A stretch of 54,526 bases of DNA, taken from the NCBI GenBank assembly GCA_030267965.1, contig BRYA01000293.1, positions 6,266 to 60,791 of the forward strand. The letters are read 5' to 3'. The first letter of the stretch is position 1. Each line of letters starts with the position of its first letter. Origin of the DNA: Triparma columacea (lineage: Eukaryota > Sar > Bolidophyceae > Parmales > Triparmaceae). Under the pieces are notes generated by a model. That model made no database searches. It had not been told where the DNA came from and worked only from the letters and a program-made list of their open reading frames with translations. The position numbers and the translations under genes are program-made. Shown here in pieces: positions 1 to 54,526 of this stretch.

Positions 1-1173
1 GGTCGGTGCTCTTCGACCAGAGTTTCACTTTCCCTTTGAAGTCTCCGGAGATTAGGAAGTCGTCCTCGAATAGAGTCTGGCAGACAATCAGACCACCCGG
101 ATGGGGCTCAACCATGACCTGAAAGTTTGAGATTGATCTTTGTGTAATGGCGTCGGGCCAAAGGACTACCTTCCCGTCCGCACTCGCTGACAGCAGGGCT
201 CCGCCTGAGGTTATCTGGAGGTAGTTGCACTCTCCACCTCCGTGGGCTCCAGCGTGGAATCTGGGAGGGGGGCAATCGAGGAGGATGAGCAGGTGAAGGT
301 GAGTATGGGGAAGCGAGCCGCCTAAAGAAGATTTTGAGAGGCAGCGCCTTCGGTTCGCCGCCACCGCCGAATTCGCGAAATTCTCAACTCACCTGTACTG
401 GATTTCTCCCTCGGTTCCCTCGCCCTCCTTGGTTAGGTCGTCGGTGGCAATCACGTGGCCCTCTGTCGTCGCTAGGAACAACCCCTTGCCGTTTGGGTGT
501 TCAACGACAGTCATGACCTTTCCGTGGTTAATGTTATTGGCGACTGTTTTGACTTGCATGGATGGCAAGGAAACGAGACGGAGACCAAAGTAGTCACCCC
601 ATACCGCGATGCGAGACGGGCCCCCCTTCGAGTCCCACTGAATGACCCTGCAATCGAAGTACCCTATCCCGAGATAGGTGCTCTGGCTCTGGTTGGCTAT
701 CACCTGCACGGGAGCTGGGGGGATGGTCTGCATTCCGTAGATTGCCACGTGCGGCATCTCGAAAATGTGGGGGGGGGGAGGGGGGGAAAGGGGATCAAAC
801 ATGGTTTTCCTGCGACACGAAGAGGGGGGGCGAGATTAGATTAACTGTAAGAGCTCCAGTATGTTCATAGTTCGAAAGTGCAACCCAGTTACCCCACTTA
901 CCTCAGCTCTAAGCCCCTCCTACACTTCTCCTTCCAACTCAAACCGGCCCCGATCAACCTTTCCTCCTTTCTACCCCCACCCATCCCCACCTCCCTTTCA
1001 AAGTGCACCTGCCACAAATTGAGCCTCGTAGAGTTAATCGCAATGTTGAATCCCTGACATGTCTTTGAGAGTGCCGCTAGTGAACGGGAATCTTCGACAA
1101 AACCCACTATCACACCCAAAATATCATGGCAAAGAAATGAGAGCAAGGTCGGGGGACTGGATGCTTTGTCCAT
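1..1173 (-). CDS. F-box/WD40-repeat protein (3' end outside window)
   Basis: Likely substrate adaptor of an SCF ubiquitin ligase. Exons 902-1173, 393-809 and 1-260 (minus) join in frame through GTAAG/GTGAG donors and CAG acceptors. The ATG is at 1173. The first exon carries an F-box-like segment at about residues 9-60 (LLSFLCHDILGVIVGF, then LWQVHFE). Exons 2 and 3 encode beta-propeller blades, with WD-like ends such as GKVVLWPDA and GKVKLWSKS. The frame is still open at base 1, so the protein continues beyond the left edge. F-box plus WD40 is a common eukaryotic combination. The target cannot be read from this piece. Confidence 0.8.
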
Positions 1174-1672
1174 GCTGCCTGATTTTGGAGATCTGCGGGG
1201 GTATTTAGCGAGTTAATGGATACATTTAGATGTTGAAAGGCGTGGAAACTTGACATTAGTGACAGTACTTTCCCCATGGTGAAGGGAATCAAATTGGAAT
1301 GGGACCTCGACGTTCTTCTATTCTTTTTTCGATATTTTAAGGAGAATAATGAGTTTCTAGCTGATTTTCTACGTGTATTGTTGTAGAATTATAGTTTTTT
1401 TAGTCAGACATAAGACAATTTGTGCTGTTACTCACCCTCTAATATGTTAATTTGGCCTCAATCAAAAAATGGCTTCACCAGGACACCAGGAAGGCACTTC
1501 TCAGAGCCTCCGAATTCCTGCAGCAAAGAGAAACTTTCTCAGAGGTTGGACTCCAATATTAGCACCTACACGACACTTCTGCCTAAGTGGAGTACTTTCA
1601 AGGATTTTTATTTTCTTTTTCACATCGTAATTTGCCGCTATAACCTCAAATTTGGTGCAGGTTCGCTCAAAA
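1174..1672. other. Intergenic, divergent 5' flanks
   Basis: This stretch separates the F-box gene (-) from the ankyrin-MYND gene (+). It is AT-rich from about 1310. A pyrimidine-rich run ending in TTTGGTGCAG at 1651-1660 could be a 5'-UTR acceptor just before the next start codon. No other gene is seen. Confidence 0.5.
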
Positions 1673-2815
1673 ATGGCATCTCAATCAGAGGTACAATCGT
1701 CACACAATTCATCAGAGACCACAAATGTGACAGTATATAGTTGGGACGATTTGACAGATGGTCAACAGTTGTGCTTGGTTTGGGCTGGTAAGCAAGACTG
1801 GGATCGCATCAAGGGGTATGCCAAGGAACATGGTCCTGAGGTTTTGTTAGGCGTTTATAAAAAGCGTGAGAATGGGGTAGTTTCACTCCTCTCAATCGCC
1901 TCACATCACCAAAACGTTGAGATGGTCAAGCTTACCTTAGAGGCCGGCTTCGACAACAAGGAAGCCATGTTCATTGCTGCAGATACATCAATGAAGAAAA
2001 GTGACAATTCAACAATCTTGAGATTGCTCTTAGAACATGGACTTGACCCTAATATGGACCTACGAGTCGAAGGGGTGTTGGAAGGCTTTTCCAACCTTTT
2101 GATGAATGCTGCTGAATACGGACACATTGATCGGGCCATAGCACTTCTCGATCATGGAGCAAATGTGAACAAGACAGAGGTTACCCGTAATGGAGATGTT
2201 GTTTCACCACTTACTTCTACTATGGATCATGGAGCACACGATATATGCAGGCTGTTTCTCACGCGCGGTGCTATTCCAACCACCAACGACGTGTATGTTG
2301 TGTTTAGTTATTGCCTCGGTGCGTGCAAAGGAGAACACCCTAGCCTTAGTAGAGATGTCGCAATAAAGATGTTCGCAACATTTCTTCATCTCGGAAAGCC
2401 GGATTCCGACGTAGTTCGAGACAAATTCAATAAGATCCATCCTTTCCATCTCGATCCTACAATCACCAACATCACGAAACATTACCTTCAAGGCCGTCCC
2501 TTCTGCTGCTTTGTTTGCGAGGCTCTAACTGCCAAGGAGCGTGACAAGCTCCATATGTGTCCCTGTCGCAACGTCGCCTACTGCTCTCGGTCGTGCCAGG
2601 TCAAGCACTGGAGGGAGCACAGGGTGCAATGCACGGGACCGCTGAACGAAAGTGGGGAGAGTGAGGCAATGGTCAAGAAAAGATCCAAGACAGGGAAGGG
2701 AGTGCCGGCGGGAGGAGCTGATGTGGGAGTAGCGGATGTGGGAGTAGCGGAAGGAGCAGGTGCGACGGGGAAGAATGGCAAGAAGGGCAAGAAGGGTAGG
2801 GGTAAGAAGAAGTGA
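1673..2815 (+). CDS. Ankyrin-repeat protein with MYND zinc finger
   Basis: Single-exon gene of 380 residues. The first ATG in good context is at 1673; the frame opens upstream only through a TTG. The N-terminal two thirds holds ankyrin-like repeats (VEMVKLTLEAGFD, ILRLLLEHGLDPN, IDRAIALLDHGANVN, ICRLFLTRGA). A complete MYND zinc finger follows at about residues 276-318, with the pattern CxxC, CPC, YCSRSCQ, HWREH and a final C. The tail is rich in Gly, Val, Ala and then Lys. MYND fingers bind proline-containing partners, so a scaffold or chromatin/signalling adaptor is plausible. Ankyrin-MYND proteins are expanded in many algae; the specific role is unknown. Confidence 0.85.
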   Translation: MASQSEVQSSHNSSETTNVTVYSWDDLTDGQQLCLVWAGKQDWDRIKGYAKEHGPEVLLGVYKKRENGVVSLLSIASHHQNVEMVKLTLEAGFDNKEAMFIAADTSMKKSDNSTILRLLLEHGLDPNMDLRVEGVLEGFSNLLMNAAEYGHIDRAIALLDHGANVNKTEVTRNGDVVSPLTSTMDHGAHDICRLFLTRGAIPTTNDVYVVFSYCLGACKGEHPSLSRDVAIKMFATFLHLGKPDSDVVRDKFNKIHPFHLDPTITNITKHYLQGRPFCCFVCEALTAKERDKLHMCPCRNVAYCSRSCQVKHWREHRVQCTGPLNESGESEAMVKKRSKTGKGVPAGGADVGVADVGVAEGAGATGKNGKKGKKGRGKKK

Positions 2816-3033
2816 ACGAAACAATACAGTAATGCGGCGGCTATAAGCAATTTTTCAGAATTCGATGTACATCAAATTGCTTATATTTTATTGCGATTAG
2901 CGTGAGAATGAACAATTTCATATTTCTCCAACTAATTTTGTCCCCTCCTGCTTCCAAGTAGAAACTTTCTCAGAGGCAGCTGAGGAAATATAACAAGAGG
3001 GCTTTTTTGATACAAATTGCAGACCGCTCCAGC

Positions 3034-6000
3034 TCAAATTAGATTCCCCAGGGAGCTCCTTTTCTTGTTCTGAATGTGGCTGATCTTTGGTGCCGGCAAC
3101 GCAACGTGCTTCAACGATGCTATCAATAGGGGGTCGTTGACGAGAATCTCCCCGTGCAGGAGTTGTTCGAGTCTCTGGGTGTACTCCGTGCTCACTTTCA
3201 TTTCCTCCCTGATGTTCTCTTGTAAAACAGTCCTCTCTTCTTCCTCCTCCTTCTCCTCCATTTCCTCCCCCAGCCTCCCCCCCACCCTCATTTCGTCGTT
3301 TGCTTGCATGAACCTGTCGAGTTCCCCGGCCCTAAACTTTTTACCAACGAAGCCACCTTCGACGTTTACGATTCCAAAGTCGTTCTCTCCCTCCTCCTCT
3401 TCCAGCTCCCTTCTCCCCCTCTTCCTCCCCCCCAAGTACTCAAAGTATTCCTCCTCCCCCAGCCAGGTGACGGTCCTTTCGGTGACTGTTCCTACTGTGC
3501 TGACGTCGTCCAAGGTGCTGTTGTCCCACTCGCTGTCTCTCTCCCCCCATTCCTCATCTCGCCATTCCGACTTTTCCCAGCTTTCCGGTTTGCACTTGAG
3601 CCTTTTCAGATTGTTCTTGATTTTCTTTCTCTGTTTTTCGGAAATGGCGGCAAGTTTCGCGCCTTCCATGACCTTTTCCACCACCCCTCCCTCCAAGTAC
3701 ATGTAGTCTTTGCCGATGTTCTTCCTCCACTTCCACTCGTCCAGGCCGGCCCAGAACTCGACCATTTCGTTGACGGCCCTCCTCCACAGGCCTCTCTTGA
3801 TAAACTCGTTGATGTTCAAGCACACGGCGGCAACGTCTCCTTTGTCTACGCCCCCGTTGGCCCAGCAGACAGTGTCGATCAATATGTTGTCCTTCCTCCC
3901 CGTCCGCAGCAACGGAATCAAGTTCCAATCCCTCGCTTGCTTCTCATTCCTGTCGGACCACTTCAGCGGAAGGGGCTGCGGAGAGAGCGTGAACGAGGGA
4001 AGGGGTTAGCGATGAGAAATACCATACTCCCAACCATTTTCACGGCACAAGGTGTGTTGTACTCCGACCCATTCCGCTCCTCCCTCCCCCCCACATCTCA
4101 CCTCTCCTACACCATAATAGTCCTTAACGCTGCCAAGGTTACCTCCGAATTCCGGCGCGGGCCAGCATTTTCCCATCGTTTTCTTCGACTCCTCAACTTC
4201 ACTCTTGAGTACTTCCCCCGCCCTCTTGAGGCCCTTCAGCATCGCCCTTACCATGTCCTCCCCCCTAACCCTGAGGCCCCCCCACCATATGATCTCCTTG
4301 ATGACCGCCCTCATGAGGCCCTGCCTCGACACCCTGCGGAGCTTCAGGTCCCTGATTCCCTCGTACCTCTTGTCCCTGTGTCTTTCCCCGCAGACCCTGC
4401 CGGCGATGAGTCCCCTGACGACGTTGTGTAGCTGCCCGTCGAAGGCCTTTTTATCCATGAGCTTATCGACCCTAACCACGGCCCCCGTTCCTAGGTTTTC
4501 CGACCCGACCGCCTGCGACCCGGCCGAGGCCCAGGGCGTCCCCTCGATGTCCCCGACGTCGTCGTCGCATATGAACATGAGGAACCTAGGTATGTCCTTG
4601 ACGGCCTCGACAACATCAGCAGGGAAGAAGCTTCCCTCCCCTCCCCCCCCTACCGTTGGGCATACGAAGATGACCCCGTTGCACCCTCTGCACCCCGCCT
4701 CGTCGCCCTCCTTTAGCTCCCTTACCACGACCTCGATCCTCTCGCTTAGGTCCCCAAGGTCCGTCCTGCCCTTCCAGGTCTCGCCTAGCCTGCTCTTGAA
4801 GTACCTCCTCGCGGCCTCTACGTACCTCCCGTGTCTGTCCCCGGCCTCCTCAACGAACGCAACCCCAAGCTTGTAGAGCGCGGGGACGGACTTGTCCACC
4901 TCCTCGTCGGGGACCCAGATGTCGTCGAAGGAAAATTTCTCCCCCTCCTCCTCTCCGAGACGCTTTAAGAACTCTGTGTGAATGCCGTCCATTTCAGCCT
5001 GCATTTCCCGAAGGTGTGCGTCACCTGAACCTCCATTCGTCGAAGGAGCTGCCGAGGGTGCCTCCTCTTCCTCCTCCTCGCCCTGTTTATCAGGATCGAA
5101 GCTATCGTAGTATTTCTTGAACCTCCTCTCCTTCGCCTTCCTTTCCGCCTGCCTTTTCCACCTCTTCAGGATAAGGATTTTCCTCGCCCTCTCGACCTCC
5201 TTCTGTTCCTTTAGCTCCTCCGCCTTCCTAATCTCCTCGAGGAGTTTCTGCCTCTCCCTCTCCCTCCTCTCTTCTTCGATCCTTTTCTCTTCCTCCTTCC
5301 TTTGGACTTCCCTGATCCTGGCCTCTTCCATAAGTCTCTTCTGTTCCCTCTCCCTCTCCATCCTTTCCCTCTCTATTCTCTCCTCTTCCCTTCTATTTTC
5401 CTCCCTTATCCTCTCCTCTTCCCTCCTCTTTTCCTCCACTACCCTTTCCCTCTCCCTCCTGGCCCTGTCTTCTTCTGCCTTCACCCTCTCTTTGGCTTCC
5501 TCCTCCTCCTTCCTCCTCTGTAACTCGGCCTTCTCCCTCTCCCTTCTAACCTCCTCCTCCCTGTCCTTCTCCTTCCTTTCCCTCTCCCTCTCCCTCTCCT
5601 CTCCCCTCCTGGCCTCCTCCGCCTTCCTCCTCTCCTCCTCCGCCCTCCTCGCCCGCTCTTCCTCGAGCTTCACCTTGAGCCTCTCCCTCCTAGCCGCCTC
5701 GGCGATCTTCCTCTCCTCCTCCCTCCTGATCTCCTCCGGGTCCCTCGGCTTGTTCGCCCCCCCCCTACATATGTGGAGCCTCGACGCCCCGTTCAGCTTC
5801 GTCTCTATCGTCTTGACCATCTTGTGCGGCCTGCAAGGCAGGAGCGAGCCGGTCTTGGGGTGGACGGGGGGCTTGAACTCGGACCTCTTCCAGTACACGT
5901 TCTCCTCGTCCACGGAGAGGCCGTAGTGCCTGCAGGTCTGGGAGCACTCCTCCAAGGACTCAAAGCACAGGACGTCCACCAGGTTGGCCAAAGGGTACAC

Positions 6001-8702
6001 ATCGTTCACAGAGGAATGACCGCCGACCGGGGTCTTTGTCCTATTGCCGTAGGTCCTGTACATGGTGGATAGTGCCGACTTCCTCGTGGTTTCAACGTAC
6101 TTGAACATGATGCAAGCGGCGAGGTAGGAGGCCTCGTTCTTCAGGAGCTTGAAGAACTGGACGTAGTTGTTGTTGCACCGGGCGATGAAGACCTTGAGGG
6201 CGAACTGCACCTCCGGCGAGTCGAATATGCCCTGCTTCAGCTTGGCGGCGTACTTTGTCAGCTCCATTCCTCCCTCGTTGTCGAGGTTTAACAGCATGTA
6301 AAGCATCCTCATCTCGGGCTCGTTCGTGCCGTGGAGGTCGGAGCTGACGTTCCCGATCTTCCTGGTGGCGATCTCTTGGGGTCGGGGCTTTGAAAGGACT
6401 GTTCCGGAGTAGTCGGTGGGTGTCGGGCCGGCGGGCATGTCCATCTCGCAGCCGTGTTTGTACTTGACCGTCGGCGAGTCCTCGTCCACCAGGTGCCTGT
6501 TCTCCGGGTCGTCGTAGAACTGATTCAGGGACTTGAGTGTCTGCCCTAGCTCCGTGATGTTCTGTGAGCTCTGCTTCACGACGTAGTCCTCGACGTGGGC
6601 GAGCTGGTGCTCGATTAGGGTGTGCCACCTCGCGATTCTCTCGTGAACGCGGACGCAAGACGCGTCGTTCTTGCCGCCCTTGCCGCCGGTGTAGTTCTGG
6701 AGGATGAAGTCCTTCCTGATCATCCTGGTCCTGTCCCAGACGAAGATGTACACGTCCAGGGGGTCAGGCGTTCCGTTGCACCTGTCGTCGAAGCCCTGCC
6801 TGTCCCTTTCCATCACGTACTCCTCTATAAAACTAGTAGTCCTCTCGAGGACCCAGGGAGGTCGGACGAGCTCTGGGATGTCTAGTTTGTACGCTGCTGC
6901 GGACCTCCTGAACCGTTTGATGGCAGTGTCCTTGAGCGTCCAGTGCTTAGGGAAGACCTTGTCAGAGGGCCTCTCCATCTGCTTTATATCGGACTCCTTG
7001 TCGCGCTGGATCATCTCGGATATCGGACACATCGTAAGACACTTTCCCATCAAGCTCGTGGCGGCCGTAAGGTCCCTGTTACCGCTTTCGCTGTCGTCGC
7101 TTTCGTAACCAACCTGACGACCTTCACCCTCTTCCTTACCGGCTGCCGCTTTCAGGTCCTCGGGTGATAGGAAGGACTTGGAGGAGTCATTAGAGGGAGC
7201 GAAGCGGGCGGCGTTCTTAGCGGCGAGGGAGGAGGTGGAGGTGGAGGTGGAGGGAGGGAGGCGGGAGGTTGACTTGGGGGCAAAGGGTGAGGGGGAGGAC
7301 TTTATACCTAATTGAGTGTGCGGTGGGGGGGGGGTTAGTGTGTTGTTTTCCTCTCGAAGAAGCGCTTTGGTAGATGTTGTCGTTAGACTAAACGTGATCT
7401 TAGCTTCTCCTCACCTCCTCCGAAAGTAGGTGCGTTCGCCGCAGCCGCTTGCATGGCCTTCCTCTCCTCCTCGCTTAGCAGTAGTCCCGTCTTCCTCTTG
7501 GGTGTCGCCTTCATGCCGCCCCCCCCAAAGGGGGAAGGTTTGGGGCCCGACGAGGAGGAGGAGGAGGAGGAGGAGCCGAAGGTGGGCTTAGGACCTCCGC
7601 CGAATGTGGGGGCTGACGCGGCGGCTGCTTGCATGGCCTTGCGCTCCTCTTCTGATAGTAGGAGCCCCGACCTACGCTTGGGTTTGGGTGGGGGGTGGGG
7701 GGGGGGACCGGAGCCTGGGGTGGGGGAGGAGGAGGTTGAGGAGGAGGTCAGCTTCTTCTCGGATTGCAGCTTGGCCTTAAGGAGGGCGCGTTTCTCTAGG
7801 AGGCGCTTCTGGAGGTCAGATTGGGAGGTGGAGGTGGAGGTGGAGGTGGATAGGGGGTGGGAAGGCTTGAAGGAGACAGCGGAAGGGTTCAGGGAGGCTG
7901 CGGGGGTCACGGAAGAACTGAAAGGGGAGGAGCTGGAGGGCATTTTGGGGGCAAATGGGGAAGAAGAGGCTTTGAAGGGGGAGGAAGTGGCGGTGGTAGA
8001 GGAAGTGGGCTGACCGAAGGGGGACGCGGAGGTAGGGGCGGGGGCAGCCTGGGATGTAGAGGAGCCGAAGACTGGGGCGGAGGTAAAGGGGGAGGAGGAA
8101 GGAGGGTTGGCGGTGGTGCTGAGGGAAGAGGAGGAGGCGGGTTGACCAAAAGGGGCCGGGGAGGCGGGTTGACCAAAAGGGGCGGAGGAGGAGGCGGGTT
8201 GACCAAAAGGGGCGGAGGAGGAGGCGGGTTGACCAAAAGGTGACGCTCCAGCCACAACTGCGGAGGAGGCGGGTTGACCAAAAGGGGGCGGTCCAGTCGC
8301 TCCTGCTACGGAAATGGAACCCCCAAACACGGGGGCTGAGGAGAACGAGTTTGAAGAAGGTTGAGCGCCTGCAGCAGCACCAAAGGAGGTTGAGCCGAAG
8401 GTGTTGGAGGAGCCGAATGTGGAGGAAGGAAAGGTTGGGTTGTTTTGATGGCTCATAGCTGATGAGGGCTGGCTCATAGATGATGAGCCCTGACTCATAG
8501 TTGATGAGGCAAAGGTAGTTGTATGAGGATTAAATTGGCCAAAGGTTGTTGGCGGATTTGTCGAGGAGTTCATATTATTGTTGTTGAATGTTGTTTGATT
8601 TGAATTATTAGGGTTATGGTTATTTGATGTTTGATTGAAGCCACCGAAACCTCCATTTTGTCCGCTACCAAATGGTGGATTGTTATTGCCCCCCCCAAAC
8701 AT
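3034..8702 (-). CDS. FG-repeat and SAC3/GANP-domain mRNA export protein
   Basis: Three exons, 7415-8702, 4102-7307 and 3034-3975, join with matching phases (5436 nt, 1811 residues). The N-terminus is a nucleoporin-like FG region (many PFGQ, FG and FGS units), ending in two copies of a motif containing GLLLSEEERKAMQAAAA and APTFGGG. Exon 2 brings a SAC3/GANP core near residue 516, with GKCLTMCP matching the family GTCxxMCP signature. A very charged Glu/Arg coiled coil follows at about 950-1165, then a C-terminal helical region. SAC3/GANP is the scaffold of TREX-2, linking transcription to mRNA export at the nuclear pore. FG repeats joined to SAC3 match the layout of animal GANP. The gene starts 81 bp from the divergent ZIP gene. 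Confidence 0.88.
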
Positions 8703-8783
8703 GGGGTCTCTTTTTTGGCCTTTTGGCTTCTTCGGACCTTTTGTCCTTTTTGGCCTTTATATTCGTTTAAGACCACAAAAATC
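8703..8783. promoter_or_regulatory. Very short bidirectional promoter
   Basis: Only 81 bp separate the divergent start codons of the SAC3 gene (8702, -) and the ZIP gene (8784, +). The stretch holds repeated TTTTGGC/TTTTGTCC pyrimidine-rich words and a TTTATATTC A/T patch, and must include both 5' UTRs. Confidence 0.5.
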
Positions 8784-10257
8784 ATGTCTCCAGAGCTTAT
8801 CGGGTTCCTATTTGTACTTGGAGCAGGTCTCTCAACATCAAGTAAGTAAATACCTTCATAATATCAAATTCCCTTAACAAATCCCCCCAAAATTACCTCC
8901 ACAAATCAAACCCTCCCGCCACGTTCACCTCGTCAATCCCCCTCTTCTCCTGTGTACACTCCCCTCCCTCACCTCCAACCCCCTCCTCCCAAAAACAGTT
9001 GGTGCGGCCGCCGTGTTCTCCCCCCGTTTGATAAAGCTCGCCTCCCGTCGTTTCCTTGCTGGCAGCCTGGGTTTTGCAGGGTGAGTTTCTGCCAGGGGGT
9101 TTACAGGAGTGGGAGACCATTGATGTGTGCTACAGGGAAACGAGGACGATATGTAGGTGTGTGCGTGTAAATCATTTTCCATTTTAACTAACAAAACACC
9201 ACCATAATCTCTTAGTGGTGTAATGATTTACGTAAGTCTCGTTGAGATTTTCCAGAAGTCCGTCGAAGGTTTCGCTAACGCCGGTTACGACGATGGTGCC
9301 GCTGCGACCTTCGGTACAACCGCCTTCTTCGGGGGTGTTGTTTTCATGTTCCTCTGCGACCAAGCCGTACATTGGATAGAGGAAAGGGCACACAGGAGAA
9401 GGACGGGGGGTGAGGGGGGAGATGATGGAATGGAGCGGGGTATGGACGCAAGCGTGGGGGGGGAACAGGGTGGGGAGGAGGAGATCGCCAGGGTCCTTTC
9501 CGTAACTCACATGGATGGAGAGGGAAATAGGGTCGACGAGTGGGTGAGGAAGGCTGAGGGTGAGATAAGGATGAGGGAGGAGGGGGGAAGGCAGACCTCC
9601 TGCGTGGGGGTCAGGAGACGGAGGGGGGGGGGGGGGGAGGGAGACGAGGGAGCGGAGGGGGAGCAACGTGACGTGAAAGAAGAGGCAATGACGGGAGAGA
9701 TTGCGGGGGGTGACGACGTCCCTGAGACCCCTCCCGTCTACGAGATAAAGCAGCAGGAGTGCCTGGCTTCCCCCCCCCACAACACCACCTCTGACAGGGC
9801 CCTCGTTCGCATGGGTCTCGCCACGGCCCTGTCAATCGCGATCCACAATTTCCCAGAGGGTCTCGCGACGTTCGTTGCCACCGTCGACGACACATCCGTC
9901 GGTGCAACCCTCGCCATCGCAATCGCAATCCACAACATCCCCGAGGGCCTCTGCGTCTCCATCCCCATATACTACGCCACAGGGAACAGGAGGAAAGCGT
10001 TCATGTGGGGTTGTTTGAGCGGAGTTACGGAACCGATAGGGGCGGCGCTGGGATGGGCGATATTGGCGGACAACATGAACGACGTTGTTTACGGGAGCAT
10101 GTTCGGGATCGTCAGCGGTATGATGGTCATGATCGTCGTGAAGGAACTTCTGCCGGTCGCGCATAGGTACGACCCGAAGGACTCGGTTGTCACTTATAGC
10201 TTCGTGGGGGGGATGCTGGTTATGGCGGCGAGCCTGGTTTTGTTCGTTGCGATTTAA
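8784..10257 (+). CDS. ZIP-family metal transporter
   Basis: Membrane importer of zinc or other divalent metals into the cytosol. Exons 8784-8841, 8999-9080 and 9216-10257 join in phase to give 393 residues. The split N-terminal helices read GAGLSTS, GAAAVFSPRLIKLAS and FLAGSLGF, typical of ZIP TM1-TM2. TM4 and TM5 carry the metal-site motifs HNFPEGLAT and AIAIHNIPEGL, followed by GVTEPIGAALGW. The long loop between TM3 and TM4 is Glu/Arg/Gly-rich instead of His-rich. The layout resembles ZupT/ZIP11-type members. The last 12 codons and stop are duplicated immediately downstream. Confidence 0.93.
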
Positions 10258-10402
10258 GGGTGGGGGGGATACTAAGGTGGAGAAGGTTTTGAGGAATGTT
10301 TTGATCTATTTTATGGCGGCGAGCCTGGTTTTGTTCGTTGCGATTTAAGGGTGGGGGGGAAACTTAGGTGGAGAAGGTTTTAAGAATGTTTTGATCTATT
10401 TT
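10221..10402. repeat. 91-bp tandem duplication over the ZIP stop codon
   Basis: Copy 1 (10221-10311) contains the last ZIP codons, the stop and the 3' flank. Copy 2 (10312-10402) repeats it with only a few changes. Translation ends in copy 1, so copy 2 is untranslated and abuts the convergent methyltransferase gene. Confidence 0.9.
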
Positions 10403-10403
10403 A

Positions 10404-11226
10404 TTATACCTTCAAAATTGTCAAGTAAGCCGTCTGAAACGCATTGTCTACGCTCCCCTCTATCGGTTTATGTTCCACAACCTCGTACTCCGAGTTATTG
10501 TAAATTTCCATGATGTCCTTCTCGAAGGTGAGCTCCCCGAAGTCTATTGTGGTGAAGAACTTCATGTTCCTCTTAAAGGTTGCGAGGCCAGGGACATTCC
10601 GGTGCTGGTAAGTCTGGGTTACGTATATCAATCCCCCCTTCTTTAGAACCTTTGCCACTGTCCGAAGGGCTTCCAGGGGGTCGGGGAGAAGAGATATGGA
10701 CCCAGAGAAGTAGACGGCGTCAAACTTAGAGTTGGGACCCTTTGGAGCGAGAGACTTCAAAAGGGGGAGATCGTAGACGCTGCCATAAACCACGGACACA
10801 TTAGAGGCTGCATCCTTGGATGCTATGTTAACCTGAGCGGCATCTACGTAGTGCTGAGTGAAGTCGACTCCCTGTTTGATAGGGTGGGGGAGGAAGCGGT
10901 GAGGGGAAGGGAGAGAGGAGGGAAGAAAGGATCAAGAAAGAAAGAAAGCTCACCTTCACTGTGATGGACTTTTCCTTCAGCAAATCTGCATGGGCGAGGC
11001 AAGAGGTCGCGTTGCCGATGCCTATGTCTAGGATGCAGGCGCTGGAGATTCTGTCAATTACGGCTTTGTACCAGAGCGAAGTCATCTTAAATATTACAAG
11101 GTCGTAGATAGAGGAAGCGTTCGAACGCACGAGCACCAGGCCCAACGTGGAGGCGACGATGATACCAGTCGTGGTGAGGAAAGGTGACCTCAGGAGGGGG
11201 AACCAATCTGTCTCTGTCTCTGCCAT
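10404..11226 (-). CDS. Membrane-anchored SAM-dependent methyltransferase
   Basis: Two exons, 10954-11226 and 10404-10871, give 246 residues. A hydrophobic segment at about residues 13-34 (TTTGIIVASTLGLVLV) should anchor the enzyme in a membrane. Motif I of class I methyltransferases is visible as ILDIGIGNATS. Motif II-like and post-I strands follow (VVYGSVYDLPLL, FDAVYFSGSISLLPDP, LKKGGLIYVTQTY). Stramenopile genomes hold many such short membrane-linked methyltransferases; the substrate cannot be read from sequence. The gene is convergent with the ZIP gene, with 146 bp between stops. Confidence 0.85.
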
Positions 11227-11694
11227 GATGGTGTGTTTTGTATCCCGTTTTGTATGTTGAAGAAATACTCACTTGGGGTGATAGGGATATGAGGAGAAGA
11301 AATATCGGGTAAAGTAGTGGTTGTGGGGGGGGAAGGGGGGGAGGGATGGCGGGGAAAGGGAAGGGTTAGAGCGGGGTGCTTGGAGATGCGGTAGCCTCGG
11401 GAGGGGAGGGGTAGGAATAATGGGGTCTTCAGGGTAATATGTAGAAGGTGGCAGTGGAAGGGTAAGTTCGTAATTATAAACATCAGCGTACCTCGATTAC
11501 CAACGCTTGGGTATATTAGCAGCAGAAAAAAGCTTTTGCTCGAACACCAAGCCCCTTCTCCTCTTTTGCTTTTTCCTCTTCTTTTGTACTTGAAACATCA
11601 AGTCACCCTGCTTGAGGCATCAAGTCAAATAAAAAATCGCAACGTTCGGTGATTATATTCAATGTAATTATACTCCGTTACGGTTTGGGTCATT
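11227..11694. other. Intergenic between two minus-strand genes
   Basis: This is the 5' flank of the methyltransferase and 3' flank of the ABCG gene. A C/T-rich (minus-strand) run lies at about 11310-11420. Two words of the form ACATCAAGTCA/GCATCAAGTCA sit at about 11592-11625. No gene is seen. Confidence 0.5.
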
Positions 11695-11760
11695 CTAAGC
11701 GCGGGTGGAATCATTCTCAGCGCGGGTGGAATCATTCTCAGCGTGGGTGGAAATCCGCAT
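11695..11760. repeat. 21-bp tandem repeat at the ABCG 3' end
   Basis: About three copies of a 21-bp unit encode the terminal AENDSTR repeats of the transporter, the last one running straight into the stop codon. Confidence 0.8.
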
Positions 11761-14700
11761 GGCCGTCTGCTCGATTCCGTTCTCGCCGCTCCCCTCGCTA
11801 GTCTCTAAGTCCAACAAGTTCATCTGACTTCTCCGCTCAAATTGCGCCTCTTCCTCGGCGGTAACGCCCAGGCCCTTCCTGACGCTCTTTCCGAAGCCGT
11901 TCGCGGCGGCGGGACCGTTGACCATTGTGAGATCGATCATGAGCTCCTTCAGAGGGGTGAAGATGTCCTCAACAACGAGGTCGAAGAAGCTAGGGAGGCT
12001 GCGCTTGTCGCGGTTGAAACTGACCAGGCCGATATACGCGACGATTCTGAAGATGATGGCAAGGTAGTACATCACATAGATGTTCAGATCGGCCATGCCC
12101 TCGGTATAGCTGAACTTAACCAGTCGTGCTACGACGCTGTCAGAAGTTTTAAGGAAGTTTGGAGGCATCTTCCAAGCGTCAGCGTAGTGAGCGGTCTCTG
12201 CAATAAAAAGAGCTTCGTCGAACCACCTCGCGTAGCTCAACCTGCTGAGATAGATAGCGCCTGTGCCCATCTTGTCAATTGCGGACAGCGTTGGCTGGTT
12301 GCCAGACATCATATTCGCGATCAAGATGAAGACCACGGTGGCGAGCTGCGCGCTCTTGGGGTCCATGCTGGTGCTGAAGATGATGGGTACTCCGGTGGCC
12401 ATGAGGGCGGCGGCGAAGCAAATGTTCCAGTACAGGCTGAATTCGCACCGCGGGCTCGCCAGGGGGTAGAACGAGACGAGGATTGCTGTGACGAGGATAG
12501 CGATACGCCCGAGCTCCACCATGGTCTTGGCAAGAAAGTATGAAAGCGTGTCGAGGTTCATGCCAGAGCCAGGGCTGCTCTCCCTCCAGAACACTTCACG
12601 CTCCCCGCCGAAGACGCGGAGCTCGGCAAGGCTCGTGGTCAGGCCGACGATGAGCCCAAGCATGAAGTTCATCATGGTCAGCTGCTTGAACTGAAATTCT
12701 CTGTAAAGGGAGCCGACGACGGCACCCGCAACCACCTGCATCGCGATATCCGAGATGAACGTGACCTTATGCTTGTTGTACTGGAGAATTGCTCTTCCCA
12801 TGTACATGAAAAAGGACCTAAGAAAACCCATGGGCTTGACAGACTCGAGAGCAGCGGCTGAAATCCTCGTTTTGATGGTCGTATCAGGGGATCCAGTATG
12901 CACCTCGCTTTGAACATCCTTCCAGAGCTGGAATAGCTTGGAGGGCTCAAACTCGTCGTCGTTCTTGCGAGGGTGCTTGCCCGCAATGACGTCCATGAAG
13001 AAGTCGGCAGGGTTGACGCGATCAGGGCAATCGAACCCAAGAGTCTTGAAGTATTGGTTGCATTCTCCGCTTGGACCGAGGTAAACGGTAGAACCTCCCT
13101 TGCCCAAGAGGAGAACGTCGTCAAAGAGCTCAAAGAGCTGATAAGACGGCTGGTGCAGCACGACGATGACGTTCGTTCCCTTCTTCGCGATCTCCTTGAG
13201 AGCCTCAAGCAGCTCGTAGGAAGTCGCACTGTCTAGCCCGGAGGTCGGCTCGTCGAGGAAGAGCAGAGACGGATTGGAGACCATCTCCATGCCGACATTC
13301 ACTCTCTTCCTCTGCCCGCCGCTGATGCCCCGGACGGTCTCATCTCCGATCGGCTCATGCTTGACGTGGGAGATGCCGAGGGTCTTAATAACGTCGGCGA
13401 CGATTAGCTTGCACTTATTGTTGCTTGTGGAGGCGGGCAGGCGCATGCGGGCATAAAATAGCAGATTCTCCTCCACGGTGAGGTCGCGCATCATCGTATC
13501 ATCTTGAGGAACGAAGCCACAGAGAGAGGAGTAGTTCATAACTCTGTCCTCGCTGCCGTTGATACGAATGTTACCTGTGGTCTCCCCGTAAGACGCCTTC
13601 CCGGCAAGAACGTTCATGAATGTGGTCTTGCCTGCTCCGCTCGGGCCCATGATTGCTGTGATCCTTCCGGCTCTGAGTAAACCCGTGACAGAGTTGAGAA
13701 CGCGCTTTTTGGTACCATTGAGAATGAGGCCAAGATTGTCGAATTCGATATCCATCCTGAGAGGGCCTTTCTCATCCAGGTGGGGAAGGAGATCGACTCC
13801 GACCTCCTTCTTTCTGTACATGTTGGCCACCTTCATCTCTTGCTTGCGCGAGCGCGAGAGGAAGAAACGACGAGTGGCGTGCTGCGCGACCGCGAGTAAC
13901 AAAAGGATGACCAAGATGGTGACAGTCTTGATGCTCGCAACATATGAGGGGCGATCCATGCCCTCGTAATTGCACCTGGAGAAGGCAGTTCTGCAATCCT
14001 GCGGCTCGAAGGAGCCGCGAGGGCAGTACTTGCCCTTGGGGCAGATCACGGGGGTCTCAAAAGTCGTCGGGCAGTACTTGCCCTTGGGACAGAGGGTTCC
14101 CTGTCTCGAACCGGGGCAGACGAAGCCACCATCCTCGATCAGAACTTTGTTCAAGGGCTTCTTCGTGGTGCCTAGGGCCGAGTCCGGGACGCACTGGTTG
14201 CCGTCGGTCTCGGGTACGGTGGGAAGGCAGGATGCGCCCTCGATACACGCTATGATGCACTGATAATTCTCGGGACAGAAGAAGCCAGCGGGGCAGGCCG
14301 AGGTGTGGGGCTGGTAATAGGCGGCGTCAGAATCGTCAGCCTCGGTGAAGTTCTTGAAGACGCCACTGGGACAGCCAGTCATGTGGAAATCGTCAGACGA
14401 AACAGCGAAGGGATTGCACTGTTCTGCATCGGTCACGCCAGTGACAAAGTTCTTCATCTGATTTCCTTCGCAGTGCCAGATGGCGAACTGCTTGTTGTCG
14501 ATGCTGATGGGGTTATTCTCTACCCATTCATCCAGAAAGTCAACGAAGTCAGTGGTGTTCCAGTTCTCGAAGTCGTCGTCCTCGTCGTCGTAGGGGTCGT
14601 CGTAGGAGTCGTCGTCGGGGGTGGGGGTGGGGGAGGGAGTGTCGTCAGAGTCTTCTAGGTTGCGAGGAAGGGGAAGGGCGCAATCTTCCGGGGCAGGGTC

Positions 14701-15636
14701 AAAGTCTTCGTCGTTCATCCAGATGCGACTGCCTGGAGCGAAGACGGAGGTGCCGCGGAGGATTCTTCGGTCCTCATCGTCAAATACGTCACGTCTGTCG
14801 AATTCGCCTTCCATGTCCATCTCGAAGACTTCCCAAAGGTCTATCCCCTTGTTGGCGGTGTTAAGCGTCCAGTAATACCCCTCTGGCGAGAGTATGTAGT
14901 CGATGCCCGTCATGTTATGGTAGACCCAGATGCGTATGCGGAGAACCTCAGTGCCAGCGATGACAACAAAGATAAATGGAATCATCTTGATTCCACTCCA
15001 TACCGTCTTCTTGTGTAACGCTTTGCGCTTCTCCGCCTCTTCGTCCTCGTCATACTCGGACTCAGTCTTGGTGCAGCAAGAGAGGCAGCACCACGATGAG
15101 ATGAAGACCATGACGCTGAAAAAGAAGAGTGAGCTGACGGCATCGCCGAGCTTGTATGACATGAGCAGCGGCCATATGAAAATGGCAACACAGCTGCCGA
15201 AGATGACCACAAGGAGAGAGTTGACCTTCTTGAAGGTCTCATCACGCATGCAGAACCTCCAGGAACTCTCGCCCAGCCCCATACCACAGCCACAGATCGA
15301 AATCGCGAAGCAGCAGGATAGCACCAAGAAGGTGGGGAAGACTTTCCAGAGCCAAGCGTCAGAGCAGCTGTTGTCGTCCTGTGTGTTGCTGTGCAGGGCA
15401 TTGCAGTAAAAGGAATTCATGATCAGCGAGAAGAGAGACATGAGTAAGCAAAGTACCATGAGCAGCATGCTGATCTTGTACGTCTTCGAGCGGCCGTGTA
15501 GGTCAGAGTGCTTGTTCGTGCGCCTCATCTTCGAGGGGTTCTGAACTAACAGCTTGGTCTCTAAGAGGGATTGACCCGAGCCCGAGGAAGGAATGTTAGA
15601 CTCGCGTGTGGGGGATGTGGAGCGGAAGGAGCCCAT
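11695..15636 (-). CDS. ABCG half-transporter with Cys-rich luminal domain
   Basis: Single-exon gene. The ATG at 15636 gives 1313 residues; longer readings start only from TTG. Several N-terminal membrane helices (about 50-250) are followed by an acidic and then a Cys-rich extracytosolic segment with repeats of CPKGKYCP type (about 445-570). One nucleotide-binding domain follows: Walker A GPSGAGKTT near 662, signature ISGGQRKRV near 772, Walker B LLFLDEPTSGLDS near 794. The ABC2-type membrane domain with six helices comes last. Order NBD then TMD is the ABCG (White/WBC) type; the Cys-rich N-terminus recalls plant ABCG24/28. It probably exports lipids or other hydrophobic compounds as a dimer. 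The C-terminus ends in a 7-residue tandem repeat. Confidence 0.93.
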   Translation of the reverse strand: MGSFRSTSPTRESNIPSSGSGQSLLETKLLVQNPSKMRRTNKHSDLHGRSKTYKISMLLMVLCLLMSLFSLIMNSFYCNALHSNTQDDNSCSDAWLWKVFPTFLVLSCCFAISICGCGMGLGESSWRFCMRDETFKKVNSLLVVIFGSCVAIFIWPLLMSYKLGDAVSSLFFFSVMVFISSWCCLSCCTKTESEYDEDEEAEKRKALHKKTVWSGIKMIPFIFVVIAGTEVLRIRIWVYHNMTGIDYILSPEGYYWTLNTANKGIDLWEVFEMDMEGEFDRRDVFDDEDRRILRGTSVFAPGSRIWMNDEDFDPAPEDCALPLPRNLEDSDDTPSPTPTPDDDSYDDPYDDEDDDFENWNTTDFVDFLDEWVENNPISIDNKQFAIWHCEGNQMKNFVTGVTDAEQCNPFAVSSDDFHMTGCPSGVFKNFTEADDSDAAYYQPHTSACPAGFFCPENYQCIIACIEGASCLPTVPETDGNQCVPDSALGTTKKPLNKVLIEDGGFVCPGSRQGTLCPKGKYCPTTFETPVICPKGKYCPRGSFEPQDCRTAFSRCNYEGMDRPSYVASIKTVTILVILLLLAVAQHATRRFFLSRSRKQEMKVANMYRKKEVGVDLLPHLDEKGPLRMDIEFDNLGLILNGTKKRVLNSVTGLLRAGRITAIMGPSGAGKTTFMNVLAGKASYGETTGNIRINGSEDRVMNYSSLCGFVPQDDTMMRDLTVEENLLFYARMRLPASTSNNKCKLIVADVIKTLGISHVKHEPIGDETVRGISGGQRKRVNVGMEMVSNPSLLFLDEPTSGLDSATSYELLEALKEIAKKGTNVIVVLHQPSYQLFELFDDVLLLGKGGSTVYLGPSGECNQYFKTLGFDCPDRVNPADFFMDVIAGKHPRKNDDEFEPSKLFQLWKDVQSEVHTGSPDTTIKTRISAAALESVKPMGFLRSFFMYMGRAILQYNKHKVTFISDIAMQVVAGAVVGSLYREFQFKQLTMMNFMLGLIVGLTTSLAELRVFGGEREVFWRESSPGSGMNLDTLSYFLAKTMVELGRIAILVTAILVSFYPLASPRCEFSLYWNICFAAALMATGVPIIFSTSMDPKSAQLATVVFILIANMMSGNQPTLSAIDKMGTGAIYLSRLSYARWFDEALFIAETAHYADAWKMPPNFLKTSDSVVARLVKFSYTEGMADLNIYVMYYLAIIFRIVAYIGLVSFNRDKRSLPSFFDLVVEDIFTPLKELMIDLTMVNGPAAANGFGKSVRKGLGVTAEEEAQFERRSQMNLLDLETSEGSGENGIEQTAMRISTHAENDSTRAENDSTRA

Positions 15637-15830
15637 CAGGGAAGATGAAGGGATAAACGAGAGGAGAGGCTGTATCGGAGAGAGAGTCCGAAGTCCGAAG
15701 AGAGGAAGAAACAAGAAGATATATATCAGATTTTGTTGCGAACGAAGAACGAAGGAGTTCTCCAAATTCGGAAAATTTGTATTGCTCTAAAACTCTTGAC
15801 GTGAACCTCGTCAATGTTACGCTAACTCAG
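15637..15830. promoter_or_regulatory. Divergent promoter of ABCG and dioxygenase genes
   Basis: The 194 bp separate the divergent ATGs at 15636 (-) and 15831 (+). A TATATAT patch lies at about 15719-15726. No further motif is claimed. Confidence 0.4.
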
Positions 15831-16935
15831 ATGGGACTTATGCGCATGAAATTTTTCGCCGTCTTTGTGCTCTGCCTCCTATTAGTTCCTACAATTTCGC
15901 TCAAAGCCTCAACTTCAGCCCAGCTTCGATACCTCAGAGACGGCCACTGCAAGATTAGCGGTGCTTTAGACCCAGCACTTCTTTTAAATGTCAAGAAGTC
16001 TTGCGATCGTTTCATGAACGGGGGGGAAGGACAGCTCAGGGCATTCAGACAAAAGGTGGCGGTGACAAAAGAGGTTCGAGGTGTTGATCTTCTTGACGAG
16101 CAGTCTGCATTCTGTCGTGAGTTCGACACCGTCAAGAAATGCAAAGCTGTGTTGGGTGACATTCCCTTCTTGCAGTATTTCAACGTGTGGAGGGAGGATG
16201 AGGTTGTGAGAAGCCTATCGACTTCGCCTGAGCTTGCGGAGCTCGCCAGTTCGCTGATGCGAGTGAGAAGAGTAAGGCTGTACCAGGACTCTCTGTTTCT
16301 CAAAAGAGTAGGTGATGGGTGCACAAACTACCACTCTGACCTTCGAATGGCCCCCTTCGACACAAACGATTTTGTGACGTTTTGGATTCCCCTTGTCGAC
16401 ATCCCAAAACATGGGTCGGCGCTTGTGTTCGTCTCGGGGTCTCACAATGACATAGCTCTCAACTTTTGGCGGAGCAGGAAGCAGGTTGCGAACATGGACT
16501 TGAGCAAAAGGTGAGGATAGACGAAGAGGAAAATGATGCGCACGGAGTGAAGCAACGAGCAGCGAGACACAAGAAGGGTTGGTGTTTTAGAAGGCCCTTC
16601 TTTGTATTCACCTCCCCCGCTCCTCCCCCGCTCATCGCAGGTATAAGAACGCGGAGGCCCACCATATGCCGTTATCAGTCGGCGATATAACTGCGCATTC
16701 TGGGTGGGTTTTGCACAGCGCAGATGGAAACGTGGGCCCCAGTGATAGGCTCGCACTGGCAGTGTCATACGTGAGCGCCGATGCCGTGATTAGAAAGGGA
16801 TGGGATGAATTTGAGGCTGGACACGAGGAGGACTTTGCGTCTTATGGAAGCTGGGTCAAGGACGTGAAAGTCGGGAAGAGGATCAAGGATTCTCATCCTA
16901 GTGTTCCGGTCATTTCGTTCCCGCGCAAGGAATAG
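15831..16935 (+). CDS. Phytanoyl-CoA dioxygenase-like Fe(II)/2-oxoglutarate enzyme, secretory
   Basis: Exons 15831-16510 and 16641-16935 join within an Arg codon, giving 324 residues. An N-terminal signal peptide is evident (MKFFAVFVLCLLLVPTISL; start could also be 15840 or 15846). The double-stranded beta-helix carries the iron triad: NYHSD supplies the HxD pair near residue 166 and the distal His lies in TAHSGWVLH near 245. The 2-oxoglutarate-binding Arg is in RLALAVSY. GSALVFVSGSH is a typical PhyH strand. Family members hydroxylate lipids or small metabolites; the substrate here is unknown. Secretory targeting is unlike the peroxisomal enzyme and suggests an ER, plastid-envelope or secreted role. 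Confidence 0.87.
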
Positions 16936-17139
16936 CAGCGAGTAAAGTAGTATTGTTGTATTATATAAAAAAATGCTTCAACACAAATTCGGAACAAAGA
17001 AGGCACGCGGCGCTCGTCCTGATCTTTGCCATTCTCCATTATTATTTCTCGATTTCTCGATTTTGCCATGCCAATACAATACCCCCCAGATATAATAGAA
17101 GGAAGGAAGGAAGAAGGCCCTATCTTGCCGGCATTTTCC

Positions 17140-20028
17140 ATGTCTACCGGCTCCGGTTCCGGTTTGCCTAAGTGGGTGGAGGGCGTGTTGATGAATGTGC
17201 TTGGCCAAATTTGTATTAACCTAGGTAAGGACTCCAAGGCATCCGGAAGGATCTCATGTGTTTTGAGCGGAATCATTTCTCTTTAGTGTTCTTAACGTGA
17301 GAAGCGTGGCAGGGACTCTGTTGACGCACTAGAGGTGTTGATTGCCGTCTGTGACATAATTTTTCACCCACTCCCTCACGGTCCAATTCAACCTCACATC
17401 TCAGGGACAAATGTCATGAAGTTCGGCCACGCGCTGCAGGATATCTCGTCTCGTAACGATAGTAAGGGGGGGTTCGATGACTTGGAGTTGGAATCAGGGG
17501 GGCAGAGGCTCTCAGCTGATGACTACGACTTTGACCCTGAGGATATTGACGAACTCAACACGACCGAGGAGGGGTTGAGGCTTCAGAGGAAGTCCAAGTG
17601 GGTGAAAAGGGTAGGCGCTTTCTTGTTCATGATTGGCGGCGTGTTAAATTTCGTTAGCTTTAGTTATGCTGCCCAGAGTTTGTTGGCGAGTTTAGGGAGT
17701 GTGCAGTTTGTATCTAATGTAGTCTTTGGCAAGGTGAGCCAACTAACGCAACTCCTTCTGTCGTCAATTCGCTCGTCCTCACTCCTCCCCGCTCCTTGAA
17801 GTTCGTCCTGGGGGAGAAGGTGTACTGCAGGACGTGGCTCGCAACCTTAGTTATTTGCGTCGGGAATATTCTCATCGTGTACTATAGCAACCGAGAAACG
17901 AAGGAGTACACTGCGAGCGAACTTCTAGATGCATATACCTTGGATTACAAGTGGTACTGCCTCGCGGCTTTTGTATTTTTGATCGTGGTCCAGAGGATCT
18001 ACAACTACTGCGGTAGGCTCATTCATGCTTTCGAGAGCAAGGTGAGAGGGGGTACGGGCGGGCGGCGCAAAGGTGTGACATTTATTTCCCTTGCAGCAAC
18101 TAATTCCTTCTTCGCCTGCAATAGAGATTAGTTGCTCCCAATGGGTACAAGACGTCCCAGGCTATCTGCTACTCCCTCTTCTCGGCCATCCTAGGCACCC
18201 AACAGATGCTGCAGGCCAAGTGCCTCTCTGAGCTACTTCGCATGACAGTTTCTGGGAATAACCAGATGCTCAAGCCCTTCACCTATGCGGTGATATTTAT
18301 CTACATCATCGCGACAGTGTTTTCGCTTTATAGGATGAACGAAGCCCTCCGCAGGTACGACGGCCTCTTCATCATCCCCGTCCTACAGGTCTTTTGGCTT
18401 GTCTTCACTATTGTATCCGGCGGTATCTATTTCCAGGAGTTCCACCACTTCTCCAAAACCCAAATGATAGGCTTTTGCACGGGTGTCTTGGTGGTGTTTT
18501 ATGGGGTGTATTTATTGATGCCCACGGAGAAGGAGGAAGATGTTCACGAGCTTCTATACGACGATGGAAACAGGTAAGCGGGGTCGCCAGCAGGGGAAAG
18601 CGACGAAGTGATCTCGTACCTGTCTATTGTGAAGACTTCGTGCACCTTCGCAGAGCTAGCAGCTAACCTTCCTTCGCTCATCTTAGGAACTCCGACCTCT
18701 TCCCACAGCTCGACGTCGACATTAGCTACGAAGATTTTGACGGAAAAAGGAGAGGTGGCCACAACAACGACGCCGGTTCGCCGCTTCCCCCCGGACTCCC
18801 CCCGCTTGGAGAGGGCATCCCCAGTTCGCCAGACAGACAGACCAGGAACGGGAGGACGAGCAGCCTGGAGAGCGCCGACGGAGAGAGGAGGAACAGCGCC
18901 GGGTACATTAGGAAGAGAAGGAAGAAGAAGAGCATGGCCTTTGGTTTTTACGACGAAAAGAGGCGGAGCCAAATCAGGCTGATGGGGTTCGGTTTCATGC
19001 CCGTTGTTAGTATGGATAAGAAGGTGAACAAATTCGCGGACTTCCTTATCGAGAAAGAAAAATACCTCGCGCCGGTAGAGAAGCTAAGTAAGCAGGTCTT
19101 CCGCCCTCTCACGGGAAGCAACAGAGGATTTAAGCGCGGGAAGAACAGCGAAAATGGACTTGTGGAGCTGGATGAATTGAGGAGGAGGACACTGACTGCT
19201 GATGGTGTCGTGGATGGGAGGAGTGGGAGGATTGTTGGTGCTAAAGATATCAACTTGAAGGTTTTGAATGAGGAGTGGGACAAAAGAAATAGAGAGGGGG
19301 AGGAGGGGGGGGGGGGGGAGGGGGGGGAGGAGAGCAGCCAGGGGAGCGATGGAGAGCTAGGGGGGATGCGGGGGGGGTTTGCCCGGGGACTCGCACACAG
19401 GAGAAGGTGAGGGAAGCGGTAGGGACACAACTGCAAGTTGAGATCGTAGTATGTAACGAGCCTGTCATCCTAATACATCATCTCGCCCGTTACACGTTGC
19501 AGCTTCAGCCAGCCACCAGAGGGGATAGCGGAACTCATGAGTTCCCTTGGAGGCAAATCGAGCTCGGTCATGGATGGAGAGGGGGACAACTTGGAGGAGG
19601 GGGAAGGCAAGGGGGGGGGGCTAGTGCTAGGAGACTTCGCAGGAGACATGAGGACGATGTCATTGGGGGGGGGGAGGCTCAGGGCAGTCAGCGGAGGCAG
19701 CGGGGGAAACCAAGAAGATTTTGGCGGTGTGATTAAAAAGGGCGTCAGGAAGGTCAGCGACGCAATTATTGACGCGATTGACGGGGGGGTGGGGGGTGGG
19801 GAAAGGGGATCTTTCGGTGAAGAGGAAACGGGAGCGGAAGGGGAGGAAGGAACAGAAGGCGAAAGGGGGAGAATCTTAGGGGGAGATGAGACTGAGACTG
19901 AGACGGAAGAGTCAGATGACGAGGAGGGAGGGGTGGGGGAGGGAGAGAAGGAGGAGGAGGAGAGAGGGGGGGAGGGTGAAGAAGGAGGGCTTGTCAAACG
20001 TTCTCCGGGGGGGGATCATGGAGGGTGA
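17140..20028 (+). CDS. NIPA-like (DUF803) magnesium/metabolite transporter with long tail
   Basis: Six exons (17140-17224, 17405-17733, 17802-18041, 18125-18573, 18687-19406, 19503-20028) keep phase and give 782 residues. NIPA features are LGTNVMKFGH (here split by intron 1), the helix NFVSFSYAAQSLLASLGSVQFVSN followed by FVLGE, and SAILGTQQMLQAKC. Several further hydrophobic helices follow up to about residue 360. The remaining half is a hydrophilic tail with KRRKKK, polyglycine and Glu-rich stretches, much longer than in animal NIPA proteins (about 330-400 residues). NIPA proteins move Mg2+ or related cations across endomembranes. The 3' end carries a 49-bp tandem duplication that alters the last residues. 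Confidence 0.85.
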
Positions 20029-20068
20029 AGAAGGAGGGCTTGTCAAACGTTCTCCGGGGGGGGATCAT
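19971..20068. repeat. 49-bp tandem duplication at the NIPA-like 3' end
   Basis: Copy 1 (19971-20019) is coding. The unit length is not divisible by three, so copy 2 (20020-20068) is entered in a new frame and gives a stop at 20026-20028. Without the duplication the frame would end HKL-stop just after 20068. Confidence 0.88.
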
Positions 20069-20591
20069 AAACTGTGAGTGCAAATGAAACACATAAAAGA
20101 ATGTTTTTGAAAACGGAAAAAATGAGTGTGTAAAGTTGAATTTTAATTCTGTATTTGGACGCACAGTTAGTTTTTAATTGATCAAATTATGGTACAAAAG
20201 ATTTCAAAATTGTCAATTCTATATTAGAAAATTAAGAATATTTTTTTGAACAAGTTATTTTTCTATATTCATCCATTTTGTGTTTTTTGATGTACTGAAT
20301 CAATTTTTATAAATCTAAAGCATTTTGAGAGTTTAAATAATCGATTTCAAAATGCTAAAATTACTATGCAAAAATGCATTATTAATTCATATGCAATACA
20401 AAGGTTGTTCAATATTGCTTAAAACTTCATATTTTATTTCGAAAGAATGTAGGGTTGCTATTACCATCCTATCAAACTTGAAAAAATGGAATTATTGACC
20501 TAGTACGCACTTCAACACAGTCACACACGCTCAGACCGAGCTCCTTAACGCACCTAAGCTAATCACACTGATATTGTTTTGTAGCAACAAA
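20069..20591. other. AT-rich convergent intergenic stretch
   Basis: This is far more AT-rich than the coding flanks, with many A/T homopolymer runs. It lies between the NIPA-like (+) and 707-residue (-) genes and probably holds both 3' UTRs and terminators. No open frame of note. Confidence 0.5.
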
Positions 20592-23101
20592 CTATTTATT
20601 TCGCTTTTCCATCCCCCCCTCCTCTTCCACCTCCATCATCTCGTCGTCCTCATCCTCGTCCCTTGCTTTTCCGCTCTCCAGGGCATTGCATATCTTGCGT
20701 CCCAGATCCCGCTTCCATGCAATGCCCGATTCCGCCAAGAGCGAGGCCTCATCATAGACCTCCCTCTCTAGCTGTTCCTTCTTCTCCTTATCCTGGTCGC
20801 TGTCCCTTTTCCCTACCCTGCCTAGGCACCCCCCCCCAATCATGGCCTCCAGAAAAGCCCAGTCTGCCGCCTTTCCCACGCCGAACCCTCCGTTCCCAGC
20901 CGCCCCCTTGTCCTCGCCTACCCCTCTCAAGACGGCCTCGATGATCATGGTACCGTCCCCCCCTCCCATAACCCCCTTGGTCGGCCTCATCTGCGCGATC
21001 ATTCTAATCGTCTGTTCCCTCCTCGTGGGCTCCTTCAATCCCTCTAGGATATTCTTGGCGTAACCCACTTGCACCAGCTTCGCCTCAACCCTCTCCCTCC
21101 TTTTGTTCCCCCCCTCCTTCACGTCGATGTCTTCAGCCCACCCCCAGACCTCTTCTACGTCCTCCACCTTCCATGTCTGTGTAATCTCCCCTACGACGAT
21201 CTCAAAGATGTCAGCAATCTTCCCCCCCTCCCTAATTCCCCCCCCTTCCCTCCCCCCCCTCGCGATCCCTACGCCCCCACCCCTCCTCACGACTTCCCTA
21301 ACGGCGTGTTCCCTACCGGTGCCGACGAACGCCCAACCAGCCCCGAATGCCGAGACTATTTCCGAACCCCCTCCCTTCATCCTTGCCAGCTGTGCGGTGT
21401 GTGTGTGTGTGTGGGGGGGGTAAATGTTAGTGGTCATAATTGTTCTCATCTCTCTCCCCTCCCTTCGTTATTTTGTGTCCCGCCCTCTCACCTCAATATA
21501 TTCCTTAACCCCCTTAAACCTCTCGTCCCCCCTCCCTTCTCCTCCTTGTTCCTTAACGATCCTATCAGCGTAAACCCTGCATCCCCCATCCCCCTTCTTC
21601 ACGTAGTTCTTCTTCCTATGTTGTTCCCGTGTTTCCCGTGTTTCCTCCTCCCCCCCCGTCGTGTCGTTGTTGTTGTTGTTTCCGAATCTTCTTTTTATTG
21701 GTGATGAGAATTTACCTCTCCCCATATCCTTTCCTCCCCCCCCACCCTCCGAGCCTCCGGCTGAGATGGTAACGCGATCTGAGCTGGTAGGAGAATGGGA
21801 AGGATCACGAAGAACGACACCCCAATCACCCCAAACCCCTGACCCCTGAGACCGAGGAAAGTTATAGAGAGAGTTCGTTAGAGAGTGAGAGTGTTTCACG
21901 TTGGTTAGTTTTCTCATTTCATCCCCCCCCCCTATTACTCTCTCCCCTTTCCCCCTCCCCTAAACCCTCATCTCACCTGTCCCCTTTCACCTTTCCTATA
22001 TTTCCTAACTCCTCTATATCGTTCCTTCAAATAGTGATTCCTAATTCCCCCCATCTCCTGTACCTCCATATCCCTCTCCTCCCTCCCCCCCCCTCCCTCC
22101 TCCTCGTTACTCCCCCCCGTGAACGGTTGGCTTAGCGTGTTGTTGTTATTATTCCCGTCCTTATATCCTTCCCCTCCCTCCCTATTCTCCAGTCCCGTGT
22201 TCCCCTCGCTGTTTGCCCAGACTTCCCCCGACCCCGTTACGTTCCTAGAGGTCCCGTTTTCCGACATCCCTCTTCTCCTTTTCCCAGTCCTACCATCCTC
22301 CCCTCCTCCCCCACCGCTGACTGCCATAGGTGCTAACCCTGGAAACCCTGGTATGGAGGTGGAAAGAACGTTGGGAGCTGAGGAGACTAGAGTTAAGGAC
22401 GGGCTCTGTGATGTGAACGATGCGCTCTGCATAACTAGTGGTACTCCACCCCAGCTCTGTGGGACCTCTGCAGTTTCCTTTTCCTTGTTTGTCTCGTTTG
22501 GGGTGGTCTGTGTCTCCTCTCTTTCCTCCTTTAATTTCCTCCTCCCCATTGCAACTTCTCTCATCATCCTCGTCCTTTCTAGTCTCAGTCCTCTTACTTG
22601 TCCCTCAAGCCCTTTAATCCTCCCCGTGAGTTCCTCCTCTTTAGCTTTCCCTTGTTGTCTAGCTTCTGCAACGGCTGTGAGGTTGCATGCTTCTAGTTCA
22701 AACATTTCTGTTGTTTTTGTTTGTAGTATTCTTTCGAGTTCGTTAATCTGTGCGCGTGTATGATGTGTGTGTGTATATTTAGGGGTGCATTTTGGATGTG
22801 AGTAAATAAAAGGGTAATATATCAGAATATAAGGGATATTACGCAACACAATCCAACATACATCCACACTACACCAATATACACAATTCCCCATACTCAC
22901 CTTTGCTAACAGATGTTGTATTGTTTGAGCATTGGAATGAGCATCCCGATTCTCTTCTCCATTTTCAACTCCATTTTCATCAATATTACGGTTAGTTGAT
23001 CTAGCTATATTAGATGGATGAACTGACTGTACACAAACATTCTCATTATTCATATATATACTACTATTAGAACTACTAACAGACCGAATTATTCCATTCA
23101 T
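20592..23101 (-). CDS. Unrecognised 707-residue low-complexity, probably nuclear protein
   Basis: Four exons, 22901-23101, 21977-22747, 21492-21845 and 20592-21389, are all phase 0, and each splice site is canonical. I do not recognise the family. Visible features: a Ser/Asn-rich N-terminus; a coiled coil (INELERILQTKTTEMFELEA, then ERTRMMREVAMGRRKLKEER); low-complexity Gly/Asn; and a basic patch RTGKRRRG. The segment RYRGVRKYRKG with WGDWGVVLRDP spans the exon 2/3 junction and recalls the start of an AP2/ERF DNA-binding domain (YRGVR, then W-x-A-x-IRDP), but the second half of that domain is not evident. The C-terminus is helical and ends in an acidic tail. A nuclear regulator is possible but unproven. 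Confidence 0.6.
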
Positions 23102-23277
23102 GGAGAGTTTTGTAGAGGCAAAAAGGACAAAGAGTCCGGAAAGAGGAAAGAGACTTTTTTCCAAATTGTCTCAAATTGTCTCAAATTCCCAATAATTACC
23201 CATAACCACCCATAAACACATTCAACATACGACCAACACACAAATAAAATCCAGAAATAAGAGACAAACAAGCCAAA

Positions 23278-23775
23278 ATGAACACCCATTCGGAGGGACA
23301 ACTTCGGAGGGAGACTGGTGAGAAAGAACTGCTAACCCAAACACTACAGAAAGCTCAACAAAGAGCGCAACAAAGAGCACAACAAAGAAAAAATGATGCA
23401 GACTTTGAAGTACAAGGGTCACAGTTTGAAGTTATGTTACCTCCAACATCTCCATCATCTTCACGATACTCAATAGATACAACACAAACAACAGAAACAA
23501 CAACAACTACAGAACACGCAGAACACGCAGAACACGACGACAAATCTGCATTCGACCGCCTCAATCGTCTAGCCGCTTTCTACGACTCAAACAAGAAGGA
23601 CATGGAAACAGGTCAAGTCAGAGAGTCCATGGAAGTAAGGAGAGACAACGTCAACGTGATAAGGGGACAGCTCAGAGCAACTACGGAGGAGGAAGAAGAG
23701 AACGACGACGAGAATGACGAGGCTGACGAGAATGACAAGAATAATAACAACAACAACGACAACAACGAAAACAAT

Positions 23776-23814
<39 letters not shown>

Positions 23815-24546
23815 GACAACGAAGCAGACCCCCCCCCCACCCCCCCCCCCTCCCCTCCACACTCCACAACATCCTCCCTCCCTCCCTCTCCCTTCCGCAC
23901 TTCCCTTCAGTCCACCATTTTTTCTTCCACCTCCTCCCCAGCCACCTCCATCGACGTCTCCCTCTCCGCCTCAACTGCCTCTCTCGCTCCTTCCCTCCCT
24001 CCCCCCCCCGGTCCCAACCCCTCAACATCAATCCAATCCCTAACCTCATCCCTCCGTCGTTCCTCCCCCCCCCCAAGACCTCAAGAGTCTATAGACGCAA
24101 GAGCATCCCAATTCCTCAGAGACTGCAGGTTCATGTTAGGAACCAGCTCCATAGATTCCTCCCAAACCTCAGCATCCGACCTGGACGATGTCCCACCCCT
24201 TACCTCAACGAACGATCCGAGCGGGAGCCCGCTGTCGTGGAGCGTTGCGAGCTCTTTGGCGGAAGGGTCACTACAAGGAGTAAACCACCATCACAAGACC
24301 GATGACCAAGCCGGGAAAGAACGGTTTGAGATACAAACACAAAGCATGGACAAAACCGAGAGTGACACGAGTGCCGCTCCCACCGCTCCCAACGCTCCCA
24401 CCGCTCCCACCGCTCCCGCCCCAAATGTCCAGGCAATTGTGCCCTCGGAGGTCAAGCTACTATACCCGAACGACACCATCCTAGCCGACATGTGCGACCG
24501 TCTCGCCGTCCTAAGGCTCGCCGTAACCCTAAAGGAAGCGATATAA
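23278..24546 (+). CDS. Unrecognised disordered 422-residue protein
   Basis: Single open frame starting at an ATG 176 bp from the divergent upstream gene. The sequence is low complexity: AQQR repeats near the start, Thr/Glu tracts, an Asp/Glu/Asn run encoded by an AAC-rich repeat (about 23735-23822), Pro/Ser blocks and APT repeats. More ordinary sequence occurs at RASQFLRDCRFMLGTSS and at the end (VKLLYPNDTILADMCDRLA). The ordinary C-terminal 35 residues argue that the frame is real and not a chance opening. No function can be assigned. Confidence 0.55.
23735..23822. repeat. AAC trinucleotide-rich tract
   Basis: Imperfect AAC/GAC repeat encoding an Asn/Asp run inside the 422-residue protein. 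Confidence 0.8.
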
Positions 24547-24622
24547 CCAAAAAAAAAACCAAACCCCTTTCTTACAAGTATTAAAAATTGTCAATTGTCA
24601 CCGCCTCTTTCTTCGGTTTTTT

Positions 24623-24755
24623 TCACGGTCCCCCCCCCCTTACCCTCCCCAAGTCCCCCCCCCCCGGTCCTCTAACCCCCTCAACTGTGAATATCCCAAG
24701 GAGCACGGACATGTGTGAACACATCCTAACCCTATCCAAACCCTCAACCATCCAC

Positions 24756-24820
<65 letters not shown>

Positions 24821-26336
24821 CGGAGCCGTAGCCAAAGCGGTCGGGTGTAAGATGTTCTCTTGTTAGTGTACAACCCCCTTCCCCTCCCCCTCCCCCCAAG
24901 GCCTTATTTTCTTTTCTCTCTCTCTCTCTCACCTCGTTACTACCCCCCCCCACCACGACATCAACGGGACAACCAACTACGTCGGGAGAGACGGATACGT
25001 CACTATCACTCCTCCTGTAAGAGAGAGAAGGGATGAACGTTTAGTGAACGACGAAATAATTACTCCTTGGAAGTCTCTCACCTCCTCTTGTCGTCCTTTG
25101 AAATACCTCCTAAATCAACACCACCTAATGTGGCCTCCCTGCGTCTCTTCTTTACCCTCTCCTTTGTCCCTAAACCAATCATCCTAAAGAGTGGGAGGGG
25201 TTCGGGTTTTAGGAAAAGCTTAGAACACATAAAAAACTTCCTATCGCAGGATATTAAAAACAAAAAAAACAAAACGAAAACCCAACTCTCCTCACCTGTT
25301 CAAGTCCCCATAACCGCGCATAAGAACCTCGGTCTCTAACTTTCCGAGGCCAGACATGACACCTAGGAATGGTGGGGGTGGAGGAAACGGTGACCCCAAG
25401 ACGGAAGCAGAAGATGAGGAGGAGGAGGACACTACCGTGGATGTAGACGAGGTGGAACGCGAGTCTTGGGTGGGGGGGGGGGAGTAAAGGGGATAAAACG
25501 TTAGTAGGGTCTTGACAAACCTTCCAGGGCCTCCGGTCCTCGTCGCATGCAGACACACTGGTCCCCTTTTGCTTCACGATTTTCCAAACTCACCCTTCTT
25601 CCCCCCCCCCCCCCCCTCCGTGACCTTGGCCAGTCTCCTCATGTTCCTCCTCATCGTGCTATACCAGTGGTTCTTAATGCTGTTATCCGTCCTCCCCGGT
25701 AGTCCCTTTGCTATTTCCGCCCACCTGTTCCCTACGCTTTGTTGCGCTTCACGGATGTAACGTTCCTCGGATGGCGTCCAGGGGGTCTTCTTTATTGAAG
25801 GATCGAGATGGTTTAACCAACGTGTCCTACACTGCTTACCGGAACGGGAGATACCGTAAAGGGAAGTCAGAGAGGAGGCTACTAAAGACCATTTTTTAGT
25901 ACCGTTCTCTTTCACTAATGAGACGATAGTGGAATCCTAAGGGCGAAAGGAGGGGTTAGGTAAACGAGATTTTTTCATCGAGAGTTTTCGCAAACAAGGG
26001 TCTGTAAGGTTGTCCTAGTAGGAGTTTGTCCTAGCAGGGAGTTGGGCCACCCTCGTGGGTGAGGGGGCATCCAACAGGAACGTTCTTATTGGTATTTCAT
26101 GTCTCCACAAATCACACGGTCCGACTTTTTCCAGCCCGCACGGAACATTACACGGAAGATCGAACACGAATGCACGAGTTTGAAGGCAAAGTAAAGATTT
26201 TCTCGGGGGTTACAAGATGGGGCGTTGGGTGGAATCCTGCCTAAGGGAACAAGTTCGAGGACTGAAAATATATCACACGAGTACGTACCTCCTCAGATGT
26301 CCACGCACGCCTCTCAGACTTCAAGTTCCTCTCCAT
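24623..26336 (-). CDS. R2R3-type Myb transcription factor
   Basis: Six exons (26289-26336, 25594-25936, 25296-25464, 25082-25183, 24933-25014, 24623-24754) agree in phase and give 291 residues. The Myb domain occupies about residues 8-115. Repeat R2 starts RRAWTSEE, split by intron 1, and continues to [14 protein letters not shown]. Repeat R3 runs from [11 protein letters not shown] through [20 protein letters not shown] to HWYSTMRR. The conserved aromatic residues of both repeats are present, so sequence-specific DNA binding is expected. The rest is Ser/Gly-rich with a basic stretch [10 protein letters not shown]. Intron 2 has a perfect TACTAAC branch site. The CT microsatellite at 24757-24815 forms the pyrimidine tract of the last intron. 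The last exon is the least certain. Confidence 0.85.
24757..24815. repeat. AG/CT dinucleotide microsatellite in a Myb intron
   Basis: An uninterrupted run of AG on the plus strand, read as CT by the minus-strand Myb gene, ends directly at the CCAG acceptor of its last exon. Confidence 0.85.
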
Positions 26337-26703
26337 AGGTGCTTGAACTTTGGTTTTGTTCGGTGGCCTAATTTATTTGGCAACTCAAATTTCCAGAAGA
26401 TTTTTTTGGGTTTGGGGTTTGGGCAACATTGGCAAGAAAGCTGTATTATACTGTATTATAGGCTTTAGATACTTTTACGACCGACCTAACTCTTCACAAT
26501 ACAAACAACGATACTACTACCTACATCATATCCAAAACACATTGTAGTTAGCTTCAATTTGGTCCCCAACAAAACTACATCGTCCAAATCCCTAACTTTC
26601 AATCTCCTTCTCTTCATCTTACCATTCACGCCATATCCTAGCTCAAGCGCTGTCTGGACTATTACGATCATCCTTCCCAAATCCTTCCCAAATCCTTCCA
26701 AAA
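26337..26703. other. Divergent 5' flanks of Myb and LRR genes
   Basis: AT-rich, with a short direct repeat CCCAAATCCTTCC just before the LRR start codon. No gene seen. Confidence 0.4.
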
Positions 26704-27909
26704 ATGCCCAAATCAGCAGTGTACTCTGGCAAAGAGAGATTCTCAGGAGATCGTGAACTCACAGAGGTGACTTTTGCAAAGGGAGTGACGTCGATTGGCT
26801 ATAACGCCTTCAGGGGATGCTCCTCCCTCGCAGCCATCACAATCCCAGACGGAGTGACGTTAATTGGCTATGGCGCCTTCTGCCAATGCTCCTCCCTCAC
26901 GGCCATCACAATCCCGGACTCTGTGACGACGGTTGGCAATACGACCTTCTATGGATGCTCCTCCCTCGCAGCCATCACAATCCCGGACGGGGTGACAACG
27001 ATTGACCATAACGCCTTCAGCAGATGCTCCTCCCTCGCAGCCATCACAATCCCCGACTCAGTGACGACGATCGGCAATCAAGCCTTCAACGAATGCTCCT
27101 CCCTCACGGCCATCACAATCCCGGACGGAGTTACGTCGATTGGCAATATGGCCTTCTATGGATGCTCCTCCCTCGCAGTCATCACAATCCCGGCCTCGGT
27201 GACGACGATTCACAGGCACGCCTTCGACGGATGCACCGCCCTCACTGCCATCACAATCCCCGACTCAGTGACGACGATCGGCAATTGCGCCTTCTCCGGA
27301 TGCTCCTCCCTCACAGCCATCACACTCCCGGACTCAGTGACAACGATTGGCAATGGCGCCTTCGCATATTGCTCCTCCCTCACGGCCATCACCATCCCGG
27401 ACTCAGTGACGACGATTGTCTATGGCGCCTTCTACGGATGCTCCTCCCTCGCAGCCATCACAATCCCGGACAGAGTGACCTCGATTGGCAATGGCGCCTT
27501 CAGTAGATGCTCCTCCCTCACAGCCATCACCATCCCAGATGGAGTGACGTCGATTGGCGCTGAAGCCTTCAGTGATTGCTCCGCCCTGACGAAACTCATT
27601 CTATCTCCTGCTGTTTCCATCGGTGAAGACTGCTTCACAAACTGCACTGCCCTAATCGCTGCCGCCGCTGATAAAAATATGTCGACCGTCGAGGACCTCC
27701 TCCATTACAGGTGGCATCGCAATGTTGCTGTGATCGAACGCGTCAACGCTCTGCTGTGCCTCAAGGGAACCTGGGATCACGTGGAGAATCACCCCAGTGG
27801 ACCGGATAGTCTGAAGAGGAAACGAACGGACGAAGCTCCGCTTAGGTTAACCGAAACACGCGAGAAGATTCCGAAAGTTTTGTGGAGAGTCATTCTGGAG
27901 TTCCTTTAA
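26704..27909 (+). CDS. BspA-type leucine-rich repeat protein (copy A)
   Basis: Single exon, 401 residues. About 13 tandem units of roughly 23 residues follow the pattern AF-x-x-CSSL-x-AITIPD-x-VT-x-IG, the LRR_5/BspA type. No signal peptide is visible; the protein starts MPKSAVYSGKERFSG. The non-repeat C-terminus (LLHYRWHRNVAVIERVNALL, then KIPKVLWRVILEFL) is nearly identical to that of the copy at 45520-46632, so the two are paralogues. BspA repeats mediate protein binding, often at surfaces in bacteria and protists. Large families occur in some protists and algae. The lack of a signal peptide suggests an intracellular role here. AATAAA lies 30 bp past the stop. Confidence 0.9.
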   Translation: MPKSAVYSGKERFSGDRELTEVTFAKGVTSIGYNAFRGCSSLAAITIPDGVTLIGYGAFCQCSSLTAITIPDSVTTVGNTTFYGCSSLAAITIPDGVTTIDHNAFSRCSSLAAITIPDSVTTIGNQAFNECSSLTAITIPDGVTSIGNMAFYGCSSLAVITIPASVTTIHRHAFDGCTALTAITIPDSVTTIGNCAFSGCSSLTAITLPDSVTTIGNGAFAYCSSLTAITIPDSVTTIVYGAFYGCSSLAAITIPDRVTSIGNGAFSRCSSLTAITIPDGVTSIGAEAFSDCSALTKLILSPAVSIGEDCFTNCTALIAAAADKNMSTVEDLLHYRWHRNVAVIERVNALLCLKGTWDHVENHPSGPDSLKRKRTDEAPLRLTETREKIPKVLWRVILEFL

Positions 27910-28257
27910 GGCTGGCCATATAGTGCCGTGTTATTGCATAAATAAACATGAAGAAGTAAATTCATCCCTTTATCAATATTAATTAGAGACGTATATACGT
28001 ATAATGAATACATATGATATTTGAGACGGTAATTCCTAAATAGTTAACGTATAATAAATAAAAATTGTTTTCCCTCATAATTTCGTTGATTTTGGAGCTG
28101 ACTCCTTCCCCCTTCCCTCACGGCCCTCAAAACCTCCTCCGCCCCCTCGAGTCCCGTAAGGTCCCTTCCCCTCTTTCTCTCTCTCCCCCCCCCCCCTAAC
28201 CCAAACCTCAGCCGCTACCCCCCCCACGGCCCTCCTAACGTCGACGTCAGGGTGCGA
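27910..28257. other. Convergent intergenic stretch
   Basis: Holds AATAAA-like signals for the LRR gene (about 27938 and 28050) and C-rich runs near the 3' end of the large secreted-protein gene. No gene seen. Confidence 0.45.
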
Positions 28258-31200
28258 TTAGACAATAAAAAAAAGGGCAGTAATGAAAGCAGAGATGAAT
28301 GTCGCGAAGATACTGACAGACAAGTGTCCTGCCCCCCCTCCCCCCCCCCCTAGATACTCCTTTGCGAAGGCTTTGCCGAGATCGCCACACGTCCAAGCAT
28401 CCCCTTCAGTACCAGCTACAGCGAGACCCGTTTTCAGATCGCCAACCTGAGAACAAGATACACCCATGCACGTAAATTGGCTTTCGAGGGCGCCCACGCA
28501 TTTTTTCCAATCAGGTAAATAAACTTCTGTTTTGAACATATCGACGCACTTGAAGAGGATGTCTCCGGCGACAGAGGAACAATTTTGAACTTGAGGAATC
28601 ACAGTCGCTGCAAACCCGTAAAGCTCCCCGACCTCCTCAGCCATGACCTCCGTCGTTTGTAAACGACGGACTGTCGTCCCCCCCAGGTTCTTTCCGTTTT
28701 TGAAGAGATACTGCGGTGAGCAAAGCGGGATCGTGCAAAGGATTAGGATAAAGAACAACAAGTTTTTGACGAATAGAAAGGCTCACCTGGGTGGTCGCTT
28801 GGACCTGCGGGATCAGGACTGCGTTCTGTATTCCTTGGAATACTCCATCCAATTGATCACAAGAGGCTGGGGTCTCCAAACCAAGGAGATACTGCCCAGT
28901 TTGCAGTAGTCCATTCAACTGGTAGTAGCAGGGGAGTAGAACGTTAGTAAAGTATTTATTCCTCTTCATCATGAGGCCGTAAATGCCATTGCCGAAGTTC
29001 TTGAACGCATTGAGGTCGGCGGAATACATTTGCGAGCCGGTCAAGAAGGCCACAGCTTCGTCGAAATGTTTCATCCCCGCACCGTAGTCAGGGGTAGTCG
29101 ATAGCCCGGTGCTGGGGCAACTAAGGTCCTGCAGCGTAGCCTTAACCTCTCGTAGAGCGTAGGTTGTGAGAAGAGAATACTGAACTACCTTCTTGATGAG
29201 TTCATTCCTCGCACCAGCGGAAACTCCGGATGTCGCGTACGTAAACCTTTCATAGTCCGTGCCTTCCCAAGCACCCATGAGCATCTCGTTGACCCAGTTC
29301 TTCGATCCCCAATAGTCGACGTTATTGTTTGAAATTTCGAAGTCGAAGGAACCGTCCGTCCTGTAGCCAGCATTGAAGCGCTCGAGGGTTCTCAATTGAT
29401 TATTTTGTACATCTGGGTCGGCATTCCAGTAGGTCTCCGAGCCGTCCGTTTGTGCGATCATTTTGCACGCGGGTTTGAGTTGCTGGTACACGTCGTCCGG
29501 CATCGAGACCTGCGGGTTATCGCAATTACTCTTGAAAGAGTTGTACCCCGAATGGTAGATATGCTTGGCGCTGGAGAAGCCTCCAGGGAATACTGTGATG
29601 GGCGAACGAAGGGAGTCACGATAGGGATGAGATCATTTCGGGAAGTATAGTCAGCTAAAGTCGGTCGGATCGAAGTACGGACACACAGGGCTCCTCTTAC
29701 CGAGATCGGAGTTCGAACCCTTGACAAGCGTCATGAAATTTGCCATGAAGGAAATGTCGTTGTCCATCAACAAATGTTGGTAGATGTTTGTGGTGAACTT
29801 GTACTCAACGAAAGGCATAACTGTGGGCGCTTCGAATGCGCCAGTCAGATCAACACCGTTGAAATACCAATGTTGTTTCACCGGATCATCGGTGGAACTG
29901 CGGGAACTTGGCAGAGAATTGCAGGTAGACATGATAATCTCGTAAGTAGGGAGGGCGCCCCCAACGGCCAGGAACTTATCCTCGTTGCTAATCGAAGAGG
30001 GTGGCACGACGAGTTGTCCCAAGTCTTGGCAAAAAGTGAAGCCGAGGCACTGGTAATTCTCCGCGATAGAAGTCACGATTTCGGCGAAGTTAGCCTTCAT
30101 TGCTTCAACAGTGCCACCACCAAGGATTTCCTCACTCGTCAAAAATGTACCTTGTGAAAGGGTACTGTCTGCCGTTACTAGCACAGGAAGGGTCCCAATG
30201 ATATTATTCAACATTTTGGGGTAACCGTCCTTGGGAGAACAGGATTTCATCTTTGCCGTCACCGGCAGAGCGGACGATTGTGCCATAATGGTGATCGATG
30301 ATAATGAGGCCACGTCAACATTTTGGCTCTTGGCGACGATCAATTGGGATAAGCGCAGAAGTAGTTGCTGGACGTTGACGGACGAGAGAGTACCTTGAAT
30401 GCGGCGTTCCTCAACATTAAGCTGCTTAGGATTTCTGGCAGTGTCGTCGGAGAAGAGAGTACAGTCGTCAACCTCACTGCTTTTTTGTGCTCTTAGTGCA
30501 TCTTTCATGAAGTTTGAGTTAATCACGCACTGCCCTTCGTTGGAAACAGCGTCAGTTAGAGCCATCGCGTTCATCCCGTTAGCCAGCTGGAGAACTTCGT
30601 TGCTTCCTGGAATTATCGCGAATTCTTTGAATCCAGTCTCTGCGAGAGAGTACGCGCTGAAGTTTCCTCCGCTTCTCCATCCTCCCTCTGCTCCCGCGAA
30701 AAAGCAGACTCCCTCGTCACAAGCCTGCGACGACCGAAGGGGTCAGCAGTAAGAAATAAGATACCGTTCCCTACTTCTGTGTTACCCTGCTGCTCACCTT
30801 AACGTTCCCGAAGTTATTATTCGTTACACCATTTCCGCAATCTGACACGCAATCTCCGAACTCATACGAGGCATACGGGAGTGTTACGTCTTGGATCAGG
30901 GCGTCGGTCATGACCGCGGCACACGCTTGTTTTTCTAGCTCAGTCGACGATTTCGTAATTGTCTTGCATTCCTTAGATTTCCAGATGTAATCGATCCACT
31001 CGTGACCCCATCCTTTTCCAAGAACGGAGATGTACTGATTGAAGGAAATGGTAGTCGCTTGGGTGGGCACTTTCTCGCCCAATCCTTTCAAGGCACGAAG
31101 GCTAGTTTCATCCTTAAATGATGTCTGGCCATTTTCGTAAATACTCACGGCAGTAGCTGAGACGAGAGAAGCGATCGTAAAATACCACGGCGATTAGATG

Positions 31201-33057
31201 GGGGCGAAATTCTAAAGCTTTGACAGCTTCTTCCCTCAGTTTAGGTTTCGTCGCTACTGTGCGCAACCACACCTCACCTCGATCACCCATCATGATGTTG
31301 TCATAAATTTCCCCAATATCAATATTCATCTGGCATCTTTGGTAGACCTGCTTTTCGGGAATCACATTCTCGACCCACCCCACGTTGTACTGCTCCGCGA
31401 CAATATAACCCAAGGTCGAGGACGGTAGGGTAACGGGAAGGTTGGAGTTGAGAGTTGATTTGCAAAGTTCCTTGGCAGTCATGGAGGGCACCGTCGTACT
31501 GGAACTTGTGCTAGTCCCGTCGCTAACGTCGAAAAGGTCACTGCACACGATTCCGAGGCACGGAAGGCTCACCAGGATGCTGTTCATAATGCCGGTTTGC
31601 CCCCCGGCGCGATAGTAGTTTTTCTTGGCAGTGTCATAGTCAGCCTCAAAGTTCAGCCCCATCGCGATGCTGCGACGAGTGAAGCGAATCGCGAAGTGGA
31701 TAAGTGCAATAAGGATAAGAATGCGTCAAGAGATGCGTCAAGAGATGGGCGATGATTAATATGTATCACGGCGATTACAGAGAGAGAGAGAGGGAGTATA
31801 CGTAGGGAGTATACGTCACTAAAATAAGGTCCTCGCTTCACTCCGCCTCGCCCCCACTTACTTTTCGGCGGCGAAATTGTCGCATTGGGAGATCTTCGAT
31901 AGAAGAGCCTTGGCGAATGCGTTGGCCTCGGCGAGGTACTCCTGCCAAGGTGTTAACGAAGGGTCGGTAGAAACGGTTGAGGTGAAAAGTGTGTTGAGTT
32001 GTCCAGTGTAGTACAATGCTCCAGCAACCATAGGGATTGCAAAGAGGGATTCAATCTTGTTTACAATGTCCTTCATTTCACCTAAAAGCAGCTGCGAGGT
32101 AGGGCTGGCATCAGCGCCGAGGCCGCAGTAGTCGTCGTCGGTGTTGACCATTGTCTTCAGCTTGTTGGCGTTGTCGAGGAACTCGTTGCAAAAAGGTGCA
32201 ATGCCTGGGAAACGGGGTTTGTACTTTTGTTGCAAATAGCACCAACTGCCCGTAAACCCTTGTTTGAACGGATAATTGCTAGATGCAGCGAATGACGGCT
32301 TCAAGAGAACTCCCGTGTTGTCCGCAACCATGGATCTCCCGAGAGCGAAAGCGACGGCTTCATCGAGGGCATTGAAGTTGGGCGAGGAGCCGGGCCCCTT
32401 GCCTGCGAGGCAGTCGCCCAACTGATCGTTCAGCTCACTAATGACGTACTGGTTGAGTATCATGTAGGAAGAGAGCTTGGCCAAGGCTTCTCCCCTTGCT
32501 TTGCAGGTGGCCGTGGTAAATGTGTTGGTCCTATCCACGTAAGAATTTACGGGGATGGTAGGAGGCAAAGCGTCAGAGGTGATCAAGGAAGCGTACCATG
32601 CAGGAAAGGCGGAGGTGTCGACCATGTTGGTCGAAGGGGTTGAGGATCTGTGGTGGTGAGTGGCGGAGGAGCGAAGCGATAATGAGAAAAAAGAACGTGA
32701 AAGTCCACGGCGATTAATGGTTAAAGAGGGGGGCTCAACGCTTCCGCTCCTCATACCGCTTATTCTCACCTTTCTTCAAAATAAATGGCTTCGCTGGTAC
32801 AGGAGTCGCTTGTGAGAGCGCATTTCGTGTTGGTGACGCTCATCCCGTTAATAGTCCTCCACTTTGGTTTACCGCTTGCCACCTCCTTAGCTTTTTGACT
32901 GAAAGCGCCGTTGAATTCGATGTTCGATGAATGGTAAAAGTCGCAGGTTTTGAGGAACGATTTCTTCATGATGGCGTCGATCAAAGAGTTGGAATGGCTG
33001 CAGTGGTAGGGTAGGGGGTGCTTAGGGTTAGTTGCGTCGACAGTCGGTATTGACAAG

Positions 33058-33092
<35 letters not shown>

Positions 33093-35371
33093 TTGACGTG
33101 ACGCACGATTTACTGCCGATATATATTATATCACAAGGGTGAAGAAGTCAACAAACAATCCACGAATGTAAAATGTTACAATACACGAATGTAAAATGTT
33201 ATGCGGCTCACTTCGCCCACTCGCTGTTGCACTCGCTTCCCGCTTCGTTCGCTCGCCGCTACAATCTCACCTCCTGACGTTAGACATAGGGACGTAGACC
33301 TCAGTCAAGTCTCCAGTTTTTGATTTGTCTGCTTCGTAGCCCTCTTGAACAACGTTTCCGAACCAGTTTGATTCTTCGTTTTCATCGATAGTTCCCCCCC
33401 ACTCATCAAGGTATCCCATGCGTGTGCAAGTCCACGAATCCGAATACGTTCCGACCTCTTCGTCACAGATTTGGACCTTCAAGTAGATGAGCATCTTCAT
33501 AATGATCTTTGTCATCTCCTCAATTTTTTCAGTGTCTGAAGGGTCGCTGGGAAAGTTTGCCTCTTGATAGTTTGTCTGGGAGACGGCAGTCAACAGCTGC
33601 GAAGTCGCGTAGGACGTAATACTCAGGAAGTTGCCGAAGGTGGTAAGCAGTCGAATCAGGGCGGAGCGTGGGGTGGCGCCTGGGTTGATGAGGAAGCTAA
33701 GAACGTTTCTCGCGTTCGAAATATCCACCTGTTTCCCGAAGTCCTCAGCCAAACTAATCAAGTAAGCAGCATCAGACGATCCATCCAAGTTGGGTTGCTG
33801 CGATGGGTTGGTGGTGATGATGGTTAGCAATACTAATAAAGCGGGAAGCGATGCAAGTTGCAGGAGTACTGTTTGTTTATGTCACGCACTACGATTTAAT
33901 CGCTACGCTCATCGCTGGTCCTTTTGAACATCGTTCTTACCTCATCGAATGTTGCAGAGGAGCCCGGAGAATAGATGGCTTGTTCCAAAGTCGGGTTGCC
34001 GAAGGAGCACTTATTGTTCAGAATCAGCGATTTCATTTCAGAAAGACTCGAAAACATGATGTACGAGGGATCGGAGACAAAGCCATTCCAACCATCTGTT
34101 GAGTCGCTTACGTAACCCGCTAGACTAATGGTTTTCCAGCTCTTGACGACTGGGCTACCATCTGCAGCAGGGGTAGCAAATAGCATCGAAGTCGTGTTGC
34201 CGGAAGCGAGGCTCGCAGCAACATCAAGTAAATAACTAGACGCCTGAATCACGTCCGTTATCGACCCTGTGAGGGGTTCGACGTTGTCCAACTGTTCCTG
34301 GTTCGTGCACACAAAGGCGGCCAGAGAAGCAAGGCCTTCAGTGTAGTAACGAACAACAGTGAGCATGGAGGCGGTGGAGACCTTCATCGCATTGCCGAGG
34401 CACGTCTGAGTTAGGTCTGGTCCCACACAGGCAGCAAACGCATCCTTAATGGTTTCCGTCACGAAGGTGTTCAGGCCGACGGCGAGCTGGGTGGCGTGGG
34501 GAGGGGGGGTGCAGGGGTTAAATCGAGTCCAAAGGGTTGTTAGGGGTGTCTTCGTCATCATCGTCTTCGTGTCTTACTACGACCCGATGGAGGTCGCACT
34601 GGCATATACAGTACCGACGATCCAATATCCTCTTAGTGGCTCGCTTTGCTTGCCGTGTTCACGCCGCCCTTCCATTTTGATCTCACCTTCCACTTATCCT
34701 GGGCGAATCCAGCCGGCTCTGACTGGGGAAGCCAACCGTTGTTTAGGAATCCGCAAGCGTTGGCCTTGTTGAAACTAAAATCTTCGAACTCGTCGTCGAG
34801 TGTGACAGCGCAGAGACTGGTCGAGCTGTAGAACCAAACGGAGGCCGCGGTACCTACGGAGGGGGGGGACAGGGACGCAGCCATAGACTCGAAACTGAGA
34901 GTGGTGTCGGGGATGGTCTCAGAGTAGGCGGCGGCGAATTTGGCCTCGCAGTTGGCAGGGGAACCTGTACCCCCATTGCTGATGTTGCAGTCAGCAGAAG
35001 AAGCAGCATCGTAGAGAGAATCATAGACTGTAGGAGGGAAAGAGCGGGGGGACTAGTGTGAGGTGGGCGGGCGAGTGATTGTCTACATTATGCACATAAG
35101 GTGACACACTGTAGGCTTCATCGAATTGCTCCCATTCTTGTTGCTGTGTTGTCATACAGTTGCTCCCATTCTCGTGGCTCCCATACTCACCCTTCGCGTA
35201 CGCATCAACGTTGTAAGAAGTTTCGTAGGTGGTGGTCCCAATGTCGATCTTCCCAAAACGAGAAGTAGGATCAATGATGAGTTGTGAGATTGGGTCAGCG
35301 AAAGTATTGTGGTTCGTAGCGTCCACAGAGGACGGAGAGAGGAGGAGAAGGGGAAGGAGGAACACCTTCAT
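28258..35371 (-). CDS. Giant secreted or surface-anchored repeat protein, unnamed family
   Basis: Eleven exons fit one gene: 35191-35371, 34687-35027, 33941-34486, 33271-33797, 32770-32997, 31862-32647, 31278-31669, 30798-31156, 29701-30724, 28787-29592, 28258-28710. Phases agree at every junction (5643 nt, 1880 residues). A signal peptide (MKVFLLPLLLLSPSSVDA) begins it, and a hydrophobic C-terminus (VSIFATFISAFITALFFIV) suggests a GPI signal or membrane anchor. Diverged repeats are visible: DEAVAF near residues 700 and 1638, each preceded by a Leu-rich helix and followed by a Cys-bearing segment. A motif of C(L/M)G-x2-3-C with a following D or QVG/DLG occurs near 905, 1345 and 1810. Many conserved Cys fit an extracellular fold. 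I know no named function. Confidence 0.82.
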
Positions 35372-35446
35372 GCTACAAAAAGCGAAGGGAAGCGGCATCG
35401 ACAAAGGGGTTAGAAAAAACCTTGCAGAGCAAAAAATGAGTGTGCC

Positions 35447-35772
35447 GACAAGTGCTTGGCGTGTGCTGCAGAAAAAGTAGGAGAAATAAACGCCCAACTC
35501 CTTTACCAACCCAATCTCAGCTTTGATATAATTCAACAAAAGGTATAAACAGAGCTGAATCCCCGAGAACTACATAGAAAGGGCAAATATTCTCCCTCAT
35601 TCCCCTGTCGACAAGTGCTTGGCGTGTGCAGCAGAAAAAGTAAAGGAGAAATAAGCGCCCCCATCTCCTTTACAACCCAATCTCAGCTTTGATATAATTC
35701 AACAAAAGGTATAAACAGAGCTAAATCCCCGAGAACTACATAGACAGGGCAAATATTCTCCCTCATTCCCCG
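35447..35772. repeat. 163-bp tandem duplication in promoter region
   Basis: Copy 1 starts at 35447 and copy 2 at 35610, both beginning GACAAGTGCTTGGCGTGTG. They share GATATAATTCAACAAAAGGT and the following GTATAAACAGAGCT-type words, with few differences. Copy 1 lies about 75 bp upstream of the ATG at 35371. Confidence 0.88.
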
Positions 35773-36035
35773 ACTCGAGAAGGCAAAAAGATTTCAGGCT
35801 GAAATTTTGACAAAAATGGGGACAAAGCGGACGACCTTGAATATTCCCTACGTGGGGAAATGGAGGACGAGAGTCAACTTACGCGAGTAGTAGACGTGTA
35901 GACGGGTTTGCTTATCGAGGGGATGAAGCAAATGTGGATTGCTTCAGCACACTTTTTTTGGGGTTCCACGCGCCCCTTTTCTTGAAAGTGGGGTTTTTGA
36001 GGAAATTGGAAATTGCCTTTATTCGTTTTTTGATG

Positions 36036-36216
36036 GCAGCGAGCGAAGCGAGCCGCGGAGAGGGCTGTGTTAGGGGTGCGGCGAGCAAAGCGAGCCGCGG
36101 AGAGGGCTGTGTTAGAGGATTCAATCATGCGAGGATCCAACCATGCGACCATCCCAATCATGCGACGATCCCCATCATGCGACGATTTCCACGCTCACCC
36201 TTCATCCCACCCTATG
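36036..36216. repeat. Introner-like module outside a coding intron
   Basis: Two GCGAGC(G/A)AAGCGAGCCGCGG units, each followed by AGAGGGCTGTGTTAG, then several ATGCGACGATCC-type words ending in CACGCTCACCCTTCATCCCA. The same string of modules recurs in intron 2 of the UBL gene (36948-37110). Confidence 0.8.
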
Positions 36217-36292
36217 AGTGGCCAGCTTGCATGATATCTGCGTAGCAGATGGGACAAAGTGGACGATGTAAATAGCAATAAATGATAAAATC

Positions 36293-38390
36293 ATGAAACT
36301 CCTTAATGCTTTCGTTGCACTTGCTGCGGTTCTCAACAACGTGAATGGAGAGGTAAGGATATTGTTGTGATTAAAGTTTATGGAAGTAGAGGCATATCAG
36401 GGGAAATTTGGAGGGGCAACGACGACGTCGGGATGGAAGTTTCGGCATGTTGGGGGTATTGGGGAGAGAAGAGGATTGCGGAGGGAAGGAGGAGGCTTAA
36501 GAAGGGGTTTGGGGGAGTTATCTGGCGCGAGTATCGAAAATCGGAGCATTGGGAGGAAGTTGAAGGGTGCTCAAGTCGGTCTTCATGAGGTGGAACGTTG
36601 TGTGTGGGGGCGGCGAGCGAAGCGAGCCGCGGAGAGGACTATGTTAGGGGTGCGGCGAGCAAAGCGAGCCGCGGAGAGGGCTGTGTTAGAGGCGGCGAGC
36701 GAAGCGAGCCGCGGAGAGGGCTGTGTTAGAGGCGGCGAGCGAAGCGAGCCGTGGAGAGGGCTGTGTTGAAGGATTACGCCCAAAGCGTGAAGTGTTCTAA
36801 TCCCTCGTAAATTCCGTTCATCGCAGACGTACACTATTACTCTTAGAGGAAAGAGGATTCCGCTCGTTGGCAAGGATTTGACGGTGAAGGATGTCAAGGC
36901 AGCATGTGGAGAGGCGAGTCCAGGGTTGAAGGAGGTGAGGAGGGGAGGGCGGCGAGCGAAGCGAGCCGTGGAGAGGGGCGGCGAGCGAAGCGAGCCGCAG
37001 AGAGGGCTGTGATAGAGGATTACAATCATGCGAGGATTTTAACCATGCGACCATCCCAATCATGCGACGATCCCCATCATGCGACGATTTCCACGCTCAC
37101 CCTTCATCTCACCCTTCATCCCACCCTTCATCCCACCCTTCATCCCACCCTTCATCCCACCCTTCATCCCACCCTTCATCCCACCCTTCATCCCACCCTT
37201 CATCCCACCCTTCATCCCACCCTTCATCCCACCCTTCATCCCACCCTTCATCCCCAGGACGACATGACTGTGCTTTGCAGTGGCGAGAAGCTCAGCGAGA
37301 TGGGTAGCAAGCTGTCTGAGTGTGGAGTCGAGGACGGCGGAGTGATCAACGTGGTTCCCAAGAAGAAGAAAAAGGCAAAGAAGGCCGCTCCGGTGCCTTC
37401 CACCGCGTCGGTCGATGCGGCATCGGGCGCGTCCTCCCTGGGGGGGGGCATGGATGACCTACTGAAGGGATTTGGGGCGGGGGGAGGGGAAGGCATGGAT
37501 GACATCATGAAGCAGGTGGCGGCGATGCAGGGGGCCAAGGATCCAGTAGAGGTGAGGGGGTGGGGGGGGGGAGGGAGGAGCGGAGGAGGGAGGAGCGAAG
37601 CGACGACCGATTGGTGCGGCGAGCGAAGCGAGCCGTGGAGAGGGCTGTGTTGAAGGATTACAATCATGCTAGGATCCCAACCATGCGACGATCCCAACCA
37701 TGCTAGGATCCCAACCATGCGACGATCCCAACCATGCGACGATCCCAACCATGCGACCATCCCAATCATGCGACGATCCGTATATAGCCCCATAAACTAC
37801 ACCCATGCCCATCCTCCTCTTCGCCTCCCCCTCCCCCTCCCCCCCGCCCCCTCACAGATGCTCCGACTCATGCAGAAGATGCTCAAAAGCCCTGCCGTCT
37901 CTGGTTACCTCAACGACCCAGCGAAGATAGAGCAGGCCAGGCAGATGGTGATCTCCAACCCCATGCTCAAAACCATGGTCTCTTCCAGCCTTCCGGGGTT
38001 CGACGAGATCCTGGGGTCCAAGGAGAGGTGGGCGGAGACCATGGTGGCTGCGAGGGATATGTACCTCAACATGGGAGAGGAGGTAAGGGGTAGAAACGGC
38101 GTTTCCGTTCCCGTTCCCGTTCCCGTTCCCGTTCCCGTTTGAAGAGTTGAGGCGAACTCCCTCAAAAACTACCTCAGAACTCGCGTCCCTCCTCTACCCC
38201 GCCCCTTACACTTGCAACCTCGAATCCTAACACACATCGCACCACGACCACGCAGGAAATCAAAATGATGGCCAAGATGATGGAGGGTCAAATGGGAAAA
38301 AGTGGACCAATGGGTGGACCAATGGGTGGAGGAATGGGGGGAGGAATGGAATCTTCTGACCAGTCTCTCGATGAGCTCGATGAGGATTAA
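36293..38390 (+). CDS. Secretory ubiquitin-like/STI1 protein (ubiquilin-like)
   Basis: Exons 36293-36352, 36827-36934, 37258-37551, 37858-38082 and 38256-38390 (all phase 0) give 273 residues. The first exon encodes a probable signal peptide (MKLLNAFVALAAVLNNVNG). It is followed at once by a UBL fold beginning TYTITLRGKRIPLVGKDLTV and running to GGVINVVP (about 21-90). A Lys-rich linker KKKKKAKK leads to an STI1-like helical region (about 155-229: LNDPAKIEQARQMVISNPML, then WAETMVAARDMY). A Met/Gly-rich tail ends the protein. UBL plus STI1 is the ubiquilin/Dsk2 layout, but no UBA domain follows. Ubiquilins are cytosolic, so a secretory leader is odd. No Phe follows the leader, which argues for ER rather than plastid targeting. 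Confidence 0.78.
36608..36780. repeat. Introner-like modules in UBL intron 1
   Basis: Four successive GCGAGC(G/A)AAGCGAGCC units, each followed by GYGGAGAGG(G/A)CTRTGTTAG-type sequence, inside intron 1 (36353-36826), antisense relative to the copies in the RAP and DRC2 introns. Confidence 0.85.
36948..37110. repeat. Introner-like modules in UBL intron 2
   Basis: Two GCGAGCGAAGCGAGCC units start 13 bp after the donor, then ATCATGCGA-type words, then the CACGCTCACCCTTCATC junction into the 12-bp minisatellite. Confidence 0.85.
37101..37254. repeat. 12-bp minisatellite serving as pyrimidine tract
   Basis: About 13 head-to-tail copies of CCTTCATCCCAC fill the 3' end of UBL intron 2 and run into the CCCCAG acceptor at 37257. 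Confidence 0.9.
37590..37785. repeat. Introner-like modules in UBL intron 3
   Basis: GGAGCGAAGCGACGACC and GCGAGCGAAGCGAGCC modules are followed by several near-identical copies of CCAACCATGCGACGATC within intron 3 (37552-37857). Confidence 0.85.
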
Positions 38391-38816
38391 GCATAATGTG
38401 GAGTATGCATAAGGGAGATTATGTAAAGGCAATGAACCTCAAAACGCTTTGGATTTCTTTAGTCAGCTTGTTATGTCATCGATCGTTTCGTATCGTTACC
38501 AACGGGTCCGTTTCTCCCGTTCCCGTTCCCGTTCCCGTTTGAAGAGTTGAGGCGAACTCCCTCAAAAACTACCTCAAAACTAGCGTCGCTCCTCTTCACC
38601 CGACTCTACCCCGCCCCTCCCCTCTCCCCTCTCCCCTCTCACCCCTCACCCCTCACCCCTCACCCCCCCTCACCCCCTCACTGCACCCCCTTAAAATAAT
38701 GCTGTGATTTACAGAGAATAGACGCAAATTTATCACAAGAAGTCCACGCACTTCGCCCTCATCATCATCCACTTTTCGCTCCTCACCAAAACAATGCTCT
38801 CCCATACCCCGACCCT
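38391..38816. other. Convergent intergenic stretch with an intron-derived copy
   Basis: A segment at about 38517-38600 (repeated TTCCCG, then GAAGAGTTGAGGCGAACTCC and CTCAAAAACTACCTCA) copies sequence of UBL intron 4 at 38104-38180. A C-rich CCCCTCACCCCTC run follows. No gene is seen. Confidence 0.6.
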
Positions 38817-41574
38817 CTAGACGAACTTGCTCTGGTTCGCGACGACTGCGTTTGCTTCCACAAAGGTCATGTTCTGCGTTCCCTCTCCCTCCCTTCTCAC
38901 GGGCAGGGGCTTGTTGAGGTTGACCTTGAAGTTGGTGACGAACAGAGGGTTGTCCTTCTTGAGCACGTCGTCGTTGACGCTGATTCCATCAAAGTACTGC
39001 TGCAAGATCTCCTGCAGGTCCGAATTTTCCTTCCGCAGAGTCTCCTCCGCTTTCTCTATGCTGAGGGCATCGAGCAGAACCTTGTTGTATTTCTTCCAGA
39101 AGTTGTCGAGGTGGTTCCATTTGCCGACAGGCTTCCCGCTTTCGCTCCACGCGCTGCTACTGAGAGGGGTGACCTCTACCCCATCCGTGCTCGCTCCTTC
39201 CCCCCCTTCTCCCTCCTCCTTCTGCTTCTTGATCATGGCCTCCGCCTGCTTCTCGATCTCACCCTCGACACTGCTGACGTAAAAGGGGGTGACCTTCTCC
39301 TGCTCCGTTTCCATCTTCCTTCCGAGCTCAGCGAGCTGCGGCGAGCGAAGCGAGCCGTGGAGAGGGCTGTGTTAGAGGCGGCGAGCGAAGCGAGCCGCGG
39401 AGAGGTGGAATGGTCTGCTCCGCTTCATCCACATCCACCGGTTTCGTGAAATACATATCTTGGGTAGCACTGTTCTTCCCATTCTCACCTTGAGGATCCT
39501 CTCAGCGAGCTGCGGCGAGCGAAGCGTGCGGCGAGCGAAGCGAGCCGTGGAGAGGGCTGTGTTAGGGGTGAAGCGAGCCGCAGAGGATCACAATCATGCG
39601 ACGATCCCCATCATGCGACGATCGGTCATATATTGTACACAGGCACAGGTCGTTATCATTTCTTCCCATTCTCACCTCGCACTTATCCTTGAGGACGTTC
39701 TTGCTCGAGTTGGCATTCTTGGTGAGTTCATTCAGCCTGCTCTTCTGGGTGTTGCGGAACCTGTTCATCCTGCTCTTGAGGTTCTGGAAGTGCTGCTGGA
39801 TTCCATTCTGCAAGGTGCGGAGAGGAGGCGAGCGAAGCGTGCGGCGAGCGAAGCGAGCCGTAGAGAGGGCTGTGTTAGGGGTGCGGCGGGCGAAGCGAGC
39901 CGTGGAAGGGCATATATTGTACACAGGCACAGGTCGTTATCATTTCTTCCCATTCGACGCGCGAGGGCTAACAATTTCTTCTTTGGTGGGAAGAAGGTAC
40001 CGCTCACCACCTCCACACCACCCCTTCCCCTCTTCCTCCCCCCCCCCCACCCCCATTTTTCTCACCTTTTCCTCGCTGAGACTGGCGTTCCTCTGCTGGC
40101 ACTCCTTTTTGTTTTGGCTGATCTTCATCTTCCACGTCTGGAGCGAGCTCTGGAGCCTGTCGATTTTCCTTATTTTCTGCTCGATCTCCTTGCTAAGCTC
40201 CTGGTCCTTCCTCGTGAGGTTCTTGAACTCCGTCGTTCTCTGGTCAGTGTGCTGCAAGTACCCATAATGGGCATTCTCAAAGAGCCCCTCCAGAGTTTCG
40301 ATCTGGGTGTCCAACGTGATCCTGAGAACGTTGATCTCCTCGAGGTTCTTGTTTCTGATTTCCTCTCTGAGCTGCTCGTGCTCTTGCCTGGCCTCGGCTT
40401 CCCTCTCCTGCTCCTCAGCATCGATGGCAGTCATGATGTCGTTGAGCTCCTTAACCTCGCTGGATGGTGCGGAGAGGCGGCGAGCGAAGCGAGCCGTGGA
40501 GAGGGATGTGTTAGGGGTGAAGCGAGCCGCGGAGAGGGAGGAGCGAAGCGAAGACCGAAAACGCACAACAGGGAGGAGCGAAGCGACGACAGAAAACGGA
40601 CAATGCTCTCTAAGTGCTCTCTAAGTGCTCTCTAAGGGCTAACAATTTCTTCTTTTGGTGGGAAGAGGGTACAACTCACCTGGAGTGCTGGCTGACGATG
40701 AGTCTCCTCTCTTTGTCGAATTCGTTCTCTAGGGTCTGGAGCTCTTCTTCAAACTCCTGCTCGAGCCCGAGAAGCCTCGCGTCCTGGAGATCAATGAGCT
40801 TGTCCATGTTCTGAAGGTGGGTGCGGAGGGCCATTCCGAACTGGTCCTCAGCCTCCTCCAAGTCGCGATCAAGCATCTGAATAATGGCGTCCTTCCTGTC
40901 GACGTCCCTTTCGTGGTTCTGGCTCAGGACCTGGGGGGACGAGCGAAGCGAGCAACGAGCGAAGCGAGTCGAGGAGAGGGTGGGGGGGGGTGAGTGGGGG
41001 GGGTGAGTGGGGGGGGTGAGTTATTGCTGAGAAGGGTAACTAAGTTGCAGTAGTGGAGGGAGGAGCGAAGCGACGGAGGAGCGGTACGACGACCGAAAAC
41101 GGACAATGCTCTCTAAGTGCTCTCTAAGTGCTCTCTAAGTGCTCTCTAAGTGCTCTCTAAGTGCTCCTCAACCCACCCCCCCCTAAACGCACAACAGGGA
41201 GGAGCGAAGCGAAGTCTGAAATACCCCAAGTTCGAGTTCATCGGATCGGAGCCCATTGATTTCGATTCACCTGATACGAACCACCCCCCCCCTTCGCCCC
41301 CCCCCCCTCCCCTCCACCAACTCACCTCAATCTCCTTCCTCAAACTATCGACCTTGTTGATTCTCATGATTTTCCTCCAGAGAGTCTGAATCTTCAGGCT
41401 GTTCGCCCTACTGTTCCTCTGCTCTTGCTCCATCTTCTGTTTTAATATCCGTTTCGCCTCGAGGTACTTTGCCCTCATCAGGTCGGTCTCCTTCACAGCA
41501 TGGAGCTTCGACTCGTCACCGGCCAGCCCGCTGGAGGTTATGGCCGCCCCCTTACTGCTCTTACCGAGGCGCAT
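38817..41574 (-). CDS. DRC2: Dynein regulatory complex subunit 2 (CCDC65/FAP250-like)
   Basis: Structural coiled-coil protein of the nexin-dynein regulatory complex in motile cilia; marks an organism with flagella at some stage. Exons: 41326-41574, 40680 to about 40924, 40066-40459, 39676-39807, 39489-39509, 38817-39335. This gives about 517-519 residues against 484 in human CCDC65. From memory of the family, diagnostic stretches are EEQEREAEARQEHEQLREEI, RNKNLEEINVLRI, TDQRTTEFKNL and LDNFWKKYNKVLLDAL followed by LQQYFDGISVND. A 21-nt exon encodes LAERILK, which the family needs between KDKCE and LAELGRKMETE. The start of exon 2 is uncertain because several AG sites lie within 18 nt. All five introns carry introner-like modules. 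Confidence 0.92.
39339..39660. repeat. Introner-like modules in DRC2 introns 4 and 5
   Basis: On the coding (minus) strand both introns end with the series CCCTCTCCACGGCTCGCTTC, GCTCGCCGCAG directly at the acceptor. Both flank the 21-nt exon at 39489-39509. Confidence 0.85.
39826..40000. repeat. Introner-like modules in DRC2 intron 3
   Basis: Two or three GCGAGCGAAGCG units, then TATATTGTACACAGGCACAG with GTCGTTATCATTTCTTCCCA, the latter shared with intron 4 at about 39632-39672. The donor-side block GGGCTAACAATTTCTTC is shared with intron 2. Confidence 0.85.
40474..40665. repeat. Introner-like modules in DRC2 intron 2
   Basis: GCGAGCGAAGCGAGCCGTGG block, then GGAGCGAAGCGA(A/C)GAC units, then the 11-bp TGCTCTCTAAG repeat and GGGCTAACAATTTCTTC near the donor. 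Confidence 0.85.
40935..41215. repeat. Introner-like modules in DRC2 intron 1
   Basis: GAGCGAAGCGAG units near the acceptor, GTGAGTGGGGGGG repeats, then at least five copies of TGCTCTCTAAG (41105-41165) and another GGAGCGAAGCGAAG unit. Confidence 0.85.
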
Positions 41575-41994
41575 ATTGAGGTTGGGGTCTAATTAGGAAG
41601 GGTCCGGATGAGGCTGTTAGGGAAGGGGGAGAGGTCTTTTTGGGAGCTTCTGACTTCCTTGACGGGATTTCGAGTACTTGTAGGTTTAGATTGCCGTTCG
41701 ATATTATGTCTCAGGCAATGGGGGTTGGGTAGGGTGGGGTCGATTGCGTGAATTGGAAAAATTATTTGGGTCAATTCGGAGTCAAGGTCCGCAAAAAAAA
41801 CTGGTTAGTGTGGACAACCCCAAATCCACTCAAATACAATCAAATACGGCAATATTTAGACCGAGTTACTGCTCCCGCCCCCTCCCCTGACGCATCCAGC
41901 CCTCCACTTCCGAGACGAGCTCCCAGACCTCCCCAAGTCCTGAACCAAGTGTCGAGAAGAACAGGCAGATCCACTTGACAACTAGGGTCTAGTG
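41575..41994. other. Divergent 5' flanks of DRC2 and SNARE genes
   Basis: No coding sequence or introner-like module is seen. Two direct words CAAATCCACTCAAATACAAT and CAAATACGGCAATA lie at about 41821-41855. Confidence 0.45.
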
Positions 41995-43439
41995 ATGGCG
42001 CTCTGCTGCTCCAACGACTCGTCGTACCTCGACGCGGACCTGGAACGCTGCATATCGTCGCTCCGGGAGCTGCAGGATTCGTTAAGGGCAGAGACCCACC
42101 GTCATGCTGCCCCAGTGCTGGAGGAGGGGGGGGACATGTTCAATAATTTGAAGAGCCAAATCGTCGGTAGGCTATGCACAGTGAGGACATTGCTAGAGAA
42201 TACGGGGGGGGGGGGAGGGGGTGGAAAGGTACGGCGAGCGAAGCGAGCCGCAGAGAGGGGCGGCGAGCGAAGCGAGCCGCAGAGAGGGCTGTGTTAGAGG
42301 ATTACAATCATGGACGAAGCGATTAATTGTAACCCTTATTCTCAACCCCCTACCCCCTACCCCCTAACCCCTAACCCCCCCTACCCCCTACCCCCTACCC
42401 CCTACCCCCTACCCCCTACCCCCTACCCCCTAACCCCCTAACCCCCTACCCCCTACCCCCAACCCCCTCACCAGTCCCCAGCTCCAGGTACACCTGTCGA
42501 CCCCCAGACCTCGATTCGCCTGCAATCAGCGATTCGAGAGAACGTGCGCCAACTGAACGAAGAATTCCGGGACCTCGAAAATTGCTACAAGTCAGAGTCC
42601 TCACGCCGTCGACGAAAGTACTCCCCGGCGGAGGCAGCAGGGAGGCGCCAGCTAGTCTCCCAACTAGCAGAGGAAATCGCAGCAGTCAAGACTCTCCAGA
42701 AAAGACAGTACATGGAGTCTTACAGGGATCCGTCATCCCAAGTCAAGTCGATGGAGGATGCGGAGCTGTTCTCGCATGGTAAGGCGGTGCGGTGCGGCGA
42801 GCGAAGCGATGGCGAGCGAAGCGAGCCGTGGAGAGGGGCGGCGAGCGAAGCGAGCCGCAGAGAGGGCTGTGTTAGAGGATTATTATCATGCGACGATCCC
42901 AACGTTTGTGGTACACAGGCACAGCAGGTCTGAGAGAGCCGAGCGAATCGAGAATCAATATCAACACTCCGCCACTCAACCACTCCGCCACTCAACCACT
43001 CCGCCACTCAACCAACCCGCCACTCAACCAACCCGCCACTCCACCTGCAGCTCAAGGCCAGTCAGACTGGAGCGATGACTTCCTCCAGTCGTCTGACGTT
43101 AACGCATCCCAGAAGCAATCACTGTTGACGATAAAGCAGAGAGAGGCAGCGTTCGAATCCACCATTAAGTCAATTGGTGCTGGCGTACTCGACCTCCACG
43201 ACCTGGCAGTGCGGCAGAACGAAGAGGTCAAGATGCAAAACATGATGCTCGAGGACATGGCAACGAGGATGGAGGGCGTATCGGGAAAGATGGAAAATAT
43301 TAACAGGAAGATGAAAGTCACGTTGAGGAACGTCGCGAGGGGGGGAGACAAGCTTTGCGTTGACATAGTTTGCGTCGTGCTTGCTCTTGGCCTGGCCGGC
43401 GTGGCGTGGAGAGAGTTCAAATTGAAGGAATATATCTAA
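41995..43439 (+). CDS. Tail-anchored Q-SNARE-like protein
   Basis: Membrane fusion factor. Exons 41995-42228, 42475-42778 and 43051-43439 keep phase and give 308 residues. The N-terminal part is helical (ADLERCISSLRELQDSLRAE), and exon 2 is also helical (QLNEEFRDLENCYKSE). Near the C-terminus a SNARE-type heptad region (AFESTIKSIGAGVLDLHDLA, then VRQNEEVKMQNMMLEDMATR) holds a Gln suitable for the zero layer. A single membrane helix (VDIVCVVLALGLAGVAW) and a short tail EFKLKEYI follow. The layout is that of a Qb or Qc SNARE of the secretory or endosomal pathway; the subclass cannot be fixed by eye. Both introns contain introner-like modules, and intron 1 also a telomere-like C-rich repeat. Confidence 0.75.
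42231..42315. repeat. Introner-like modules in SNARE intron 1
   Basis: GCGAGCGAAGCGAGCCGCAG units begin 3 bp after the GT donor at 42229, followed by AGAGGGCTGTGTTAGAGGAT and TACAATCATG. Confidence 0.85.
42343..42470. repeat. CCCCCTA/CCCCTAA telomere-like array in an intron
   Basis: About 125 bp of near-perfect CCCCCTA units with occasional CCCCTAA variants form the pyrimidine tract in front of the CACCAG acceptor at 42474. Confidence 0.85.
42785..42960. repeat. Introner-like modules in SNARE intron 2
   Basis: Three GCGAGCGAAGCGA units just after the donor, then GGGCTGTGTTAGAGGATTAT, ATCATGCGACGATCCCAA and ACACAGGCACAG, the last shared with DRC2 introns. Imperfect repeats CCACTCAACCACTCCG close the intron. 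Confidence 0.85.
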
Positions 43440-43890
43440 TAATGTTGTGACAAATACTTTGGCCTTATTTGACGGCGAGAGGCGAGAGAGGAGGCGAAGA
43501 AAGCGAAAATTGCAGCAGGAGTCAGGGCGCAAGCCGCAGCGGAGGCGAGGCCTGCAGAGGCGAGGGGGCTAACGAACACGGAGGCGATGGCAAAGAACAT
43601 GCTGTCAAAGCAAGAGGAAGTTGCGACGCTCAAGGACTTGATTCAAACCGTCGGCGCCCCCCTCAACCTCTTCAGCGACACGACTGACGTGGAAAAGAAG
43701 TGTAGAAGTCGACACCGCTTGCCAATCTCAAAGGTCGGGGGCAAGAAGGCAGACTTTACTGCACGCTGAGGCCTCGACGGACTGAGGCGAAAAGAGAGGA
43801 CATGACAATTTACATGACAGATTTCAAGCATTTCAACAAGCTTTATTTTCGTTTCTTATACCCTTGCTGAAAATCATCTCCCTCACCCTA
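43440..43890. other. Convergent stretch with a short unresolved open frame
   Basis: Between the SNARE (+) and FUN14 (-) genes. A 60-codon frame runs from 43587 to 43769 (+), with a plausible-looking piece NMLSKQEEVATLKDLIQTVG, but no upstream exon or splice site could be tied to it. It may be a gene remnant or 3' UTR. Confidence 0.35.
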
Positions 43891-44954
43891 TTACCCAGCC
43901 AACCCAACGAGGAAGCCTAGACCGAACCCGCTCGAAGACGGGAGGTTAAATGTAAGGAAGCTCTTGGCCTTTTTGTAGTACACGAGCGCATCCTTCTTCG
44001 TTATCTTGCCGTCACCGTCGGCGTCAACGATCTTCTTGAAGTCGTTGGAAACCTGGGTTAGTGAGGGGGTGAGGGGGGGGGAGCGAAGGAGGGAAGCGAA
44101 GCGACGACCGAAAACGGCGACGACCGAAAACGCACAACCGTAGCCGCCTCTTAACCCCCCCCCCCCGGTATGCAACATCGGTGTCTTCCACGCGTCTTAC
44201 GCACCTTGCCCCACTTGACGTCGATATATCCAGAGTAGGCCATGGCCTGCAGGGCAATGTACCCCGTCCCTATGAGCGCAGCAATCCTCTTCCCAATCTG
44301 CTTCGAAGCATAACCAGCGCAGTAACCGAGGAAGCTGCCGTAGGAGACCTGGGGAGTGGGGAGGTTAGGCGGGGAGGGGAGCGCCATCATCGTCGGGATG
44401 GTTCTTATTTGAACATTCCCTCCACTCCCATTTCCAACCCCAATCCTCACCTGACTCGCGAGCGCCCCGTACTTGTCCATGAGCGCATTAAGTATCTCCT
44501 CATCATTACCATCATCACCGGAGGAAGACGAGGAGGGGAGGCGCTTAGCTAGTGGCATGAAAAGGGGGATCCTTCGCGGGTGTTAGCGACAAGTGATCAC
44601 GGATCCCAATCCCCTCGCCCTTCTCCAAAAAAAGGTCACACACCAGCCCACTGTCTCATTCCCGTGAAAGAATTTGGCGATTTTGACCCCCTTCCAAAAC
44701 CCCACTTACTTTGAGGTGTCGCCAACCGACATATATTCATCACAAGATCCTGATCCTCCTCCCATCGATAGTGCGCCGCCTCCCAAGAGCATAGCAAGGC
44801 CCACTTTTTTGGTTACTTTCTTACGGGAGGAGGACACCCCCAATTTCACGACCCTTACGCGCGTTGAAGAGCTACCAGCCCCTGCATCGGCTGCAGCAGT
44901 GAAAATAGACCTCGATGTATTCGGATACGACCGATAGAAGAGGTAGGAGCGCAT
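43891..44954 (-). CDS. FUN14-domain protein with EF-hand loop
   Basis: Four exons, 44710-44954, 44451-44571, 44205-44348 and 43891-44052, agree in phase and give 223 residues. The Arg/Ser-rich start MRSYLFYRSYPNTSRS looks like an organelle (mitochondrial) leader. The FUN14 core is YGSFLGYCAGYASKQIGKRI followed by ALIGTGYIALQAMAYSGYI and VKW. FUN14 proteins sit in the mitochondrial outer membrane, and animal FUNDC1 is a mitophagy receptor. The loop before the last helix is a canonical 12-residue EF-hand, DADGDGKITKKD (about residues 178-189), not found in human FUNDC1. The last hydrophobic piece FGLGFLVGLAG ends the protein. No LIR-type YxxL motif is obvious near the N-terminus. Confidence 0.84.
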
Positions 44955-45519
44955 GGCCTAGGATATGGACAAACATAGGAGGATGCAAGGAAGGAGGAAG
45001 GTATATGAAAAATTGTAGCAAAAAAACGCAATTCTGTAATATTCCTTTGAGGAATTCCTTGGAGTAAGTTTCGCCCCTTACGCTCCAAACGATTTCTACT
45101 GTGCTAACCCTCCTCCGTCCTTCCCACTCTAGATAGCTCAGTTGTGCGTAATATCCACCATATAACATACCTTTATCTTCCCATTCTCACCTTTTTTCAC
45201 TTACAGGGCAGAGCGTTTGACTGTAGCAGTAACATTCATCAAACAGTCAGTAAGTTTTCTTCCCTCTTCAGACGTATTCTATACTCAATCTTACCCTATC
45301 CTTTCCTTTCTCTATAGCTGGTTCGAGTAAGTCTCATATAACCTTTCAATATGATTACACGCATCTTCTTACCGTTTTCCAACAGTTCCGGTTTCCGAGA
45401 CAACATTTTTTTTTGCCCAGCGAGGGGACGACGGAGGAGCGCGTTCGGGGGAGACGGGCAGATAGAGTGAAGGAAAATAATCAACAATTCACATTACATT
45501 CACAACAACGACCAAGACT
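44955..45519. other. Stretch with candidate tiny exons, plus strand
   Basis: No long open frame. Three GTAAGT donors (after 45063, 45249 and 45318) and YAG acceptors (near 45133, 45206, 45309, 45388) could define very small plus-strand exons; see findings. Otherwise it is the 5' flank of FUN14 and 3' flank of the second LRR gene. Confidence 0.35.
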
Positions 45520-46632
45520 TCACAGAAACTCCAGAATTACTCTCCACAAAACTTTCGGGATCTTCTCACGTGCCGGAGTTACCCTTTCCGCGGGGGCTTC
45601 AACTCCGTCCGTTCGTTTCCTCTTCAGACTATCCGATCCGCTGGGTGGAGTGTGATCCCAGGTTCTCTTGAGGCACAGAAGAGCGTTGACGCGTTCGATC
45701 ACAGCGACATTGCGATGCCACCTGTAATGGAGGAGGTCCGAGACAGTCGGCATGTTCTTATCAGCAGCTGCAGCGATTAGGGCAGTGCAGCCTGAGAAGC
45801 AGTCTTCACCGATGGAAACGGCAGGAGATAGAATGAGCTTCGTCAGGGCGGAGCAATTTCTGAAGGCACGATAACTAATCGACGTCACTGAGTCCGGGAT
45901 TGTGATGGCCGTGAGGGAGGAACATCTGTTGAAGGCTTCCCTACCAATCTCTGTCACTCCGTCCGGGATGGTGATGGCCGTGAGGGAAGAGCATCCCCAG
46001 AAGGCGTACTCGCCAATCATCGTCACTGAGTCCGGGATGGTGATGGCCGTGAGGGAGGAGCATTCGTAGAAGGCCCAGTCATCAATCATCGTCACTCCGT
46101 CCGGGATGGTGATAGCCGTGAGAGAGGAGCATCCAGAGAAGGCGCCATCGCCAATTGTCGTCACTCCATCCGGGATGTTGATGGCCGTGAGGGAGAAGCA
46201 TCTTCTGAAGGCATCTTCGCCAATCGTTGTCACTCCGTCCGGGATGGTGATGGCCGTGAGGGAGGGGCATCCCCAGAAGGCACCTTCGCCAATCGTTGTC
46301 ACTCCGTCCGGGATGGTAATGGCCGTGAGGGAGGAGCATCCGTAGAAGGTGCCCTTGCCAATCTTCGTCACTCCATCAGGGATGGTAATGGATGTGAGGG
46401 AGGTGCATCTATAGAAGGCGCCCTCGCCAATCGTCGTCACTCCTTGTGCAAAAGTCACTTCTGTGAGTTCATGATCGCCTCTGAAGCTCTCTGTTCCAGA
46501 GTATACTGCTGTTATGGGAAGGGGAGAGTCCTCATCATCTGTGTAATAGTCACTACTATGGTAATCACTATACTCATCACTATCGCCATCACTGTAGTCA
46601 TCACCATACGGAAAAAAATCTATTTCACTCAT
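45520..46632 (-). CDS. BspA-type leucine-rich repeat protein (copy B)
   Basis: Single exon, 370 residues, minus strand, paralogous to the gene at 26704-27909. It begins with an acidic Asp/Ser/Tyr-rich leader (DDYSDGDSDEYSDYHSSDYY) that copy A lacks. Then comes the shared AVYSGTESFRGDHELTEVTF and about ten 23-residue BspA units (CSSLTAITIPDGVTTIGEGAF type). The C-terminal block (LLHYRWHRNVAVIERVNALL, then SLKRKRTD and KIPKVLWRVILEFL) is almost unchanged from copy A, which shows recent duplication or gene conversion. No signal peptide is seen. Confidence 0.9.
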   Translation of the reverse strand: MSEIDFFPYGDDYSDGDSDEYSDYHSSDYYTDDEDSPLPITAVYSGTESFRGDHELTEVTFAQGVTTIGEGAFYRCTSLTSITIPDGVTKIGKGTFYGCSSLTAITIPDGVTTIGEGAFWGCPSLTAITIPDGVTTIGEDAFRRCFSLTAINIPDGVTTIGDGAFSGCSSLTAITIPDGVTMIDDWAFYECSSLTAITIPDSVTMIGEYAFWGCSSLTAITIPDGVTEIGREAFNRCSSLTAITIPDSVTSISYRAFRNCSALTKLILSPAVSIGEDCFSGCTALIAAAADKNMPTVSDLLHYRWHRNVAVIERVNALLCLKRTWDHTPPSGSDSLKRKRTDGVEAPAERVTPAREKIPKVLWRVILEFL

Positions 46633-47318
46633 TGTAGGGATGGAGAGGATCTCTTATACCGTCCTTTCGGTAACCTAACCCTAACCCTGGATTTATTATA
46701 CAGTTTTGTCCTTAACAGCTTCAATCCTCAAGGAATTCCTACATTATTGACGGGATAAGCAGGGTTAGTGTGGTGTGATTGACAAAGAACAAGAGAGAGG
46801 GATGGTGAGACTCCTCAAGGAATGCATCATTGTGGCGTCAATGGCAGTTATCTGCCCCATATAAACCCCAATATGGTACTAATAGTATCTGAAAAATGGC
46901 CGAAAGTAGTATTATCTTGTCCATGAGACGAATAATCCAAACCCAATGATTACTCAGTGTCGACCACGATTGTGGAAATAGCTTGAACTTGACGTGAATG
47001 GGATATTACAATCAACGATAGGACCAAAGACAAGTGATGAAAGCCTTATAACAAGTGTATCATTGTCATTATTGTGCTTCTTACCTATATTTCAAAGCTA
47101 TATTTTTGCCTGCATTTCCTCTTCTCACTCACCCTATCATCTCTCTCTTCCTCCCTTTTACTTCAATCATACAACCCTTACCCTTTACATTAAAGTCTGC
47201 GAATTCTCTCCACACACTCTCACCCCCCTTTCTCACAATATCTCTCTCCATCATCGTCTTAATCCTCATTTCTCCTCATTCTAAAACACCGACTCTACCT
47301 CTCTGACCCCTGCCCAAT
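46633..47318. other. Divergent 5' flanks of LRR copy B and RAP gene
   Basis: A short telomere-like word CCTAACCCTAACCCTGG lies at about 46673. The rest is AT-rich, turning CT-rich towards the RAP start codon. No gene seen. Confidence 0.45.
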
Positions 47319-50300
47319 ATGCACTCTCATAATATGCGTCTGCTATTCATTCTATCACTCGTTCTATCTCCACCCCAATCCCTTCCCTTCTTATTCCCCA
47401 CACTCCCCCATCCCTCCCATCACCTCCTCCAAGCCAGGGGTAGAATGAGCCCTGCCGAGTACAAGGATTTCCAGAGGGCCAAGGCGTTCAACCTAGAGAT
47501 TGTAAAGTCCCCGTCCTCGTCGGACCTCTTGGCGCTGCTGAGCAAGAAGTTGATAAACCCGCCGCAGCACCCCAGCGCTACCCCAAGAAAGAGGCCAGTT
47601 TTCGAGCTCAACATGGTGAACTACTGCACGGCCCTCAACCGCCTGGCGAAGGTAAGGAATGGATGGTAGAGAACCAGGAGCTGTAGCGACACTTACATCG
47701 AACCCCCCCCCCAAAAAAACTAACACAAATGACTATAACTCGCTCCTCCAATGTTCTGTCGTCGCTTCGCTCCTCCAAGGTAAGGAATGGATGGTCGACC
47801 AGGAGCTCCGATGGAGTCTTTGTGGGGCAGAACGAAGTCCTAAAGATCCACCCTCTTATGAAGAACCACTTCCTCGGCGTCCTGGAGGAGAGGGAGGGGG
47901 GAGAGGCCGGCGGGAACAAAAGGGAGAGAGGTCCCCTCAACAATCACGGAGGGCTCAACTTACATCGAACCTCCCCCCCAAAAAAAACTAACACAAATGA
48001 CTATAACTCGCTCCTCCAATGTTCTGTCGCTTCGCTCCTCCTCCTCCAGGGTCAGGATCGCGCCGAGGTTGTCATGGGCGACGTGCGGTTCGCCCTCCTG
48101 ATGAAGAAGCTGGGTGAGAAGATAGCTGCCACCCCCCCCGACGAACTGGGAGGTCGCGAGATTGCAGGCCTCGTCTGGGCCCTCGGCAAGATCCTCCGCG
48201 CAGCCTCCCCCGTACCCCTACCGACCTCGGACCTCCCCTCCCTGACCTCTGACCTCGGCTCCTTACTGATGGAGGCCGGCAGGGACAGTGTCAAGCGGGA
48301 GAGCAAGGTCTGGGTGGAGGGCGTCGTCAGGGTGGCCGGGGGGATCGTGGGGGAGATTTTGGATTGGGAAAAGGACGGGGGCAGGAGATGGAAAGAGCAG
48401 GAGATCTCCAACTACGCGCACGGCCTCGCTAACTTGAGGGTTTACGCCCCCGATGAGGTGAGAATGAGCAAGAATCGAAGAGGAGCTGCTCGTGGAAAAG
48501 GCGATAAGGTTGTACCTCGAGCGCCACCTCTGTACCTAAGAGTGCCTCACGTCAGAGCGGAAAAGCGCTGCTGCGAGCAAGGACACTCGCTCGACGAACA
48601 AACCTATCCACCCCATTCCCCGCTAACGCACCCCAATAACGCATCCCAATAACGCACCCCAATAACGCACCCCAATAACGCACGCACCCCAATAACGCAC
48701 CCACCCCTTCCGCGACTCGCTTCGCTCGTCGCTCTCGCTCGTCGCAGCTCCGATGGGTGAACAGTGCACTTATTGGGAAGCCGGAGGGGAAGAGTCAGGA
48801 GTACGCGAATGTAATGTGGGCGAACGCCGTGACTCTTGACCAGAGCGACGCGCCTTCCGTGGAGGTCGGCTTCTGGGGAGTTGTGGAGGAGGCGGGGAGG
48901 AGATTACGGAAGTGGGAGGGAAAAAATCAAGGTGAGAATGGGCATCTGGCACATCATATTGATATCCGCGTCCCTAAATTGCAACCCGCGCGCGAGCAGA
49001 GCGAGCTTGAATGAAGAGCTTGCTGCGGCGGCGCAACAACCTCGTCTTTGCGATCTTCCCCCTCCCTCCCTCCCCCAACCCCCCCCCCCAACCCCCCTTT
49101 GGCCGTCGCTTCGCTCCTCCAAGAAATATCAATAATGGCATACTCCATAGCCGTCGTCTCCAAATTCTCCCCCCCCTCGGCTGAGAATGACGCCAAGGTG
49201 AGAATGGACGGGCGGTGGCGTTTCCTATGCGTACGAACAAACCAACCGCAAAAAATGCCGGCGATAAGGAGGGAGGAGGCGCGGCATCGACCCTTAGAGC
49301 TCCACACGCTCCTCGCTCTGTTCCAACCAACCCCGTTCGAATGGACGGGCGGTGGCGTTTTCTATGCGTACGAACAAGCCGAACCGCAAAAAGTGCCGGC
49401 GATAAGGAGGGAGGAGACCCGGCATCGACCCTTAGAGCTCCCGACGCTCTTCGCTCTGTTTCAACCAACCCTGTTCGGTCGTCGCTTCGCTCCTCCCACC
49501 TTCGCTTCGCTCCCCCCAAACCCTAGGCCCGAGCCTTCTTCTCCGCCCTGGTCCAAAAAAGTGAAGGCATCTGGACCGGCTTCAAGCCTCAGGTGAGAAT
49601 GGACGGGCTGTGGCGTTTTCTATGCGTACGAACAAGCCAACCGCAAAATATGCCGGCGATAAGGAGGGAGGAGGCACGGCATCGACCCTTAGCCTCTGTT
49701 TCAACTAACCCCGTTCGGTCGTCGCTTCGCTCCTCCCACTTCGCTCCTCCCGAACCCCAGGAGATCTCCAACTTCCTCTGGTCTGCCGCCACCCTCGACA
49801 CGTGCTCGACCGATGCGGGCAAGACTCTCTTCAAACAGCTTGAGGCCCGCAGCCTAGTCAACCTCGAGGATTTTGGCAACTTGGAGTTGCAGAACCTCGT
49901 CTGGTCCGTCAGCAAGGTGAGAATAAGAAAGAATCGAAGCGGCTCGTGGAAACAGGCGATTCAGACCTTGCGTTGTACCTCGAGCGAGCGCCACCTCTGT
50001 ACCTAAGCCTCACGTCAGAGCTCAACCCAACCCAATCTAATCCACAAATACAACCCTTATTGCGACTCGCTACGCTCGTCACTCGCTACGCTCGTCGCAC
50101 TCGTCGCACTCGCTACGCTCGTCGCACTCGCTACCCTCGTCGCACTCGCTACGCTCGTCGCAGGGCGGGAACCCAGCCTCCGTCTATCCCGCCGTCCTCA
50201 AAACCCTCCCCTCTCGCCTCTCCTACCTGAACCCTCAGGACGTCTCTGTCCTCCTTAGCAGTTTCAGCAGGGCCGGCTGGTACGATAAAGAATCCTTTGA

Positions 50301-52988
50301 GATGCTGGCTGGTAGGATCGGGGGCGGCAAGTTTTACAGCCCCCAGCACCTTAGCAACTCGATAGCCGCCCTCGCCGGCGGGGGCTTCGGCCCTGAGGAG
50401 GGCGAAGCTTTCAATGACGTTTTCGAGAGCGTCGGCAAGGAGGTTGCGCGCAGGGGTGCCGGGGTCTTCAAGATTCAGGAGGTTAAGGACGTAGTGTGGG
50501 CTTTCAGCAAGGTGAGAACGGGACGAAAGGACGAAGAGGGGGGGGGGGGGGGTTCTAAGTTGAAGTTTGCGCCAATATTGCCCCCTTCCCAAACCCTTTC
50601 AGCGGTTCGCTTCGCTCACCGCCCCTTCCGCGGTTCGCTTCGCTCACCGCCCCTTCCGCGACTCGCTTCGCTCGTCGCTCACCGCAGGTTGGGGCGGTCG
50701 ACGATAATCTATTCCAGGTGTTTGCGGAGGATATTCTAGAGAGAGACCTTGAACGGGAGAGTATGGAGAGTCTTAGTATGATGTTGTACGCGTTCGCGAA
50801 GTTAGGAGACGCGGTTGGAAAGGGCGGGAGGGGCGGCCAGGTGAGAACGACAAAAAGACAAAAGAAAGAAGAGGGGAGGGGGTTTTAAGTTGAAGTTTGG
50901 CGCCAATATTGCCACCATCCCAAACCCCTTCAGCGGCTCGCTTCGCTCACCGCCCATACCTTACCCAATACCCCTTCCGCGACTCGCTTCGCTCGTCGCT
51001 CAGGGGGGTGGGAAATTAGGAATCTACGACAGAATCGAAAGGGTCCTCGGCTCTCACGGCCCCGCCCTTTTCTCCAAGCTTGTCAACTGCGTGGACGTTA
51101 GGAAGTGCGATAGCATGGACCTGACCAACATCATCTATGCCCTGGGCCTTGTCGGATACTTGGAGGAGGATTTCTTCCAGGCGGCCACCGACGAGGTTGA
51201 GAAGAGGATGCGAAGGGGGGAGTGTTTTGACGCCATCCAGATAAACAACCTGCTCTGGGGGCTCAGCACGACGGGCTCGGAAGTGGAGATGGGCGGCGTC
51301 ATTGATTGGGTTAACGAGAACTTTGACAATATCAACTGGACCCCTACGGAGCTCTCCAGTATCCTGTGGAGCCTGTTCGTGAAGAACGTCGGAGCCCAAA
51401 ACGAGAGTTTGGTCAAGAAGGCGTGGAGCACTTGTGTGGGGGATAGGAAGAGCGGAGGAAGGTGAGACAAAATTTTGGAGGCGGAAGACACAAAGACACA
51501 ACCCTTGCAGTCAGCTTCTTCGCTCTCGTGGTTTAGAGGAGCGCAAGGCATCAGAGGAGCGCAAGGTACCTCAACTTCTACACAAGCATGATCCCTTCCG
51601 CGACTCGCTTTGCTCGTCGCCACGGCATCAGAGGAGCGCATGGTACCTCAACTTCTACACAAGCATAATCCCTTCCGCGACTCGCTTCGCTCGTTGGCAC
51701 TCGCTTCGCTCGTCGGCACTCGCTTCGCTCGTCGCCACTAACAAATTCCCGCGCTCTATCTTTCCCGCTCTTTGCTTCGCTCGTCGCAGGGGGGAGCTCA
51801 ATCAGCAGAGCATGATGAGCCTTATTCAAGTTCAAGTCGCTGCAGAGATCCTCGAGGGGATTCAACTAGAGTTCGGGGAAAGTTGGGAGGGGAAGGACGT
51901 TGAGGGAGGCATTAACATTTCCAAGTTGCAGAAAGACGTTCTCGCGACACTCGAAAGCAATAACGTCGAAGGAGAGGGTCGTTGGGACTGGATGGAGGAG
52001 GTGACGATTGGCCAGGTAAGCACAGGGCCGAAGGACGAGGACGAGGCCGAGGTTGCCGACAAGCTCATTACCCTGAAGCGCAACATTTTGGGACTTCGAG
52101 AGAAGAGAGTCGAGCGAATTGCTGTTGCCAAAGAAGGTGAGAATTGTCGAAAGCCAACAGCATGCTAGTTCTATACTAATGCCCGAACCCCCCCAATCCT
52201 TCGCTCCTCCCCTCAGAGAACAGCTACAGGAAAGAGCGCTAAACGCTATAACCTGGTCGCATGGTTTGGGATGGTCTGTCGCATGGTTGGGATCCTCAGC
52301 ATGATTGTAATCCTTCAACATAGCCTTCTCCACGGCTCGCTCCGCTCGCCGCTCGCTTCGCTCGCCGCGCATTTACTTCTGCTTACACAGCACATGCTCG
52401 TTCGCTCACCGTTTCGCACCAGGTTGACGAAGCTCATGCCGGCAAAAATCTGCTTGGGCTCAAGCACCTTAGTGTCGACATTGCGGACGTTAAGAAAAAG
52501 GTTTGCGTGGAGGTGAGAAACGGGCTAATATTGCGATATTCTAACCCTAACCCTAACTGACACACTCCTCTACGCCGGCTCGCTTTGCCCGCCGCCGCTT
52601 CGCTCGCCGCTAGGTACAAGGACCCAGCCACTATGTTTTAGACCTTGGGGAAGACGGCGGCTCGGGCATAAGGGACAGGATGAACGGGAGGTGAGAATGG
52701 GCAAATGACAAAACGCTTAGCACGACTCTTCGTTCACTAACTCAACGCTTCGGATCGCAGCACGAAGATGAAGTTAAGGCTCTTGCAGAGGTTGGGTTGG
52801 AAATGCATTTGTGTTGAGTATTGGAGGTAAGATTGATCGCGGGGCTTCAGATATATGAGACTATTCCCTTCAGCACAATCGCTAACCCTCAATTCCCACC
52901 ACTTTACTCCCCTTCCCTTCAAAGGTGGACCAAGAACAAGGAGGACAAATTAAACTCGCTCCAAGGGCTTGTTACCGCCGCCCCCTAG
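47319..52988 (+). CDS. Plastid-targeted RAP-domain protein with OPR-like helical repeats
   Basis: Exons: 47319-47651, 48050-48457 (or from 47780), 48748-48931, 49124-49197, 49527-49592, 49761-49916, 50164-50511, 50688-50840, 51004-51461, 51790-52015 (or to 52136), 52423-52512, 52614-52690, 52761-52826, 52925-52988. Phases agree, giving about 900 residues. The signal peptide MRLLFILSLVLSPPQSLP is followed by FLFP, a Phe-type transit motif for complex plastids. Helical repeats recur: QEISNYAHGLANL, QEISIMAYSIAVV, QEISNFLWSAATL, LQNLVWSVSK, INNLLWGLSTTG. The C-terminal RAP domain reads LSVDIADVKKKVCVEVQGPS, then HYVLDLG and LGWKCICVEYW. Such proteins handle organelle RNA processing or stability. 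Introns are largely introner-like. Confidence 0.85.
47650..48049. repeat. Duplicated element in RAP intron 1 region
   Basis: The boundary word AAGGTAAGGAATGGATGG occurs at 47649-47666 and again at 47777-47794. A second block (CTTACATCGAACC, a C/A run, CTAACACAAATGACTATAAC, TCGCTCCTCCAATGTTCTGT) occurs at about 47691-47779 and 47960-48049. Confidence 0.9.
48458..48747. repeat. Introner-like RAP intron 2 (shares 5' half with intron 6)
   Basis: The 5' half (GTGAGAAT, AAGAATCGAAG, TGTACCTCGAGCG, GCCACCTCTGTACCTAAG, CCTCACGTCAGAGC) is shared with intron 6 at 49917. Then come CACCCCAATAACG repeats, and CGACTCGCTTCGCTCGTCGC near the acceptor. Confidence 0.87.
49198..49526. repeat. Introner-like RAP intron 4, internally tandem
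   Basis: Two tandem units about 137 bp apart (49202 and 49339), each starting GAATGGACGGGCGGTGGCGT and ending TCTGTT(C/T)CAACCAACCC. It closes with GGTCGTCGCTTCGCTCCTCC and a CCCTAG acceptor. Confidence 0.9.
49593..49760. repeat. Introner-like RAP intron 5, near-copy of intron 4 unit
   Basis: GTGAGAATGGACGGGCTGTG through ATGCCGGCGATAAGGAGGGA, GCATCGACCCTTAG, CAACTAACCCCGTTCGGTCG and TCGCTTCGCTCCTCCC matches the intron 4 unit almost base for base. The similarity begins at the donor and ends at the acceptor. Confidence 0.9.
49917..50163. repeat. Introner-like RAP intron 6
   Basis: The 5' half matches intron 2. The 3' half is a run of CACTCGCTACGCTCGTCG units that ends in the CAG acceptor. Confidence 0.87.
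50512..50687. repeat. Introner-like RAP intron 7 (pair with intron 8)
   Basis: Shares GTGAGAACG, TTCTAAGTTGAAGTTTG/TTTTAAGTTGAAGTTTGG, GCCAATATTGCC, CCCAAACCC and TTCAGCGG(T/C)TCGCTTCGCT with intron 8. Ends CGACTCGCTTCGCTCGTCGC, TCACCGCAG. Confidence 0.9.
50841..51003. repeat. Introner-like RAP intron 8 (pair with intron 7)
   Basis: Same order of blocks as intron 7 from donor to acceptor, closing with CCTTCCGCGACTCGCTTCGC and TCGTCGCTCAG. Confidence 0.9.
51462..51789. repeat. Introner-like RAP intron 9 with 77-bp tandem
   Basis: Direct units begin GCATCAGAGGAGCGCA at 51548 and 51625, each running through CCTCAACTTCTACACAAGCA to CCGCGACTCGCTT(C/T)GCTCG. Further CACTCGCTTCGCTCGTCG copies, CACTAAC and the CGTCGCAG acceptor follow. 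Confidence 0.87.
52137..52422. repeat. Introner-like modules in RAP intron 10
   Basis: Reverse-complement order of the UBL/SNARE intron series: TGGTCGCATGG, GTCGCATGGTTGGGATCCTC, CATGATTGTAATCCTTCAAC, CCACGGCTCGCTCCGCTCGC, CGCTCGCTTCGCTCGCCGC. Confidence 0.85.
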
Positions 52989-53767
52989 ACAACGTTTTTG
53001 TATGAATATGTACTTATTGATTTTTAGTATTAAGCTCCCGATTTGGCACCCTATTGTTGTTATGCAAAGCGTTATTGTATGCAAAGCGTACAAATTAGGG
53101 TATGTATGTGGGAGGGGAGGGAGTGAGAGGGGGAGTTCCAGGGGTATAAAGTGTTGTAGTTTCAATTGAGAAAGGCTGTTCTAAGCCACACGCACATCCG
53201 CAGTGAGACTTACAAACCGAGTAAAGAAGGCACTCAGATATTTGTTGTGCTAAGAGCAGGTAGTAAAAATATATCAAACCTTATTTTTGTTTGGTACCTT
53301 TAATTGCAGTTTTATACAGCACCGTGTTCAAGTATTCATTGCTTCTCCCTCATTAAGTCTTTTTACTCGTTCGAGAGGTAGTCATAGCTTCAGAGTAAGC
53401 TCTCCTATTCTCGAAGCTTCGGGAGGAGGGACTTGGGAAAACTTGTGGAGGGGAGGTAAAGCAAGGGGACGAGACAAAGGTAAGGAGGGAGAGAAGGTGA
53501 CGGGTGTGTAGATGGCGGGGGTAGAAGAGGGATCGGTGGGGAGAGAGGATGGGAGAGAGAGGCAAGGAGGAAGGAAAAAGGAGGCCTTACAACAGCATGG
53601 CCAACTTTTTTGGGGATTGGGCCATTGGGGGATTTGGATAAAATTTTCATCAACTAAGCACTTTTTTAAATGTGGAGGGCTTGTGGTGGCGGTTGCATGC
53701 AAATTATTTTCGAACGATCTAACTAACCCCATTTTCCGGTCGTTCAATTTTTTCGCGCTCTCCGCAG
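52989..53767. other. Intergenic between RAP and alanine-rich genes
   Basis: A GGTATAAAGTG TATA-like word lies at 53140. GA-rich sequence is at about 53440-53580. A typical branch/acceptor region (GATCTAACTAACCCC, then CGCTCTCCGCAG) ends at 53767, so an upstream exon of the next gene may lie here but could not be placed. Confidence 0.4.
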
Positions 53768-53786
53768 GCTTCTGTTGGACTGTGAG

Positions 53787-54526
53787 ATGAATAACCATGA
53801 AGCTCTGCTCGCTGAGAGGGAGGACGAGATCGTGCAGCTAAAGGCTATAACAACAAAACTGTTTGCCGACCTTACTGCTGCCGCATCTTCCGCCAGCGAA
53901 GTTGCCGCCGCCGTCAAGGACGCAGCAGGCGAGGGCGCAACTACAGCTGGCATTGTCACGGTTGTAAATGACCATGCCATCACCCTTAGGGCCGCTGCAG
54001 ATCGCGCCGCAGCTCACGAACGTGCCGCCGACCGCGTTGAGACCATCGAGGTAGCACAACGCCGCGGCGTTGTCCCCAAGGCCAACGCAGACAATGCAGC
54101 AGCCCCTGAGGTTGCCGCAGAGAATACTGCCGCCCCTGAGGCCGTCGATGACTCTGCTGCAGCCCTTGATAGAGCCGCTGCAGATCGCGCCGCAGCTCAC
54201 GAGCGTGCCACCGACCGCGTTGAGACTATCGAGGTAGCGCAGCGCCGCGCCGATGTCCCCAAGGCCACCGAAGACTATGTTGACGCCCCTGAGGTTGCCG
54301 CAGAGAATACTGCCGTCCCTGAGGCCGTCGATGACTCTGCTGCAGCCCTTGATGGTGGCATGGACGATAACACCACCCACCCTGCCCTAAATAAGATAAA
54401 AGACAAGCAATATCAAGCCCACGAGGAGATGGTGGGCGAGCTTGTCGAGCGCGGTGCCGTTGAAGGCATCATTGAGCAGTCGTGGGATACTAAGAGAGCG
54501 AATGTCGGCGTAGTCGTTCATGACGA
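53787..54526 (+). CDS. Alanine-rich tandem-repeat protein (3' end outside window)
   Basis: A frame open from the ATG at 53787 to the window edge (246 codons). It starts MNNHEALLAEREDEIVQLKA, a helical, probably coiled-coil segment. It then holds two copies of a 61-residue unit starting at 53988 and 54171 (RAAADRAAAHERA, VETIEVAQRR, APEVAAENTA, PEAVDDSAAALD). A CCGCAG acceptor at 53767 is in frame with the ATG, so this may be an internal exon starting at 53768 and the true start further left. After the repeats the sequence is less biased (KIKDKQYQAHEEMVGELVER). I recognise no family. Unit-to-unit identity is high, so the duplication is young. Confidence 0.65.
   Translation, partial: MNNHEALLAEREDEIVQLKAITTKLFADLTAAASSASEVAAAVKDAAGEGATTAGIVTVVNDHAITLRAAADRAAAHERAADRVETIEVAQRRGVVPKANADNAAAPEVAAENTAAPEAVDDSAAALDRAAADRAAAHERATDRVETIEVAQRRADVPKATEDYVDAPEVAAENTAVPEAVDDSAAALDGGMDDNTTHPALNKIKDKQYQAHEEMVGELVERGAVEGIIEQSWDTKRANVGVVVHD
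53988..54353. repeat. 183-bp coding tandem repeat
   Basis: Two units of 183 bp (from 53988 and from 54171), in frame, encoding the 61-residue alanine-rich repeat. Confidence 0.88.

Follow-up and report, generated by a model that had tools for sequence, protein, structure and literature searches.

Introner-like introns, that is, sequences copied to new gene positions, probably occur across the genome of Triparma columacea as a modular, hairpin-ended variant that spreads at the DNA level. This tiny marine alga belongs to the Parmales, the sister group of diatoms. The commonest layout appears to comprise (i) a conserved 5' cap, (ii) a variable body, (iii) a CTAAC box in some introns and (iv) a hairpin near the 3' end. 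On sequence comparison, introner-like copying is supported by the occurrence of family D copies in unrelated genes and of three near-identical introns in the PNPase gene.

Intron-confined repeats in the window

The window (the whole stretch of 54,526 bases that was analysed) contains 10,647 bases of predicted introns and 29.7 kb of predicted exons. Introns were predicted with our own gene finder, in which GT-AG borders were required or strongly preferred, the exceptions being DRC2 and parts of PNPase. The spliced DRC2 model matches the protein deposited for T. columacea with 100% identity over 521 aa, and the PNPase model was re-cut by hand, its frame being lost further downstream (17 stops). 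A protein search with RAP, in which scoring was limited to the candidates with most words in common, gave 10 distant relatives (21-26% identity), none of them named Triparma. The features distinguished in the window are listed in Table 1. The acceptor of the first family D copy of RAP is uncertain, since the 5' end of the second D copy directly follows its 3' end, and the intron model at 47780..48049 is probably wrong, because a zero-length exon is left before it.

Table 1. Repeat-bearing introns and related features of the window.
Feature	Position	Strand	Basis
E1-like copy upstream of the UBL start codon, with an exact core (36041)	36032..36213	+	outside predicted introns
UBL intron 1, four purine-sense hairpin units (36609-36767), one with an altered core	36353..36826	+	gene model, motifs
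UBL intron 2, E1 antisense to the gene, then a (CACCCTTCATCC)n array	36935..37257	+	gene model, motifs
UBL intron 3, antisense E1 with about 7 17-base units	37552..37857	+	gene model, motifs
DRC2 gene, five introns, pyrimidine-sense cores in each	39336..41325	-	gene model, deposited protein
DRC2 introns	41325-40931, 40679-40460, 40065-39808, 39675-39510, 39488-39336	-	gene model
Syntaxin-like SNARE introns (42229-42507 and 42779-43050), purine-sense hairpins less than about 20 bases from the 5' splice site	42229..43050	+	gene model, motifs
FUN14 intron, single weak module copy (44090-44109), no exact core	44053..44204	-	gene model, motifs
RAP, family D intron copy	47652..47779	+	sequence comparison
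RAP, second D start; second D tail at 47958-48057	47780..48049	+	gene model, sequence comparison
RAP intron, family B, partner of 49917-50163	48458..48747	+	sequence comparison
RAP intron, single core directly before the 3' end	48932..49123	+	motifs
RAP intron, family A, with two copies inside; 5'-most ~100 bases, starting at the splice site, in common with a PNPase intron	49198..49526	+	sequence comparison
RAP intron, family A	49593..49760	+	sequence comparison
RAP intron, family B, variant hairpins (TCGCTACGCTC), no exact core	49917..50163	+	motifs, sequence comparison
RAP intron, family C, GCGGT/ACCGC hairpins	50512..50687	+	motifs, sequence comparison
RAP intron, family C, resembles 50512..50687 at both ends; 30-base exon flanks unrelated	50841..51003	+	sequence comparison
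RAP intron, tandem hairpin units; kin to introns on contigs C104 and C106	51462..51789	+	motifs, sequence comparison
RAP intron with sense E1	52137..52390	+	sequence comparison
RAP intron, weak hairpin copy 52577-52592 (2 mismatches)	52513..52613	+	motifs, gene model
RAP 70-base intron, exact 5' cap GTGAGAATGGGCAA at its start, CTAAC box inside	52691..52760	+	gene model, motifs

The first-pass annotation had described the introns of neighbouring genes as built from shared modules, and all four modules that it named exceed chance in the window when mismatch-tolerant matches are compared with shuffles: (i) GCGAGCGAAGCGAGCC, 34 matches at ≤2 mismatches (shuffle mean 0.05), (ii) GGAGAGGGCTGTGTTAG, 14 at ≤3 mismatches (0.24), (iii) ATGCGACGATCCCAA, 20 at ≤3 mismatches (1.33), and (iv) GGTCGTCGCTTCGCTCCTCC, 12 at ≤3 mismatches (0.01). 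Three of the 20 matches of ATGCGACGATCCCAA lie left of 21.3 kb, each with 3 mismatches, which is about chance level. The proposed confinement to introns was confirmed for the exact 11-base core, TCGCTTCGCTC, of which 40 of 41 copies are in predicted introns, none is in the 29.7 kb of exon and one, upstream of the UBL gene (36041), is in neither (P ~1e-27 by a simple binomial that ignores the clustering of the repeats). That adjacent exons share nothing is true for the core, and also for the 30-base flanks in three RAP intron pairs. In a cruder first count with a 9-base core on 43 other stretches, mostly picked by similarity, 15 of 220 sites lay within predicted exons, and another 35 lay outside both exons and introns; of 15 core sites sampled regardless of context, predicted introns held 11 and a predicted exon one, with no gene model for the other 3.

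One other claim held in part. The left 35 kb, described as nearly free of the motif, is so as far as the exact core is concerned, which occurs in 1 of the 24 introns before 35.85 kb and in 20 of the 27 beyond it, but decayed hairpins occur there, with 7 of 23 core-free left introns scoring ≥6 in their last 60 bases (shuffles 1.5%). The FUN14 intron is weak in the modules, as had been said; it lacks the exact core and carries one 3-mismatch copy of GGTCGTCGCTTCGCTCCTCC. The modules do not form a single local family, as had been described, but are genome-wide and modular, and the window is a hot spot, holding 16 of the genome's 182 exact 16-mers.

Intron copies and shared ends

Introners were assessed following Gozashti et al. 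(2022; PMC9860276), in the sections of that paper used here, as introns that are similar between unrelated genes and at both junctions, number at least four per family, are not of low complexity, are efficiently spliced and were recently gained. Similar introns in genes for unrelated proteins were found in families D, A, C and E1, across RAP, PNPase, a gene of contig C13 and others. The family D intron of RAP (47652-47779) recurs almost from end to end in PNPase (C454:19308-19209) and in the C13 gene (52184-52294), 103/110, 98/100 and 89/93 aligned bases of these copies being identical (94-98%, gaps aside). Their junctions match and their flanks are dissimilar, and the encoded proteins gave no RAP-PNPase similarity at E 10 and a best E of 1.5 for C13. 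The PNPase copy is preceded by CG, not AG. Family D comprised three full members and one tail in a search that scored the best candidates only and in which well under 1% of the genome was read. Similarity at both junctions (within 5 exonic and 10 intronic bases) was seen by eye in family D for PNPase-C13 and RAP-C13, and within genes in families A and C, in a pair on C786 and, by eye, in family F.

Family F consists of three near-identical introns inside PNPase; protein homology runs ungapped through all three sites, and PNPase aligns through the D and F sites. RAP and PNPase have families A and C in common, with likeness beginning at the 5' splice site, and within-gene copies between dissimilar 30-base flanks are found in RAP families A, B and C and also on C750. 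By eye, the bodies of families D, A and F are complex, tandem repeats being the hairpin arrays and 17-base units.

The usual pattern, as judged by sequence, is a mosaic of shared ends, and end-to-end cross-gene pairs are rare. In the main sample of 26,165 cross-gene intron pairs, matches at both ends numbered 0 in the same orientation and 1 in the opposite one; the 5' ends matched in 38 pairs and the 3' ends in 116. The introner reading of the first-pass annotation is upheld as regards intron-only repeats common to unrelated genes and the near end-to-end copies of family D, but the modules that it named (the hairpin array and the 17-base units, together E1) are mostly sub-parts of introns rather than copies of entire ones, occurring in both gene orientations.

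Inspection by eye of six copies of families D and F showed neither a terminal inverted repeat nor a target-site duplication, which in MITE-like introners measures 3-9 bp. Copies running from junction to junction without a visible target-site duplication would also be produced by an RNA route, in which introns, once spliced out, enter new sites of the same or of other transcripts by reverse splicing and return to the genome through reverse transcription and recombination, as whole introns with seamless ends, and the many within-gene copies between dissimilar exons point the same way, as argued for fungal introner-like elements in the part of that study consulted (PMC8469720). We nevertheless consider this route unlikely, as E1 and the hairpins are found both in sense and in antisense to genes, their strand is common locally along the chromosome across oppositely directed genes, and one E1 copy falls outside the predicted introns.

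Hairpin, 5' cap and putative mode of spread

The hairpin is a 21-base palindromic unit, GCGRY-TCGCTTCGCTC-RYCGC, whose tightest form abuts the terminal AG; the distance from the last core to the intron end has its mode at 7, corresponding to one arm plus AG (8 of 84 introns). There are 321 units genome-wide and none in the reversed control, a control that is useless for the 11-base core (1,794 vs 1,139), since this is nearly mirror-symmetric. Both inner arm pairs are Watson-Crick in 68 of 100 listed units (shuffles: mean 38, max 53). RNA pairing as the sole source of this covariation is not favoured, because only 5 of the 32 units that are not fully paired have G-U and 27 have A-C or C-A (pyrimidine-sense RNA). 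Folded singly, the units are unremarkable as DNA (z -0.7 to -1.7); as RNA they fold somewhat better, with z of -1.3 to -1.9 for the pyrimidine and of -2.3 to -2.6 for the purine sense. Decayed hairpins (score ≥6) are found in the last 60 bases of 16% of 116 core-free introns (shuffles 2%), compared with 10% when the antisense of the first 60 bases is scored and 2.6% in the remaining two strand/end controls. Many bacteria and archaea, organisms that lack spliceosomal introns, carry the unit as well, and a shared hairpin alone is therefore no proof of common descent. Among viral contigs, the hairpin was found in 14 stretches and the cap in 24. The hairpin string occurs in 13 published papers, none of them on algae by title, in a full-text search with most subscription journals outside its scope.

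Per predicted intron, the core is pyrimidine-sense in 84 cases, purine-sense in 25, both in 1 and neither in 122. Among the first 100 listed cores, neighbours agree in strand 22 to 2 at <1 kb, 11 to 4 at 1-5 kb and 17 to 17 at >5 kb. Between 36 and 43 kb the repeats hold one chromosome strand across three genes of alternating direction. The stretch from the first core to the acceptor is free of AG in 62 of 84 introns.

The 5' cap, AG/GTGAGAATGGRCAA, is a 16-base splice-site motif with 132 exact occurrences genome-wide and 609 at ≤1 mismatch, against 0 and 8 for the reversed control and 2 and 32 for a permuted-tail control having the same 5' splice site, which it exceeds 19-fold. In a sample of 150 introns beginning GTGAG, the cap is associated with a pyrimidine-sense core at ≤2 mismatches (17/24 vs 51/126, p=0.007), ≤3 mismatches (25/34 vs 43/116, p=0.0003; 15/22 vs 26/72, p=0.013, with one intron per gene and class) and ≤4 mismatches (30/51 vs 38/99, p=0.02); the association is not significant at ≤1 mismatch (6/8 vs 62/142, p=0.14). 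In the 12 cap introns examined, likeness ends after ~14 bases, and core-free introns too lean towards GTGAGAAnGG. A half-hairpin is present at the 3' side of 6 of 12 cap introns and 4 of 24 left-window introns (p=0.053), an enrichment that is suggestive only. The identification of a CTAAC-type box as a putative branch site is only partly supported: 37% of 84 introns have [CTA]TAAC within the 45 bases that precede the first core (20% at random positions), and CTAAC is not enriched in the last 70 bases (27% of core introns vs 33% of core-free ones). A long consensus (CTAAYRCAACCC...core) was rejected as a general element, being nearly gene-specific (5 matches, 4 of them on C750).

These properties have also to be weighed against the idea that no new introns arose, and that old ones were colonised by a palindromic minisatellite through slippage and gene conversion of the hairpin and its flanks, which introns tolerate, with the cap as a selected extended splicing signal. 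The tandem arrays of hairpins and 17-base units, the hairpins of prokaryotes, the exclusion of AG, which accounts for the position of the unit, likeness that is usually at one end only, and the short reach of the cap with its echo in core-free introns all agree with such colonisation. The whole-intron D and F copies between dissimilar exons and the 19-fold excess of the cap do not, and we find this explanation improbable.

Under the preferred reading, introner-like copying at the DNA level, copies would usually land right after an AG and so keep the spliced frame, a preference for a preceding AG that is partly built into the gene finder. Spread might proceed via transposition or template switching at the hairpin, and would be mostly local, given the single repeat strand held across the three alternating genes at 36-43 kb. 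The AG-rich purine sense may survive near the 5' end, and the pyrimidine-sense unit, since it has no AG, may be tolerated directly before the acceptor. Tandem growth, reassortment of ends and decay would then turn young copies into ordinary-looking introns, as has been proposed for fungal elements as well, in the part of that work consulted (PMC8469720). A broader version, which we put forward as speculative, is that a large share of the T. columacea introns, ordinary-looking ones included, descends from one modular system, whose mobile ends (the 5' cap and the hairpin-bearing 3' end) reassort and decay via hairpin-directed DNA copying.

Significance and relation to known systems

The origin of new spliceosomal introns is a long-standing question. 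The copies described here span the range from nearly identical (family D of RAP and PNPase) to decayed, so that an intron may be traceable from birth to anonymity, and conserved ends with free middles would warn that end-to-end clustering misses introners. No report of introners in Parmales, Triparma or Bolido- was found by a full-text search with most subscription journals and supplements outside its scope.

Helitrons have a short conserved 5' end and a hairpin near the 3' end and produce no target-site duplication, features that the introns of T. columacea appear to share; Helitrons also have a CTRR 3' end, an A/T target and a Rep-helicase. Neither a CTRR end nor an A/T target is seen here, and the D and F copies have AG at their end and, in most cases, also just before their start, which speaks against a Helitron. 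A search for Helitron_like_N (PF14214) gave 0 matches, likewise 0 in 14 control genomes, and is therefore uninformative.

Public genomes exist for several Parmales, and for some of them there is RNA-seq as well, according to the part of the source consulted (PMC10328945), in which RNA-seq was used for T. laevis f. inornata, T. verrucosa, T. retinervis and 'Scaly parma' but not for T. columacea; gain, splicing and mechanism are therefore directly testable in close relatives. The introner elements of Amoebophrya, in the sections seen (PMC7789003), are likewise repeated introns that contain structure-forming inverted repeats and for which mobility has been proposed. Their inverted repeat joins both ends, the introns are mostly non-canonical and direct repeats of 3-5 nt overlap the borders, whereas the Triparma introns are GT-AG (which the gene finder requires or strongly prefers) and their hairpin forms a local unit close to one end. 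The symmetrical stwintrons of Hypoxylaceae and fungal introner-like elements, as far as covered by the portion consulted (PMC8469720), share seamless copies, palindromic structure and, as judged by eye for Triparma, the lack of flanking duplications; in Hypoxylaceae, terminal inverted repeats of 45-55 nt span the intron and are functional on the coding strand only, whereas the Triparma hairpin is short and occurs in both orientations. The main text of Gozashti et al., as consulted and with supplementary tables outside scope, makes no mention of Triparma, bolidophy-, stramenopile, hairpin or palindrom- (PMC9860276). The introners described in it resemble the present ones in being similar up to the splice junctions in unrelated genes, in their aquatic unicellular hosts, in several families per genome and in allowing for insertions in opposite orientation, but in Triparma it is the cap and hairpin ends that are conserved around a divergent middle, and end-to-end pairs between genes are rare.

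Gene models and confinement of the shared core

The gene finder was trained on the window's long open frames, and the corrected run was used. Over 521 residues, the DRC2 model spliced from the window is 100% identical to the deposited T. columacea protein, and it shares 83% identity, over the full length, with the T. verrucosa orthologue. In Pfam, FUN14 and RAP score above the cut-off, and two of the other genes score below. For this species the deposited annotation rests on protein hints only, and the main text of the genome paper has no words beginning with "intron" (PMC10328945). Genome counts refer to 37.85 Mb in 789 contigs, compared with a published assembly of 43.0 Mb and 1,858 scaffolds (PMC10328945), so the searched genome may be filtered.

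Features in the window and on contig C750
Feature	Position	Strand	Remark
Ubiquitin-like (UBL) gene	36293-38390	+	gene finder
DRC2	41574-38817	-	gene finder
Syntaxin-like SNARE	41995-43439	+	gene finder
FUN14	44558-43891		gene finder
RAP-domain gene	47445-52988		gene finder
Family D intron copy	47652-47779
Gene model of 1297 aa	28258-32775	-	6 introns
Leucine-rich gene 1	26704-27909		single exon
Leucine-rich gene 2	45520-46653		single exon, strand opposite to gene 1
Tandem duplication	53987-54353		183 bases, 91% identity, near contig end
Telomere-like CCCTAACCCTAA run	46671-46690		short, inside contig
Telomere-like CCCTAACCCTAA run	52541-52558		short, inside contig, in RAP intron
Gene on C750	5958-8265
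Similar introns of the C750 gene	6087-6216, 6850-6975, 7636-7794

The two leucine-rich genes, which we take to be BspA-like, contain 69-base repeats and share 78% identity over 678 bases; a third copy is found on contig C11, where the gene model fuses it to another gene.

The first-pass annotation had described the introns of UBL, DRC2, SNARE and RAP, and more weakly FUN14, as built of shared, introner-like modules, and each of the four modules it named exceeds shuffled expectation in the window. The short core TCGCTTCGCTC is indeed intron-confined there: 40 of 41 exact copies lie in predicted introns, none in 29,697 exon bases and one elsewhere. On other contigs, 15 sites picked blind to context (8 spaced along the list of hairpins and the 7 first-listed sites of the 16-mer GCGAGCGAAGCGAGCC) included 11 in predicted introns, one in a predicted exon and three without a model. 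A cruder first count, over 43 stretches selected mainly for their similarity, placed 170 of 220 sites in introns, 35 outside and 15 in exons.

The named modules together make up one element, E1, composed of an array of 17-base units, (ATGGTTGGGATCGTCGC)n, followed by ATGATTGTAATCCTCTAACACAGCCCTCTCCRCGG and a hairpin. E1 is present in UBL, SNARE, DRC2 and RAP, as proposed, and also on twelve other contigs among the stretches examined. Some copies run with the predicted gene and some against it, yet across 36-43 kb E1 stays on a single chromosome strand while the genes alternate: UBL (+), DRC2 (-), SNARE (+). Among the first 100 listed cores, same- versus opposite-strand neighbours number 22:2 below 1 kb, 11:4 at 1-5 kb and 17:17 beyond. 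The single strand across genes and the short-range strand sharing argue for local, DNA-level spread of E1.

Anatomy and distribution of the hairpin

The genome contains 182 copies of the 16-mer (16 of them in the window, a local hot spot) and 321 of GCGRYTCGCTTCGCTCRYCGC, the 21-base palindromic hairpin unit containing the core, with 0 for the control in both cases; the 11-base core has 1,794 copies, the first 100 listed forming 76 clusters at 1 kb. The cap AGGTGAGAATGGRCAA, a 16-base extended 5' splice site, has 132 exact copies and 609 at up to one mismatch, against 2 and 32 for a permuted-tail control with an identical splice site. Of these 132 cap loci 12 were examined, and every one has at least one open frame within about 33 bases upstream, which is weak evidence. 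Each also has a plausible acceptor, 59 to 184 bases further on (picked by eye over a better-scoring one at loci L094, L096 and L102, with L094 cut one base off). Past base 14, no likeness among these 12 introns was obvious by eye.

In a largely repeat-chosen intron sample, the core has pyrimidine sense relative to the gene in 84 introns, purine sense in 25, both in 1 and neither in 122. In the pyrimidine-sense introns, the last core stops short of the intron end by a median of 21.5 bases; the most frequent distance is 7, equal to one arm plus AG (8 of 84). Purine-sense cores begin a median of 20 bases past the 5' splice site. Since 62 of the 84 introns lack AG from the first core to the acceptor, an AG-exclusion rule accounts for much of this pattern. 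The two inner positions of the arms show covariation: among 100 listed units, 68 are fully paired there (shuffles mean 38, maximum 53), and the commonest fully paired types, GCGAC/GTCGC, GCGGC/GCCGC and GCGGT/ACCGC, account for 70 of 236 units at examined loci. Where pairing fails, the combination is mostly A-C or C-A, a result that mixed unit types or DNA-level events would give, rather than RNA wobble. Decayed hairpins (score at least 6, last 60 bases) were found in 16% of 116 core-free introns versus 2% of shuffles, and in 7 of 23 left-window introns. The 1297-aa gene model has an exact core in one intron; each of the other five scores at least 12 for a decayed 3'-end hairpin.

The hairpin unit also has at least 120 matches in genomes of bacteria and haloarchaea, where by our rough estimate chance would give about 2 to 20. 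Among the matches listed, some genomes carry several copies. Of the 88 units examined, 28 have GC/GC arms and 27 have GT/AC arms, the two most frequent types, and 59 fall within stop-free stretches 450 bases or longer. The hairpin is therefore a sequence that recurrently originates or expands in DNA lacking spliceosomal introns, which weakens the introner case.

Whole-intron copies

A genome search matched the window copy of family D, in the RAP gene, on contigs C454 and C13 (by BLAST, 96% identical across bases 1-99, and 80% identical, gaps included, across bases 1-126 of 128). The C454 copy lies inside the PNPase gene, whose protein, after splicing, matches solved PNPases without a gap across the site; the C13 copy lies between open frames of one gene, which has no similarity to RAP or PNPase. 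Identities are 103/110 aligned bases (RAP-C13), 98/100 (RAP-PNPase) and 89/93 (PNPase-C13). All three copies start with GTAAGGAATGGATGG and end with CTCC(A)AG, and their exon flanks differ; the RAP acceptor is uncertain because another D start comes directly after the copy. Family F consists of three near-identical PNPase introns (130, 107 and 94 bases). The protein is ungapped across sites 1 and 2, with a one-residue gap between them, and across site 3. The hand-re-cut version of the PNPase model goes out of frame further downstream.

Families A and C are common to RAP and PNPase, the likeness running from the 5' splice site. Similar introns with dissimilar 30-base exon flanks occur within RAP (A, B and C) and in the C750 gene, whose best pair is 93% identical over 134. 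PNPase and RAP have three intron families in common (A, C and D), and each gene is no more than about 8 kb from the end of its contig; C454 and the window's contig might therefore be neighbours, and the sharing local.

Comparison with introners

Intron pairs were tested against the published criteria for introners (PMC9860276), with the threshold for similarity set at the 99.9th percentile of the scores that reversed sequences gave. Among 26,165 cross-gene pairs (232 introns; 70 genes, 62 with introns), 38 showed anchored similarity at the 5' end and 116 at the 3' end; none showed it at both ends in the same orientation, and one did so in the opposite orientation. Three within-gene pairs passed the both-ends test. 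An earlier BLAST version with 218 introns gave 43, 144 and 0 cross-gene pairs at the 5' end, 3' end and both ends, respectively. The count from the 26,165 pairs is conservative, because the threshold is high, probably reflecting poly-C tracts, and the C13 copy of family D lies outside the sample. In the sampled introns, shared ends are the rule and whole-length cross-gene copying the exception.

Introner-like copying is supported by sequence comparison for families D and F, and is likely for A and C. Among the stretches examined there is no family of four members alike at both ends, as a membership criterion for introners asks; the system of predicted introns appears to work like an introner, and the wider intron set is best described, from its sequence, as a modular, hairpin-ended variant.
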